Below are positions 1-52,328 of a DNA stretch of 52,328 nucleotides, piece by piece (the stretch's first letter is position 1; each line of letters begins with the position of its first letter). A program made the position numbers and the translations under genes. The stretch comes from Myxococcota bacterium (lineage in GTDB: Bacteria > Myxococcota > UBA727 > JAHDBA01). The notes beneath the pieces were generated by a model. It made no database searches and was not told where the DNA came from. It saw only the letters and a program-made list of their open reading frames with translations. The stretch spans positions 27,560 through 79,887 of the forward strand of contig JAHDBA010000010.1 in assembly GCA_020630615.1 (NCBI GenBank), read 5' to 3'.

Positions 1-1
1 T

Positions 2-79
2 ACGCTTAATGAGAAGGCACTGGCAACCATGTTTCCCGATCAAAATATTCCAGCATCTCTTCGTCCCTTTCTGGACTAG
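2..79 (+). CDS. C-terminal end of a truncated unknown protein
   Basis: An open frame enters from the left edge and runs 25 codons to a TAG at 77-79, ending in the residues ASLRPFLD. It has an ordinary protein-like composition and lies convergent to the diguanylate cyclase gene that ends at 119. No family can be assigned from so short a tail. An inverted repeat TGATCGT/ACGATCA (99-105 and 115-121) sits between the two converging genes, but without a T-run. The frame could be spurious. Confidence 0.5.
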   Translation, partial: TLNEKALATMFPDQNIPASLRPFLD

Positions 80-118
80 CAATCTCAGAGCCCCATCTTG
101 ATCGTGAAACACCGACGA

Positions 119-1231
119 TCAGATGGAATCACAAACAACAAGCCTGTTTCGTCCTTGCTCTTTCGCACGATATAGGGCGCGATCCATCTCTTTGATGCAA
201 CGCTGTACAGGCGTTGATGTTGTTAACACTGCTGCACCAAAACTTAGGCTTAGCCTTCCAATTTGACTTTTCTGGTGGATGATATTTACACGTGCCAATG
301 CATCCTGAATTCGAGTAACGATATTCTTCAGGGTCGTTTGCGGTGCCGCTGTCAATACAATCATAAACTCCTCACCACCATATCGATAGACTTTGTCACA
401 GCAACGCAACGAATCTTTAAGCACACCTGCCACCGTAGTCAAAATCCTGTCACCCGCTGGATGGCCATAATTATCATTGTAAGCCTTGAAGTGATCCACA
501 TCCGCCAGAAGAAATGTATATTCACGACCGTAGCGTTCTTGTTGCGAAGAAAAGATACGCAAGTCTTCTTCCAACTGGCGACGGTTCCAAACCTTGGTCA
601 AAGCATCAATTCGAGATTCTTGATACAGTTCATGGCTACGTTCTCGCAGATCGTCTTCACGCTTTTGATGTTGACGTATTTTAGCACAATAGCGTGCAGC
701 GGATTCAAGCCGAGCCAGAAGCTCGTCCTTTTTCAAGGGTTTGCAGAGGTAGTCATCCGCACCCGAAGCGATAGCGTCCGAGACTGAGCACGCACCGGAT
801 AATGCAGTCATGAGGAGTATATAGGGCACCCTTGTTCGAGCACCCGAATTCAAATGTCGACATAGAGCAACCCCATCCATGCTTGGCATTAACCAATCTG
901 TTAGTAGAATATCGAAAGAGCATTGATTTAATACTTCTATCGCTTCTCTCCCGGAACCCACACAATGAATATCGTAAGGCGTATTTTTAAGAAGGTGTTG
1001 AATCAGCCTCCGTTGATCGTCATCGTCTTCGCAGACCAAGAGGCGCAGACGATCGACAGCTTCTTTTGAAGCTATTTCACGATGGAAGCGCATGTCAGAC
1101 TTCTTTTCTAAAAGCTCCCAAGCGCTTTTACGGATAATTGTGGGCTCTTCATCTTGCGAATGGTGTCGATTCCGATCTTTTGCATCCATCCAAAAACTAT
1201 GTTCATTCCTACTTTCGTTCTCCCCTGTCAT
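119..1231 (-). CDS. Response regulator with GGDEF output (diguanylate cyclase)
   Basis: This 370-residue protein should make c-di-GMP from two GTP in the cytoplasm under control of phosphorylation. A receiver domain spans roughly residues 62-180, with the acidic pocket CEDDDD, phospho-acceptor D112 in LLTDWLMPSMDG and the Lys of CKPL. A GGDEF domain follows (about 205-370) with intact GGEEF at 285-289 and an RxxD inhibitory-site motif (R276, D279) just upstream, so product inhibition is expected. The ATG at 1231 is preferred over 1237 because AAAGGG lies 9 bases from it. A sigma-54-type promoter lies just upstream, divergent from the PHP operon, so I infer membership of the H-NOX/sigma-54 regulon. 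The partner kinase is not proven. Confidence 0.93.
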   Translation of the reverse strand: MTGENESRNEHSFWMDAKDRNRHHSQDEEPTIIRKSAWELLEKKSDMRFHREIASKEAVDRLRLLVCEDDDDQRRLIQHLLKNTPYDIHCVGSGREAIEVLNQCSFDILLTDWLMPSMDGVALCRHLNSGARTRVPYILLMTALSGACSVSDAIASGADDYLCKPLKKDELLARLESAARYCAKIRQHQKREDDLRERSHELYQESRIDALTKVWNRRQLEEDLRIFSSQQERYGREYTFLLADVDHFKAYNDNYGHPAGDRILTTVAGVLKDSLRCCDKVYRYGGEEFMIVLTAAPQTTLKNIVTRIQDALARVNIIHQKSQIGRLSLSFGAAVLTTSTPVQRCIKEMDRALYRAKEQGRNRLVVCDSI

Positions 1232-1263
1232 ACGCATCCACCCTTTGAGTACGCTTCAATTCT

Positions 1264-1280
1264 TGCACGCGCCGTGCCAT
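1264..1280 (-). promoter_or_regulatory. Sigma-54 promoter for the diguanylate cyclase gene
   Basis: Read leftward the site is ATGGCACGGCGCGTGCA. The -24 element TGGCACG is perfect, the -12 element is GTGCA in place of TTGCA with the key GC kept, and the spacing fits YTGGCACG-N4-TTGCW. Transcription would start near 1253, giving a leader of about 20 bases that contains the ribosome-binding site. Confidence 0.6.
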
Positions 1281-1401
1281 CTTCATGGACATTCGAAAGG
1301 GAATGAAGTTCTTAAAAGTATTCGAAACTCGAACTCAAGTATCGTGGATCAACTCCAATGGACTTCAACGATACCAAATCAAAACACACCACGAGCCAAT
1401 A

Positions 1402-1418
1402 TGTTCCCAATTCGAACA
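1402..1418. promoter_or_regulatory. Palindromic candidate enhancer (UAS) for the sigma-54 activator
   Basis: TGTTC-N7-GAACA is a perfect inverted repeat lying about 95 bases upstream of the rightward -24 element and about 125 bases from the leftward one. The same TGTTC-N7-GAAC layout recurs at 10921 and 17021, each time upstream of sigma-54-like promoters. I infer it is the binding site of the regulator at 15526-16974. Confidence 0.6.
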
Positions 1419-1501
1419 CGGCGTAAACTAACCACTCGAGCTCTTGCCTTTTAGAAGTAGCCCTAAAGGGGTTTTGTTGAGTTCAAGGCGTTTGCCCATA
1501 A

Positions 1502-1518
1502 CTGGCACGTTTCTCGCA
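1502..1518 (+). promoter_or_regulatory. Sigma-54 promoter for the PHP / exporter operon
   Basis: The site is CTGGCACGTTTCTCGCA. It matches YTGGCACG-N4-TTGCW except for one base (TCGC for TTGC). The predicted start near 1529 leaves a leader of about 27 bases before the ATG at 1556. Confidence 0.75.
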
Positions 1519-1555
1519 ACGCTCTTAAAGAAGCGCGCACACTATGGAGAGTTCA

Positions 1556-2377
1556 ATGTCTGATAAGTCCCTACATCGATACCCACTTCAACTTGACGAA
1601 GACTGGCATGTCCATTCAACATACTCTGACGGTAAAGGAACCTTGGAAGAAAATCTAAGTGCGGCAGAAGCGGCAGGACTGACACTTCTATGTTTTGTTG
1701 AACATGTCCGTAAAGATAGTGACTGGCTTGATGCTTACATTAAGCATTGTGCACATCTCAGACAGGGGAGTCCTCTTGAGATTAAGATTGGCGTCGAAGC
1801 GAAGTTTCAAGATGAATTCGGCACTCTGGATTGCCCAGAGCTTACCGATGAAATCGACTATGTTTTCGCTGCTGACCATCGCGTTCCTCTTGGGATGTCC
1901 TGTTACTGCCCCAAGGACGTGAAACAATGGATCGAGCAAGGAATGATCACTAAAGAGCGTGTGATCCTTGGAATCGTCAATGCCACCTGCGCCGCGATGA
2001 AGCGGTACAAAAATATTGTCATCGCGCACCTCTTCAGTATTTTACCCAAGCTCGGCATTCTCATTGAAGAAGTACGCCTTGAGCATCTCATGCGCATCGC
2101 GGAATGTGCACGTGAAACGAATACGCCGATAGAAGTCGATGAACGCTGGTGTGCTCCGGACATCCGTACCGCGTCCTTCCTCTATCTCCAAGGGGTTCAA
2201 CTTGTTGCCAGCACCGACAGTCACATCAGTCGACGTATCGGAAAATACCATCATGTCGCAAACGTCCATTCGGCGCTGAGTCGCTTTTCAAAAATGCACA
2301 GTTCACAGACTGTCGACGCCCGCTTTCACATCCAAGCGGATAATGACGCGAAAGAAACTCTTGTTCCTGCTGCGTAG
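1556..2377 (+). CDS. PHP-domain metal-dependent phosphoesterase
   Basis: This 273-residue cytoplasmic protein has the PHP (polymerase and histidinol phosphatase) fold. Visible metal-ligand motifs are HVHSTYSDG near the N-terminus, EHV, the acidic IGVEAK, FAADHR, an AH segment and a C-terminal STDSH. The family hydrolyses phosphate esters; some members are Tyr-phosphatases controlling capsule synthesis, which would fit this context, but the substrate cannot be read from the sequence. I chose the ATG at 1556 because GGAGAG lies at the right distance; an ATG at 1544 is in frame but lacks a site. It is the first gene of a sigma-54-driven operon and is followed directly by the exporter-like gene at 2378. 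Confidence 0.88.
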   Translation: MSDKSLHRYPLQLDEDWHVHSTYSDGKGTLEENLSAAEAAGLTLLCFVEHVRKDSDWLDAYIKHCAHLRQGSPLEIKIGVEAKFQDEFGTLDCPELTDEIDYVFAADHRVPLGMSCYCPKDVKQWIEQGMITKERVILGIVNATCAAMKRYKNIVIAHLFSILPKLGILIEEVRLEHLMRIAECARETNTPIEVDERWCAPDIRTASFLYLQGVQLVASTDSHISRRIGKYHHVANVHSALSRFSKMHSSQTVDARFHIQADNDAKETLVPAA

Positions 2378-3700
2378 TTGAATGTGAGTCGGTTGTCTTT
2401 TTTCACCTTTCAAGTGGGAGCGATGATGTTGAGTGCGACAAGTGTCTTCGCAACACACTCTTCAAGCAAAGTTAAAGTCGATGAGCATGTTGCTTGCAGG
2501 GAAGGTAAACCTGAGAGACACGATATGAATTCTCTGGCTGCACAGTCGATTGCATTGGGGATTGCGGGCAAAACATCACAGGCTCTGCTGAATCTCGATC
2601 GGGAGTTATGTATCGATGCAAATCATGATGCGATTCATAGACTTCGCGAACTCAACTCGCCAGAAGTGTCGATCGCATATTCCAGACTCTTACTTTGGAA
2701 TGGTGAGTTTCAACGTGCTCATTTCGCAGCAGACTCTTTCAGAAAAAGAAGCGACTCCAACTCGCGTGCAGCGATCGAGCTTTTGCTGATTGACGCAAAC
2801 GCTCTTGCTTCACTCGGACATCTTAAGAGAGCGATCTCCATGCTCGAGCAACACCCCGCAGCACGCCAGTCTCACCATGCTTCCAACAACGAACTTCGGG
2901 AAACACTTGTACGACTCCAACAAAGACCCTTTGCACAAATTAGTGCGGGGACTGGGTGGACTTCTTTTGCAGGTGAACATTTTGCAGAAACATTTGCTGC
3001 CGGAAAACTCTACGTCGGTGATCGACACACTCTCGATATAACCTTCCACATGGGCGCCCTGCCGACACAGCAAATTTCAGAGGGCGCTTCTAGAAGTTCA
3101 ATTGTACAAAGTGATATTCTGTATCGAGTGCGCCTACCCAAACAACTGACACTCGGTCTCGGCTTGGGATTTCAAAAAGAGAACAACACCAACGCCATTG
3201 CCGGCAGCCTGCGTATTCGACCCACTCTAGGCCTTGAGTGGAGCCCAACATCGATTGATCCACTTCGCCATAAAGCGAACCGAACCCATACGATGAACTT
3301 TATCTTGCGCATGCGACCGGGATTTGACTTGGAAGCGTTTCGTGAACTTTTCAATTTCCTGCGTGTCGATAAACGCTTTGGCAAGCATACCTTTGGTGTG
3401 CAAAGCTTTAGTTTTCTCGTATTCTCCGATCTCAAGGGCGGAGTTTCCGAAACCGAGCAGGCGTCAGTACATATCAACTCCATGCAGCATCTTACACTCT
3501 TCTCAAATTTGAGATCATGGTTAGCCTTCGAAATGTGGCTTGGTGCAGGCAACATCCAAACAAAGGCATTGGAGCACCTTAAAACGTCCGTACATTTCAG
3601 AGTCAACCCGGCGATATCAATAGGTCTTCATTTCGACACCAACCCAATAACACTGCAACGCTATAGTCTCAGTGCGGGTCTGGGTTGGAGTTTTCACTAA
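2378..3700 (+). CDS. Secreted TPR-like plus beta-barrel protein, possible polysaccharide exporter
   Basis: This 440-residue protein starts at a TTG immediately after the PHP stop codon. An N-terminal signal peptide ends at about SVFA (residue 25). Residues about 45-185 are helical with a repeat character like TPR units (for example SRLLLWNGEFQRAHFAADSF). Residues about 190-440 alternate hydrophobic and polar residues in short glycine-rich strands and end in GLGWSFH, as outer-membrane beta-barrels do. This TPR-then-barrel order is that of PgaA and BcsC, the exporters of synthase-dependent polysaccharides, but it is shorter. I infer an outer-membrane exporter; I recognise no specific family. 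It overlaps the next gene by one base (TAATG). Confidence 0.6.
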   Translation: MNVSRLSFFTFQVGAMMLSATSVFATHSSSKVKVDEHVACREGKPERHDMNSLAAQSIALGIAGKTSQALLNLDRELCIDANHDAIHRLRELNSPEVSIAYSRLLLWNGEFQRAHFAADSFRKRSDSNSRAAIELLLIDANALASLGHLKRAISMLEQHPAARQSHHASNNELRETLVRLQQRPFAQISAGTGWTSFAGEHFAETFAAGKLYVGDRHTLDITFHMGALPTQQISEGASRSSIVQSDILYRVRLPKQLTLGLGLGFQKENNTNAIAGSLRIRPTLGLEWSPTSIDPLRHKANRTHTMNFILRMRPGFDLEAFRELFNFLRVDKRFGKHTFGVQSFSFLVFSDLKGGVSETEQASVHINSMQHLTLFSNLRSWLAFEMWLGAGNIQTKALEHLKTSVHFRVNPAISIGLHFDTNPITLQRYSLSAGLGWSFH

Positions 3701-5901
3701 TGGAATCCTACCGAGACGCTTCTTCGAACGCCAACAAGCACTTCTATGGGCGGTTGGTCTTGGTACTCCTTCTTATGGGGTCGGTATGCGTGAACGCTTC
3801 AGAACACGAAGCCCACTCGCAACCCGTTCTCACAATGGAAGACTCGAGTGTAAACAACACTCCTTCGCCCCAGAGGCAAGTCACGATACTTTCCTCACTT
3901 GAAACGAAAAGGGTCTACGTTCGTCAACCTTGGTTCACGCCCACTGCGATGCGTATTCAAGTTCAATTGCTTGATCGTGAAGAAAGCCAAGACCTTCCCT
4001 CTGCTTTAGAGTCCTGGAGCATCGAACTCCGACACATCCCGAGCCGAACACTCAAGCAAGAAGGGCTTCACTCACGCACTTTTGAAATCACCCTGCCCCT
4101 TCTAGAGCAGGGATTTCATGGCATCGAACTTCGGCTGAAAGCAAATAAAATGGACCGATGCCTGCAGAAAAACATTGAGGTTAAGGTCGAGGTCGCATCG
4201 AAGCTTCTCGGTCCTTTGGATTCCGTAAGCGGGAAACCCAAGAGAGACTTCCATTGGTCTGAGATTCATCATCGTCTTGGCGCCAAGCAAAGGCTTCGAC
4301 TTAAAGTTGAAGGCCAATCAACACCACGACTTGCAAGCACGATCGTCGAACTTTCTGACAACTTTGATACGGCCTTTAGTACCTTAGAACTGGTGGACTC
4401 GTCTTCCCAAGCTGACATTGTTCTCACACTTAAGCGCACGAACTTTGTAGAACTCAGTCACAACAGTGCCACAGTTCTTGAATGGAAAGACGAAACAATG
4501 TTCATCCAGCTGTCCCCGGAATATCCGATGAACGACAAACGCGTTGCTCGGCATCTTACGAAAGCACCACAGATATTAAGCACTGCGACATTGAAATATT
4601 GCGGGTCACGTCCACGATGCATCGTGCCGAACTGGTTCCTCGCTTCGGCGAGCACAGAGTTGACTCCTGGCACACCACGAAAAGAGATCGCTGGGCCGAA
4701 GGTCTCAGATGTCACAACAAGTTCTCTCTCGATGAACCCACAAAACCCTAATGGCTATTACCTGGACGAGAGCATTCAAACACTTAAAGATGCCGGGTTT
4801 GAGAAGGGTTGGTCTATTGTCTCCCGACGTACACAAAAGATTCAATGGCAATGGCAACGTACATACGACTGGGTAGCACTCAGTCGATTTCAATATCACA
4901 TGAACATAATCAATTCGACCTCGAAAGACTTGAAGGGGCTCACGATAGTGCTCCGAGTCAACAAGGAAACAATCGAAATCTGGACACAGGACGATCTTTT
5001 GCATGGTCGCCAAGTACTCTCAACAGACTTGCCGGCTGGGTTGTCCAACGCGACCTTACTGGAATTTGAGCTCGAGGTACATTGGGGAGAACGAGAGGAG
5101 AGTGTTGCATGTACAGCTCAAGATCAAGATGCGCCTATCCTTCATATTTCATCGAACTCTGCACTTAAGATTCAACGTCGCGCACTTAATGCGAGCATGG
5201 GTCTTCTCGCTTCAAGTCGCCTCAAAGATGTTATGCCAACCACCCTTTACTACAATGAAGACACGCCCCTGTACGCGTACTTGCTTCTTGCGAAGATGAG
5301 CCGAGAACTACGTAAAAAAGGGTGGTCGTGGTCACCCGTGAATGCCGACACCTCACATCGTAGAATTGAGTTTTGCTTTCGGGGGGCTTATCCTCCAGAA
5401 GAGACACGTCGACTCCGGCGAAAATGTGAACTTCGGTCGCACCACCCTACCCTTGGAAAATTGGGCGTCCTCTTCGCAGAGCTTCACGTATCGGCAGGGC
5501 TCTGGAGGTTTGAAATCTTTCATACAGAAACACTGATGGCCGATAAGCTTTCGTTGAACAAGCTTAACAACCCACAACCATGCGGAGAACTTTTGCAAGG
5601 TTCGATAGGGAAAACAAGCACCGCATTTTGCCTGCAGGGTCAGTGGCACAACATTTCTCAACACCATGTCCTGAGACTTGAAGAACCGGTTCAAACTCGT
5701 ACTCTTCAGAGCAAGCAGGCGCTCGGTGGCCATCGAGAGGACGGTGTCACGATTCAAGGGAAAGCTGGCAGACTTCACAACCATATTCGAGTCTTTTGGT
5801 GGCTGGCACTGGTCCTCGCGGGTCTGGCATTTGCACGTTGGAGTTTGGGCCCATTCAAGCTCAGACCTTCTCGGCAAGCAGAGCGAAAAGGAGTACACTA
5901 A
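3700..5901 (+). CDS. Large periplasmic protein with C-terminal anchor, BcsB-like topology
   Basis: This 733-residue protein starts at the ATG overlapping the previous stop (TAATG), suggesting translational coupling; an in-frame TTG at 3685 is a weaker choice. A signal peptide covers about residues 1-34 (GRLVLVLLLMGSVCVNA). A long, mostly beta-rich periplasmic region follows, and a single membrane helix near the end (WWLALVLAGLAFARW) leaves a short basic cytoplasmic tail. That topology and size match BcsB-type co-polymerase subunits, and its neighbours support a role in polysaccharide synthesis. I do not see a diagnostic BcsB motif, so this is an analogy from layout. It contains a few Cys residues (KYCGSRPRC) that could form disulfides. 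Confidence 0.55.
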   Translation: MESYRDASSNANKHFYGRLVLVLLLMGSVCVNASEHEAHSQPVLTMEDSSVNNTPSPQRQVTILSSLETKRVYVRQPWFTPTAMRIQVQLLDREESQDLPSALESWSIELRHIPSRTLKQEGLHSRTFEITLPLLEQGFHGIELRLKANKMDRCLQKNIEVKVEVASKLLGPLDSVSGKPKRDFHWSEIHHRLGAKQRLRLKVEGQSTPRLASTIVELSDNFDTAFSTLELVDSSSQADIVLTLKRTNFVELSHNSATVLEWKDETMFIQLSPEYPMNDKRVARHLTKAPQILSTATLKYCGSRPRCIVPNWFLASASTELTPGTPRKEIAGPKVSDVTTSSLSMNPQNPNGYYLDESIQTLKDAGFEKGWSIVSRRTQKIQWQWQRTYDWVALSRFQYHMNIINSTSKDLKGLTIVLRVNKETIEIWTQDDLLHGRQVLSTDLPAGLSNATLLEFELEVHWGEREESVACTAQDQDAPILHISSNSALKIQRRALNASMGLLASSRLKDVMPTTLYYNEDTPLYAYLLLAKMSRELRKKGWSWSPVNADTSHRRIEFCFRGAYPPEETRRLRRKCELRSHHPTLGKLGVLFAELHVSAGLWRFEIFHTETLMADKLSLNKLNNPQPCGELLQGSIGKTSTAFCLQGQWHNISQHHVLRLEEPVQTRTLQSKQALGGHREDGVTIQGKAGRLHNHIRVFWWLALVLAGLAFARWSLGPFKLRPSRQAERKGVH

Positions 5902-5902
5902 A

Positions 5903-6079
5903 ATGTCTGCGCCCTTTGATCGTCTTAGCGAATGCTCAATCAAAGGGCTACATGAATACAAACGTAGGCTTCTTGCGGAGCTCCGCTTTGCGAAGTTCAT
6001 CTTCTCTTCTCTCGTTGTCATGTCCGTATGCGTCTTCGTATTTCTAAGTACTCCTTGGTTGAGGGTTTATATCCTATGA
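5903..6079 (+). CDS. Small single-pass membrane protein (58 aa)
   Basis: This short gene begins at an ATG one base after the stop of the BcsB-like gene. It encodes an amphipathic basic N-terminus (about residues 1-30, KGLHEYKRRLLAELRF) and one membrane helix (about 31-50). Its stop overlaps the next start as ATGA, so it is sandwiched between two coupled genes, which is strong evidence that it is translated. The likely place is the inner membrane beside the synthase, with the N-terminus inside by the positive-inside rule. The precise function is unknown. Confidence 0.75.
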   Translation: MSAPFDRLSECSIKGLHEYKRRLLAELRFAKFIFSSLVVMSVCVFVFLSTPWLRVYIL

Positions 6080-6414
6080 AAAAATCCATGCCCAAAGTTG
6101 AAGAGAAAGTTGAAGATGAGAATACATTGATTCGTTTGGAAGACTTCCGACTCCGGACTCCCGAATGCGAGACTCCTCAAATTGGTAAATCTTCCGAGTT
6201 GATCGCAATCGAAAAAGACCTGGGACTTCCCAGGCCTCTAGAAATGTATCAACCCAGTGGGGACGTGACAGAAAACCATCACAAACTAATGGTTGATATC
6301 GACATTCTTCGTGAGCGTCTTCTTTTTTACAAGGCGATCACGGGTGCTGCATTAATCGTCTTCTTTCTCTTGATACGCGTCGCGATAAACGAGCTTGCGA
6401 TACGCTTCCTCTAG
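6076..6414 (+). CDS. Small C-tail-anchored membrane protein (112 aa)
   Basis: It starts at the ATG within the ATGA overlap with the 58-residue gene; a longer frame from 6028 lies inside that gene. Residues 1-80 are charged and soluble, then a short amphipathic stretch (IDILRERLLFYKAI) leads to a single C-terminal membrane helix. It is the last gene of the operon that begins at 1556. No known family is recognised. The lengths and topology of this pair suggest accessory inner-membrane subunits of an export or synthase complex (inference). Confidence 0.75.
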   Translation: MKKSMPKVEEKVEDENTLIRLEDFRLRTPECETPQIGKSSELIAIEKDLGLPRPLEMYQPSGDVTENHHKLMVDIDILRERLLFYKAITGAALIVFFLLIRVAINELAIRFL

Positions 6415-6442
6415 TGTCGGTTAGGCAGCAATGCAAAGACAT

Positions 6443-7009
6443 TTACAACCAATCGACGCGTCCGCTATCAAGGTTGTAGTACGCCGGAACAATCTTTAAT
6501 CCTTCCTCTTTATGAAACTTCGATAAGATTTCTGATCGGCGAAGTAGATCCTGAACAACGAGCTCAGCGTTCTTTTTAATAACAGTGGTAATGTCCGAAC
6601 CTTCTCCACAAGCAGCAATGCTTGGTGCGATATGTGCCAAAAGATGATTGATGTTGTACCCGTTATCACCTCCAGCACATGCTGCGGTCACCGCACCGCA
6701 ACTTTCATGCCCCATAACGACAATTACGCGGGTTCCGCAGTGTGCCACAGCATACTCAATACTTGCGACAGATGAGGTATTGGCGACATTCCCTGCGACA
6801 CGAACAACAAAAAGTTCTCCGAGGCCGGTATCAAAAGCAAGCTCGGGCACAACACGGCTATCCGCACAGCTCAGCACTATAGCATAAGGCTCCTGCCCTG
6901 CAGTAAGGGACTCTCGACGAGAGCTGTCTTGCAACTGACCATCGAGTTTGTCTTCAACAAATCTGGCGTTACCGGTTTTTAAACGTTCAATGACTTCCGC
7001 TTGGTTCAT
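6443..7009 (-). CDS. Beta-class carbonic anhydrase
   Basis: This 188-residue zinc enzyme interconverts CO2 and bicarbonate in the cytoplasm. The zinc and catalytic residues are all present: C48-A-D50-S-R52 and H101-E-S-C104 in the order of the family. The length is normal. The start is supported by a strong GAGAGGAG site upstream. It is transcribed away from a small winged-helix regulator (7090), which I infer may control it. It has no obvious link to the polysaccharide genes on either side. Confidence 0.95.
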   Translation of the reverse strand: MNQAEVIERLKTGNARFVEDKLDGQLQDSSRRESLTAGQEPYAIVLSCADSRVVPELAFDTGLGELFVVRVAGNVANTSSVASIEYAVAHCGTRVIVVMGHESCGAVTAACAGGDNGYNINHLLAHIAPSIAACGEGSDITTVIKKNAELVVQDLLRRSEILSKFHKEEGLKIVPAYYNLDSGRVDWL

Positions 7010-7084
7010 TTTTGCTCCTCTCGAATTGTACTCGTGATCGTTAATACCTGAAACAGATTACGTCAATCGAAAGAGTCGAACAAG

Positions 7085-7122
7085 GTTTCATGACACAAAT
7101 GTCTTGCTATGATGAAACATTT
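7085..7122. promoter_or_regulatory. Nested inverted repeats, candidate operator
   Basis: Two inverted repeats share this stretch: GTTTCAT (7085-7091) with ATGAAAC (7112-7118), and AAATGT (7097-7102) with ACATTT (7117-7122). A further ATGAAAC copy stands at 7434-7440, just before the lipoprotein gene. They lie between the carbonic anhydrase gene and the regulator's conserved region, as expected for an autoregulatory operator. If so, the regulator starts at 7138 rather than 7090. Confidence 0.35.
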
Positions 7123-7404
7123 AATTTAAAATTCCATATGGGATGGACTTTCATGAGTAATCACGCGCACGTTCTCGTATGTTTGATGCGAGATCCCGAG
7201 TGTCGTGTACGCGATATCGCAGATATGGTTGGGATCACTGAGCGTGCCGTGTCCCGTATCATTCACGAACTGAAGGAAGCAGAAGTCATCTCGGTTGAGC
7301 GCGAAGGTCGGCGCAATCACTATCGCATCGACCATGAACACAAATTGCATCATCCCCTCGAGTCGGAGTGCACTGTCGGAAAACTGATGAAAAGCGTGGT
7401 TTAA
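7090..7404 (+). CDS. Small winged helix-turn-helix transcription regulator
   Basis: This protein of at most 104 residues is almost entirely one winged-helix domain of the MarR/ArsR type. Conserved features are the opening WTFMSNHAHVLVCLMRDP, the recognition helix ITERAVSRIIHELKEA and the wing EREGRRNHYRI. There is no ligand-binding domain, so the effector is unclear. The start is uncertain: ATG at 7090 has a weak AAGG close by, while 7138 would place the family's usual N-terminus at the start and leave room for the inverted repeats. It is divergent from carbonic anhydrase, 80 bases away. Confidence 0.85.
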   Translation: MTQMSCYDETFNLKFHMGWTFMSNHAHVLVCLMRDPECRVRDIADMVGITERAVSRIIHELKEAEVISVEREGRRNHYRIDHEHKLHHPLESECTVGKLMKSVV

Positions 7405-7441
7405 TTTCATTTTGAAAAGCTTTCCGGATTAATATGAAACG

Positions 7442-8143
7442 ATGAGTAAGTATCTTCATCGTGTTTATGTGTTGTGTCCTAAGATTGTCTTTTTGAGTGC
7501 ATCGATCTTCATCTCGTGTGGTCACGAGCAATCGCTTGAAGATGAAGGCATTCGCGTTCTCGAGGACGATAACACGAGCGACGAAAGCACCACTTTAAAC
7601 TCAGATTCTCATGATGGGCTACAAGCCGACCCAAGCTCGGAGGACGTGCCCGCGATCGATGAGAATGAGGGAGGGCCAAACGATACGAATGACGACAACT
7701 CTTTCGATCCTGCACCCAACGATGAAAATGTGACGAACGACCCACAAGATACTCAGAGCGCAGAACACGACAACGCACCAAACCTCCCAAAAGTTATCGT
7801 CCAACTTTTGTCTGTTAATGATAGTGATGGGCTTCTTCGATGTTCACTTTTCGATCGTGCAAATGGTTTTCCAAACGATGTTAACAACGCAATCAAGAAT
7901 GTAAGTGTGCGCCCCGAAGTTGGACGCTGTGAGTTTGAAGATTTAGACTCCGGTGAATATGCTGTCGCGGTACTGCATGACGCGAACGAGAGTGGCGACA
8001 TGGACACCAATGCACTCGGTATCCCGCAAGAAGAATGGGGCGTGTCTCGAAATGTGCGTCCAACATTTCGAGCACCACGCTTTGATGAGGCGTCGTTTCC
8101 TCTGGGTGAAGAGTCCTTGCTCATCGAAGTCGAGCTCAAGTAG
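7442..8143 (+). CDS. DUF2141 lipoprotein
   Basis: This 233-residue protein begins with a signal peptide and a lipobox ending at the Cys of FISCG (about residue 27), so it is a predicted lipoprotein. A very acidic, Asp/Asn/Glu-rich linker of about 90 residues follows. The C-terminal part (about 117-233) matches the DUF2141 pattern: a Phe before FPND, then SGEYAVAVLHDANESGDMDTN and LGIPQEEWGVS. The function of DUF2141 is unknown. It converges with the GT2 gene, leaving about 20 bases between stops. Confidence 0.85.
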   Translation: MSKYLHRVYVLCPKIVFLSASIFISCGHEQSLEDEGIRVLEDDNTSDESTTLNSDSHDGLQADPSSEDVPAIDENEGGPNDTNDDNSFDPAPNDENVTNDPQDTQSAEHDNAPNLPKVIVQLLSVNDSDGLLRCSLFDRANGFPNDVNNAIKNVSVRPEVGRCEFEDLDSGEYAVAVLHDANESGDMDTNALGIPQEEWGVSRNVRPTFRAPRFDEASFPLGEESLLIEVELK

Positions 8144-8162
8144 TAAAGATTGAACAGTCACG

Positions 8163-9659
8163 TTAAGAAACCTTACCGGTTTTGATCGTCTTATCCCACT
8201 TCATTTCAGCTCCAAGAAGCTCCTTGATGTATGCTCCAAAGGTTACAGCGCATAAGAATGCACCGTAGCCACCGATAAAAAGGAGCAGACGTGCAATTTG
8301 GCTTGATAGGAAGGAAGCACCACGCACTTCAATTTCCTTTGCGAGGTAAACCGTCACCATTGCCAAGCTCTGCCATGCATAGACAAGTGGCATAAGTATT
8401 GGCTCAGCGCTGCTCAAAAATTCGGGCCCCATGAACTCTTGCGCAACCACTCTCAGATTTGGCATTAAGGTGAGAACAATTATAATCAGGGATGTCCCAC
8501 CAGGGAAAAGGACACCCGCGAGCCAAGTTCGCTTTGCGGACTCAACATCAATTAAACACGATACAAGAGTCACGACCAAGTAGGCGATCGCAGCAACAAT
8601 CCACATCGCTCGGAAAGCAATCCAGGCGAGCTCGGCATCGCTTGAATACAAATAGAGTAAGGCAATGGATGCGGATATCTGAAAGATTGGCATCAAGAAA
8701 ATCGAGAACCACATCAACGTCATCGCGAGGGACCCGAGGCCTGGATGCATTTTTGTATTGCACCAAAGGTGACGAAACACTCGGGTGATTTGTACATTCC
8801 CTCGTGCCCACCGCAGGCGTTGCTTCCAGAGTCCATTGAGGTCATCCGGTTCTTCGGCATAGACGGTTGCCAAGGGTTCAAAAATGGCTTTTCGGCCGGT
8901 GAGCTGGGTTAAGAAAGTCGTGAAGGTATCTTCAGCCAAAGTGTTACTAAATATTTTTCCACCAATCGCTACGAAGTTCTCACGCCGATGGAGTTGAGCG
9001 CCGCCAGACAAACACGCTAGAAAACCAAGCACATTCTGAGCACGCCGAGAAGCGCCAGTTGCTGTAATATATTCAAAACCAATATAGCGCTGGACAAAGT
9101 TTGGGGATGCGCTCCCTTCTTTAATGTACGCTGTCACGGCTCCCACACTTGGGTCTGCCAAATGACGCACCATCCGTTTTAAGGAATCCTTAGTATAGAT
9201 AACGTCGGCATCCATAATTAACACCGCTTCACACCAATCTTCACTCCAGAGGTACGAGAGTCCATAGTTCAGAGTGTGTGCCTTACCCTCCCCACCCTTT
9301 TCACGGCGTAGGTGGAAAACTCGCTTTGGATATTCCTCCATCTTTTTTTTCATGAGTTCGGGTGTCGCATCGGTTGAGGCATCGTCAACAACGTAGATAC
9401 GAAGCTTATCGGTTGGATACTCCAACGTTGTCAGTCGCTCAATCGTGGCCTCGAGAACCATTGCCTCGTTCCAAGCGGGAATGACAATCGCAACACACGG
9501 ACATTCAGCTGAAGTCCTATCGAGATGTGCATGACGCCATGCGAAAGGTAAAAGCGCATATTGCAACAACCCAACGAGAACCGGGATGCACGCAGCAAAG
9601 ACCAAGACCAATGCGATTCCTTCCCCAATTGAGGACACTTTCATCAGCGCCTCAATCAT
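8163..9659 (-). CDS. Processive family 2 glycosyltransferase (PgaC/BcsA-like)
   Basis: This 498-residue inner-membrane enzyme should polymerise a sugar from its nucleotide donor and push it through its own channel. One membrane helix lies at the N-terminus; the GT2 catalytic domain follows with VVDDAS, the DAD metal site, the acid in LAEDTFTT, and QRLRW, the Q-x-x-R-W signature of processive synthases. Several membrane helices fill the C-terminal third. There is no PilZ domain, so c-di-GMP would have to act through another subunit. Its start overlaps the stop of the ATP-grasp gene (ATGA), so the two are coupled. Substrate unknown; GlcNAc is suggested by the deacetylase nearby (inference). Confidence 0.9.
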   Translation of the reverse strand: MIEALMKVSSIGEGIALVLVFAACIPVLVGLLQYALLPFAWRHAHLDRTSAECPCVAIVIPAWNEAMVLEATIERLTTLEYPTDKLRIYVVDDASTDATPELMKKKMEEYPKRVFHLRREKGGEGKAHTLNYGLSYLWSEDWCEAVLIMDADVIYTKDSLKRMVRHLADPSVGAVTAYIKEGSASPNFVQRYIGFEYITATGASRRAQNVLGFLACLSGGAQLHRRENFVAIGGKIFSNTLAEDTFTTFLTQLTGRKAIFEPLATVYAEEPDDLNGLWKQRLRWARGNVQITRVFRHLWCNTKMHPGLGSLAMTLMWFSIFLMPIFQISASIALLYLYSSDAELAWIAFRAMWIVAAIAYLVVTLVSCLIDVESAKRTWLAGVLFPGGTSLIIIVLTLMPNLRVVAQEFMGPEFLSSAEPILMPLVYAWQSLAMVTVYLAKEIEVRGASFLSSQIARLLLFIGGYGAFLCAVTFGAYIKELLGAEMKWDKTIKTGKVS

Positions 9660-10690
9660 GCTGGAGCAAAGGTCTCATCGCTCGGTTTCGCCAAAGTTGC
9701 ATTCGGCACCCTATGCATCTTTTGGAAGTCTTCATGTGAAACAACACGTTCTTCGAGGTATCGAATTAAAATGCGTTCTTGAAACTCAACGCTTTTGCAA
9801 CCATCGAGATTGAGGAGGCCTCGCAGCGCAAGCAAGGGCATATTAACACCTGATGCAATCGTTAAGGCGATGCTTCCCGGAAAGCGAGGATTGACCTCCA
9901 AAAGCTTGGGTCGCCCCATACCATCGCGTCGCATCTGAACATTTACGGCATATCGCAAACCCGATACCTGAGCAGCACGACTGGCGAGCTCAATTAGTTC
10001 TGGGTCCTTGACGCTACGACAGGTGACAGCGATTCCTGAATCGACTTTCAGACGTTCGCGAGGTACCGCGCTAAGAACCTTTGAATCACGATCGAGAAGC
10101 ACGTCGACAGAAAATTCTTCACCCGGAAGATACTCTTGTACTATGAAGCTTCCATCTTTTGGAATTGTATGGGGGACGTCAGCGTAGGGCCCCGCAAAGA
10201 TATCACGTCCGCCGCTTCCACAACGTGGTTTCACAACGACCCTTTGATGGTCTTGCGCAAGTTCTCCCCTACCATAAAACACCGCGGTTTCAGGGCAAGG
10301 AACATTCGAGTGCAAGTGGCGTACGAGTTTCCATTTATCTAAAACCCCTCTTAGAGCCTGCGCCTCAGAAGTCATTAATCGTACTCCTGCGCTTAGAAAA
10401 TCATCTTTTTGACTCGCCAATGGAATGAGCTCTGCGTCAACCGTCGGTATGACAATATCGATCCCAGTAGAACGGCACATTCGTAAAAGAGCCTCTGCGT
10501 AGCCCGGTGCGTCACCTCTTGGCAGTAGGCAGCGATACTCCGGCTCCACAAAATATAAACCTGCAGCGAGAGGATCCATGTCTCCGCAAAAGAGTGTCAC
10601 ACCCGTCTCAAGGAGTCCCCGGTACACCCCGATTCCAGCAGCTCCACCCATTCCTGTAATTAAAACTCGTACATTCTTCAAACTCAGCAT
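9656..10690 (-). CDS. CarB-like ATP-grasp ligase
   Basis: This 344-residue cytoplasmic enzyme has the ATP-grasp fold that joins a carboxylate to an amine or thiol using ATP. It begins with a Rossmann-like pre-ATP-grasp segment (VRVLITGMGGAAGIG). The ATP-binding loop VVKPRCGSGGRDI, the EYLPGEEFSVDVL segment and the metal-binding EVNPRFPGS follow. The start at 10690 is fixed by AAGGAG eight bases upstream; an open frame extends to 10768 without support. It is cotranscribed with the processive GT2 and divergent from a receiver-PIG-L deacetylase. One inference is that it acylates an amine made by the deacetylase, for example with an amino acid. The true substrates are unknown. Confidence 0.88.
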   Translation of the reverse strand: MLSLKNVRVLITGMGGAAGIGVYRGLLETGVTLFCGDMDPLAAGLYFVEPEYRCLLPRGDAPGYAEALLRMCRSTGIDIVIPTVDAELIPLASQKDDFLSAGVRLMTSEAQALRGVLDKWKLVRHLHSNVPCPETAVFYGRGELAQDHQRVVVKPRCGSGGRDIFAGPYADVPHTIPKDGSFIVQEYLPGEEFSVDVLLDRDSKVLSAVPRERLKVDSGIAVTCRSVKDPELIELASRAAQVSGLRYAVNVQMRRDGMGRPKLLEVNPRFPGSIALTIASGVNMPLLALRGLLNLDGCKSVEFQERILIRYLEERVVSHEDFQKMHRVPNATLAKPSDETFAPA

Positions 10691-10726
10691 CGAAAACACT
10701 CCTTCTTGTTTTAGTATTGAAAATGT

Positions 10727-10743
10727 TTCAAGAGTCGTGCCAG
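10727..10743 (-). promoter_or_regulatory. Sigma-54-like promoter for the ATP-grasp/GT2 operon
   Basis: Read leftward the site is CTGGCACGACTCTTGAA. The -24 half is a perfect consensus, and the -12 half is TTGA instead of TTGC at the correct spacing. Losing the -12 C is unusual and may weaken the promoter. The predicted start near 10716 gives a leader of about 26 bases that includes the AAGGAG site. Confidence 0.5.
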
Positions 10744-10920
10744 TTCGGTGAAAACGTAAGTAGGGCAACCCACAATTCAGAATACGCCAAAGAAGCTACG
10801 CTTTACCCTCGTTTAAAGGCATTTTCCTTTTGATTCTTTTTCCTTTCGTTGAGTCGGATGCTGTCAAAGAGGCGACGCAGTAATTTTGTACCCAAGAAGC
10901 CGTCCGCCTTTGCACACGAG

Positions 10921-10936
10921 TGTTCAACAACTGAAC
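10921..10936. promoter_or_regulatory. Palindromic candidate enhancer (UAS)
   Basis: TGTTC-N7-GAAC, with inner bases extending the symmetry (GTTCA-ACAAC-TGAAC). It lies about 160 bases upstream of the rightward -24 element and about 180 bases from the leftward one. It shares the layout of the sites at 1402 and 17021. Confidence 0.55.
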
Positions 10937-11092
10937 GTTTTAAGTCAGAGTGTACAAAGCACCATCATCAACGCCCTATTTTGAAACAGATCTCGAAGTC
11001 CAAAGCTAAGGTCGTTTTATAAGTACTCAAGGCTCGGAACACCCTTTCAGAAATCGCTATAACTTTTCATGACTTAATAGAATCCAATGGAC

Positions 11093-11109
11093 TTGGCATA
11101 CTCCTTGCT
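11093..11109 (+). promoter_or_regulatory. Sigma-54 promoter for the receiver-PIG-L gene
   Basis: The site TTGGCATACTCCTTGCT matches the -24 (TTGGCA) and -12 (TTGCT) elements of sigma-54 with exact spacing; only the two bases after TGGCA differ from the consensus. A start near 11120 gives a leader of about 34 bases before the ATG at 11154, containing AAAGGAG. Confidence 0.75.
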
Positions 11110-11153
11110 CTTTTCAAGTAGACCTTCTCGTATTCGAAACAAAGGAGATCGAG

Positions 11154-12272
11154 ATGCCAGTACAAGACAAATGCCTCAGTGAGCTTCAGATCACCGACTA
11201 CACGCACGTTTACAGCACGACGTCTCGTGTGTTGATTCTAGAAGATGATATCGATCAAATCATTTTGATGAAATACTATTTAAAACGCAGCGGTCATGAA
11301 GCCCTTTTAGCACGAAACATTGATGAAGCATGGCAACAACTCAACAACCACGATGTCGATCTTATTGTTGCCGATCTCAACCTCGGTGCAGAGAACGGTT
11401 TTGACTTTCTTTGTGAGGTTAGCGAAAAATTTCCAAGGATCCCTCTAATCATCGCAAGCGCAAAGCAAGACTTTGAAATTTTACAGAGCGCACTTGAGCT
11501 CAATGTTAAAAAGTACCTGCACAAGCCACTCGGCGAAGGTGAGTTTCAACATACCATCGATTCGGTCTTGAACGATTCAACTCCAAAAGGATTGCGTATC
11601 CTTGCTATCGGTGCTCACCCCGACGACATTGAAATCGGTTGCGGCGGGAGTCTCTTAGAGGCAAAAAAAAGTGGAGCAAAGATTGCAATGCTCGTTTTAA
11701 GTCGCGGTGGAGTCGGCGGGGATGCAAGCCTACGTGAGCACGAACTGAATGATGCGGCAGCCGCATTGGGCGCATGCCTCTACCATGCAGATTTCGAAGA
11801 TACTCGCTTTGACTCGGATCCACGATTAATTCCTACCATTGAAAGTGTTGTTCGTGACTTTCAACCCGATGTCATCATGACCCACAGTCGACATGACACA
11901 CATCAAGACCACCGCGCAACCTTTGAAGCCTCGCGGGTTGCCGCTCGGTCCGTGCAAACATTAATGAGCTATCAAAGTCCTTCATCAACGACAGACTTTA
12001 AGCCCACGACATTCACAAATGTGACATCGGTGATACAAGCCAAAATTGAACTCATCGCACATTACCAAAGCCAGGTTGCGGTTCGGTCCTATCTCAGCGA
12101 TGAGATGCTTTTATCGACCGCTTGCTATTGGGGGCGATTCTCTAAGGCGCGCTACGCCGAACCCTTTGAGCTTTTGCGGGGGCACTTTCATTCAAAGAGC
12201 GATGAAACTAGGGTTTCACATTCTTTGAGATACGCCGACATTGACTCAGCAGATTCAAGTGCGGCTGCTTGA
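11154..12272 (+). CDS. Response regulator fused to a PIG-L/LmbE deacetylase
   Basis: This 372-residue protein is a two-domain fusion. A receiver domain (about residues 24-140) has the acidic pair EDD, phospho-acceptor D74 in IVADLNLG and K124 in LHKPL. The rest is a PIG-L (LmbE-type) zinc deacetylase with AHPDD at 154-158 and the distal zinc motif HDTHQDHR (247-254). Family members remove N-acetyl groups from GlcNAc-containing substrates. I infer phosphorylation gates deacetylation of a sugar precursor. It has its own sigma-54 promoter and an AAAGGAG site. It ends inside the histidine kinase gene on the other strand, with an 85-base tail-to-tail coding overlap. Confidence 0.92.
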   Translation: MPVQDKCLSELQITDYTHVYSTTSRVLILEDDIDQIILMKYYLKRSGHEALLARNIDEAWQQLNNHDVDLIVADLNLGAENGFDFLCEVSEKFPRIPLIIASAKQDFEILQSALELNVKKYLHKPLGEGEFQHTIDSVLNDSTPKGLRILAIGAHPDDIEIGCGGSLLEAKKSGAKIAMLVLSRGGVGGDASLREHELNDAAAALGACLYHADFEDTRFDSDPRLIPTIESVVRDFQPDVIMTHSRHDTHQDHRATFEASRVAARSVQTLMSYQSPSSTTDFKPTTFTNVTSVIQAKIELIAHYQSQVAVRSYLSDEMLLSTACYWGRFSKARYAEPFELLRGHFHSKSDETRVSHSLRYADIDSADSSAAA

Positions 12273-14758
12273 TTTTCTGCCAATGCTGCCCTCTCGAGTT
12301 GGTCTGCGAGGAGCGATAGCGTTTTGAGGCCATACCCACCACCACTCCCCTTGATGCGGTGACCGATGAGTCGGAGACCCGAGAAATCTTTATCTTGAAT
12401 CATCGCACCAAGCATCGGAAGCTCACCGATGCGTTTCTGAATATAGCCAGGGACAAGTTCTCGCAGCTCTGAATCAATCGCTCTAAGTTCGTACTCCAAA
12501 GGAGCGCTCACCACAAAATCTTGGGTGTTGCGTGCTTGCAGACACGCATCGCCAACATTGTGTCCACGTCTCATGAGACCCAATATCGATTCTTTTTTGA
12601 AGGGTTTGACAATACGTGACTCGAACCCAGCGGCTTCCAACTCTGTCTTTGCATCGTCACCAACTTCCCCTGTCAATGCATGTGCGCGACCGTCAAATCC
12701 TTCGGCTCGAAGCCCCTTCAAAAGGAGGTCACCTCGAGTTCCCCCCAGATGATAATCACAAAAAAGTACCTCAATTTCATGTTCTTGAACTACTTGATAC
12801 GCGCGACTCTCGTTTTGAGCGTGAAACACTTCGATGTCGTCTCGATCACGTGTCATAACATCAAAGAGAATATGAATATCTTCAGAGTCATCAACCAAAA
12901 GAACCTTTAAGGAGGTATCAAGGAGGCGTGCAAAGGTTTTCTCAAGCAGAGTCAAAGACACGGGCTTCGCTAAGAATGCGTCCATGCCTGCTCGAAGTGC
13001 TATGGATTGATCCTCCGCAAAAGCATTGGCACTCACACCAATTATCGGCAAAGGCCCATCGCTAAAACAATGGCCATTGGCTTCTTCACGGCGAACCCAA
13101 TGGGTCAAGGCGACTCCGTCTTGAATTGGCATCGAGATATCCGTCACAAGTGCACAGACGGGTTCTGATTTCAGGGTCGTTGAAGCTTCGGCACCATTGT
13201 TGGCGACGATAACATCATAACCCAAACGTTTGATGAATATGGAGAGCATGGTTTGGTTGTCAAAATCGTCCTCTGCCAAAAGCACACGTCTCAAGACCCT
13301 AACGCTCTTCCTCTCAACGTCCTCTTCTTGAGCGTTGACTGAATGTTTCTCCGGCGTGACGATTATTGTCCGCTCAGGGTTCTTGTGACCTAAGCCCTCA
13401 CCCATCGTTGCTAAATCTTTACGCCCCTTAAGAAGTTGATGCATTGAATCTCTTAGCTTTCTTCGGGTCAACGGCAAAGGCATGGACTGCCCTTGTGTCG
13501 TTTCAAGCGATGTGTTCGCCAAAGCGTCTTGCCTTGTGGTACTTTCAAGATCTCTGACGTACACGAAAGGCTTAACCAACAAATTCCCCTCATGCTCTTG
13601 AACCAAGAAACGATGGGTTGCATTTCCTTTCGTCACCTCGTGCCTTTGTATTCCTGCTTCGTGTTCACGAGAAGCATCGATGATATGGGCCCCCCAATAC
13701 CGATAGGTTTTGTCCAGCCACTCGGCAAGATGGACATCTGAAATATCAAACTCAATCTCTGTGTCTTGGAGAAAAAAGTTCTGAAGCTCTTTGTCGCGAG
13801 TGTCATCAAGCGAAGAAGACTCTTCGTTGCCCTCATCTGAACTCGGGCTGCTCTTAAGAAATGGCAGTGTGACTCGAAAACAGGCCCCTAAGCCAATCTC
13901 AGACTCAACCTCAATCGAGCCACCGAGCTTCTGAACGAGCTGATACGCAATACTCAACCCCAAGCCAGTGCCGGGAATTCCCGCATCACGATCGCGTTGA
14001 AGACGAGTAAAGCGTTCAAAGATAAGCTGATGGTCTTTCGCAGATATTCCTTGCCCGGTATCGCGCACTTCAAAAACAATTCTAGAGTGTGCTTCACCCA
14101 ACACCGTTTGCACACGCGCCATCACCTGCACTTTTCCAGCAATCGTGTACTTTAAAGCATTTCCAATCAAATTCTGCAGAACCTGCCGAACCCTTGTTCC
14201 ATCGGTCCACCATCGATGGCCAAGCTCTGGGGCTGGGTAGAAGGCAAAACATAGCTCGCGCTCATTGGCCAACCCTCCGTATAGCTCCGTCAAATCGTCG
14301 ATAATATTGAGGGGATCGCATTGTGAGTACTGAAGACTTAACTCCCCAGCATCGAGACGCGCAAACTCGAGACAATCCTCAATCTGACGTAAGAGAGAAT
14401 CGCCGTTGCGTTGAATGCGGCCACAGAGATGACGCCGCTCTTCAACATCGTCAATGTCTGCCAATAGATCTGCAAGTCCAACAATCGCACTCAAAGGAGT
14501 CCGCATTTCATGACTCATCATCGCCAGGAACTTGCTCTTGCTCTCATTGGAACTCTCTGCCTCTTCTTTGGCTTGCCGAAGATTCGCAGTGGTTCGAGTC
14601 ACTTCCTCTTCAAGATGCTCATTGCTACGAAGGAGCTCACGGTTCTTTTCATAGAGCTCTCGACTTTTTTTCTCCAGAAGTCGCTCTGCAGCCTTTCGGG
14701 CGTCGCGCTCACGTTTAATCGCGCGCTCATAGACTCGCACATCCGTGGCATCGCTCAC
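12188..14758 (-). CDS. Hybrid histidine kinase with two receivers and an HPt domain (H-NOX partner)
   Basis: This 856-residue soluble kinase has no membrane segment. An N-terminal coiled coil (about 10-75, including ERLLEKKSRELYEKN) is the type seen on H-NOX-associated kinases. A HisKA domain follows with H83 in MMSHEMRTPL, then an ATPase domain with DTGQGIS and GTGLGLS boxes. Receiver 1 starts near residue 488 (TDISMPIQDG), receiver 2 near 615 (FCDYHLGG), and the C-terminal HPt carries HRIKGSGGGYG. The GTG start follows the H-NOX stop with no gap. I infer that the H-NOX protein controls its activity and that the HPt passes phosphate to the three separate response regulators nearby, as in the Shewanella HnoK network. 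Confidence 0.93.
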   Translation of the reverse strand: MSDATDVRVYERAIKRERDARKAAERLLEKKSRELYEKNRELLRSNEHLEEEVTRTTANLRQAKEEAESSNESKSKFLAMMSHEMRTPLSAIVGLADLLADIDDVEERRHLCGRIQRNGDSLLRQIEDCLEFARLDAGELSLQYSQCDPLNIIDDLTELYGGLANERELCFAFYPAPELGHRWWTDGTRVRQVLQNLIGNALKYTIAGKVQVMARVQTVLGEAHSRIVFEVRDTGQGISAKDHQLIFERFTRLQRDRDAGIPGTGLGLSIAYQLVQKLGGSIEVESEIGLGACFRVTLPFLKSSPSSDEGNEESSSLDDTRDKELQNFFLQDTEIEFDISDVHLAEWLDKTYRYWGAHIIDASREHEAGIQRHEVTKGNATHRFLVQEHEGNLLVKPFVYVRDLESTTRQDALANTSLETTQGQSMPLPLTRRKLRDSMHQLLKGRKDLATMGEGLGHKNPERTIIVTPEKHSVNAQEEDVERKSVRVLRRVLLAEDDFDNQTMLSIFIKRLGYDVIVANNGAEASTTLKSEPVCALVTDISMPIQDGVALTHWVRREEANGHCFSDGPLPIIGVSANAFAEDQSIALRAGMDAFLAKPVSLTLLEKTFARLLDTSLKVLLVDDSEDIHILFDVMTRDRDDIEVFHAQNESRAYQVVQEHEIEVLFCDYHLGGTRGDLLLKGLRAEGFDGRAHALTGEVGDDAKTELEAAGFESRIVKPFKKESILGLMRRGHNVGDACLQARNTQDFVVSAPLEYELRAIDSELRELVPGYIQKRIGELPMLGAMIQDKDFSGLRLIGHRIKGSGGGYGLKTLSLLADQLERAALAENQAAALESAESMSAYLKECETLVSSLFE

Positions 14759-15307
14759 TTAAGCAGCCTCACGAACTCTCTGTATTCGAAACTCAACATT
14801 CGTTCCAGAATCGTCTTTCAATGCTCGTGTGGCCACTACACATTTTTGCCCATAATGTTTCGAGCAGCCTTCGATCAAACCACGAGCAAGATCACTCATT
14901 GCTCGAGGTGATTCGTAAATCATAATCAAATCATCACCATCGTAACGTGTCTGAAATTTCGGTAGCTCTGCGTCTGGGTATAGCTTCTTCACTTCAACAT
15001 GAATCGTGCCATCCAAAGCCTCTAAAAAATGCAAAGGCCCTCGGTAGGGCGCTACAGCTTCAGGAAAGGAGCGTGCCAATGCTCCAAAAAGGTGATCACC
15101 AAAAGCAAAAAGTAAATCTGGGATACTCGTGTCTGCGCGTTTGGATAGGGAAACAACCATCTTCACAAGATCTGCACAAGGGTAGGTACCCACCGATGTG
15201 AAACCTACCTCAGCAAGACCTGCATCCTGCAGAAGCTGATCCACCATGACCAGACCATGCCCTTCCTCCACCATTTCTAAAAACTCGGTAAAGACAACTC
15301 CTTTCAT
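14759..15307 (-). CDS. H-NOX haem-based nitric oxide sensor
   Basis: This 182-residue cytoplasmic protein has the haem NO/O2-binding fold. The family opening MKGVVF is at the start, the proximal haem ligand is H103 (TIHVEVKKLYP), and the haem propionate clamp Y131-x-S133-x-R135 is intact in YESPR. The position matching the O2-stabilising distal Tyr140 of thermophilic H-NOX is Leu, which predicts NO rather than O2 selectivity. The ATG at 15307 is chosen because AAGGAG lies five bases upstream and the family starts MKG; a GTG at 15313 has no room for a site. It is directly followed by its hybrid kinase and divergent from the sigma-54 regulator. Confidence 0.96.
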   Translation of the reverse strand: MKGVVFTEFLEMVEEGHGLVMVDQLLQDAGLAEVGFTSVGTYPCADLVKMVVSLSKRADTSIPDLLFAFGDHLFGALARSFPEAVAPYRGPLHFLEALDGTIHVEVKKLYPDAELPKFQTRYDGDDLIMIYESPRAMSDLARGLIEGCSKHYGQKCVVATRALKDDSGTNVEFRIQRVREAA

Positions 15308-15525
15308 GGCCACTCCTTGCTTGAGTTTAGATTAACATCTTGTCGATACAAACATCCATAGCTCCTTGAGGTGTCTCAAATTGAACACCAATCAAAGGTT
15401 TATGACAAAAGTGTAAACTTCGACGACAATGAGAGTATGACTCTTCGCACCAGAGATAAGACACCATTTCGGCGCAAGTCGTATCGAGAACGTAAAGGTG
15501 TGACGCCAGAGACAAGGAAGTCGAA

Positions 15526-16974
15526 GTGAGTAAAACTACCCCTACGACTGCAGACCGGTCGCTTTTTGTCGTGGATGACGACCCAGACATTTGTGCGCTC
15601 CTTGAACACTGGCTTCGCGATTTGTACGCATACCGCTCTTTTGCATCAAGCACTCTGCTCTATGACGCTATGAAAAACACATCGCCCAGTGCAATCTGTC
15701 TTGATTTGAATCTTGAAGGTGAAAGCGGTTTGGATGTTCTCTCAAAAATTAAGTCACGACATCCACACATCCCTGTCATCATGATTACAGCAGAGAAGGA
15801 TCTCCAAAAAGCCTTGGAGTGTGTACAAGCTGGAGCGCTGGACTACTTAACGAAACCCTTAACACGCGAGAGCGTGCTTCAGACAATACGGATGGCGACA
15901 CAATCGATCATGCCCTTCAGCCAGCATAGCAATACAAACTCAACACTCGAGCTACCCGCGGGCCTCATCGCAGAATCACCGACAATGGTTTCGGCTCTAC
16001 GAAAGGTCATAAAAATAGCCTCCTCTGATATTTCCGTGGTTTTAAGAGGAGAAACCGGTTCGGGGAAAGAAAGAATTGCGCAAACACTTCATGAGGCGAG
16101 CCCGAGAAACGACAAACCCTTCATCGCTCTCAACTGTGCTGCCATCGCAGACGGAATTCAAGACTCGCTTCTCTTCGGTCATGAACGAGGTGCATTTTCT
16201 GGAGCGACACACACCCATAAAGGTTTTTTTGAAGAGGCCGATGGCGGGACACTTTTTTTGGATGAAGTGGCCGAACTGAACCTTGATGTGCAAGCAAAAC
16301 TTTTGCGTGTATTGCAAGAACAATGCTTTCAACGTGTCGGCGGTCGACACGTGTACCAAAGCGACTTTCGAATCGTTGCAGCTTCGCATAAAGCGCTAGC
16401 AGACGAGGTCGAAGCTGGACGTTTTCGTGAAGACCTCATGTATCGACTGAATGTTGTCGAGATTCAAATACCCGCGCTTCGAGAACGCCCTGAAGATATC
16501 GACCCTCTCATCGATCACTTTATCACAAAATACACTGACTCCACCGCACCCAAACTTGCAATCATCACGCGTGCACTTCTTAATACTTACACTTGGCCCG
16601 GCAATATTCGGGAACTACAGAATACGATTCAAGAAATATGCGTTCTCTACGGTGGTCAGCTCATAACACCAAAGCACCTCCCCACTGCAATTCAACGTGA
16701 GCTCTTAGCAGCTCAACACGAAGGCAATATAGACGCCCAGCAAGTCAGTGCTGCCACTGAAGCGCCACTTCAGCGTAAGCCCGACGACTCTAAGCTCGAT
16801 GTTGAAGCATGCTTGAAAAAAGGGTGGACGCTCGAAGACCTGGAAGCCTGGGGGATCCGAGTCATGCTGGAACATGTAAACGGGAACATTTCTGAACTTA
16901 CCCGCCGTCTTGGAATTGGGCGGACGACACTTTACCGTAAACTCAAAGATTATGGCTTACGCAACGACCTCTAG
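15526..16974 (+). CDS. NtrC-family sigma-54-dependent response regulator
   Basis: This 482-residue activator has a receiver (about residues 8-125; VDDDPD, phospho-acceptor in ICLDLNL, Lys in TKPL), a central AAA+ domain (about 145-385) and a C-terminal Fis-type helix-turn-helix (NISELTRRLGIGRTTLYRKL). The AAA+ part has Walker A GETGSGKE, Walker B GGTLFLDEV and GAFSGA, the sigma-54 contact loop usually written GAFTGA. The start is GTG with AAGGAAG upstream. It is divergent from H-NOX/kinase. I infer it drives the nearby -24/-12 promoters after phosphorylation by the H-NOX pathway, binding TGTTC-N7-GAAC sites. Confidence 0.96.
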   Translation: MSKTTPTTADRSLFVVDDDPDICALLEHWLRDLYAYRSFASSTLLYDAMKNTSPSAICLDLNLEGESGLDVLSKIKSRHPHIPVIMITAEKDLQKALECVQAGALDYLTKPLTRESVLQTIRMATQSIMPFSQHSNTNSTLELPAGLIAESPTMVSALRKVIKIASSDISVVLRGETGSGKERIAQTLHEASPRNDKPFIALNCAAIADGIQDSLLFGHERGAFSGATHTHKGFFEEADGGTLFLDEVAELNLDVQAKLLRVLQEQCFQRVGGRHVYQSDFRIVAASHKALADEVEAGRFREDLMYRLNVVEIQIPALRERPEDIDPLIDHFITKYTDSTAPKLAIITRALLNTYTWPGNIRELQNTIQEICVLYGGQLITPKHLPTAIQRELLAAQHEGNIDAQQVSAATEAPLQRKPDDSKLDVEACLKKGWTLEDLEAWGIRVMLEHVNGNISELTRRLGIGRTTLYRKLKDYGLRNDL

Positions 16975-16995
16975 CCCTTCGCTACGTCTGGTGTG

Positions 16996-17015
16996 CAAAA
17001 GTGAAACAACTTTTG
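16996..17015. promoter_or_regulatory. Inverted repeat upstream of the sigma-54 promoter
   Basis: CAAAAG-N8-CTTTTG is a perfect six-base inverted repeat just after the sigma-54 regulator gene and about 100 bases before the promoter at 17110. It could be a weak terminator for the regulator gene or a second protein-binding site. It lacks a clear T-run. Confidence 0.3.
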
Positions 17016-17020
17016 GATGA

Positions 17021-17037
17021 TGTTCGTATTTTGAACA
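17021..17037. promoter_or_regulatory. Palindromic candidate enhancer (UAS)
   Basis: TGTTC-N7-GAACA, the same layout as at 1402. It sits about 75-90 bases upstream of the -24 element of the promoter at 17110, a typical enhancer distance. Confidence 0.55.
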
Positions 17038-17109
17038 AGGTCACGAACCCGAGAGTGAAACAAGGCTCAGAAAACCAATGCCGATTCGCCCAATAATGTA
17101 GAGTAGGTA

Positions 17110-17126
17110 CTGGCATAGAAATTGCA
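17110..17126 (+). promoter_or_regulatory. Sigma-54 promoter for the 1308-residue surface protein
   Basis: CTGGCATAGAAATTGCA has both consensus halves (CTGGCA and TTGCA) at the right spacing. The predicted start near 17137 precedes AAAGGAG and the ATG at 17154. Confidence 0.8.
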
Positions 17127-17153
17127 AAATCTCCTTGAAGCCAAAGGAGAACT

Positions 17154-20100
17154 ATGAAGCGTGATGTTTGGATACGAAATAAGATCCCTTTCAATCTCAA
17201 CACGAACGTCTATCGATTTCATAGGCGCCCAAAGTGGGTACAATGGTTTCTCATGGCAACTCTTGTTGCATTCCTTAGGTCTGAGACGCTCGATGCTTCC
17301 GGCGATGCCGGAACCCAATTCAATATCTTCGTCCCTGGCAATAACTCTCATACGTCTCGTCGAAGTATCGTCGTCATTACGAATGTCTCCTCGGACGGTA
17401 ACATCATTAACATTATCGATGACGATCAAGACGGTGATAATGATGAGAGTGTCAGCGGGATTACTCTCGACCGTGGTTCAAGCTACATTCTAAAGATTGC
17501 CGAGGGTGCAGTTAATGATGATCTTGGAGGCAAGAATGACGGTGACTTCCTGAAAATTAGTGCAACGACACCTGTTATCGTGCAGAGTGTAACAACATCG
17601 AGCTGGCAACATGATTGGATTCCGTCTGCAGATGGTGGCGGACGCGGGCTAAACTTTTTCGCATATTCACCACCAACCTCGGGGTCGGTCTCGGACATCA
17701 ATGTGTTCGCGTATGAAGATGACACACGCGTCCGAATTTTTGAGATTACAGAAAGTCCTCAGACAACAAGTGGTATTGCACAGGTCAACCTTGATGATTC
17801 CCGCCCCATCATCGATACAACTCTCGATTTCGGTGAAGATCTAGTCACGCGTTCGAATGGCATTGGTCTTGATATTTTAAAACCAGGACACAGCTACTGG
17901 GTCAACGCTTCGCGAGGCGTTACGGCTCAGATTGGCCAACTCGGCGCACTCAAGGGTAACAATCGGGGACGTGATGGTGGCGGGTATGTTCCCAGTGTTA
18001 ATGGTTCAAGCGCAGGCGATCTCTATTTCTTTTCAATACCGCATGAGCCCGGTCGGACGAGCGAAAAAGAGCTGCGGGTTGTATGCTTTGACGACAACAC
18101 TCAAGTCTCGCTTTTGGGAGCCGATCGCTCAACTCCCACATGGACCTTAATTGACCAAAGCACAGTACAAAGTGGTGGCCATGTTGACTACGTTGGTGCG
18201 ACGAACTCTTTGTTTGCAAATCTCGATCTCTATCAACTTCGAATTACGCCGGCGTATCACCGCTGCACTGTGTTTGAAGGGAACTGGCTTGAAACCGGAC
18301 GCGTCGGAACCTCAGATTACGCAAGTGGCGTCGCAAGTCGCGATGGTGAAAATATAGGGACGGAGTTTGTAACCTACCTTGGGCCTCCGGGGAAACAAGA
18401 AAACGTTGTCAATCCAAGTGGCGAATCTACAAATCGTTCAACACTCAGCGATGGCTATGCATCACATGTCTATATTTATGGCACTGAAGATAACACCAGC
18501 TTTACGGTCCGTGATAGCGACACCTTAGGTAGCTTAATTGAGCACAGTGCTCTAGTGAACGCTGACGAATACTACGATTTTGTCTTGACCAAGTCTGAAT
18601 ACGAAAGCTTTAAAGCCATCGGGACTCTGCCCTATCTTCATGTGGAATCTGACAAGCCAGTGATGCTAATGACCGGTAACTTCAACGACAATTGGCTTGC
18701 CTACTTTCATGCAACATCGCCCATTCCACCGAGTGTTCAAATTGAAGCGAGCGTTACCAACATTACTGGCATTAATGAAAGAAGCATACTGACACTGTCA
18801 TGCGATCCAAAGTTTGAGCAATATGAACGTGTGGAAATGACCGTACACTTACCCGAAGGGCTCGCAAGTATCGACCCGAGTCATACCTCGACCATTTCAT
18901 TTGACTCAACAGGCTCTGTTTCAGGCTCTCCCTTTACAAAATCGATAGAAGTTAAACGTACATGCTCAGAGTGTGCAGTTGAAGATGTTCAGGTAGAATT
19001 GGTCTGCAGCGGTGAGCAAAGTCGCGGCAATGGCGTATCAACAGCTTTCACTCAACTCGAGCTCCCCTTAAACGCTGGCCCTGAAATTGATCTTTTTCAA
19101 GTCAAGGATGACCCCGGCTACGATGACAATAACCCCAATGTTGAACTTTCTTGGAATACAACAGCCATGGTCCCGGGTGAGTCAACTTACGTCGTTAAAC
19201 GCAGCACGGGTGATCCCAATGATTATGACAATGCGACAAGCATCGGGTCAGGAGCTTGCGCATCATCGACTTGTCCAACCACGCTCAGTGACCCCTATGA
19301 TCTTCACTACGAAGTCACACGCTTCTATTGGCTTGAAATCACGACTTCTGGCAAGACTCTCTCTGCTGGTCCACTCGCAATCGCTACAAGTTCAGGAGCT
19401 TCAAGTGGCGGCAACTCAGGTCTTGAGTCCAATGGAAGACTTGCGGCCAAACTTGCGCGACGCGAGATTTCTCGTTCGATGGATATCGCTCGATGGCAAG
19501 AAATTACACTTGGACGCGGGCAACAAACTCTACAGAGTACCGAGGACACGCACATCATGTTCAACACCTCGGGCGCATCACAGTCAATGCTCGTTAATTC
19601 GTCCGGTAGTACTGCAGCCCCTCTTTTCTCAACATTGCTTCCTGAAATTGGCCCGTGGTCATCCCACGCTGTCGAGGTGAGCCCGAACGACCTTAAAGTA
19701 CTTACCAACGCTAGCGAAGTTCTATCGTTCGACTATCGAAGTGGTGAAAAACTCGTTGCTTCGGCATTGGTAATCGAGAGCACAGGAGAAGTATACGATC
19801 ACTCGAAAACCGAATGTGATCGAGCAAAAGGTTCATCGTTAGATGACATTCGGGTTCTTGACTTTGATAGGACACAACTCATGAGAAGCTCCTCGAACAA
19901 CATTCGTGAACAAAAGGGAGAGCACTTCATAACCTTTAAGCTCTATCTCGAGGACGAACACATCGCCCTTTACCAGTATTTCGATAGGAGAAGATATCCA
20001 ATCGTGGGCCAAGGTGTGAAAGTGCTGAACATTCAGGTTTGGTCTGCATACGAGGGGGGGGCATCCTATATCGCGCAGGCAATTCTTGATTCTCTACCGA

Positions 20101-21080
20101 ACTCAACCACGTTCAATGTTGGAGAACTACCCGCATTGCACCTTCAGAAGGCACATCAACTTGGTGCAACGTTTTCGCTTTCGACACGGTCAACATTAAA
20201 TGCGAGCCAAGGTCATGATATTTCTGCACGTATATATACGCTCATGGAATCCGGAGAAGTCCTCCTAAGTGAGCGTGAAGTCGAAGTTCAAGGTCACAAA
20301 GGTGGCCTCTCATGGACACAGCAAGACGCTCTCGATGCAAGTATCGAGCTTCTCAATGACAGAGGTGAAGTCCTCGATCGTGTGTGGGTATCCGATGGTG
20401 CCTGGGCTCAATTTGACGATTCAATTTTTGGTGGTGCGACACTCGCAACAACATCCTTAAATCAATCTTGTTATGCGGTGGCACCTGATGCAGATTCTCA
20501 AGATCTCCATCTCTCGGGCTGTGCAGCATTCGATGGAACTATCGATGCTTTCGGCGGTGTCGCGCGCTACCTGGGTGGAGGTGCACACAGCTTCGATATT
20601 GGACAATATCAAGCTATAAATTTTCAACTTGAAGCCGAGCAAGACGTGGAAGTATGCATCGAAGGCCTACGTAAATCTCCAGATGACTCGCAAGGACGAA
20701 CATGTCGTAGAATTATTGGCTCTCCAACCCCACAAATGATGTCCTTGTCTCTTGATCAACTTCGCAAAGATGAAGGTGAGGATATGATCCGATACGCGAA
20801 CCTCATTTCATTTGTGTCACACAGTCCCTCTCGAAGCTCAATCGCAGTCGACAGGTTGAGTTTTTCAAAGCGCTTTGACTCGAATACACGTGCCAAGCTG
20901 TCAAACTACAACCCGGAAGCGCTCGAGCTTAGGGAAAGCGAGGTGGCAGAACTTTCGAGTGACACACCAAGTTGTACTCAGCAGTCTTCACCGGCACATT
21001 ATCTATCCTACCTTGCGTTACTCTGCTTCCTTATGATCTTTAAGCGGCAAGACCGTGGAGCGTTGCTCGACGAGGAGTGA
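17154..21080 (+). CDS. Giant secreted surface protein with C-terminal Cys/TM/basic tail
   Basis: This 1308-residue protein has an N-terminal signal region (hydrophobic stretch about residues 31-42 after a basic lead). The first 540 residues are beta-rich, Asp/Gly/Ser-rich repeats, loosely like IgGFc-binding-type adhesins. A fibronectin-III-like segment sits near residues 645-760. The end reads PSCTQQ, then a hydrophobic helix and KRQDR, resembling a MYXO-CTERM-type sorting tail. AAAGGAG precedes the ATG. The gene has its own strong sigma-54 promoter and a strong terminator, so it is a single-gene unit of the regulon. I infer a surface or matrix adhesin; no enzyme motif was seen. Confidence 0.85.
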   Translation: MKRDVWIRNKIPFNLNTNVYRFHRRPKWVQWFLMATLVAFLRSETLDASGDAGTQFNIFVPGNNSHTSRRSIVVITNVSSDGNIINIIDDDQDGDNDESVSGITLDRGSSYILKIAEGAVNDDLGGKNDGDFLKISATTPVIVQSVTTSSWQHDWIPSADGGGRGLNFFAYSPPTSGSVSDINVFAYEDDTRVRIFEITESPQTTSGIAQVNLDDSRPIIDTTLDFGEDLVTRSNGIGLDILKPGHSYWVNASRGVTAQIGQLGALKGNNRGRDGGGYVPSVNGSSAGDLYFFSIPHEPGRTSEKELRVVCFDDNTQVSLLGADRSTPTWTLIDQSTVQSGGHVDYVGATNSLFANLDLYQLRITPAYHRCTVFEGNWLETGRVGTSDYASGVASRDGENIGTEFVTYLGPPGKQENVVNPSGESTNRSTLSDGYASHVYIYGTEDNTSFTVRDSDTLGSLIEHSALVNADEYYDFVLTKSEYESFKAIGTLPYLHVESDKPVMLMTGNFNDNWLAYFHATSPIPPSVQIEASVTNITGINERSILTLSCDPKFEQYERVEMTVHLPEGLASIDPSHTSTISFDSTGSVSGSPFTKSIEVKRTCSECAVEDVQVELVCSGEQSRGNGVSTAFTQLELPLNAGPEIDLFQVKDDPGYDDNNPNVELSWNTTAMVPGESTYVVKRSTGDPNDYDNATSIGSGACASSTCPTTLSDPYDLHYEVTRFYWLEITTSGKTLSAGPLAIATSSGASSGGNSGLESNGRLAAKLARREISRSMDIARWQEITLGRGQQTLQSTEDTHIMFNTSGASQSMLVNSSGSTAAPLFSTLLPEIGPWSSHAVEVSPNDLKVLTNASEVLSFDYRSGEKLVASALVIESTGEVYDHSKTECDRAKGSSLDDIRVLDFDRTQLMRSSSNNIREQKGEHFITFKLYLEDEHIALYQYFDRRRYPIVGQGVKVLNIQVWSAYEGGASYIAQAILDSLPNSTTFNVGELPALHLQKAHQLGATFSLSTRSTLNASQGHDISARIYTLMESGEVLLSEREVEVQGHKGGLSWTQQDALDASIELLNDRGEVLDRVWVSDGAWAQFDDSIFGGATLATTSLNQSCYAVAPDADSQDLHLSGCAAFDGTIDAFGGVARYLGGGAHSFDIGQYQAINFQLEAEQDVEVCIEGLRKSPDDSQGRTCRRIIGSPTPQMMSLSLDQLRKDEGEDMIRYANLISFVSHSPSRSSIAVDRLSFSKRFDSNTRAKLSNYNPEALELRESEVAELSSDTPSCTQQSSPAHYLSYLALLCFLMIFKRQDRGALLDEE

Positions 21081-21122
21081 AAGGCACGGTTGCTTGCTTA
21101 CTAAACAACTAGCGAGTTCAGG

Positions 21123-21158
21123 ACACCGCGCTCGAATTTGAGCGCGGTGTTTATTTTT
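21123..21158 (+). terminator. Intrinsic terminator after the surface protein gene
   Basis: A perfect 11-bp stem ACACCGCGCTC/GAGCGCGGTGT with a six-base loop is followed by a T-rich run (TTATTTTT). It lies about 40 bases after the stop codon. Confidence 0.95.
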
Positions 21159-21226
21159 AAGTTATTACGACATCCCAAGTTCCCGATTTTCATTCAGCAA
21201 CAAATGAAACTCTAGGGTAGTCTTCA

Positions 21227-22870
21227 CTATATTTGAGTAAAATCACGCGAAGTATAAAAGCGTGCACGAATGCCGAAGAGCAATGCCGATATCGCCATCA
21301 ACACCGCGAAGAACCAGAAAAAATCGGAACGACGCGCGAACTCCATCGTCGCAACCACAGCAATAAGCTTGTTCCCCATCGAAACGGTGAGCTTCCAAAA
21401 GCCCATAAGTGTTGACTTCATTCTGGGCGGTGCTTGTGTGTATGCAAACTCAAGCCCGGTGATTGAAACCATGACTTCTGCAATGGTAATAATAGTGTAG
21501 GGAACCACCTGCCAAAGAACACTCACACTCTTGGCATCCTGTGTTTCAATCCACTGCTGAATGATTGCAACACTTGCAAAAGAGGCCGCAGCAACGAACA
21601 TCCCTACAGTCATTCGACGTAATGGAGTCGTTTTAAGGCCCAAAGAATCACATACGATGTAGATGCCATTCATCAGCGGTATCAAAATCATTACCATCAA
21701 AGGATTGAGTGCAGGAATTTGATCCGCCTCCAAGTGCATCCCCCCATACCAAGGGATCGTAACATCGAGGTCCATTTCTTTCGCTTGCAAGATCCAGGTT
21801 GACCCATGCTGATCGAAAAGGCCCCAAAAAATCGTGACAAGGAACATCACGGAAACAATGCGCAACACCGCTTGTGGCCCATCAACCACATCGTCACCAA
21901 ACTTGTCGCGCGATGCTCCCCAAAAGCCACCATGGGAATTGCCTTGAAGTCGATTTTTGAGTGCGTGAAGCATTACCGCAAGGAAGCCATCGTCCTCTTC
22001 GATCGATTGTCGTGCATTGAACACAAGGTAACCTGCAATCAAACCAACCAGAGACAAAGCACCTTTAAGACCCAACCATGCGCCATCGTGCCAAAACAAA
22101 AAGATCCCAATCGGCGATAAAAAGAGTGCTCCACTACAGACATCCAAGGCCCCGAGTTTTCCTGAAGGCAAGGGAGGGACATGAACAAATTGACGCTTCC
22201 CCAAATAGAAGATGAAGGTCGCAATACCCATGAGAACTCCGGGCACTAGAAATGCGATACCGGCACCATAATGTGTACGAACCCATGGAATCATCAAGGT
22301 CGCAAAGAAGGATCCAAAGTTGATAATAAAATAGAAAGCCTGGAACATGCTCTTGACGCGATGCCAGTTCTTTTTACCAAATTGATCACCAACATTTGCA
22401 GAAACCACAGGCTTAATACCACCCGAGCCCACCGCAATAAGACCCAGACCAAGCCAAACAGCTCGCAACTTTCCTTCGGGCGATTCAACAAAGAAGTCTC
22501 CAGCAGACATGACAACGTGGCCCGCGCAATAGACCAACGACAACCAAAAAGTAGTATTAAACTTTCCTATCAATCGGTCTGAGAGAATCGCCCCCAAGAG
22601 TGGAAAGAAATACACAGCAGCACCGAAAGTATGCATCCCTGCTGTGGATGCCGCTTCAGCTTCTTTGGCAGCAGCACCCGCAAGCGTAAATAAGCTGACC
22701 AAATGCAAGGTCAGTATCGACTTCATTCCATAATATGAGAAACGTTCGCACCCCTCATTGCCGATAATGTAGGGTACACCGGGAGGCCAACCCTCATTAT
22801 CATGATCGGGTGAACGCTTCAGTTCATATTTCGAGGATATTTTCCCACTAAATTGCTTGGTCATTTGCAT
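21227..22870 (-). CDS. POT-family proton-coupled peptide transporter
   Basis: This 547-residue inner-membrane protein belongs to the PTR2/POT branch of the major facilitator superfamily, which imports di- and tripeptides with protons. The family motif appears early as GNEGCERFSYYGMKSIL, with many membrane helices along the length and a longer cytoplasmic segment in the middle (around ALKNRLQGNSHGG). It is downstream of a thioesterase and a second POT gene on the same strand, with a 103-base gap that contains a stable hairpin. No clear ribosome-binding site is visible; ATG at 22864 is an alternative start. Confidence 0.93.
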   Translation of the reverse strand: MQMTKQFSGKISSKYELKRSPDHDNEGWPPGVPYIIGNEGCERFSYYGMKSILTLHLVSLFTLAGAAAKEAEAASTAGMHTFGAAVYFFPLLGAILSDRLIGKFNTTFWLSLVYCAGHVVMSAGDFFVESPEGKLRAVWLGLGLIAVGSGGIKPVVSANVGDQFGKKNWHRVKSMFQAFYFIINFGSFFATLMIPWVRTHYGAGIAFLVPGVLMGIATFIFYLGKRQFVHVPPLPSGKLGALDVCSGALFLSPIGIFLFWHDGAWLGLKGALSLVGLIAGYLVFNARQSIEEDDGFLAVMLHALKNRLQGNSHGGFWGASRDKFGDDVVDGPQAVLRIVSVMFLVTIFWGLFDQHGSTWILQAKEMDLDVTIPWYGGMHLEADQIPALNPLMVMILIPLMNGIYIVCDSLGLKTTPLRRMTVGMFVAAASFASVAIIQQWIETQDAKSVSVLWQVVPYTIITIAEVMVSITGLEFAYTQAPPRMKSTLMGFWKLTVSMGNKLIAVVATMEFARRSDFFWFFAVLMAISALLFGIRARFYTSRDFTQI

Positions 22871-22944
22871 GGTTTAACCAAGCCTGCTTGGGAACACCAG
22901 GACCCATTGCTTCAAGTTCAACTCGAATCCAGAAGTCTTCTTTC

Positions 22945-22962
22945 ACGCACACGAATGTGCGT
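22945..22962 (-). other. UUCG-type hairpin between two genes
   Basis: On the minus strand ACGCACA-TTCG-TGTGCGT forms a 7-bp stem capped by a TTCG tetraloop. It lies between the thioesterase stop and the start of the downstream POT gene. No T-run follows, so it is more likely an RNA stability or processing element than a terminator. Confidence 0.4.
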
Positions 22963-22973
22963 AGGCTTAAAGC

Positions 22974-23426
22974 TTAACCCGAATACGACTTCACGGTATC
23001 GAGCATTGAGATCGGTATATCTGCCCTTGCTTGCGCTCGATAATCGAAAAAGACAACGCTTGAAGTCCCAAGTGCAGCAGGTGCCCCAGATGCTTCGCTC
23101 CACACCAAGTGATCGAGTACAAAACTGTCTTTGGTGATCGAGTCTTTTTGGATCCTTGCGAAGGTCGTAAGTTGGTCAGGAAACATGACCGGACGAATGT
23201 ATTTACAATCTGTTTTCGCAAGGATGGGGCCGATACCACTCTCTTTATAAAGGCCATCAATGCCCGAGTCCAAAAAGAGCTTTGAACGTGAACTTTCAAA
23301 ATAGCGAAAGTAGACGACATTGTTCACATGTTGATAGGCGTCCATGTCCCCCCAAACAACCTGGTGGTCGAGACGTATTGGGAAGTCATTCTCAATTTCT
23401 TTAAGTGAGGTGTAGCGCTTGTTCAT
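22974..23426 (-). CDS. Hotdog-fold acyl-CoA thioesterase (FadM/YbgC-type)
   Basis: This 150-residue cytoplasmic protein has the 4HBT hotdog fold. The catalytic segment VWGDMDAYQHVNNVVYFRYFE contains the Asp and the helix start typical of acyl-CoA thioesterases that hydrolyse medium or long acyl-CoA. The length is normal. It starts right after the stop of the second POT gene, so the two are likely cotranscribed. Its relation to peptide uptake is unclear. Confidence 0.93.
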   Translation of the reverse strand: MNKRYTSLKEIENDFPIRLDHQVVWGDMDAYQHVNNVVYFRYFESSRSKLFLDSGIDGLYKESGIGPILAKTDCKYIRPVMFPDQLTTFARIQKDSITKDSFVLDHLVWSEASGAPAALGTSSVVFFDYRAQARADIPISMLDTVKSYSG

Positions 23427-24992
23427 CTACTCGACACCATGCATCCATTTCTTCAGAACGGGTACCAAAAGCGCAAGGACTCCTGCGGCTCCGAGTGTTA
23501 TTATCGCAATCGACTGAAAAACATCCGTATACAAGGCCAAACCCTCTGCCGCACTCAACACGACTCCTTCTTGTGGAGCTTGAGCTGTTAACTTGGCAAC
23601 CAAACCGCCCACCCAATGTGCAACGGTCGAGGAAAGAAACCATACCCCCATGACCAGTCCAGTAATCTTGGCAGGTGCCAGCTTTGTTACAAGCGACAAA
23701 CCGATGGGAGACAAACACAGCTCTCCAGTCGTATGAAACAAATAAGCCAAACAGAGCCAAAGAACTCCAACCTTGGAGTTGACATCTGCCATTTGAGCAC
23801 CGAGTACAAGCATGTAAAAACCTAAAGCCAACTGTAATAAACCGAGCACAAACTTTGTCGGCGCTGAGGGTTCAAAACCCTTCTTACCAATGGAAGACCA
23901 AAAAAATGAGAACATTGGCGCCAAAAACATAATGTACGCAGGGTTTAACGATTGAAATTGCGAAGTTTGGATCTCATTCCCAAATACAATGCGACTCACA
24001 TTTTTATCAGCGTACATCGTCATCGACGTACCTGCTTGTTCAAAAAATGCCCAGAAGAGTGATGTGAAGACCAAAAGGATTAAAATAACCCAAATGCGCT
24101 GACCTTCTTCTTTCGTTCCAGTTAGGGATACAAAAACCATGTACCCAAGCATGATCAGTGTCAGTCCAGGTACAACGAGAGCTAAAGACTCATGAAAATT
24201 TACAAGAACAGCAAAAAGAGGAACCGTCGCGAAGGCGAGCAGGTAAATCGCGTTTCCAAGAGTTACGGGTCCAAACAACTTTTTATCCATGACCCGGATG
24301 TTCTCTCCCTCGTGTTTCACAGAAGGCGGAAGCCCTTCATCACCATACGTTGATGCGTCTTTTTGTGACCACCAAAAAAGAACAAGGCCCAATGCCATGC
24401 CAACACCGGCCAGACCAAAGCCATAATGCCAGCCAAAATCCGGATGCTCGCCCAGGTAACCACATGTGATTCCAGCTAGAGCTGCACCCACATTGATCCC
24501 CATATAAAAAATCGTGAACCCCGCGTCGCGGCGACTATCACCTTCTGGGTATAACTTACCCAGCAGTGAAGAAATGTTTGGTTTAAAGAAACCGTTTCCG
24601 ACGATCAAGAGCGCCAATGCTGAGAAAAACACCCCTTTACTTTCAAATGCCATCGCGAAGTGACCAAGCGCCATTAAAATGGCGCCCAGCATGATTCCCT
24701 TCCGATAACCCAGAATTTTGTCAGCAATGAGTCCGCCAAAAACAGGTGTTCCGTAGACGAGAGCACCATAGGCTCCGTAAATCCCGTACGCTTCACCTTC
24801 GGAGTAAAGAAAGTGTTTGATCATGTACAAGACTAAAAGTGCTCGCATTCCATAAAAAGAGAAGCGCTCCCAAAGCTCTGCCATGAAGAGAAAGAAAAGC
24901 CCTTTGGGGTGCTTGTCCTTATTTAAGTAGAGGATCAGTCCAACCCAACAAACAACGATTATCCATGCAGCTATAATAAACGTTCCACCCAT
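23427..24992 (-). CDS. POT-family proton-coupled peptide transporter
   Basis: This 521-residue membrane transporter resembles the other POT gene at 21227 in family but not closely in sequence. The hallmark FLFMAELWERFSFYGMRALL lies near residue 35, and about 12-14 hydrophobic helices follow. The start is supported by GAGGTGAG upstream. It is the first gene of a three-gene run (POT, thioesterase, POT). Substrate range cannot be predicted. Confidence 0.93.
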   Translation of the reverse strand: MGGTFIIAAWIIVVCWVGLILYLNKDKHPKGLFFLFMAELWERFSFYGMRALLVLYMIKHFLYSEGEAYGIYGAYGALVYGTPVFGGLIADKILGYRKGIMLGAILMALGHFAMAFESKGVFFSALALLIVGNGFFKPNISSLLGKLYPEGDSRRDAGFTIFYMGINVGAALAGITCGYLGEHPDFGWHYGFGLAGVGMALGLVLFWWSQKDASTYGDEGLPPSVKHEGENIRVMDKKLFGPVTLGNAIYLLAFATVPLFAVLVNFHESLALVVPGLTLIMLGYMVFVSLTGTKEEGQRIWVILILLVFTSLFWAFFEQAGTSMTMYADKNVSRIVFGNEIQTSQFQSLNPAYIMFLAPMFSFFWSSIGKKGFEPSAPTKFVLGLLQLALGFYMLVLGAQMADVNSKVGVLWLCLAYLFHTTGELCLSPIGLSLVTKLAPAKITGLVMGVWFLSSTVAHWVGGLVAKLTAQAPQEGVVLSAAEGLALYTDVFQSIAIITLGAAGVLALLVPVLKKWMHGVE

Positions 24993-25139
24993 TGCTCACC
25001 TCACAGAAGCGTAGGTTACAGGCGATCAATAGCTCTGCAAGGCCCTGCTCTTTGCGACATTGAGAGTACTTTGATAGTGGCGAATCAACCCTTTCACAAA
25101 TGCACATTCTGCCCTAGTCTTCAAAGTCTGAGGTGACTT

Positions 25140-25583
25140 ATGCCAGTAAATTGGGACGCATTGCTAGAAGATGATGATGTATGGCGCGCCAAAATGAGCA
25201 AAAAGAAAGGCGAGAAAGCAGTGCAAGACGATGGGGAAGATACCATTTGGCGTAACGAAGCCGCCGACAGTCTTGCTGAGCTTTATTACGAAACCTATCG
25301 GATCCAAAAACGACGCGGTGGGTCTCAGCGCCTTGATCTGCGACCCGGATCCGACTTTCAGCGTTATATCTCTTCGCATATTAAGCCTCTTGGTAAATAT
25401 GGTTTATGGGAGGCTCTATTTCCATGCCCTGCAGCTGCACGTTCAGCACAAGCAATCGACGAAGCACTTTTACTCCTCGCAGATACCAAGCTTGTCGACC
25501 GTGTTTATTCTGGCGATATTGTCACTGCCAAGAAGCTCATCTTGAATATCGAGAAAAAGCGGGCGAAATATCTTGAGATGTAG
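25140..25583 (+). CDS. Unrecognised soluble protein (147 aa)
   Basis: I do not recognise this protein. The first 50 residues are charged (MSKKKGEKAVQDDGED), and the rest is helical with a conserved-looking core (DLRPGSDFQRYISSHIKPLGKYGLWEALFPCP) and a basic C-terminus. It has no signal or membrane segment, so it is likely cytoplasmic. The ATG is preceded by GAGGTGA at good spacing, and composition is like its neighbours, so I consider the gene real. Confidence 0.75.
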   Translation: MPVNWDALLEDDDVWRAKMSKKKGEKAVQDDGEDTIWRNEAADSLAELYYETYRIQKRRGGSQRLDLRPGSDFQRYISSHIKPLGKYGLWEALFPCPAAARSAQAIDEALLLLADTKLVDRVYSGDIVTAKKLILNIEKKRAKYLEM

Positions 25584-25585
25584 AG

Positions 25586-25606
25586 AGAGACCGAGTCGTG
25601 GTCTCT
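25586..25606 (+). terminator. Weak hairpin after the 147-residue gene
   Basis: AGAGACC/GGTCTCT forms a 7-bp stem with a seven-base loop, beginning a few bases after the stop codon. The following bases are only modestly T-rich, so termination is uncertain. Confidence 0.4.
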
Positions 25607-25666
25607 TGTCTAACTTAAAGCCCTATCAAGGCCAAAAACGATATCGTATCGATTGCGAGATCAACC

Positions 25667-26101
25667 TTAGTGTTCGGATGCATCGATGGCTTCACAGGTC
25701 GGCAGGTCACCACAGCGTCCATTATTCAAAGGGGTAAAGGCATCGCACTGGAAACAGTTTGGGTTGATCGTGCCACATTCCGATACACTCACGCGAGAGC
25801 CCCCAGAGTCGTCATTTTCGCACTGGCCAAACTCATTGATGCAGTCTCCCCATGCGTAAAGCGCATCTTTGAAAGACGTACATCCCAGATAGCAGGTTCC
25901 AGCCTCGGCCGCGTTAATGGCATCCACTTGTGCGAGCACACAATCGTCGATTGAACTCTCATCAATCTCACCACATTGAGCTCGCAACTCACAGACCGGG
26001 CGAAAGGTCTCCTCGGGACCTTTCGAGAACTCACATGCGCTTACGAAAAAGAGCAAAAGGACAGAAATACAAGAAACAAAGGGAGGTCGTTCAAAAATCA
26101 T
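25667..26101 (-). CDS. Cysteine-rich lipoprotein (144 aa)
   Basis: A signal peptide with lipobox FVSAC (Cys about residue 23) marks a lipoprotein. The mature part has about twelve further Cys residues spaced like a small disulfide-bonded domain (CELRAQC, CYLGC, CDAF, CGDLPTC). The family is not recognised; similar Cys-rich lipoproteins are common in Myxococcota-type genomes. It is last in a four-gene minus-strand run that begins with the caspase-fold protein. Confidence 0.8.
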   Translation of the reverse strand: MIFERPPFVSCISVLLLFFVSACEFSKGPEETFRPVCELRAQCGEIDESSIDDCVLAQVDAINAAEAGTCYLGCTSFKDALYAWGDCINEFGQCENDDSGGSRVSVSECGTINPNCFQCDAFTPLNNGRCGDLPTCEAIDASEH

Positions 26102-26113
26102 AAACCAACATAG

Positions 26114-26356
26114 TCACTCGGGTTGCGGCGGTCCAACATTCACCGGTTCAAAATCGAGATTTGAGAGCGAAAGCGTTCTAAAATGCCCACCGTGGTAGAA
26201 AAAAACACGCGCTTGCTCCGCTTGAAGATCCAGCTCCACGATTCGGCCAATCCCCAAACGATGATCGGACTCAGCGACAAAGGCCCCAACTCGACAACGA
26301 GGCCCAAATTTCTCACCATACGCATTCGCCAATCGATCTATCGCTTGTTCTGACAA
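26114..26356 (-). CDS. Small protein of unknown function (80 aa)
   Basis: This 80-residue cytoplasmic protein begins at a TTG two bases after the stop of the DUF4399 gene, which suggests coupling. Its central part (GIGRIVELDLQAEQARVFFYHGGHFRTLSL) looks like an SH3-like small beta-barrel of the kind that binds nucleic acid or protein tails, similar in style to DUF3553. The assignment is only by pattern. Function unknown. Confidence 0.65.
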   Translation of the reverse strand: MSEQAIDRLANAYGEKFGPRCRVGAFVAESDHRLGIGRIVELDLQAEQARVFFYHGGHFRTLSLSNLDFEPVNVGPPQPE

Positions 26357-26358
26357 TT

Positions 26359-27300
26359 CTATTTCACCACGACCGCATAGCTTCGGGACATCACTTCTCC
26401 GTAGGAGCGATGAGCGCCATCCGCAAATTGCAACGTGATGGTATGCTCGCCAGGACTCAATTCGATTTCAGCTTCGCGCTGACCTTTACCATAATGGATG
26501 TGGGTTTTGTCCATTGGAATGGTTTCGCCAAGTTCAGCGTACGTCCCATCAATGATAATATGATGATGACCACTCGTCTTATCTTTAATCTCTTCACCCG
26601 CAGGTCGTATTGTAAAACCTTCGACCGCAAATTTGAGTTTGAGTGGAGAGCTCAAAGTGGGCACCGGCTCTTTCGAATTCTCTAAGTTTTCAATGCGAAC
26701 ACCACTTTTCTTGGGCGCCTCTTTCACATTGAAGGTATAACTTGCGGCACGCTCTGCTCCGTATGAGACATGTGCACCGTTCGCAAACTGTAAGGTGACT
26801 TGATGCTCTCCTGGCGTCATGGGTGCTGCCCCGGTCACTTGTGCTTTACCAAAATGGATGTGTTTCGGGCTCATTGGAATCGTCTGACCTTTGGGCATTG
26901 GCCCTTGATCAATCAAAAGATGGTGATGCCCAGCATTGGGGTTTTCCAACTCAGAGCCAGCCGGAACCAATTTCAAATTTGAAAGACCGAAACGTAACTT
27001 TTGGTTCGCAAAGAGCGTTGAGCCATCCTCGGGCCACTCCAAGAAGACACGCGCGTTCGTTCCGGAGTCTGAGTTCTTCGGACTTGCCTTTGGCGCGCTT
27101 GCTTCCTGCGCTTTCGTACCCCCATTACTCTCAGGTGCATTCTCGTTCGAGGCTGCGCTTTGAGTCCTCCTGTCTGATTTTGTGCACGCACTCGACATTA
27201 GGGTCATGCCCAAAAACAACATCCTTAGTCGAGCTTGATTCATTTTAAAACTTTGCAGGTCATCGAAATTGAACGCACTTCTTCGGGCATATTGCTTCAT
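26359..27300 (-). CDS. Lipoprotein with two DUF4399 domains
   Basis: The protein carries two tandem copies of the DUF4399 pattern, each with FGL or FAV, then GHHHLLID or GHHHIIID, an HIHFG or HIHYG motif, and PGEH-VTLQFA-GAH-SYG. The His-rich sites may bind metal (inference). A lipobox MSSAC precedes a Lys/Ser/Asn-rich linker. The start is uncertain: ATG at 27300 has AAGGTGAG upstream but makes an unusually long leader, while ATG at 27243 gives a normal 20-residue lipoprotein signal without a clear site. It lies 13 bases after the caspase-fold gene. Confidence 0.85.
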   Translation of the reverse strand: MKQYARRSAFNFDDLQSFKMNQARLRMLFLGMTLMSSACTKSDRRTQSAASNENAPESNGGTKAQEASAPKASPKNSDSGTNARVFLEWPEDGSTLFANQKLRFGLSNLKLVPAGSELENPNAGHHHLLIDQGPMPKGQTIPMSPKHIHFGKAQVTGAAPMTPGEHQVTLQFANGAHVSYGAERAASYTFNVKEAPKKSGVRIENLENSKEPVPTLSSPLKLKFAVEGFTIRPAGEEIKDKTSGHHHIIIDGTYAELGETIPMDKTHIHYGKGQREAEIELSPGEHTITLQFADGAHRSYGEVMSRSYAVVVK

Positions 27301-27313
27301 ACATCTCACCTTT

Positions 27314-29485
27314 TTACCAGGGGTAAACCTCGACAGGTCCACTCGAATCTTTCTTCACTGAGGCCTTCTCGTTCTTGGTATTTCTCACTTGAGTGAAACT
27401 TTCAAGGGAATCAGGCGCATGGACACGACTTCCTTTCACCTGTGACGAGGTAACTAAACCCGACTCAACAAGACCAAGTTCTTTACGGCTCTCTTCAGCC
27501 AGAACGTCAACCAAAAGCTCATCGGTGTAACGTGCGCGCCAAAAGTCAGCGAGACTCGATACCAGCACCGGTGCGCCCGAGACCAAAAGACTCGTTCCAA
27601 TCATAGCCGAGCCACGTTCATCTTCAGGCGAAAGGAAAAACAAAGTTAGAAAATAAGAAGCAACGGTAACCAGCGAAATCGCGTAGCATCCTTTCACGCC
27701 ACGCCATGTTCGCCCAACTGCAACGCGCCCGTCATTGCTGTCGATCACTCGATTGATCGCCTCCATCAGATAGCGTTCTTTTGCATAGGGGTGAGACGCT
27801 ACACCTTCAAGGTAACTCCGGTACGATCGCTCATCACCACTTGCGAACCAAGAGGGAATGCTTGCAATCAAGGATACGCCGCCCTGAATCATCGTTGAAA
27901 TCGCAGCGAAAGCAACGTCTCCCGAATCGTTTCGAACGCGCCCACTACAAAGTTCAGAGTCCTGAAAGTTCCAATAGGGCCCTTTCTGAAAAGGGCAGGC
28001 CGCTTGTTGATAGTAATCAATACCGTAAGCACGAGCCCCCAACCCATAGACTAGAGCTCCCAAAGAAATGTAGACCGCACCAATTACGCTTCGTGTTATT
28101 CTTGCTTCTGTTCTCGCATCACGCTTGGTTTTGGCGAGAAGTGATAAGAGCGATTCTGCGCGTTTGACAAAGGCCTCATCGGCTTCATAGCTGTCCGGTG
28201 GTAATGTTGCCTCAATATGTCGAATTGCTTCTCGATCAACACTTGAAATATCTTCTCTAAAAAGACCGTGAAGAGTGGAGAGTCTTAGGTCCGGGTTGAT
28301 AAAAGAAAGGTTGTCTTCTTTACGCCCCTCTAAATACACTTGATAATTGGTGTTTTGCGATGCCAACGTTGCATGCGGTCCCACAAGAACAATTGAAGAA
28401 TGAGAAGGTAAAATTTGAGGAGGATGTTTTTCATAGAAAGGTAGCGAGCCTCCCCACCATAGCAACCCCAAAGCGTCAAAGATATAGATGCGTTCGGCAT
28501 TGGAAGAGCCCTGCTGAACTCCCCATTCTTTCAACATGAGCTTCAGCTGCGGCACTCGACCTTGTTTGTGTTTGGGTAAAAGAAACCAGTTGGAATCCGA
28601 GTCGATATTCCACTTCGATGCGACCAAACGAACTTTTCTGGAAACATTCTCGAGACCGAAGCCTGCGCTTTGCAAATAGCCGCGCAGCTCATCTTCACTA
28701 ATTTGCAAGTCGCGATCAAGATCGGCTTGTCCACTCAATGCATTGCGCAATAAGACTTGAAACAAAGATGAGCGAAGAGCAACACGCTCACTGCGCTGTG
28801 CCCCCACACCACTCTGACCGATATAGCGAAGATTCTCAGGCCAAAAACGCTTTTGGAATCTTCCTCGAAGTTCTTCCGCATTGTCGTGCTCAAGATAAGG
28901 CTGGATCGGAGGACCATTGAGAAAATGATAAGCATGGGGTGCATCGATGAAGAGACTAATTCGCTCGTGCGGGAGCCCACTTACCATCGTTTTGAGTTCA
29001 TGACGCGATAAATAGCCATCTGAGAAGCTAAGATAGGCGCGCCCCTCAAATCGCACGACATTGCCAAGATAAAGCAATACAAATTCTCGACACCCATCCA
29101 CCAAGCGCTTTGCTTGACTCGACCATACATTTTTCAACGCAACAATACTCGATGGACGTACACCTTTTAAAAGCCCGAGAAGCTCTTCATCATTCATTGT
29201 TTCAAAGAGCGTTCCCTCACTTTCTTCGTCAAAGTCAGTCAACAAACTCAACGAATCGACATCGGGCATGCCTGCAAGAACTTGCGCGATTGCATAGGCC
29301 TCATCGTCGGTGAAGCGTGCAGGGTTTCGCGTTTTGATATTTTCGTCGCGATGGCCGACAACAATAATGTCCTTGGGGCAATTGTTTCGGTCATGGTGTT
29401 GAGCAGTGTCCTCAGCCCATAGAGGCGGACACAGAGTATACACAAAGACAAAAAATAACCATAAAGTGCGGGAAGCAAAACTCAC
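27314..29485 (-). CDS. Secreted caspase-fold protein lacking the catalytic dyad, with four C-terminal TMs
   Basis: This 723-residue protein has a signal peptide (cleavage near PLWA, residue 24). Residues about 36-275 follow the bacterial caspase (peptidase C14) pattern in order: a DDEAYAIAQVL helix, a VLLYLGN strand where SGHG is expected, a DGYLSRHEL segment, SLFIDAPHAY where DACHSG is expected, then SSLFQVLLRNALSGQADLDRDLQISEDEL, matching the conserved C-terminal EF-hand-like part. The catalytic His and Cys are both absent, so I infer a pseudo-caspase. Four hydrophobic helices follow in the last third. The start is GTG. It heads a run with the DUF4399 lipoprotein. Confidence 0.8.
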   Translation of the reverse strand: MSFASRTLWLFFVFVYTLCPPLWAEDTAQHHDRNNCPKDIIVVGHRDENIKTRNPARFTDDEAYAIAQVLAGMPDVDSLSLLTDFDEESEGTLFETMNDEELLGLLKGVRPSSIVALKNVWSSQAKRLVDGCREFVLLYLGNVVRFEGRAYLSFSDGYLSRHELKTMVSGLPHERISLFIDAPHAYHFLNGPPIQPYLEHDNAEELRGRFQKRFWPENLRYIGQSGVGAQRSERVALRSSLFQVLLRNALSGQADLDRDLQISEDELRGYLQSAGFGLENVSRKVRLVASKWNIDSDSNWFLLPKHKQGRVPQLKLMLKEWGVQQGSSNAERIYIFDALGLLWWGGSLPFYEKHPPQILPSHSSIVLVGPHATLASQNTNYQVYLEGRKEDNLSFINPDLRLSTLHGLFREDISSVDREAIRHIEATLPPDSYEADEAFVKRAESLLSLLAKTKRDARTEARITRSVIGAVYISLGALVYGLGARAYGIDYYQQAACPFQKGPYWNFQDSELCSGRVRNDSGDVAFAAISTMIQGGVSLIASIPSWFASGDERSYRSYLEGVASHPYAKERYLMEAINRVIDSNDGRVAVGRTWRGVKGCYAISLVTVASYFLTLFFLSPEDERGSAMIGTSLLVSGAPVLVSSLADFWRARYTDELLVDVLAEESRKELGLVESGLVTSSQVKGSRVHAPDSLESFTQVRNTKNEKASVKKDSSGPVEVYPW

Positions 29486-29551
29486 CCACTCTCGTTAACA
29501 GAAGACAATGCACAGACCAAGGACCAAAGTGAGCACAATGAATGCAAGAAC

Positions 29552-30961
29552 TTACATTCCGATCTCTTTCTTGAGAGCAGCATCGTTGCTTGGCTCACCT
29601 GAGCCTTTTTCTAAATGCGCACCATCTTTCAATTGGACTTTATGCAATGGGATTTCGCTTCTGCGCCTTAGGGTTAGGCGACCTTCAGCATTGTTGAGAT
29701 CCAAAGAAAAGCGAGAAAGAAAACTTAAGCCCAACAAAGAACGGCCGTCATCTTGGAGTTGTCGCTCCACGATCGCAACAGGAATTCTCTCGGCTTTCAT
29801 TCCCATGAGTTCCATGGATTCAACCGTAATGAGCTTTCCTTGAATTGTTCCAGTCGCTGCCCGTAAATTCACCGGAACGCCTTCACGTTCATCAATCCCA
29901 AGTCGTTGCGCCTCGTGTTTCGAAATTGCGACATACGTTGCTCCGGTATCGACAATAAAGGATGCGACTTTCCCTTCAATCGTCACATCGACAGGAATTC
30001 GCTTCCCATGCTCGGGAAAGCGAATCGTCGCTTGCATCTCTCCACTGGCCTCAAGCACGGAGTCACATGTCCCGGAAGCCTTGAGTCGTTTCAACCGGCG
30101 TAATACACGAACATTGCCCTGCTCATCGGGATGGTAGTAGAGGTAATGCTGAATCGGGTACATCGCGTCACAGGGGCGTCCCATCTTCTCCAACGCATCG
30201 GAGAGATCGTAGTTGCATTGTCTACTTTTAGGGGTCAGACAATTCATAAAATCCTGTACCGCTTCATCATATCGTCCTAAGGAGCGGTACACACGTCCGC
30301 GCCACCAGCGATAATCCAAATCATCTGGATTGTCGTGAATCAAAAGCGAAACATCTTGAAGTGCAGCGTCGAAATCACTCAATTCTCGATGCGCAGAGTA
30401 TGTGAACCAACGAAGTTTCGAGAAAGGGACCTCTGGGCACAAGCGATCATATCGCTCAGCAACCTCTAAAGTCCTTCGGTAATCACCCGCTTGATTCAAA
30501 AGCTTTGCCAATACAACGGTCTTATTGCGGTCACAGGGTTCGCGCTCAAGCCAACGAGCAGTTTTTTTGATTCGCCCTTTCAGCGCACCGTAATCATAGG
30601 GTTCCTCATATTGAATCATCAACAAACCCAAAAGCGCACCAATCACGATGAAAAGACTGGTAATAGCGATCCATGAGTTACGTTGCGAACGATGTCGCTT
30701 TGTATGACAGGTTGAACACAGCGAATATGCATTCCAAAGTCGTATGCAGCTTTCACATAAAAGCACAGTGCAATCAAAGCAACTTGCACTTGCAACGCGG
30801 TCATCGTGTCGGTGACACCAATCCGTAACTTCACGCGTCACAGCATTCGGATTGAGACTATCACCCTCCTGGGTGTTAAGCGCAAAAGGAACACGCTCTT
30901 CAATATTCAAGTCAGCGTTTAAGCTTGTATTCTGCGCATCAGACACACTTGAGTTTTCCAT
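29552..30961 (-). CDS. Zinc-finger/TPR membrane protein with a retropepsin-like protease domain
   Basis: This 469-residue protein is a mosaic. Residues about 45-95 hold a B-box-like Cys/His zinc site (WCHRHDD, CFDC, LLCESC, CSTCHTKRH). A single membrane helix follows (SLFIVIGALLGLLMI), then three or so TPR-like repeats (about 145-260). The C-terminal domain is a clan AA aspartyl protease with the active site FIVDTGATYVAIS and a second conserved segment LLGLSFLSRFSLDL. Family members work as dimers. The protease faces the periplasm if the zinc part is inside (inference). The substrate is unknown. Confidence 0.88.
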   Translation of the reverse strand: MENSSVSDAQNTSLNADLNIEERVPFALNTQEGDSLNPNAVTREVTDWCHRHDDRVASASCFDCTVLLCESCIRLWNAYSLCSTCHTKRHRSQRNSWIAITSLFIVIGALLGLLMIQYEEPYDYGALKGRIKKTARWLEREPCDRNKTVVLAKLLNQAGDYRRTLEVAERYDRLCPEVPFSKLRWFTYSAHRELSDFDAALQDVSLLIHDNPDDLDYRWWRGRVYRSLGRYDEAVQDFMNCLTPKSRQCNYDLSDALEKMGRPCDAMYPIQHYLYYHPDEQGNVRVLRRLKRLKASGTCDSVLEASGEMQATIRFPEHGKRIPVDVTIEGKVASFIVDTGATYVAISKHEAQRLGIDEREGVPVNLRAATGTIQGKLITVESMELMGMKAERIPVAIVERQLQDDGRSLLGLSFLSRFSLDLNNAEGRLTLRRRSEIPLHKVQLKDGAHLEKGSGEPSNDAALKKEIGM

Positions 30962-31106
30962 TGATTACAAGGTTTCAGCAAGGTGAAAACGTGGCTTTTC
31001 TAATTGTGTATTTCTTCGACACAGCACGATGGCAAGGCAGGCGAATGTGCGCCAGGTAACTACATCCAGTTTGGTGTGTGTCTTTAATGAAGAACTTGGA
31101 GAACCT

Positions 31107-31793
31107 CTAAACTCTAAAATTCCCTTGTTCAGAACGGCAATTCCTATGGCAGTTTTTGAGTGTGCACATCGCTCTTGAGTCCGCCACTCTCTCAAGTTCA
31201 AAATTCGAAGAGCGTGCCTGAACTCCGAGTGAGACGATCCAGTGCGGTCTCTTGGATAATACGTTCCCCCACTTTTCGGAATCGATATTCAAGGCGCTGT
31301 TATCGACAGCAAGTGCAAGGCTTGAAAGAAGGATTTCAGGCTTCCTATTGCCTCTTGGACCTTGAAGATTTCGCAGACGATGCGCTTCTAGGAGTCGCTC
31401 TTTAAGGATTTCAGCAAAACGACGAAAGCTTTGATGCTTTAAGAACTCGGAACAGGGATTGTCCAGAATTTCTCGAAAAGGCCCAAAACCGGTAATCAAA
31501 ACTCGTATTTGAGATTCATCTCTTACAAAATTCAACAGGCTGTCGATTCGTGTGCTGAGCAACTTCGTAAGGGTCTCGACCAGGAAGGCCATACCCTCAT
31601 TGAAATAGGGTGATTTGACCCAAACCTTCTGTGGCCCTTTCGAAATCGTACTCTTTTTACGCTCTAAAAATGCTGATGCTGGCACGTGCAGGAAATCATG
31701 AATGCAATGCCCATTCTGAAAAGCATAGCGCTTCAAAACGTAATTAAGATGGGCGCAATAATAGGTGCCGGCATCTTCACTATCAACAATCAT
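31107..31793 (-). CDS. Pyroglutamyl-peptidase-I-like protein with swapped halves
   Basis: This 228-residue protein has the signature pieces of peptidase C15 (Pcp) in reversed order. The catalytic Cys segment AGTYYCAHLNY (C13) and the catalytic His segment DFLHVPA (H36) come first, whereas Pcp has them at the end. The Pcp N-terminal motif ITGFGPF...NPCSEF comes next (about 100-117), and the Glu segment WIVSLGVQ...ELERVAD (E201) last. A stop codon sits three codons upstream of the ATG, so this is the whole frame. All three catalytic residues are kept. I infer a circular permutation; a collapsed tandem duplication is an alternative. Confidence 0.7.
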   Translation of the reverse strand: MIVDSEDAGTYYCAHLNYVLKRYAFQNGHCIHDFLHVPASAFLERKKSTISKGPQKVWVKSPYFNEGMAFLVETLTKLLSTRIDSLLNFVRDESQIRVLITGFGPFREILDNPCSEFLKHQSFRRFAEILKERLLEAHRLRNLQGPRGNRKPEILLSSLALAVDNSALNIDSEKWGNVLSKRPHWIVSLGVQARSSNFELERVADSRAMCTLKNCHRNCRSEQGNFRV

Positions 31794-31849
31794 ATGAACC
31801 TAGAGTCTCACACGAATCATTACGTGTCCTTAACCCACGCATACATCAC

Positions 31850-32533
31850 TTAGAAGTTGTGAACGATTTGTGACAAATGCCGAAAGCTTCGAGAAGCTTC
31901 GTTTGTAGAGCGCCCAAAACCACCACCCGGGATTCCACCGCCTCCAAGGTCGCCAAGTCCGCACTCTTCAATAGCGACTTCGAAATCAGCGGCAACCTCA
32001 CTACACGCCTCAGGGATTTCGAAATTGAGTGCAGCATCGCAGTCGCCTTCCATTTCACTGCAGCGAACAACATCACCCAAAGGACCGATCGCTTCAGGAC
32101 AAACAAAAGGCGCAAACTGAGAGATTTGTCCAAGCCCGTCCTCGCATTCCTCACCGGCACCAGACTCACATTCTTCAGCAAGGTTGCAGAGAGCTTCGAT
32201 ATCCGAGTTGGATGCAGGTGCACCGGTCGCCACGAATCCAGGTTCTTCAACAACCTCGTTCTCTTCAAGATCTTCTTCTTCAACTTCGCCTTCCGACTCC
32301 TCGTCTTCAGCAATAGCGTTGGTGGCTTCAACGTTTGTTGTTGCAACATTTCCGACTGCACTACTTGCATTGTCGTCCGGAGCCCCCTCCGTATAAATCG
32401 TTACATCAATACATGCAGCTGTTGCAAAGACGAGTAGGGACGCGAGCACTGAAACGAGTACCCAAAATCCGAGATGCCTCGACCTTTTCGATGGTGTATT
32501 TTGAAAACCCGTATTCTTGGTGCTTTGATGCAT
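31850..32533 (-). CDS. Acidic cysteine-containing lipoprotein (227 aa)
   Basis: A basic lead (KRSRHLGFW) and a hydrophobic signal end at lipobox ATAAC (about residue 41). An acidic Glu-rich linker (about 70-105) follows, then a Cys-rich domain with pairs such as CNLAEECESGAGEEC and CSEMEGDC, and a Gly-rich tail. GGGGGA precedes the ATG at 32533; an open frame extends to 32662 but would bury the signal. No known family. It is divergent from prfC. Confidence 0.75.
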   Translation of the reverse strand: MHQSTKNTGFQNTPSKRSRHLGFWVLVSVLASLLVFATAACIDVTIYTEGAPDDNASSAVGNVATTNVEATNAIAEDEESEGEVEEEDLEENEVVEEPGFVATGAPASNSDIEALCNLAEECESGAGEECEDGLGQISQFAPFVCPEAIGPLGDVVRCSEMEGDCDAALNFEIPEACSEVAADFEVAIEECGLGDLGGGGIPGGGFGRSTNEASRSFRHLSQIVHNF

Positions 32534-32660
32534 AGTGTCCCCCGATTTCGAAAGTATTGCGCTTCCAAAAGGGAAGACAAGCGGGCAATGATCGGATAAA
32601 AGACCGGTGAAATACAACCGATACCGCTTGCGTAAAGTATTGATAAATTTAGAGTTCGAC

Positions 32661-34265
32661 ATGGTCGATCTTCTTAACGAAATTCAGCGACGCCGCACCT
32701 TTGCGATTATTTCGCATCCGGATGCAGGTAAAACAACGCTGACCGAAAAATTACTTCTTTATGGAGGAGCAATCCACACTGCTGGAGCCGTTAAATCAAA
32801 GAAAGCGTCAAAAAGCGCAACATCCGATTGGATGGCAATTGAGAAAGAACGCGGGATCTCTGTTGCGTCAAGTGTAATGCAATTTGAGCATGAAGGTTGT
32901 CGCTTCAACCTCTTGGATACACCCGGACATAATGATTTTAGTGAAGACACCTATCGGACGTTAACGGCTGCAGATTGTGCGGTGATGTTGATCGACATCG
33001 CTAAAGGTGTTGAACCTCAGACGATCAAACTCTTCGAGGTTTGTAAGTTTAGGGGCATCCCGATTGTCACTTTTGTGAATAAGCTCGATCGGGATGGCCG
33101 TGAGCCTTTAGATGTTCTCGATGAAATTGAAAAAGTACTCGGAATCCCATGTATTCCTATGAATTGGCCTGTAGGAATGGGGCGCAGTTTCCGCGGGGTC
33201 TATGACCGAGAACAAAAGCACTTGATTGCCTTTGAGAAAAAGGCGACACAAGGCGCGAAAGAAGCCGACACCCATATTTTGGAACTTGGCAGTGATGCGT
33301 TTCGAGAACGTGTGACGCCAGAAGAAGAAGAAGAGCTTCTTGAGATGATGATGCTCTACGATGATGCGGGTGACGACTTCTCGATGGACGATTTTCTTCA
33401 AGGAAAAATCTCACCCACCTTCTTCGGCTCTGCGATGAATAATTTTGGCGTGGGTCCCTTTCTTGACCGCTTCGTATCGTTATGCCCAAGCCCGCGTGGC
33501 CGTGCCACCAATGAAGGCGTGAATGACCCTCTCTCGGACAAGTTCAGTGGCTTTGTGTTTAAAATTCAGGCCAATATGGATCCCAAGCATCGTGATCGAA
33601 TCGCATTTATTCGATGCTGCTCAGGCCGATTCGAACGTGGTATGAAAGTCAATCATATTCGAACCGGTAAAAAGATGAGTCTCGACCGCTCGGTCAACTT
33701 CTTTGCTGCTGAGCGAATTCAAGTTGAGGAAGCATTCTCCGGCGATATTTTAGGCTTATGGGATTCCGGCAACTTACGGATCGGAGACACCTTGGGCGAG
33801 CACAAAAAACTTGCCTATGAAGGAATACCGCAATTCTCTCCCGAAATTTTTGTCAAAGTGCGCCTCAACGATCCTTTGAAACGCAAACAACTGATGAAGG
33901 GCCTTGAGCAAATCTCGGATGAAGGTGCCGTACAGCTTTTCCATCATGTTGATAAGTCCCGCATCGATCCGATTATGGGTGCGGTCGGTTGGCTCCAAAT
34001 TGAAGTTGTGAAACACCGATTGCAAGCCGAGTACAATGTTGACGCTCAGCTCGATCGCCTGCCTTTCGCTGAAGCCCGATGGGTCTTTGGAGATGATTTT
34101 GATATCAAGAAGTTTTTAAGGCCCGGTTCAGTGGAATGTCTCCTCGACATTGAAGACCGTCCGCTCTTACTCTTTGAAAACAAATGGACGCGCCATCGAG
34201 TTGAACGTGAGCACGGTGAAGATTACGACTTTGTCGCTGCGGTTCAACCTGGACGAAAACACTAA
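32661..34265 (+). CDS. prfC: Peptide chain release factor 3 (RF3)
   Basis: This 534-residue GTPase recycles RF1/RF2 after translation termination. The family's opening LLNEIQRRRTFAIISHPDAGKTTLTEKLLL is present, with the P-loop, switch II DTPGHNDFSEDTYR, and NKLDRDGR for guanine binding. The ATG at 32661 gives the normal family N-terminus and length; an upstream GTG at 32607 would add residues not in the family. It stands alone and ends at a bidirectional terminator. It is a housekeeping gene. Confidence 0.97.
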   Translation: MVDLLNEIQRRRTFAIISHPDAGKTTLTEKLLLYGGAIHTAGAVKSKKASKSATSDWMAIEKERGISVASSVMQFEHEGCRFNLLDTPGHNDFSEDTYRTLTAADCAVMLIDIAKGVEPQTIKLFEVCKFRGIPIVTFVNKLDRDGREPLDVLDEIEKVLGIPCIPMNWPVGMGRSFRGVYDREQKHLIAFEKKATQGAKEADTHILELGSDAFRERVTPEEEEELLEMMMLYDDAGDDFSMDDFLQGKISPTFFGSAMNNFGVGPFLDRFVSLCPSPRGRATNEGVNDPLSDKFSGFVFKIQANMDPKHRDRIAFIRCCSGRFERGMKVNHIRTGKKMSLDRSVNFFAAERIQVEEAFSGDILGLWDSGNLRIGDTLGEHKKLAYEGIPQFSPEIFVKVRLNDPLKRKQLMKGLEQISDEGAVQLFHHVDKSRIDPIMGAVGWLQIEVVKHRLQAEYNVDAQLDRLPFAEARWVFGDDFDIKKFLRPGSVECLLDIEDRPLLLFENKWTRHRVEREHGEDYDFVAAVQPGRKH

Positions 34266-34370
34266 GCATGAATTTCTCTGATTTTGGTATCGATGCGTGG
34301 TCTTTACGCAACTTCACCGATTCATGGTAGGCATCATCAAGAGAGCTCTTCCCAAGTATAATTCCAACGC

Positions 34371-34399
34371 AAAAAAGTATCCGCCGAGGCGGATATTTT
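34371..34399. terminator. Bidirectional intrinsic terminator between prfC and a lipoprotein gene
   Basis: TATCCGCC and GGCGGATA form a stem with a very short central gap; the stem is flanked by an A-run on the left and TTTT on the right, so it can stop transcription from both converging genes. Confidence 0.85.
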
Positions 34400-34429
34400 C
34401 ACATCAACAAATTTTCAATTCGAGAAAGC

Positions 34430-34789
34430 TTATTTCAAAAGATCAAGCTCAGCCTGAATCTCTTTTTCAAGTTTTTCTGCTTCAATCAGCGCATTGGTGT
34501 CGGTGATCTCAGCTTTGAACTTTGCAGCCAAAGCATCTCCAGTGGCTGCAACTTTATTCGCAGCCCCACCAACCGCATTTTTTGCGTCTGCTGCCGCATT
34601 CGCAAGTGCAGAACCAGACTTATCTGCTGCACCCTTTGTCGCATGCGCAGCGTCCGCAGCTGCCTCAGCACCATGCGCGCCTGCCGCAGCAACGTTCTCT
34701 TTTCCATTTTCAACAAGTGTCGCGGAATCCTCTTTTGAACAGCCAAAACACGCAGCGACCACAACTAAACCCAGTAGTACTTTTTTCAT
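34430..34789 (-). CDS. Small alanine-rich lipoprotein (119 aa)
   Basis: A short signal with lipobox CFGC (Cys about 17) marks a lipoprotein. The mature part is almost all Ala, Lys, Asp and Gly with a helical heptad-like pattern (AADAAHATKGAADKS), ending in a charged helix. It resembles Lpp-type or apolipophorin-like coiled coils rather than an enzyme. It follows the Lys/Ala-rich gene at 34809 by 19 bases and has AAGGAG before its ATG, so the two form an operon. Confidence 0.85.
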   Translation of the reverse strand: MKKVLLGLVVVAACFGCSKEDSATLVENGKENVAAAGAHGAEAAADAAHATKGAADKSGSALANAAADAKNAVGGAANKVAATGDALAAKFKAEITDTNALIEAEKLEKEIQAELDLLK

Positions 34790-34808
34790 TGTTAACTCCT
34801 TTTAAATC

Positions 34809-35327
34809 TTATTTGCCTACAGCTTTTTTGAGTAACCCAAGGCGCTTACCGTGACGGGTGTTTTCCATCCCCTCAATCTTCACAATCTTAGCCAAGAGCT
34901 TTTGGTCGTTGGTCGTCTTTGCAATCTCTTTTAGACGAGCAATTTTAGCGCGACGTGTTGCATGTTTTGCAGCTTCTGCTGAAGTTGCATTCGCGTTCTG
35001 TGCCAGTGCCGATGCGTCCGCCGCTTTCGCTTGGGCTACGCCTGCAGCCTTGGCCGCATGATCTGCAGATTTTGCCGCTGCATTCGCTGCCTTGTTCGCA
35101 GCATTTTCGGCCGCTGCTTTCGCTTCCGCTGCTTTCGCCTCTGCGGCTTTTTTTGCTGCTTCTGCTTTTGCCGCTGCGGCTTTTTTTGCTGCTGCTGCTT
35201 GTTTCCCCGCATTTGCTTTTGCACGGGCTTTCAGTTTCGCACTTAGTCGATCTTGCGCAGCATCTGCCATGAGGGGCTGAGTGCTTAGCAAACCAAGCGC
35301 AAAAGCCGCAATCAAAAGTTTTTTCAT
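34809..35327 (-). CDS. Secreted Ala/Lys-rich coiled-coil protein (172 aa)
   Basis: A signal peptide (MKKLLIAAFALGLLS, cleavage near MADA) precedes a long low-complexity helix built from Ala, Lys and Glu repeats such as AEAKKAAEAKAAEAKAA. The last 45 residues are more normal and basic. The ATG at 35327 has a perfect GGAGGT; an open frame runs to 35417 without a site. It is likely a periplasmic structural protein. It might bind DNA or acidic polymers through Lys, but this is only a guess. Confidence 0.85.
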   Translation of the reverse strand: MKKLLIAAFALGLLSTQPLMADAAQDRLSAKLKARAKANAGKQAAAAKKAAAAKAEAAKKAAEAKAAEAKAAAENAANKAANAAAKSADHAAKAAGVAQAKAADASALAQNANATSAEAAKHATRRAKIARLKEIAKTTNDQKLLAKIVKIEGMENTRHGKRLGLLKKAVGK

Positions 35328-35498
35328 AATCGTACCTCCATCAATTGTAAAGATCTTATAGTTGAATCGTGCATCCGTGTGAAGCATTCGACCATTTCTT
35401 TTTGCTCCCATGAACAATTCAAGTCCAATTCATCCAATTCGCACACAATTATACGCCAAATTCATGATTTTCACCGGCGATCTTGGTTAAACTGATGT

Positions 35499-37763
35499 GT
35501 GGTTACCAAAGTCCAAACCGATCCTGCACTGATCCCCTCTGTCATTGATTCGGATGCAGAGTACAGTATTTGCCGTCGTCTTGCTGCGGGAGGAATGGGA
35601 GAAGTCCTTCTTGCTTTGCGCCAAGAAGACTCGGACGACATGACAAAAGGTTTTGTTGTCATCAAACGCATGCTCGATGAACACCGTGACAACCCAGCGA
35701 TACAAGCAATGCTCTATGAAGAAGGTCGCGTTGCATTGAGAATGCGACATCGCAACTTGGTCGAAACCTTCAAAGTTGATGCGATCGATGACCAACCCGT
35801 CATCGTCATGGAGTATCTGGCCGGAAAGTCGATGGCACAAATACTTGGTTTCGCGAAACGGCGTGGACTTAAAATACCTTTGGATATTGTTCTGAAAGTC
35901 ATTCATCAAGCCGCGTGTGGGCTGCATTTTGCACACGCACTCGAGGACGATGAAGGGAAAGCGCTTGGCTTAATTCATCGGGACGTGAGCCCTGCGAATA
36001 TTCTTTTAGCCTACGACGGACGCGTCAAAGTGATTGATTTTGGCGTCGCAAAAGCACGAGACTCACAAATCAAAACATTGTCTGGCGTCCTCAAGGGCAA
36101 AGTCGGCTATATGTCTCCTGAGCAAGCCAAGGAAAAGAAGCTGGATGCGCGTTCAGACCTGTGGTCTTTGGGCGTTGTCCTTTGGGAAAGCCTCGTTGCG
36201 AAGCGACTTTACTCAAAACGAAACCCGATCGAAACGATTCAAGCGATTACGACCGAAGATGCAGGACTCCCCTCCTCACAACGACCGGATGTCACAGCAG
36301 CCATTGATGCATTAACTCTAGACCTCTTAACGATCGATCGTGATGAGCGAATTCAATCCGGTCGAGAACTCGTCATGCGAATCGAGAATATCGAGGATAT
36401 CCCTTGGCGGGATGCGGACATTCAATCCTTTCTTAGCGAACTCTTTCCTGAAGATTCCGAAAAAGGGGTCCAAGAAATGAAGGGTGCAGCACGCGTTGGC
36501 ATCTCGAGACAAAGTTTAATCGGTGAAAACGATGATGCCTTCAATGCTGAAGTTTCAGTCGCCATGGAGGCAACACTTGTTGCAGCAGTTGTCCCCCCTC
36601 TTTTGCCTGAGGGTACCCCTGCTCCGCAACAACACGCAAAGCCTCACGCATCTGCTCAAGACGACGAGACCTCAGTGGTACAATCGGTCCCCGAGCCCAA
36701 TGCACACTCAAAGCATCACCAACCTCTCAACACAGATACTGCTGATTTCCAGGTTGAATCGGCAGCAGCGCAAATACAACAATCCGAAAGTCTATTGGAA
36801 GAAGATACCGCAGCCCTTATGGCACGCGTTGAAGCCGAAGCGAATCATTTAAAAAATGAGGGTGCTCTAGATTCTTCAAATCAAAACAAGCTTTCTTTAG
36901 GTTCCGAAAGCATCACGAGTGATTTAAAATCAGAGCCTGTTGAGAGCTTGGATACATCGGATGCAACTCTTTTATCTGCCGCGGTTCCAAGCCCGTTCCC
37001 TAGGGATGAAATCAACGTCGTGAAAAGCGATGATGCTCCAACCCTGCTCGAACGCGAGCATTTTGTAGCAGTATCGAAGCCGCAGTCGAAGAAGGGCAAG
37101 GCCTCTACACGTGCTTCCGATAGGGCCCCCGCTCTTGCCGAGCAAAGCGAAAAGCTTTTGGCCACTCGAAATGACTATTTTTGTTGGCCTGTTGGAACTT
37201 GCATGATTCTAGCGAGTCTAATCGCTGCATTTTTCTATGTGGGTATGGGGCATGTCCAAGGGGCATCGATTGAAGTGCAGTCGAAAGATACAGTGATGCA
37301 TAACTCAATTCACCCAAAAGCGAAGTATTGGATGGATACAACACATCCCGCCGAAGGCTTTATCCCAACAACGCAGGACGAATATATTCCTTTTGATAGA
37401 CTTCGCCACCAAGAATTAAGCTCCATTGTTAAGACAAAAATGGAAAAGCCTTTGGCTGAAATAGCCTTATGGTTGTCCGCCTTGCTCTTTGGTATTGGCG
37501 CTTCACTTCTCTGGAAGAGCGCGCCTTATGTATGGAACTTCGCTGCTTTGTTGCAACGCCCTATACGACTTGCAGGTTACTTCGGCTCAGCCTTTGTGTC
37601 GCTGCTCATACTCATGACGTTGAGAAGTGCAATAAACCCAGAGAAAAGTGTGCGGCTTTCAGAAGTTCTGAAGGTGTCTCCGCAAAAGCCCCCACCCTTA
37701 AAAGCCTCAGCCACACCAGCGACTTTTATGGACGGTCATGAAGCTTTAAGCCCAGAAAACTGA
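35499..37763 (+). CDS. Membrane-anchored Ser/Thr protein kinase
   Basis: This 754-residue protein starts with a kinase domain (about residues 20-315): Gly loop AGGMGEVLLA, Lys in FVVIKRM, catalytic loop HRDVSPANIL, DFGVAKA, and GYMSPEQ in the activation segment. A low-complexity acidic/Gln-rich linker of about 230 residues leads to a membrane helix near 565, a periplasmic loop with a possible sensor role, and two more helices near 650 and 685. The start is GTG. The HRDVSPANIL form is typical of Myxococcota kinases. The end overlaps the convergent DUF423 gene by 38 bases. Confidence 0.93.
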   Translation: MVTKVQTDPALIPSVIDSDAEYSICRRLAAGGMGEVLLALRQEDSDDMTKGFVVIKRMLDEHRDNPAIQAMLYEEGRVALRMRHRNLVETFKVDAIDDQPVIVMEYLAGKSMAQILGFAKRRGLKIPLDIVLKVIHQAACGLHFAHALEDDEGKALGLIHRDVSPANILLAYDGRVKVIDFGVAKARDSQIKTLSGVLKGKVGYMSPEQAKEKKLDARSDLWSLGVVLWESLVAKRLYSKRNPIETIQAITTEDAGLPSSQRPDVTAAIDALTLDLLTIDRDERIQSGRELVMRIENIEDIPWRDADIQSFLSELFPEDSEKGVQEMKGAARVGISRQSLIGENDDAFNAEVSVAMEATLVAAVVPPLLPEGTPAPQQHAKPHASAQDDETSVVQSVPEPNAHSKHHQPLNTDTADFQVESAAAQIQQSESLLEEDTAALMARVEAEANHLKNEGALDSSNQNKLSLGSESITSDLKSEPVESLDTSDATLLSAAVPSPFPRDEINVVKSDDAPTLLEREHFVAVSKPQSKKGKASTRASDRAPALAEQSEKLLATRNDYFCWPVGTCMILASLIAAFFYVGMGHVQGASIEVQSKDTVMHNSIHPKAKYWMDTTHPAEGFIPTTQDEYIPFDRLRHQELSSIVKTKMEKPLAEIALWLSALLFGIGASLLWKSAPYVWNFAALLQRPIRLAGYFGSAFVSLLILMTLRSAINPEKSVRLSEVLKVSPQKPPPLKASATPATFMDGHEALSPEN

Positions 37764-38139
37764 ACCAAAACGCAACCCAGGAGATTCCGCCGAAGGGTAC
37801 AATCGCTCCAAGCCAACGTTGCTGGGTCAAAGCCATCGTCCACAACGAGCCCGAGAATAAAAGCAGTCCAATCGTATAGAGCCCAAAGGAAAGTCTCAAC
37901 GCCTTCGGAAAAGACCCAATTGCATCGCGACCTTTGGTCGGCATAGCCTTCGTGGTCTTCACTTGTATCGCCAAGACACATGCCCACAATGCAATCCCGT
38001 GTAAGAAAGCATAGTGCGTCGCGGTTTCCCACCACATACGACTTTGTGGAAAATCCTGAAAATGTTCCTGAAGAAGATGAGCACCAAAGGCGCCTAAAAG
38101 TACAAAGAGCCCATTCAGTACGGATAGAACTGAAAACAT
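37726..38139 (-). CDS. DUF423 inner-membrane protein (YgdD-like)
   Basis: This 137-residue protein has four hydrophobic helices and the DUF423 landmarks GAFGAHLLQEHF near the start and ATHYAFLHGIALWA in the second helix. The function of the family is unknown. AGAGG precedes the ATG. It is last in a minus-strand run below the VWA protein gene, and its end overlaps the kinase gene's end. Confidence 0.9.
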   Translation of the reverse strand: MFSVLSVLNGLFVLLGAFGAHLLQEHFQDFPQSRMWWETATHYAFLHGIALWACVLAIQVKTTKAMPTKGRDAIGSFPKALRLSFGLYTIGLLLFSGSLWTMALTQQRWLGAIVPFGGISWVAFWFSFLGLKLHDRP

Positions 38140-38168
38140 ATCGAACCTCTACGTGTTGAACATCGGCA

Positions 38169-39524
38169 TCACGATTTTCTTTCGTTCGTCCTTTGCAACG
38201 TACGTCGCTCACTCTCAAGAAATGTCGACGCAATTTCACGTGCATTCTCTCGAGATGCAACATGCCCAACCTTGACATGATGCACACTATCAAAAGAGTC
38301 CGAGAAAGGAGCATGGAAGTCTTCACCTTCATCATGCACAACAATTGCCTCAAGTTGGTTTCGCGAGCGCAGCTTCTCAAGCATGGTGTTCTCAAAGGCG
38401 GTATAGGGATGTGTCACGAAGGTCAATATACGAGTTCGTGCACTTTGAACACTCTGCCCTTCACTTTCGTCAATCAATTCTCGCAGAACGCGATCCATAC
38501 AACGGCCTTGTGTACTTTGAAAACTTAGAAGATACGCAAGAGACAGAGAGCCTTGTTGAACGCGTCGAAGCTCGTGCAAGTCCGCGTCAAAAAAACGAAA
38601 AGATGCATCTTCACCCAAAAGAATAAGTTGCTTCATTCTGGCAACGGCTAAACCTCGAGCAAAAACATTCCTTAAACCACGCATGGAAGCCGAGGCATCA
38701 ATCAACATCATGATCTCTCGACTCTCATTCTCTTGATGCTTTTCTCGAGCAAAATAAAAAAGTTCCCTCTCGAGATAGCGCTGGGCAAAAACCATGGGTT
38801 CGAAGGCGAGCTCCGAGGGCACCAAGTTATGAATCACACCTTTCGTTTCAATCGATGCAAGGCCGTCAATCGCGTAGAGTTGAGCACTTTGGTCTTGGGC
38901 AGTCTCTAATACACTTGGCAAAAGGTCTAGTGCAAAGTTTGCAATCAAAGCCGATTCTTCTCGAGCCATCATTTCAAACATATCCAGAACATCAAAACTT
39001 TCGCCTTCTTCTTCCCCCAAAAGACTCATCAGCTGTAGAACTCGATGATCACACTGACGTAAACGAACGAGAAGCATTGGGAGGTAGGCTTCGATCATGG
39101 ATATAAAACGTGCGACCTGCACGCCTTCATCGCTTGGTGTATCCCCATTCGAGAAGCTCCGCCAACCCTGGACAACTTGGCGACAAACATGCGCGAATAG
39201 AGTGACTCCGAACTTGAATTCTTGAACTTTTGCACCGCTTTGCCAACGTGTGAGTAGAGGCATTGCGCGACATACAAAATCCCAATACGCCTCAGCCTCC
39301 GCTTGCTTGGTTTCGGTGCTCTTAACAAGATTACGAACCCAAAGATCTTTGGGAAGCAGTTGTGGCTGTTCTCGCCTCGAGGTCGTACGTATTGCTCGGA
39401 AAAAGTCAAAGGCCATTGAACGCGGCATGGGGACCCCGTGGCGCTGCATCAAGGTCAGACCTTCTTCGTAAAGATCACCTGCATCGTCGTTGTCCAGAAC
39501 AATTGAATAGCGTTTTCTGCTCAA
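38169..39524 (-). CDS. VWA-domain protein
   Basis: This 451-residue cytoplasmic protein has a helical N-terminal region (about 1-260) and a von Willebrand A domain (about 265-430) with the MIDAS motif LIDASASMRG. It is like the VWA partners of MoxR-type AAA+ ATPases (CoxE/YehP style), but no such ATPase is in the window. The TTG start at 39524 has AGGAGA eight bases upstream; the open frame to 39590 would overlap the preceding gene. It belongs to a four-gene minus-strand run (40310 to 37726). Confidence 0.82.
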   Translation of the reverse strand: MSRKRYSIVLDNDDAGDLYEEGLTLMQRHGVPMPRSMAFDFFRAIRTTSRREQPQLLPKDLWVRNLVKSTETKQAEAEAYWDFVCRAMPLLTRWQSGAKVQEFKFGVTLFAHVCRQVVQGWRSFSNGDTPSDEGVQVARFISMIEAYLPMLLVRLRQCDHRVLQLMSLLGEEEGESFDVLDMFEMMAREESALIANFALDLLPSVLETAQDQSAQLYAIDGLASIETKGVIHNLVPSELAFEPMVFAQRYLERELFYFAREKHQENESREIMMLIDASASMRGLRNVFARGLAVARMKQLILLGEDASFRFFDADLHELRRVQQGSLSLAYLLSFQSTQGRCMDRVLRELIDESEGQSVQSARTRILTFVTHPYTAFENTMLEKLRSRNQLEAIVVHDEGEDFHAPFSDSFDSVHHVKVGHVASRENAREIASTFLESERRTLQRTNERKS

Positions 39525-39558
39525 GGAATGTCTCCTAGGTCTACCCAAAAACGAGACA

Positions 39559-40005
39559 CTAATCGCGACCCAAATGTTTGCGGAGAACATCGATAAGGTC
39601 TGTTTGAAGCGTCCAATTCAAAGGCCCTGTCCATACTTCGTGAACAAAAAGTGAACGAACCTTCAAACTACGACTGTCGATATACTGAACTTCAGATGTC
39701 ACGTGTGTTTCACCTTCTTCCGCATACTCACTTTCGATAACAACCCAATCTTTGAGCTCGAAGTCCTCAGATTTTTCATCGAAAAAATTACGGAACTCCT
39801 GCGCCTCACCATCGCTCAACCATGAGGAGGCTCCTCGATAATCTCCCCACTGAAGTGCTCGATGGTATCGAGATTCCTCGCGCTCGAAGTGTTCTCGAAG
39901 CCCTTTCGTGCTTGCGCACGAAAGTAAGACTCCCATCGATAAAAGACATAGAATAGCACGTGTCAGTAGCGCCATCACCCTACGTATAAGGTTCGAAGGC
40001 CTCAT
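39559..40005 (-). CDS. Lipoprotein of unknown function (148 aa)
   Basis: A basic lead (RRVMALLTR) and hydrophobic stretch end in lipobox LLSC (Cys about residue 30). The mature part is charged, with a segment DGEAQEFRNFFDEKSEDFELKDWVV and a beta-rich end, giving the impression of an NTF2-like small domain, which I cannot confirm. The start at 40005 lies two bases after the stop of the upstream small gene. An ATG at 40029 would overlap it. Confidence 0.78.
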   Translation of the reverse strand: MRPSNLIRRVMALLTRAILCLLSMGVLLSCASTKGLREHFEREESRYHRALQWGDYRGASSWLSDGEAQEFRNFFDEKSEDFELKDWVVIESEYAEEGETHVTSEVQYIDSRSLKVRSLFVHEVWTGPLNWTLQTDLIDVLRKHLGRD

Positions 40006-40007
40006 CG

Positions 40008-40310
40008 CTAGAGAGTCAGAAACGCGCAAAGGCGGTCAAAAGCAACATAGAGACGTGTAATCTCAGCTTGAATCTCCGCACGCTTTGCCGGTGAAGTGCT
40101 TTTGTTAACGCGTTGCTCAAAAACACGTAGTTTTTCGCGACACGCAGTGACCTTCTTCAAACACAGCTCGATGGGAATTTCCTTTGCCTGAAGTCCTATT
40201 TCACGAGGCTCAAGCCGTAAAAGTCCCTGAACATCCAACTCTTCGGGATTGATGCCGGAGTCGCCAAGCCATTTTACAATATCCACTTCCTGTTCGACTT
40301 CTACTTCCAT
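40008..40310 (-). CDS. Small charged helical protein (100 aa)
   Basis: This cytoplasmic protein has an acidic N-terminus (MEVEVEQEVDIV), a middle like a small helical domain (WLGDSGINPEELDVQGLLRL), and a C-terminal coiled coil. It contains three Cys residues. No family is recognised. It is the first gene of the lipoprotein/VWA/DUF423 run and starts at an ATG preceded by a weak AAAGG. Confidence 0.7.
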   Translation of the reverse strand: MEVEVEQEVDIVKWLGDSGINPEELDVQGLLRLEPREIGLQAKEIPIELCLKKVTACREKLRVFEQRVNKSTSPAKRAEIQAEITRLYVAFDRLCAFLTL

Positions 40311-40333
40311 AACACAACCTTTCTATAAAAACC

Positions 40334-41701
40334 TTAGTCTTGCGAAGTGCCAACACGAATCCATTCACTCGACGCTAACGTTTCTCGCCTCTGATTTCCG
40401 TCAACATCTGTGGTTTTTAGAGTGCCACCCATAACCATCACCCGTCCATCAAGAAGTGTAAGTGCTTGATGTTCGCTTCGCGCCTCACGCATGGATACAT
40501 AAGAAGATAAAGTGCCGGTGGCAGAATTAAAACGATCGACTGTTGCCATCGAGTTGGCTTCTCGTGAGCCTCCTACGATTAAAGTGTCTCCGTTTCCTGC
40601 AGATGCGCTTCTCATATCGGCTCGCCCTTGCGAAAGGTCACCACCAAAACTTGTCCAACGCCATGTCCCATTGTTTTGAGTAAGACGATACGCGTTTGAG
40701 TAAGGGTTTCCACTACTGCTTTGGCCCCCCATCAGGACCACACCACCATCCTCAAGTACCAGTGTTGTTGGTGCGATTCGATCAACGGGAAGTTCTGGGC
40801 CAAGCTCAAGAGTATTGTTTGAGCCGAAAATTTCTACACTGCGCCATTCATCTCGGCCAGCAGCGCCTCCCATGATGATTACCGAATCATCCGAAGTTAG
40901 TGCGACGCCGTGATAGGTTCGACCATTAATATGTTGTGGCCCAGAGCTAAAGCGATCAGTGGCAGGGTTGTAGATTTCAAAACTTTCGCATGGTCCGGGC
41001 GTGAAAAAACCTTCCTGCTCAAACGTTTGCATACCTCCTGCTAGAACAACACTGCCATCGCTTCGCAGGCTCGCACTGTGGCCATAGCGCCCGAGGCTCA
41101 CATCTCGAACTTCCACCCAAGTTTCAGATTCGGGTTCAAAGATCTCGCTCTCAACCACACCTTCGCCGCCTTGAGCACCAAAACGTATACCTCCAACGAT
41201 GAGAACTCGTCCGTCCTTCAACTTGGTCGCACTGTGCAAAGTTCTAGGATACGTCGGAGCAGAAGTGAAAGACCATGTATCGCTTTCAGGGTTATAGATC
41301 TCAGCGCTCAATGCTGAGTCTCCTTCACCACCCACCACAAGTACACGTCCATCGTTCAGAGTCGTTGCGCTAAAGTTGCGTCGCGCAATGTTCATTGATG
41401 CCGCTGTGGTCCAAACATCGCACCCGTCGCAACTCGGCTCGAGGACCTGTTCGTTGTCCCCTGGACTTTCCTCTTGAGAACTTTCATTGCTTTCTTGACC
41501 GACATCGCCGTTTGATTCTTCGACACCTTCAAGAAGGGTGTCATCACTCTGAGCAAAAACATCACGCTCTTCAACACGACTGTTCAAGAACTCAACATTG
41601 TCTCCACAGGCGCAAGCAACAACGAGTGTCCCCAGAGAGCACGCGCTTCTTAAAAAGGCAGAGAGTTGTAAGGAATTTTCTTTTTTCGATGCACGAATCA
41701 A
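40334..41701 (-). CDS. Kelch-repeat lipoprotein
   Basis: This 455-residue protein has a signal peptide with a lipobox near VVACAC. An acidic Ser/Glu-rich linker (about 45-90) follows, then a single Cys-x2-Cys and six or so Kelch repeats with the pattern DGRVLVVGG or DGSVVLAGG, about 50 residues each, which should form a beta-propeller. Kelch propellers bind proteins or sugars. It is a probable cell-surface lipoprotein of a type abundant in Myxococcota. It is separated from the gene downstream by 23 bases. Confidence 0.92.
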   Translation of the reverse strand: MIRASKKENSLQLSAFLRSACSLGTLVVACACGDNVEFLNSRVEERDVFAQSDDTLLEGVEESNGDVGQESNESSQEESPGDNEQVLEPSCDGCDVWTTAASMNIARRNFSATTLNDGRVLVVGGEGDSALSAEIYNPESDTWSFTSAPTYPRTLHSATKLKDGRVLIVGGIRFGAQGGEGVVESEIFEPESETWVEVRDVSLGRYGHSASLRSDGSVVLAGGMQTFEQEGFFTPGPCESFEIYNPATDRFSSGPQHINGRTYHGVALTSDDSVIIMGGAAGRDEWRSVEIFGSNNTLELGPELPVDRIAPTTLVLEDGGVVLMGGQSSSGNPYSNAYRLTQNNGTWRWTSFGGDLSQGRADMRSASAGNGDTLIVGGSREANSMATVDRFNSATGTLSSYVSMREARSEHQALTLLDGRVMVMGGTLKTTDVDGNQRRETLASSEWIRVGTSQD

Positions 41702-41809
41702 AAGGGACCTCCATAAAAGCGTTCGTGTGTCTTCTTTGAAGACGAAAACGAAGCCTTAATGATCCCTATAGCAAGATCGATACTAAAAACTAAAGTTTGT
41801 AAAGCATAA

Positions 41810-42727
41810 TTATGAGCTTTGAATCACTTTTAAGCTTGATGTGTTGCTTCTGAGTTCACGCTTTTCTGCTCGAGGACGCGAGGAAGTCAAGGTTGGGTCA
41901 AGCATGTGGGTTGGTCGAACGTTTTTCATCGCATTTAGAAGCACTGAGCGCAGGTTGGGAATCTCTTCTTCCCATTTTTGAAGACGCGCTTTCATTTCTT
42001 CACGTTTCAGCCCTTCTTGGCTACCGCAAAGGTTGCAAGGAATAATCGGATACGCACGCTCTTTGGCGAACTCACGGATTCGATCTTCGCCAACCTCAAT
42101 CAGTGGGCGTATGACCTGAAAGCGTCCATCGTCCGTGGTGTAGATTGCAGGCATGGCTTGGATTTTACCCGCATAAAACATATTCAGAAACATCGTTTCA
42201 ATCGCGTCATCGCGATGGTGACCGAAGGCAAGTTTATTGCAGCCAAGCTCTTCAGCGATGTCATAAAGGATCCCTCGACGTAAACGTGAACAAATTACGC
42301 AATAGGCTTGACCCGGTCGTGTTTTTTCTTTCACCACTGAGTAGGTGTCTTGCTGAATGATTTGGTGCGGTGCAGGAAAGTTGTTTAACCAGGTATAGAA
42401 CTCTTTGGGGTCGTAGCCTGGCTGAACTTGATCGAGATGGACGCCGATGATTTCAAAGTGAAAAGGTGCTCTCAGCGTCGCATTGTAGAGCAGATCAAAG
42501 AGCGCAAAACTGTCTTTACCCCCCGATATCGCGACTAAAATCTTGTCATTCTCTTGGATCAAGCTCCAATCGATTACAGTTTTCATCATACGTCGATGAA
42601 TGGCTCGGCCGGATTTGGTCTTATGTGCAGCGACACTTTCAGCAACCCATGAAGATTTCAGACTGCCGTCACTCTCGTTTCGAACACTTTTTCGCTTTTC
42701 TTCTTGGGAGTCATTCGCGCTAATCAT
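41810..42727 (-). CDS. ttcA: tRNA 2-thiocytidine biosynthesis protein TtcA
   Basis: This 305-residue enzyme thiolates cytidine 32 of certain tRNAs using ATP and an iron-sulfur cluster. The PP-loop SGGKDS, the CVICSRLRRG segment, FGHHRDDAIET and CNLCGSQ (the cluster Cys residues) are all present in order. The length is normal. It diverges from the FAD oxidoreductase gene with only 22 bases between start codons, so the promoters overlap. Confidence 0.96.
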   Translation of the reverse strand: MISANDSQEEKRKSVRNESDGSLKSSWVAESVAAHKTKSGRAIHRRMMKTVIDWSLIQENDKILVAISGGKDSFALFDLLYNATLRAPFHFEIIGVHLDQVQPGYDPKEFYTWLNNFPAPHQIIQQDTYSVVKEKTRPGQAYCVICSRLRRGILYDIAEELGCNKLAFGHHRDDAIETMFLNMFYAGKIQAMPAIYTTDDGRFQVIRPLIEVGEDRIREFAKERAYPIIPCNLCGSQEGLKREEMKARLQKWEEEIPNLRSVLLNAMKNVRPTHMLDPTLTSSRPRAEKRELRSNTSSLKVIQSS

Positions 42728-42749
42728 ACGACTAATGTAGCCTTTTGAT

Positions 42750-43925
42750 ATGATCAGGCAAGAACCTGAGCCTTTGACTCAAAACGAACACCATACGGAT
42801 ATTGTGATTATCGGTGGGGGGCTCGCAGGACAAATCGCGGCGATAGCATGTCATCGGTATGGGCTGCGATGTATTGTGATCGAAAAACAACGCCATAACA
42901 AAGATAAAGTGTGCGGTGAGGGTTTGATGCCTAGAGGGCTCTCGATACTTCAGGAACTCGGTCTTAGCCAACTGCCCTCAATTGTATCCGCACTACCCTT
43001 TCGGCGCATTCGCTATCATTATCAGGGTGATTCGGTATGTGGAACTTTGCCGGACGAGGGTGGTCTTGGTGTTCGACGCAATGAGCTTGACCGTGATTTA
43101 ACTCAAGAACTCGCCAGATATGCTATTGAAGTTTTGACCGACGAGATGCTTGGTTTGGCAGAGAGTGAACAGCATGTCACGGTCACTTTAAAGTCTGGAA
43201 GACGAGTTTGCGCACATTGGTTAATTGGAGCCGACGGCCTTAAGAGCCGTACACGCTCTCTGTTAAATTTGAACGCCCCCCATAAAAGTCGAGCACCTAA
43301 ACGCTTTGCGATTCGCCAACATCGCTTTTTAACAACAAAGCAATTCAGCCAGTTGAGCCGGGAGGAAGTGCATATTTTTGTGGGGGATGGTTATGAACTC
43401 TATCTCACACCGATTAGCGGAGAGCGTTTAGGAATAGCATGCCTGTTAAGTGAAGGTGAGCTCTTAAAGCTCAATGGAGACGCTGAAGAGCGCTTACTAA
43501 ATCTATGCAAGAAGCTTTTACCTTGGGATGTCTCAGCCATGCGCGCAGCGTCAAAAGCAAAATCGTGTGGACCTTTAAGGCAAAAAGCGCGCTCTGTGCA
43601 AAGCAAACGCTGTTTTTTGGTGGGTGACGCTGCCGGATATATTGATGCAATCACGGGTGAAGGTATGAGTTTGGCGATTGAGAGTAGCGTATTGGCTGTG
43701 AAGTCAATTTGTGAAGCGCAAAGTAAAAGAAGAACACTTAAAAAAGAAAGCAAAACACTTTCACCCTACTCTAAGCGCTGGAAGAAGATGTTTCTTAAAC
43801 ATAAACTCCTGACCGAAAGCACGGTCTTTATTTTTAAGCACGCCACACTAAAAAGAATCTTTTTCACCGCCTTAAAAAAAAACCCTAAACTGCTCGGTCT
43901 CACGTTAAAGTTTTTAAAGTCATAA
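42750..43925 (+). CDS. FAD-dependent oxidoreductase (geranylgeranyl reductase/UbiH-like)
   Basis: This 391-residue flavoprotein has the dinucleotide-binding VIIGGGLAGQIAA, the segment EKQRHNKDKVCGEGLMPRGL typical of geranylgeranyl-reductase-like oxidoreductases, and the second FAD motif FLVGDAAGYIDAITGEGMSLA. Such enzymes reduce isoprenoid chains or hydroxylate phenolic rings. It may work with the type III polyketide synthase set at 48.9-52.1 kb, where relatives are often found, but the 4.6-kb DUF4215 gene stands between. Its C-terminal 50 residues are very basic. Confidence 0.88.
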   Translation: MIRQEPEPLTQNEHHTDIVIIGGGLAGQIAAIACHRYGLRCIVIEKQRHNKDKVCGEGLMPRGLSILQELGLSQLPSIVSALPFRRIRYHYQGDSVCGTLPDEGGLGVRRNELDRDLTQELARYAIEVLTDEMLGLAESEQHVTVTLKSGRRVCAHWLIGADGLKSRTRSLLNLNAPHKSRAPKRFAIRQHRFLTTKQFSQLSREEVHIFVGDGYELYLTPISGERLGIACLLSEGELLKLNGDAEERLLNLCKKLLPWDVSAMRAASKAKSCGPLRQKARSVQSKRCFLVGDAAGYIDAITGEGMSLAIESSVLAVKSICEAQSKRRTLKKESKTLSPYSKRWKKMFLKHKLLTESTVFIFKHATLKRIFFTALKKNPKLLGLTLKFLKS

Positions 43926-44121
43926 TTCGAAGTTTAAAGTCCACTTTGAAAGCAAGACAGCGCAACGCTACAGTACACTTTTCATTTTTGATTCGAGTTG
44001 AAGGTCTGACCAACTTCAACGACTTGACCGAATTCGAACCGATATGTTACCGCGTCCAAACAAAAATAACGCAGCGCAGAAAGCTGATAGATTTTGTTGA
44101 TATTTCTCGACATCTATGTGC

Positions 44122-44142
44122 AAGCTCATAGAGCTTATTTTT
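44122..44142 (+). terminator. Hairpin with T-run in the leader of the giant DUF4215 gene
   Basis: AAGCTC-ATA-GAGCTT forms a 6-bp stem with a three-base loop, followed by ATTTTT and, 8 bases on, the ribosome-binding site of the gene at 44164. It could be an attenuator or the leftover terminator of the oxidoreductase gene. Confidence 0.35.
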
Positions 44143-44163
44143 AACCTAAGCGAGAGGAAAACT

Positions 44164-47100
44164 ATGAGAAAGATACCTATAAGCGCTTTAACTTTAGTGG
44201 TTGGAGCAATCATTCAACTCGGTGCAGGACACGTCAATGCTTTGTGCGATGGCACACCCAATGGCAGTACCGAAGGCTTGGAAGAATGCGATGACAGCAA
44301 CCTTGAAAGTGGTGATGGCTGTAGCGATACATGCGAAGTTGAAGATGGTTTTGTTTGCAACCAATCGGCTGACTTCGAAACCAGTGAAGGCACGACTGGC
44401 GTTCTACTCGGGCAGCTTGGCGGATCAAGTCGAACACCACCAGCATGCCCTGCTGGTGACTTTCTGATTGGTTTATCGGGGACATTCGGGACATCAGCAT
44501 CATCAAGTGTTGTTCTTCCGTCCGTGCGCACCGTTGATTTAATATGTGGTTCTTTCGGTATCGACCCTGCTACAGGTGATGCAACACAAATCTCAACCAA
44601 TACGGTCACTGCAGCATTCTCGAGTGCGGGCACTCTCATTACCAACGAAGGTTCGTGGAGTATCTCCTGCCCTGGAAATGAGATTGTGACGGGGGTTCTT
44701 GGTAATGCTGGTGCTCAAGGCAACTCCACATCTGATTTACGCGGTTTCAATAATGTTGGACTGCAATGCGGTACGTTGAACGTCACGGGTACGACGACAG
44801 TCGTTACGCCGGGCACATCAATCGGTGGCGCTGTTGGAGACGCTCCAGCTCCTGTAGAGCAAGACTCAAATTGTGGTGTTAACGAGGTTGCGAATGGCTT
44901 TGGAACATTCTTCGGTTTTGCGATTGTTGACGGTGTCGAAGTTTCTTGCGTAACAATCAAAACCTCACTGGGCGAAAGTGTATGCTTCGAGAGTTGCGGT
45001 AACGGAATTATCGACGGCAGTGATCAGTGCGATGATGCTGGAGAAAGTGCAACCTGTAACGCAGATTGTACACGCGCCACATGCGGCGACGGCGTATTCA
45101 ATAATGCTGCTGGTGAAGAGTGTGATGCAGCAGGAGAAAGCGCAAGCTGCGACAATGATTGTACACTAGTTGAGTGTGGTGATGGCAATCAAAATATTAG
45201 TGCCGGTGAGGAATGTGATGATGGAAACAACTCGACCGGCGACGGATGTAACGCGGCCTGCAAGGTTGAGCGTATCATTGAGGTATGCGGGGATGGCATT
45301 GTCACCGCCAATGAGGTTTGTGATGATGGGAATACAACCTCGGGAGACGGGTGCAGTGATACATGTGAAACTGAGCCTGGTTTCGTCTGTAATCTTTCAG
45401 CAGACCCTACAAACTGCGACCCGCTCTGTGGTGATGGTATCATTGTTTCTGGTGAGGAGTGCGATGATCAAAATGTTGTAGACGGTGATGGCTGCTCTAC
45501 ATCGTGTACGATTGAGCCTGGTTTTGTGTGTGAGAATCAACCCTCTGAATGCCGGCCTACTGAGGGTTGCGGTAACGGCGTCGTGGATTTTGGTGAAGCA
45601 TGCGATGATGGGAATGTCATCAATGGAGACGGTTGCTCGACAGAATGTGTTGTTGAACCCGACTGGTACTGTGCACCAGGTTCTCCTTCATTATGTACAC
45701 CAATCCCACCATGCGGTGATGGTGTTTTGAGCCCAGGTGAATTCTGTGATGATGGGAACTTTGAAAATGGTGATGGATGTAATCAGTTCTGTATTGTTGA
45801 ACCAGGTTGGGATTGCGTTTGCGAGAATGCCGGTTCCATCACAATTGACGCTGACGATCTCGGCTCTACAGGTTTTGTAGGTGGCTTTGGTGGATCATAC
45901 CAAGGTCTAGTTGACTGCCCTGCCGGGACTGTGGTGACGGGTGTTGTGCTTTCTTACATGGATATTGTAGCCAAAGGTACTCGTGCGGTAGAGAGCATGG
46001 AGTTACAATGTACTCCAACTTCAGCCGGTGGTGCAGGTGCTGTAATTTATGGTGGTACAACTGTGACCGTGCCGGTTTTTGACGGTTCAGGTACATCTGC
46101 TGCAGCGGAATCCGTAATCTGCCCGGCCGACACCTACCTCGTAGGCTTCAATGCCACTGGCGGGGCCATGAATGCAACACCTGGTGACAATCGCGGTTTT
46201 GATTGTGTTGAAGCGCTGTGTGCTCCTGCAGCTATCGATGCTCTGCAAAACGTAACCTTTGGAACTCCTGTTGCTGTTGCTGCAGGTGAATGTGGCTCTG
46301 GTATTATTCAACAAAGCAACTCATGCGATGAAGACTCATTCATCGCAGGTGTAGCTTCATTTGGTGCGGTATTGTACGATCGTCTCGACGTGACATGCAA
46401 TAAAGCCGATGCATCATGCAACAATGCGCCCAGTGTATGCACCTTCACAGGCGCACGTGAATGTGGCGATGGAATTGTTGACTTTGCAACGGGCGAAGAA
46501 TGTGACGACGGAAATGCGATCAATGGTGATGGTTGCAATGCTTCATGTGAAGTTGAATCGGGTTGGGGATGTCTGACTGATTTTGTCAATGGTACATCGG
46601 ACTGTCAAACCTTCTGTGGGGATGGACTCGTTCGCGGTGCAGAACGCTGTGACGACGGGAATATTACCTCAGGCGATGGATGTTCAGACCTATGTGTCGT
46701 TGAAGACGATTGTACATGCAGCGAGGCATCACCTTCAGCATGTATTTGCGGCGGTTGTGGTAACGGGATTCTTGAAGACGGTGAAAGTTGTGATGACGGT
46801 AACCTTGAGTCTGAGGATGGATGCAGTGTTAATTGTACGATTGAAGAAGAATGGTTCTGTGACGTTTCTGTTGCACCATCTCAATGTACCCCTGTGCCTC
46901 CATGTGGAAATAGTGCATTGAACTCGGGAGAGTTCTGTGATGATGGTAACGTGGCGTCCGGCGATGGCTGTAGTGAAAACTGTATCATCGAAGATGGTTT
47001 TGTCTGTACCTGCGAAAATCCCGGTGGTTTTGAACTTGGCGCTGCCGACACTTCAGGCACTGGCGTGATGGGAGCCATTGGTGGAACATTCCGCGGTGAT

Positions 47101-48753
47101 CAAGAGTGCCCTACAGGCTTCGCTTTGACCGGTTTGACAGTAGGTTACTTTACTGCTTCAAATGGGAATACCATGGTTCAAGGTATTGATATGCAGTGTA
47201 CCGAAGCAGTTGCGGATGGAGCGGGAGTTATCGGACACGGCGCTGGCGCATCGATCGTTACGGCGTTTAGTGGCAGCGCGACACCAAACTCAACTGAAAC
47301 TCTCGCTTGTGCAACAGATGAATTCGTAATCGGTATCACTGGCCTCGGTGGCGCGATGAATGCATCTTCATCTGACTTACGTGGATTCGACACATTGAGT
47401 GTTCAATGTGCGAGCGCAAGCATATCAGGAACAACGATTGCATTCGGGACGCCTTCGTCAGTGACATCTGCAATAACCGGAAGTGGCCAAGTGCAACAAG
47501 GCGTAAGCTGCCCAGAAGGTCAGCTTATTGCTGCAGTCTCGACACATGGTCAAGTTATTTACGACCGCTTTGAGCCACGTTGCGCAAGTGCGAGCGTAAG
47601 TTGTTTGAACGCACTTTCCATCTGTACGGAACTCGTTGATTGTGGTGATGGTGATGTTACTGGTGCTGAAGAATGCGATGATGGCAACAATGAAGATGGT
47701 GATGGTTGCTCAAGTATCTGTGTGAACGAAGTCTGTGGTGATTCGATTGTTCAACAAGGACTGGATGAGCAGTGTGATGACGGGAATACTGAAGATAACG
47801 ATGGTTGTTCAAGTACTTGTGTTCGTGAAGTATGTGGAGATGGTGTAACACAAGGAGCCCTAGGTGAAACCTGTGACGATGGAAACCTTGAAGCCAATGA
47901 CGGCTGCTCACCTGAATGCCGACTTGAAGTATGCGGTGATGGAATCGTGCAAGGCTCCGAAGAATGCGACAGTCGCAATGAGGATACTCAAGAATGCAAT
48001 GCCGATTGTACATTATCCCGTTGTGGTGATGGATACCCCAACACTGCGGCTGGTGAAACCTGCGATGATGGCAATGAGAACAATGACGACTTCTGCACCA
48101 ATGAGTGTGCTTTAAATATTCCTGATACCTGTGGTGATGGGATTGTAGACGCTGGTGAAGAGTGCGATGCGGGTGGTGAGACCGCCGATTGCAATGTCAA
48201 TTGTACCAACACGGCCTGTGGTGATGGTTATGTTAATAGTGCTGCCAACGAAGAATGTGATACGGGCGATGAAAGTCCATCCTGTACGGATCAATGCACA
48301 ATATCTGTATGTGGCGACAGTATCATTAATACAAGCGCTGGCGAAGAATGTGATGATGGCAATACTGCGGATATCGACGGTTGTTCTTCAACATGTATGA
48401 TTGAGGGTTGTACCATCACCAACACATGTGATCTTGGTGATGCATGCGATAACAATGACGACTGCATCGGTGACTTGAGTTGTGGTGATGAAAACACATG
48501 CATTGCTGCAGACTGTACCGTGGATGACAGCTGCGTCGAAGATGAAGCGTGTGGCAACACCGATGACTGTGTCGGGGATCTCATATGTGGAACTGAAGGT
48601 CTTTGTGCTGTTCGCGGAACATCTGAGACCATCGACACTCGCTTCGAGATCACGGGTGGTAAGGTCTTTGGATGCGCTCAAAGCACATCGGAGGGCTTTG
48701 CATTTTTGGCGTTCTCAGTTGTAGCGCTGGGTCGGCGTCGACGAAAAGCATAA
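44164..48753 (+). CDS. Giant Cys-rich DUF4215-repeat surface protein
   Basis: This 1529-residue secreted protein has a signal peptide (cleavage near HVNA). Most of it is copies of the DUF4215/myxococcus-disulfide repeat CGDG-x-CDDGN-x-GDGC-x-C, more than twenty in all. These are broken by three copies of a different domain of about 120-150 residues, beginning near [22 protein letters not shown] and [10 protein letters not shown]. It ends [10 protein letters not shown], a hydrophobic helix and GRRRRKA, a MYXO-CTERM-like tail with a single Cys. AGAGGA precedes the ATG at 44164; an upstream frame from 44116 lacks a signal. I infer a cell-surface anchored protein. Confidence 0.93.
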
Positions 48754-48774
48754 CACGAAATTATTGATATTTTT

Positions 48775-48800
48775 AAAAGGCGCCTTCGGGCGCTTTTTTT
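48775..48800 (+). terminator. Intrinsic terminator after the DUF4215 gene
   Basis: A GCGCC-TTCG-GGCGC hairpin is flanked by AAAAG and a run of T residues, about 20 bases after the stop codon. Confidence 0.9.
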
Positions 48801-48908
48801 TTGCCCTCATTTCGAATCCGCTACTTTTTGCCCTATGCTCACCTAACATTCTTTTCGAGGGTCGAGCACCTTTCACATCAATCAAGACACAATGAAAGCA
48901 AAGGGAAC

Positions 48909-49580
48909 ATGAGACGTAGCGAAGCACTTCACATACTCTTCAAGCCTGGTGCTTCCCCATTGAATCCTGGGGAAATCGCATTCTTAAAAGGTGTACTTTT
49001 AAATGTTCGTGCCCCGGACGCATATGTTGCCAAATTCGAGAACGATGGCGATTTTGCTGAGTTATCCCAAAAACATGCCTCACTTTGGGAGCTCGATCTC
49101 GAGCACTTAATGACCTTTCCCGAGACTACACTCGGACGGCACTACGCAAAGTGGCTTTGCGACAACGATATCAAGCCTTTTCGTTTAAGAAAAGCACTCC
49201 GCCTGCAACTTTCACAGCACAATTTCTTTTCAAGTTATCTGATCACCCATGACTTTATTCATGTCGTCAGTGGGTTCGACTCAAGCCTAGCTGGCGAAAT
49301 CGGCGTTTTGGCACTCAGCGTGTCCCAAGGCTTTGCGCCTGGTGGCACACTGCAGGAATGGAGTGCGCGAATGCTATACCCTATCGTATCGCCCAGGAAC
49401 ACAAAGAGCATTCGAAAGGCTCGCTTAAAAGGACGTCAGCTTGGCCGTCAAGCCAAAGATCTCTTCCGCTTCGACTATTACAGCGCGCTCTCGCAAGACC
49501 TCGATACGATCCGTAGGGACTTAAATCTCAATCTTAATATCGACCTCAACGCAAAAGGTATTTCAACTCAAAACACATAG
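48909..49580 (+). CDS. Coq4-like protein
   Basis: This 223-residue protein carries the Coq4 family metal site H114-D-F-I-H118-x11-E130 (HDFIHVVSGFDSSLAGE). Eukaryotic Coq4 acts on the head group of ubiquinone precursors, replacing a ring carboxyl by hydroxyl. No signal peptide; likely cytoplasmic and membrane-associated. The ATG at 48909 has AAAGGG upstream; a longer frame to 48801 enters the terminator. Its end overlaps the ICMT gene on the other strand by 13 bases. I infer a role in modifying a phenolic or quinone ring made by the adjacent type III PKS. Confidence 0.82.
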   Translation: MRRSEALHILFKPGASPLNPGEIAFLKGVLLNVRAPDAYVAKFENDGDFAELSQKHASLWELDLEHLMTFPETTLGRHYAKWLCDNDIKPFRLRKALRLQLSQHNFFSSYLITHDFIHVVSGFDSSLAGEIGVLALSVSQGFAPGGTLQEWSARMLYPIVSPRNTKSIRKARLKGRQLGRQAKDLFRFDYYSALSQDLDTIRRDLNLNLNIDLNAKGISTQNT

Positions 49581-50122
49581 GGGAGAAAACGCTTCTTCGA
49601 CTTCATGGATGTTTGATACTCTTCCTTTTGCAGTAACACGTGCTCCTCGAAGGGAATACGTTGGCTGAGCACCCAAGCGTTGAGAAGGGATAAACCTACC
49701 ATCGAAAGCCATGTCGAATGAAAAAGTGAGATAGCAAAGATCTCTAAAATCACAATCGCATAATTGGGGTGGCGAACATAAGCGTAAGGCCCTGTCGTTA
49801 TCACAGAGATGGGTTTCACCACTTCAACATTCCAATTGTGTTGGAGTGTATAGAGAACCCAGGCTCGCCCCGCCGATGCAACGAAAAGTAAAATGAAGGC
49901 ACATGAAGCCTGTACGAGATGCCATGGTCGCTGAAAGACGTAGGCTTCACAGGGAATAACCACAAAGAGTGCACTATGTAAGAACACCATGACCTTGAAG
50001 ACTGGATCCTTCTCAGCTTTTCGAACGCCATCCACATGTCTATTTCGTCGGGAGATTCGAAGCTCAAGAAGTCTTGAGGCGCCCAATGCACAAAGAACCA
50101 AAAATAGTGCAGGAAGATTCAT
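49568..50122 (-). CDS. ICMT-type membrane methyltransferase (BpsB-like)
   Basis: This 184-residue membrane protein has about four to five hydrophobic helices and the isoprenylcysteine-methyltransferase motif TTGPYAYVRHPNYA that binds S-adenosylmethionine. Next to type III PKS genes such enzymes (BpsB in Bacillus) O-methylate alkylpyrones. Its start overlaps the PKS stop as ATGA, so coupling is expected. The end overlaps the Coq4-like gene. Confidence 0.9.
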   Translation of the reverse strand: MNLPALFLVLCALGASRLLELRISRRNRHVDGVRKAEKDPVFKVMVFLHSALFVVIPCEAYVFQRPWHLVQASCAFILLFVASAGRAWVLYTLQHNWNVEVVKPISVITTGPYAYVRHPNYAIVILEIFAISLFHSTWLSMVGLSLLNAWVLSQRIPFEEHVLLQKEEYQTSMKSKKRFLPYVF

Positions 50123-51201
50123 GCGTGAGTCACATTCATAAGCTCGATGGTAAAGCCTGGACCAAACGCAGCAAAGAGACCTTGCTGACCCGAGATCATC
50201 GCCTGGTCGCGCTCTAAATGATTTAGTACTGCAAGAATACTGGCGCTCGAAAGGTTTCCGTAATCTCGTAAAGCAGAGTAACTCGCATGCAAAGCGTTCG
50301 CGTCGAGTGAAAAAAAGTCTTCAAGCGCAACGAGAAGTTTCTTCCCACCGGGGTGGATCGCAAAGAAATTCAAGTCGCGCGATTCAATGGAACGATCTTC
50401 AAGATAAGTCTGAATCACGGGACCGACGGTTTCCGACATTGCCTTTGCAATCACACGATCTAAGATGAGCCGAAAACCTTCCGCCCCCAGGTCAAAGCCC
50501 ATGTAGTGGTGTGACTCGGGAACAAGCATCGATTGCATTGATTCAAATACAAAAGGAGCGCTCGTAGGATTTGTCCCCTGGGTATCGGACGAGACTACGG
50601 TTGCTGCAACCCCATCACCAAAGAGTGCCATCCCTACGAGTGCTTGCATTGAGAGGTCTTCAGGCACCATTGCAAGCGAGCAAAACTCTGCAGCAACGAG
50701 AAGCACTTTAGACCCCGGGTGGCCTTTGCAATACTCGACAGCGCGGTTCAGTCCATAAAGCCCGCCTGCACACCCAATCTCTGTGATAGGCAGACGCTTG
50801 GTCGTTGGCTTCATGCCAAGCTCAGGAATCAGAAACGTCTCGACGGAAGGAATCATGAACCCCGTACACGAGACACTAATCACCATATCAATTTCATGTG
50901 CTTGAGTGTGTGCCTTCAACAAAGCCGCGCGCGCGGCCTGTCCACAATACTTCTTCATTTGCTCTTGATAGAGCAAATTACGCTCACGAAGGTCGGTCAT
51001 CTGGCTTAAGGCTATGGGTTGCCCGGATACGTAGCGGCGATGAACTCCCGCGTTATGAAAGATCGACAAGAGTCGTTCTTTATTGCGAACTTTACGCGAA
51101 TAGAGCTCCTCAAAAGAGCCCACAAAGTCTTTCATCGATAACTCGACTTCAGGAAAAGCCAGTTGGGGTGTGTGAATTCGAATTGACGGCGTATCACTCA
51201 T
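50119..51201 (-). CDS. Type III polyketide synthase (chalcone synthase-like)
   Basis: This 360-residue enzyme condenses acyl-CoA starters with malonyl-CoA to give pyrones, resorcinols or phloroglucinols. The catalytic triad is visible: C112 (SCTGF), H283 (FFAIHPGG) and N316 (YGNLSSA). The length is normal. Bacterial relatives make alkylpyrones or alkylresorcinols from long fatty acyl groups. It lies between an SDR gene and the coupled ICMT gene, so a methylated lipid product is likely (inference). Confidence 0.95.
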   Translation of the reverse strand: MSDTPSIRIHTPQLAFPEVELSMKDFVGSFEELYSRKVRNKERLLSIFHNAGVHRRYVSGQPIALSQMTDLRERNLLYQEQMKKYCGQAARAALLKAHTQAHEIDMVISVSCTGFMIPSVETFLIPELGMKPTTKRLPITEIGCAGGLYGLNRAVEYCKGHPGSKVLLVAAEFCSLAMVPEDLSMQALVGMALFGDGVAATVVSSDTQGTNPTSAPFVFESMQSMLVPESHHYMGFDLGAEGFRLILDRVIAKAMSETVGPVIQTYLEDRSIESRDLNFFAIHPGGKKLLVALEDFFSLDANALHASYSALRDYGNLSSASILAVLNHLERDQAMISGQQGLFAAFGPGFTIELMNVTHA

Positions 51202-51245
51202 AGAAACAACATAACATAAAGACGCTTGAAAACGTATTCTTTGTT

Positions 51246-52055
51246 CTAGACATGATCGTGAACTGCGTTCGTATCAATCGGTTGTTCCAAGATCCATTTC
51301 TCGAAATGTTCTTTTAAGGTTTCGTAGTTCAAACGCAAGAAATCGCCTTTGAGGACCTTATTGCAGCCCGGTAACATGGCACAATTCAAAATCGCGCGTG
51401 CGAGTTCTTCGACATCATGCGGTATTAACGCTCGAGCACCTTCATTCCAAAACCATTCTGCAAACCCTTTGGATATCCCCCTAAGTGCAGAATACCTTGG
51501 TCGTAGATCTTCGTATGCATTCCCCGTAATCAAACTTGGTCTTAGTATTGAATAGGGAAGCATACTTTCCCGAACGATATTCTCGGCGCGTTGCTTTGCC
51601 TTTAAATAGGGTCCGACAGGGAGTCCGGCCCCGATCGATGATACATGAATAAGGTGTGTGAACTCTTCGTGTTTAGCGAAGTCCAGCTCTTCTGCGTCGC
51701 GAACTCTTTCAGTGTCGTGTCGATCTCGATGTACGTTGATTCCGCGACAGAGTTTTTGGGTTAACGCGATATCGACTTCGTCATAACCCAGCAGGTCCTT
51801 TCGTGACTTGCGTCGTGTTGTGCCCAAAAGATTCACAACCACATGTGCGCGCTCAAGCTCTTCAAGCAGTGCACGCTCATGCGTCCATTCGAAAATAGCA
51901 TGCTCTGACTTGGGAACCGAACGAAGCTTGTGTTGAGACTCCGGTCGAGCGTGCCAGCGAACCTCAAAGTCTGGATAATCCACGATGACACGTTGAAGAG
52001 ACTGACCGGTGAAACCGGTCGCTCCGGCAATAAAAAGCTTCGTCTTCTTTTTCAT
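51246..52055 (-). CDS. Atypical SDR (NAD(P)-binding) protein
   Basis: This 269-residue cytoplasmic protein has the Rossmann opening KLFIAGATGFTGQSL, a core like NAD(P)H-binding SDR members (VVNLLGTTRRKSRKDLLGYDEVD), and the strand FTHLIHVSSIGAG. It lacks the classical Tyr-x3-Lys at the usual place (there is YLKAKQRAE, which could serve). It is 45 bases upstream of the PKS gene on the same strand and is probably part of that operon. Substrate unknown. Confidence 0.88.
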   Translation of the reverse strand: MKKKTKLFIAGATGFTGQSLQRVIVDYPDFEVRWHARPESQHKLRSVPKSEHAIFEWTHERALLEELERAHVVVNLLGTTRRKSRKDLLGYDEVDIALTQKLCRGINVHRDRHDTERVRDAEELDFAKHEEFTHLIHVSSIGAGLPVGPYLKAKQRAENIVRESMLPYSILRPSLITGNAYEDLRPRYSALRGISKGFAEWFWNEGARALIPHDVEELARAILNCAMLPGCNKVLKGDFLRLNYETLKEHFEKWILEQPIDTNAVHDHV

Positions 52056-52163
52056 CTAAAAAAGGCTCATTTAGCGTCTGATGGACTCAGCATCAAAGGC
52101 TTGCGAGGTCAACGTAATCCACTTCAACGAACACAGTGGAATCCGCGTATTCAATAGGCGTTA

Positions 52164-52328
52164 TTAAAAATAACGAAACAAGGGAGCAGCTGCAGGGCCG
52201 AAGTAGGGCCATGGAATCATAGCAATGATCATCACTAGAGCTAGAAAAGAGGAGAACCAAATTCGGAAATGAGCATTGTCATCTTGTTTGGCACGCTTCG
52301 CTGTCGCAGAACCAATCGTCACAATAAT
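52164..52328 (-). CDS. C-terminal end of a membrane protein cut by the window edge
   Basis: An open frame enters from the right edge on the minus strand and ends at a TAA (52164-52166) after 54 codons. It contains a basic/acidic stretch, then one hydrophobic helix (IWFSSFLALVMIIAMIPW) and a short tail with PYFGP. It is about 100 bases upstream of the SDR gene and in the same direction, so it may open the PKS operon. The family is unknown. Confidence 0.65.
   Translation of the reverse strand: MIVTIGSATAKRAKQDDNAHFRIWFSSFLALVMIIAMIPWPYFGPAAAPLFRYF

What the first reader, a model, noticed from the sequence alone, without database searches (positions are those of the whole stretch)
119..21080. 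A nitric-oxide/sigma-54 phosphorelay that appears to command a split exopolysaccharide system
An H-NOX sensor, a hybrid kinase with HPt, a sigma-54 activator, a REC-GGDEF cyclase and a REC-PIG-L deacetylase lie within 17 kb. They are interleaved with a processive GT2, ATP-grasp ligase, PHP phosphoesterase, TPR-barrel exporter-like protein, BcsB-like protein and two small membrane proteins. Sequence shows the domains and promoters; known H-NOX/HnoK networks branch through an HPt to several regulators; the unified polysaccharide role is inference. The mix of synthase, deacetylase and ligase does not match the Bcs, Pga, Alg or Pel operons I know.
Basis: partly seen in the sequence, partly recalled or inferred. 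Interest (0 to 1): 0.93.

Follow-up and report, generated by a model that had tools for sequence, protein, structure and literature searches.

The report
Nitric-oxide switch for slime-sugar genes
A 21-kilobase block of bacterial DNA, much of it shared with a second genus of the same family, holds a gas-sensor gene, a relay kinase and sugar-polymer genes behind matching predicted control sites, and is predicted to let nitric oxide switch both the making and the chemical finishing of a likely surface polysaccharide through a little-studied deacetylase that carries its own predicted phosphate switch.

Summary
The observation mostly holds. H-NOX, a hybrid kinase with HPt, a sigma-54 activator, REC-GGDEF and REC-PIG-L lie at 119-16974 with GT2, ATP-grasp and PHP genes; 'BcsB-like' and 'TPR-barrel' stay weak. 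The neighbourhood is conserved: in G001, another genus of the family, seven of these genes recur on two contigs that each carry part of one gene. New here: all five sigma-54-type sites with at most one mismatch in the window lie 25-44 bp before cluster starts, each with a GTTC-N7-GAAC palindrome starting 89-194 bp upstream; 0 of 33 sampled control sites have one. In G001 the palindrome serves two of four sites, not those before REC-PIG-L and GT2. The wiring (NO, H-NOX, kinase, HPt, sigma-54 activator, polysaccharide) is known in Vibrio fischeri. What differs: one locus, an ATP-grasp/PIG-L/GT2 triad also found in five relatives and an Arthrobacter plasmid, and a receiver fused to the deacetylase. 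The 120 best REC-PIG-L relatives all carry both domains; five text searches listed no study of one. Phosphotransfer, NO response, polymer and export are untested. New variant of a known kind.

The parts
119..1237 (-). REC-GGDEF response regulator / diguanylate cyclase
   Evidence: PF00990 1.7e-43, PF00072 6.4e-22; sigma-54-type site 26 bp before its start
1264..1279 (-). sigma-54-type site TGGCACGGCGCGTGCA (1 mismatch) before REC-GGDEF
1403..1417 (.). predicted enhancer GTTC-N7-GAAC between the divergent REC-GGDEF and PHP promoters
1503..1518 (+). sigma-54-type site TGGCACGTTTCTCGCA (1 mismatch) before the PHP operon
1544..2377 (+). PHP-domain phosphoesterase
   Evidence: PF02811 2.1e-9
2378..3700 (+). 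possible TPR plus outer-membrane barrel protein (weak)
   Evidence: TPR_19 0.0081, below cut-off; no homologue but itself
3685..5901 (+). large protein with N-terminal and C-terminal hydrophobic segments; BcsB-like by place only
   Evidence: no family match; hydrophobic segments; G001 protein in a similar place matches PF03170
5903..6079 (+). 58-aa protein with one hydrophobic segment
6076..6414 (+). 112-aa protein with one C-terminal hydrophobic segment
   Evidence: weak C-terminal match to the G001 168-aa protein, E 0.004
8163..9659 (-). membrane GT2 synthase
   Evidence: PF13641 5.8e-24; nearest NCBIfam PgaC_IcaA 135.6 bits, cut-off 422.3; 62% identical in G001
9656..10692 (-). ATP-grasp ligase (start taken at the ATG at 10692)
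   Evidence: PF15632 1e-31; 43% identical over 308 aa in G001
10727..10742 (-). sigma-54-type site TGGCACGACTCTTGAA (1 mismatch) before ATP-grasp-GT2
10922..10936 (.). predicted enhancer GTTC-N7-GAAC between the ATP-grasp-GT2 and REC-PIG-L promoters
11094..11109 (+). sigma-54-type site TGGCATACTCCTTGCT (no mismatch) before REC-PIG-L
11154..12272 (+). REC-PIG-L: receiver domain fused to a PIG-L/LmbE de-N-acetylase
   Evidence: PF02585 3.9e-26, PF00072 8.2e-19; model pLDDT 87.9
12188..14758 (-). hybrid histidine kinase HisKA-HATPase-REC-REC-Hpt
   Evidence: in G001 38% over 297 aa of the kinase part and 25% over 345 aa of the rest
14759..15313 (-). H-NOX haem NO sensor
   Evidence: PF07700 1.8e-32; 44% identical in G001
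15526..16974 (+). REC-AAA(sigma-54)-Fis activator
   Evidence: PF00158 1.1e-63; G001 counterpart 40.6% beside the surface-protein gene
17022..17036 (.). predicted enhancer GTTC-N7-GAAC before the surface-protein gene
17111..17126 (+). sigma-54-type site TGGCATAGAAATTGCA (no mismatch) before the surface-protein gene
17154..21080 (+). 1308-aa IgGFc-binding-like, probably surface-exposed protein
   Evidence: PF17517 3.5e-5, below cut-off; G001 counterpart 38% over 1197 aa

Best explanation
This is one locus in which an H-NOX sensor and its hybrid kinase are predicted to read nitric oxide and pass phosphate to three receiver-domain proteins encoded beside them (a sigma-54 activator, a REC-PIG-L deacetylase and a REC-GGDEF cyclase), which would together control the transcription, the de-N-acetylation and the c-di-GMP tuning of a likely amino-sugar exopolysaccharide. 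Shown: the domains, the neighbourhood conserved in a second genus, five sigma-54-type sites in front of the REC-GGDEF, PHP, ATP-grasp-GT2, REC-PIG-L and surface-protein genes, and one palindrome type upstream of all five. Inferred: the activator at 15526 binds the palindrome; the HPt feeds all three receivers; phosphorylation of the receiver switches the deacetylase; GT2 makes the chain, PIG-L bares amines on it or on its precursor, and the ATP-grasp enzyme ligates a group, perhaps to those amines. By analogy with V. fischeri, NO-bound H-NOX would hold the kinase off and so keep the system off.
For: Domains. G001 contig C12 carries, within 15 kb, H-NOX (44% identical), the kinase (38% over 297 aa, 25% over a further 345), REC-PIG-L (36%), ATP-grasp (43%) and GT2 (62%), and a BcsB-family protein; its left end encodes the start of the surface-protein gene, and another contig, C98, carries most of that gene followed by the activator counterpart (38% and 40.6%, the best of six G001 activators compared). 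All 5 of 5 sigma-54-type sites with at most one mismatch in the 52-kb window lie 25-44 bp before a start; 2.9% of strand positions lie 5-80 bp before one. Two of the six perfect sites of the 2.83-Mb genome are here. GTTC-N7-GAAC occurs exactly 3 times in the window, upstream of these 5 sites, against 0 of 33 distinct control sites sampled elsewhere in the genome; 7 of 3000 shuffles of the three regions share any 4-base palindrome, 0 of 3000 one with two or more G/C per half. It is the only exact copy in seven fetched G001 stretches (68.2 kb), between the H-NOX and surface-protein sigma-54 sites. REC-PIG-L: receiver D74 and K124 and PIG-L H155, D157, D158, H250, D252 and H253 are invariant in 56 of 56 aligned. 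Precedent for the wiring.
Against: No phosphotransfer, NO-binding or sugar data. In G001 only 2 of 4 sigma-54 sites have the palindrome: the perfect sites before REC-PIG-L and ATP-grasp-GT2 lack it. The palindrome was first seen by eye, and alone it is not rare in the genome (39 strand matches of TGTTC-N7-GAAC against 30 for the reversed pattern). Looser sigma-54 counts are not enriched. The window's BcsB and barrel labels fail sequence tests. PHP was not found in G001 (a 70% complete genome, search without positive control). A REC-GGDEF counterpart in G001 was not sought. The GT2 is below every NCBIfam cut-off shown. The five triad relatives have no PF03170 match, so export there is unknown.
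Confidence: 0.6

Rival explanations
1. Two neighbours rather than one circuit: the H-NOX/kinase pair regulates only c-di-GMP (REC-GGDEF) or its own targets, while the sigma-54 activator answers another kinase and runs the polysaccharide genes.
For: Known H-NOX pathways often end in c-di-GMP enzymes (review passages). No sigma-54-type site with at most one mismatch lies before the window's H-NOX-kinase pair. Cross-phosphorylation was not tested.
Against: H-NOX, kinase and activator stay neighbours in both genera, in G001 across a contig break; in G001 H-NOX has a sigma-54 site and shares its palindrome with the surface-protein gene.
Confidence: 0.25
2. The PIG-L/ATP-grasp/GT2 triad makes something other than an exported polysaccharide, for example a glycolipid or an amino-sugar small molecule, and the neighbours 2378-6414 are unrelated.
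For: The nearest NCBIfam of the PIG-L part is the bacillithiol deacetylase BshB1; fold matches include BshB, MshB, chitobiose and antibiotic deacetylases; the export labels are weak.
Against: The GT2 is nearest to PgaC/IcaA, with CelA and NodC also among its matches, and has several hydrophobic segments; the G001 cluster holds a BcsB-family protein; E. coli pairs PIG-L and GT2 with the barrel gene yaiO.
Confidence: 0.25
3. A plain Syp-type NO/biofilm circuit; the REC domain on the deacetylase is a docking or dimerising part without enzymatic control.
For: The V. fischeri circuit has the same order of parts.
Against: The phospho-acceptor Asp and the switch Lys (roles recalled) are invariant in 56 of 56 aligned REC-PIG-L proteins, which points to a working receiver.
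Confidence: 0.3

Closest known systems
Vibrio fischeri HnoX-HahK-SypF(HPt)-SypG/SypE control of the syp polysaccharide genes
   Same: NO sensor and kinase in one operon, HPt step, sigma-54 activator with an upstream site, polysaccharide output, and a second response regulator acting below transcription (SypE) (passages).
   Different: There the HPt steps lie in other proteins, SypF and LuxU, and SypE acts on the activity of SypA. Here an HPt is in the H-NOX-linked kinase itself, all sits in one locus, and the second regulator is a receiver fused to a PIG-L deacetylase. Homology of the synthesis genes to syp was not tested.
E. coli yaiS-yaiP-yaiO cluster
   Same: PIG-L deacetylase, GT2 and an outer-membrane barrel gene close together (the names yaiS and yaiP are recalled or taken from another record, only yaiO is written in this one); PIG-L 32.7% (E 2e-29) and part of GT2 26.6% (E 4e-9) similar to the window proteins.
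   Different: No REC domain match and no ATP-grasp; an acetyltransferase instead; no match to the window's 2378-3700 protein at E 0.1.
PNAG synthesis (Pga/Ica)
   Same: GT2 nearest to PgaC/IcaA; a deacetylase in the set.
   Different: GT2 at 135.6 bits against a cut-off of 422.3; the deacetylase is PIG-L without a hydrophobic segment, not a PgaB-type enzyme (PgaB recalled).
PIG-L/ATP-grasp/GT2 triads in G084, G085, G086, G089, G090 and Arthrobacter sp. StoSoilB13
   Same: The three enzymes lie within about 5 kb.
   Different: The PIG-L part is fused to TPRs in G090 and has no REC match in Arthrobacter; the other four were not resolved; no BcsB-family match in the five genomes.
Response regulators with enzymatic output (e.g. 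PorX)
   Same: A receiver fused to an enzyme (PorX output recalled); PorX appears in the fold search through its receiver.
   Different: The enzyme is a PIG-L deacetylase; by their titles none of the 50 listed PDB matches is a REC-PIG-L fusion.

Membership tests
H-NOX (PF07700) | HNOB domain over the curated cut-off | tested here: met
   112.9 bits, cut-off 25.5
H-NOX (PF07700) | proximal His and YxSxR haem motif (motif recalled) | tested here: met
   read in the translation...TIHVEVKKLYPDAELP......YESPR...
H-NOX (PF07700) | binds haem and NO | not testable with these tools
   needs protein
Syp-type NO-HPt-sigma-54 polysaccharide circuit | H-NOX and hybrid kinase adjacent | tested here: met
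   window and G001
Syp-type NO-HPt-sigma-54 polysaccharide circuit | HPt domain in the relay | tested here: met
   25.8 bits, cut-off 24.6; 36.4 bits in G001
Syp-type NO-HPt-sigma-54 polysaccharide circuit | REC-type sigma-54 activator and RpoN | tested here: met
   the AAA domain reads GAFSGA where the recalled motif is GAFTGA
Syp-type NO-HPt-sigma-54 polysaccharide circuit | sigma-54 promoters with an upstream activator site before the synthesis genes | tested here: inconclusive
   5 of 5 in the window; in G001 the two synthesis promoters lack the palindrome
Syp-type NO-HPt-sigma-54 polysaccharide circuit | phosphotransfer to the activator; NO-dependence | not testable with these tools
   needs biochemistry
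Syp-type NO-HPt-sigma-54 polysaccharide circuit | synthesis genes homologous to syp | not tested
   no syp sequences were compared
REC-PIG-L proteins | receiver plus PIG-L domain with acceptor Asp and conserved His/Asp motifs | tested here: met
PNAG synthase PgaC/IcaA (TIGR03937) | score over the equivalog cut-off | tested here: not met
   135.6 against 422.3 bits
Cellulose synthesis (Bcs) | CelA equivalog cut-off (TIGR03030) | tested here: not met
   84.1 against 699.1 bits
Cellulose synthesis (Bcs) | BcsB domain PF03170 | tested here: inconclusive
   no match in the window's genome; G001 protein E 2.6e-10, 39.7 bits against 21
NosP (G001 FIST protein) | NF041558 cut-off | tested here: not met
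   75.3 against 450 bits, though its only NCBIfam match at E<=1e-5

The most novel reading that the evidence does not exclude
Nitric oxide sets the charge of the bacterial matrix in real time: the phosphorelay both opens transcription and, through the receiver fused to PIG-L, switches the enzyme that bares amines on an amino-sugar polymer or its precursor, and the ATP-grasp enzyme then caps those amines with an amino acid, giving an aminoacylated polysaccharide not yet described. REC-PIG-L proteins across many phyla would be a general class of phosphate-switched glycan deacetylases.
Probability: 0.17. Interest if true: 0.85.

Novelty: new variant of a known kind. Interest (0 to 1): 0.62.

Why it matters
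It gives one locus in which NO sensing, a phosphorelay, sigma-54 transcription, c-di-GMP and an enzyme of glycan finishing can be tested together, with named promoters and a predicted enhancer. If the receiver does switch the deacetylase, the REC-PIG-L family (the 120 best of 1595 hits all carry both domains), for which I found no study in five text searches, gains a function: phosphate-controlled sugar deacetylation. It also points to a recurrent ATP-grasp/PIG-L/GT2 triad whose product I could not find named.

Tried and rejected
Structure of the 'BcsB-like' protein from a two-row alignment: mean pLDDT 31.7, not used. Homologues of the BcsB pair: none at E<=0.001; of the barrel candidate: only itself. 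PDB sequence searches with the G001 BcsB protein and the pair: none at E<=0.1. Single-sequence HHalign of the window proteins against the G001 BcsB, barrel-end and 168-aa proteins: no support. The genome-contig scan with REC-PIG-L gave three PIG-L loci; tblastn with the window and G001 proteins found no ATP-grasp or GT2 in them, so the wider distribution of REC-PIG-L neighbourhoods is unknown. Plasmid scans gave no record covering 80% of the window protein, one covering 82% of another REC-PIG-L (H21, not inspected), and distant ATP-grasp hits; of these, only the Arthrobacter record and one E. coli record were opened. Looser counts are not significant: 36 sigma-54 sites with up to two mismatches against 28.9 expected in the window, 11 against 9.5 in L024; one-mismatch palindromes 28 against 27.3 in the window and 11 against 6.7 in L024 (10 of 200 shuffles reach it). 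Only the strict sites and their places carry weight. A single TTGAACA half-site as enhancer was dropped for the full palindrome. One search counted 31 control sites, two of them twice; one search recounts 29 distinct, or 33 with further loci, of the 116 such sites outside the cluster implied. No tRNA and no Rfam match in the window. A PNAG, cellulose or NosP identity was rejected on cut-offs. That no study of a REC-PIG-L protein was found rests on searches of a CC-licensed library; one search listed 12 of 1,380 papers with two of three terms; I saw these listings only (among them single-domain PIG-L papers on C. difficile Pig-L and P. aeruginosa DnpA) and opened none of them.
Full report
What is there. 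The window is G000:C43:27560-79887 of a 2.83-Mb assembly in 48 contigs, 93.5% complete; its name was not given and I did not determine it. PHP, GT2 and ATP-grasp are also as described. In the translations I read the GT2 residues VDDAS, DAD, AED and QRLRW, which I recall as marks of processive GT2 enzymes, and YESPR in H-NOX. The weak labels are 2378-3700 ('TPR barrel') and 3685-5901 ('BcsB-like'): neither has a convincing family match or homologue, and the AlphaFold model of the latter is useless.

Is the neighbourhood conserved? G001, another genus of the same family (70% complete), has on one 15-kb contig H-NOX (44% identical), the kinase (38% over 297 aa, 25% over a further 345 aa), REC-PIG-L (36%), ATP-grasp (43% over 308 aa) and GT2 (62%). 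That contig also has a FIST protein and a second kinase after the H-NOX kinase, a BcsB-family protein (E 2.6e-10) and, at its edge, the C-terminal 161 aa of a protein that looks barrel-like by eye but has no NCBIfam match. The other contig edge encodes the start of the surface-protein gene, divergent from H-NOX; a second contig carries most of that gene followed by the activator counterpart (38% over 1197 aa; 40.6% over 483 aa, the best of six G001 activators compared). So seven gene types recur: H-NOX, kinase, REC-PIG-L, ATP-grasp, GT2, activator and surface protein; that the two contigs adjoin is inferred from the split gene. PHP was not found in G001 (without a positive control). A GT2 this similar occurs in 2 of 195 genomes of the phylum, these two; seven others match at 30-35%.

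Sigma-54 control. The genome has one RpoN match and 10 PF00158 matches, of which 5 cover nearly the whole domain. With the consensus TGGCAYRNNNNTTGCW, the window has five sites with at most one mismatch, all within the first 17.2 kb, 26, 25, 34, 44 and 27 bp before the starts of REC-GGDEF, PHP, ATP-grasp, REC-PIG-L and the surface protein. Against a list of 40 genes that I drew up, 2.9% of strand positions lie 5-80 bp before a start, so five of five by chance is about 2e-8, given five sites. The whole genome has 121 such sites against 78 for the reversed pattern, and six perfect ones, two of them here. With two mismatches allowed the window is not enriched (36 against 28.9 expected). In G001 two perfect sites precede the unit that ends in REC-PIG-L and ATP-grasp-GT2, and one-mismatch sites precede H-NOX and the surface protein.

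A shared enhancer-like site. Reading the intergenic regions, I saw GTTC-N7-GAAC. It occurs exactly three times in the window, and each of the five sigma-54 sites has one starting 89-194 bp upstream; two of the palindromes serve divergent pairs. None of 33 distinct control sigma-54 sites sampled elsewhere in the genome, the other four perfect ones included, has one within 400 bp upstream (which corrects the 31 for double counting; one of the 33 had less than 400 bp of upstream DNA). Because it was found by eye, I asked how often shuffled versions of the three regions share any 4-base palindrome with gap 0-10: 7 of 3000, and 0 of 3000 with two or more G/C per half. Genome-wide, TGTTC-N7-GAAC gives 39 strand matches against 30 for the reversed pattern, so the motif alone is not rare; of the 30 loci inspected only the two that are the window's own site at 1403 pair it with a sigma-54 site at 40-250 bp; six further matches outside the window were not inspected. 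In seven G001 stretches (68.2 kb) the single exact copy lies between the H-NOX and surface-protein sigma-54 sites. Against the idea, the two perfect G001 sites before REC-PIG-L and ATP-grasp-GT2 lack it. I read it as the likely binding site of the activator at 15526; that is inference.

REC-PIG-L. A two-row profile found 1595 hits at E<=0.001 among the 7997 candidates scored; the 120 listed all carry both domains, and the sources name, among others, Gemmatimonadota, Myxococcota, Acidobacteriota, actinomycetes and Proteobacteria. In 56 aligned sequences (of the 120 listed) the receiver's D74 and K124 and the PIG-L residues H155, D157, D158, H250, D252 and H253 are invariant. The model is confident (mean pLDDT 87.9, pTM 0.71); its best PDB matches are PIG-L deacetylases and, separately, receivers, and by their titles no REC-PIG-L fusion is among the 50 listed. 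Within the phylum, 2 of 195 genomes have the REC-PIG-L form with both halves matched at E<=1e-40; six more match in the PIG-L half only (at most 10 candidates scored per genome).

The synthesis triad. ATP-grasp, PIG-L and GT2 lie together in five relatives of the same phylum (G084, G085, G086, G089, G090) and on an Arthrobacter plasmid; in G069 the ATP-grasp and PIG-L share a contig and the GT2 is on another. None of the five has a PF03170 match. An E. coli record shows PIG-L, GT2 and yaiO genes together, without ATP-grasp. The GT2 is nearest to PgaC/IcaA but far below its cut-off. That the product is an amino-sugar polymer, that PIG-L bares amines on it, and that ATP-grasp ligates to those amines are inferences from family knowledge.

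Compared with what is known. In V. fischeri, NO-bound HnoX restrains HahK, which acts through the HPt of SypF (and through LuxU) on SypG, while SypE acts below transcription (abstract, model legend and discussion passages of PMC12369376); SypG activates sigma-54-dependent syp transcription and has a reported upstream site (passages of PMC10162802). A review notes H-NOX paths ending in c-di-GMP enzymes and FIST genes near H-NOX genes (passages of PMC8738867), and a comparative study links sigma-54 to genes of the cell exterior, exopolysaccharides among them (passages of PMC3162934). So the logic is known; the single-locus build, the enzyme triad and the receiver-fused deacetylase are the variant. 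Five text searches aimed at it (listings only) showed no study of a REC-PIG-L protein, and two none of a polysaccharide system with ATP-grasp and PIG-L or a deacetylase beyond one cell-wall review listed; most subscription papers are not in that library.

Verdict. Checking changed the control count (31 to 33 distinct) and one membership row (enhancer, to inconclusive); the odds stay as first written.

Noticed in passing
L024:3296-5301 (G001 contig C12): A FIST-domain protein whose only NCBIfam match at E<=1e-5 is NosP (75.3 bits, cut-off 450) and a second short kinase follow the H-NOX kinase of G001, so two NO-sensor types may feed one relay; no FIST match was found in G000.
   Followed up: partly
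window:6443-8143: A carbonic anhydrase, a winged-helix regulator and a DUF2141 protein lie inside the cluster without sigma-54 sites of at most one mismatch and have no match in the G001 contig.
   Followed up: partly
window:17154-21080: The 1308-aa surface-protein candidate ends in Cys, a hydrophobic stretch and basic residues, by eye like a MYXO-CTERM-type sorting tail (label recalled; no family match).
   Followed up: no
G000:C46:209879-211795 (L105): Two perfect divergent sigma-54-type sites flank another sigma-54 activator gene; their downstream genes were not identified, and no GTTC-N7-GAAC lies in the stretch.
   Followed up: partly
G000:C48:524-1950 (L117): A sigma-54 activator gene is split into two reading frames.
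   Followed up: no
NZ_CP134951.1:59624-60571 (hit H64, Halobaculum plasmid): An ATP-grasp match whose annotated features include a PIG-L deacetylase, so the ATP-grasp/PIG-L pairing may reach archaea.
   Followed up: no
window:21227-24992: Two POT/PTR2-type peptide transporters, with a thioesterase gene between them, directly beside the cluster.
   Followed up: no
window:44116-48753: A 1545-aa protein with seven matched DUF4215 stretches.
   Followed up: no
window:50119-51201: A chalcone/stilbene-synthase-type (type III) polyketide synthase gene.
   Followed up: no
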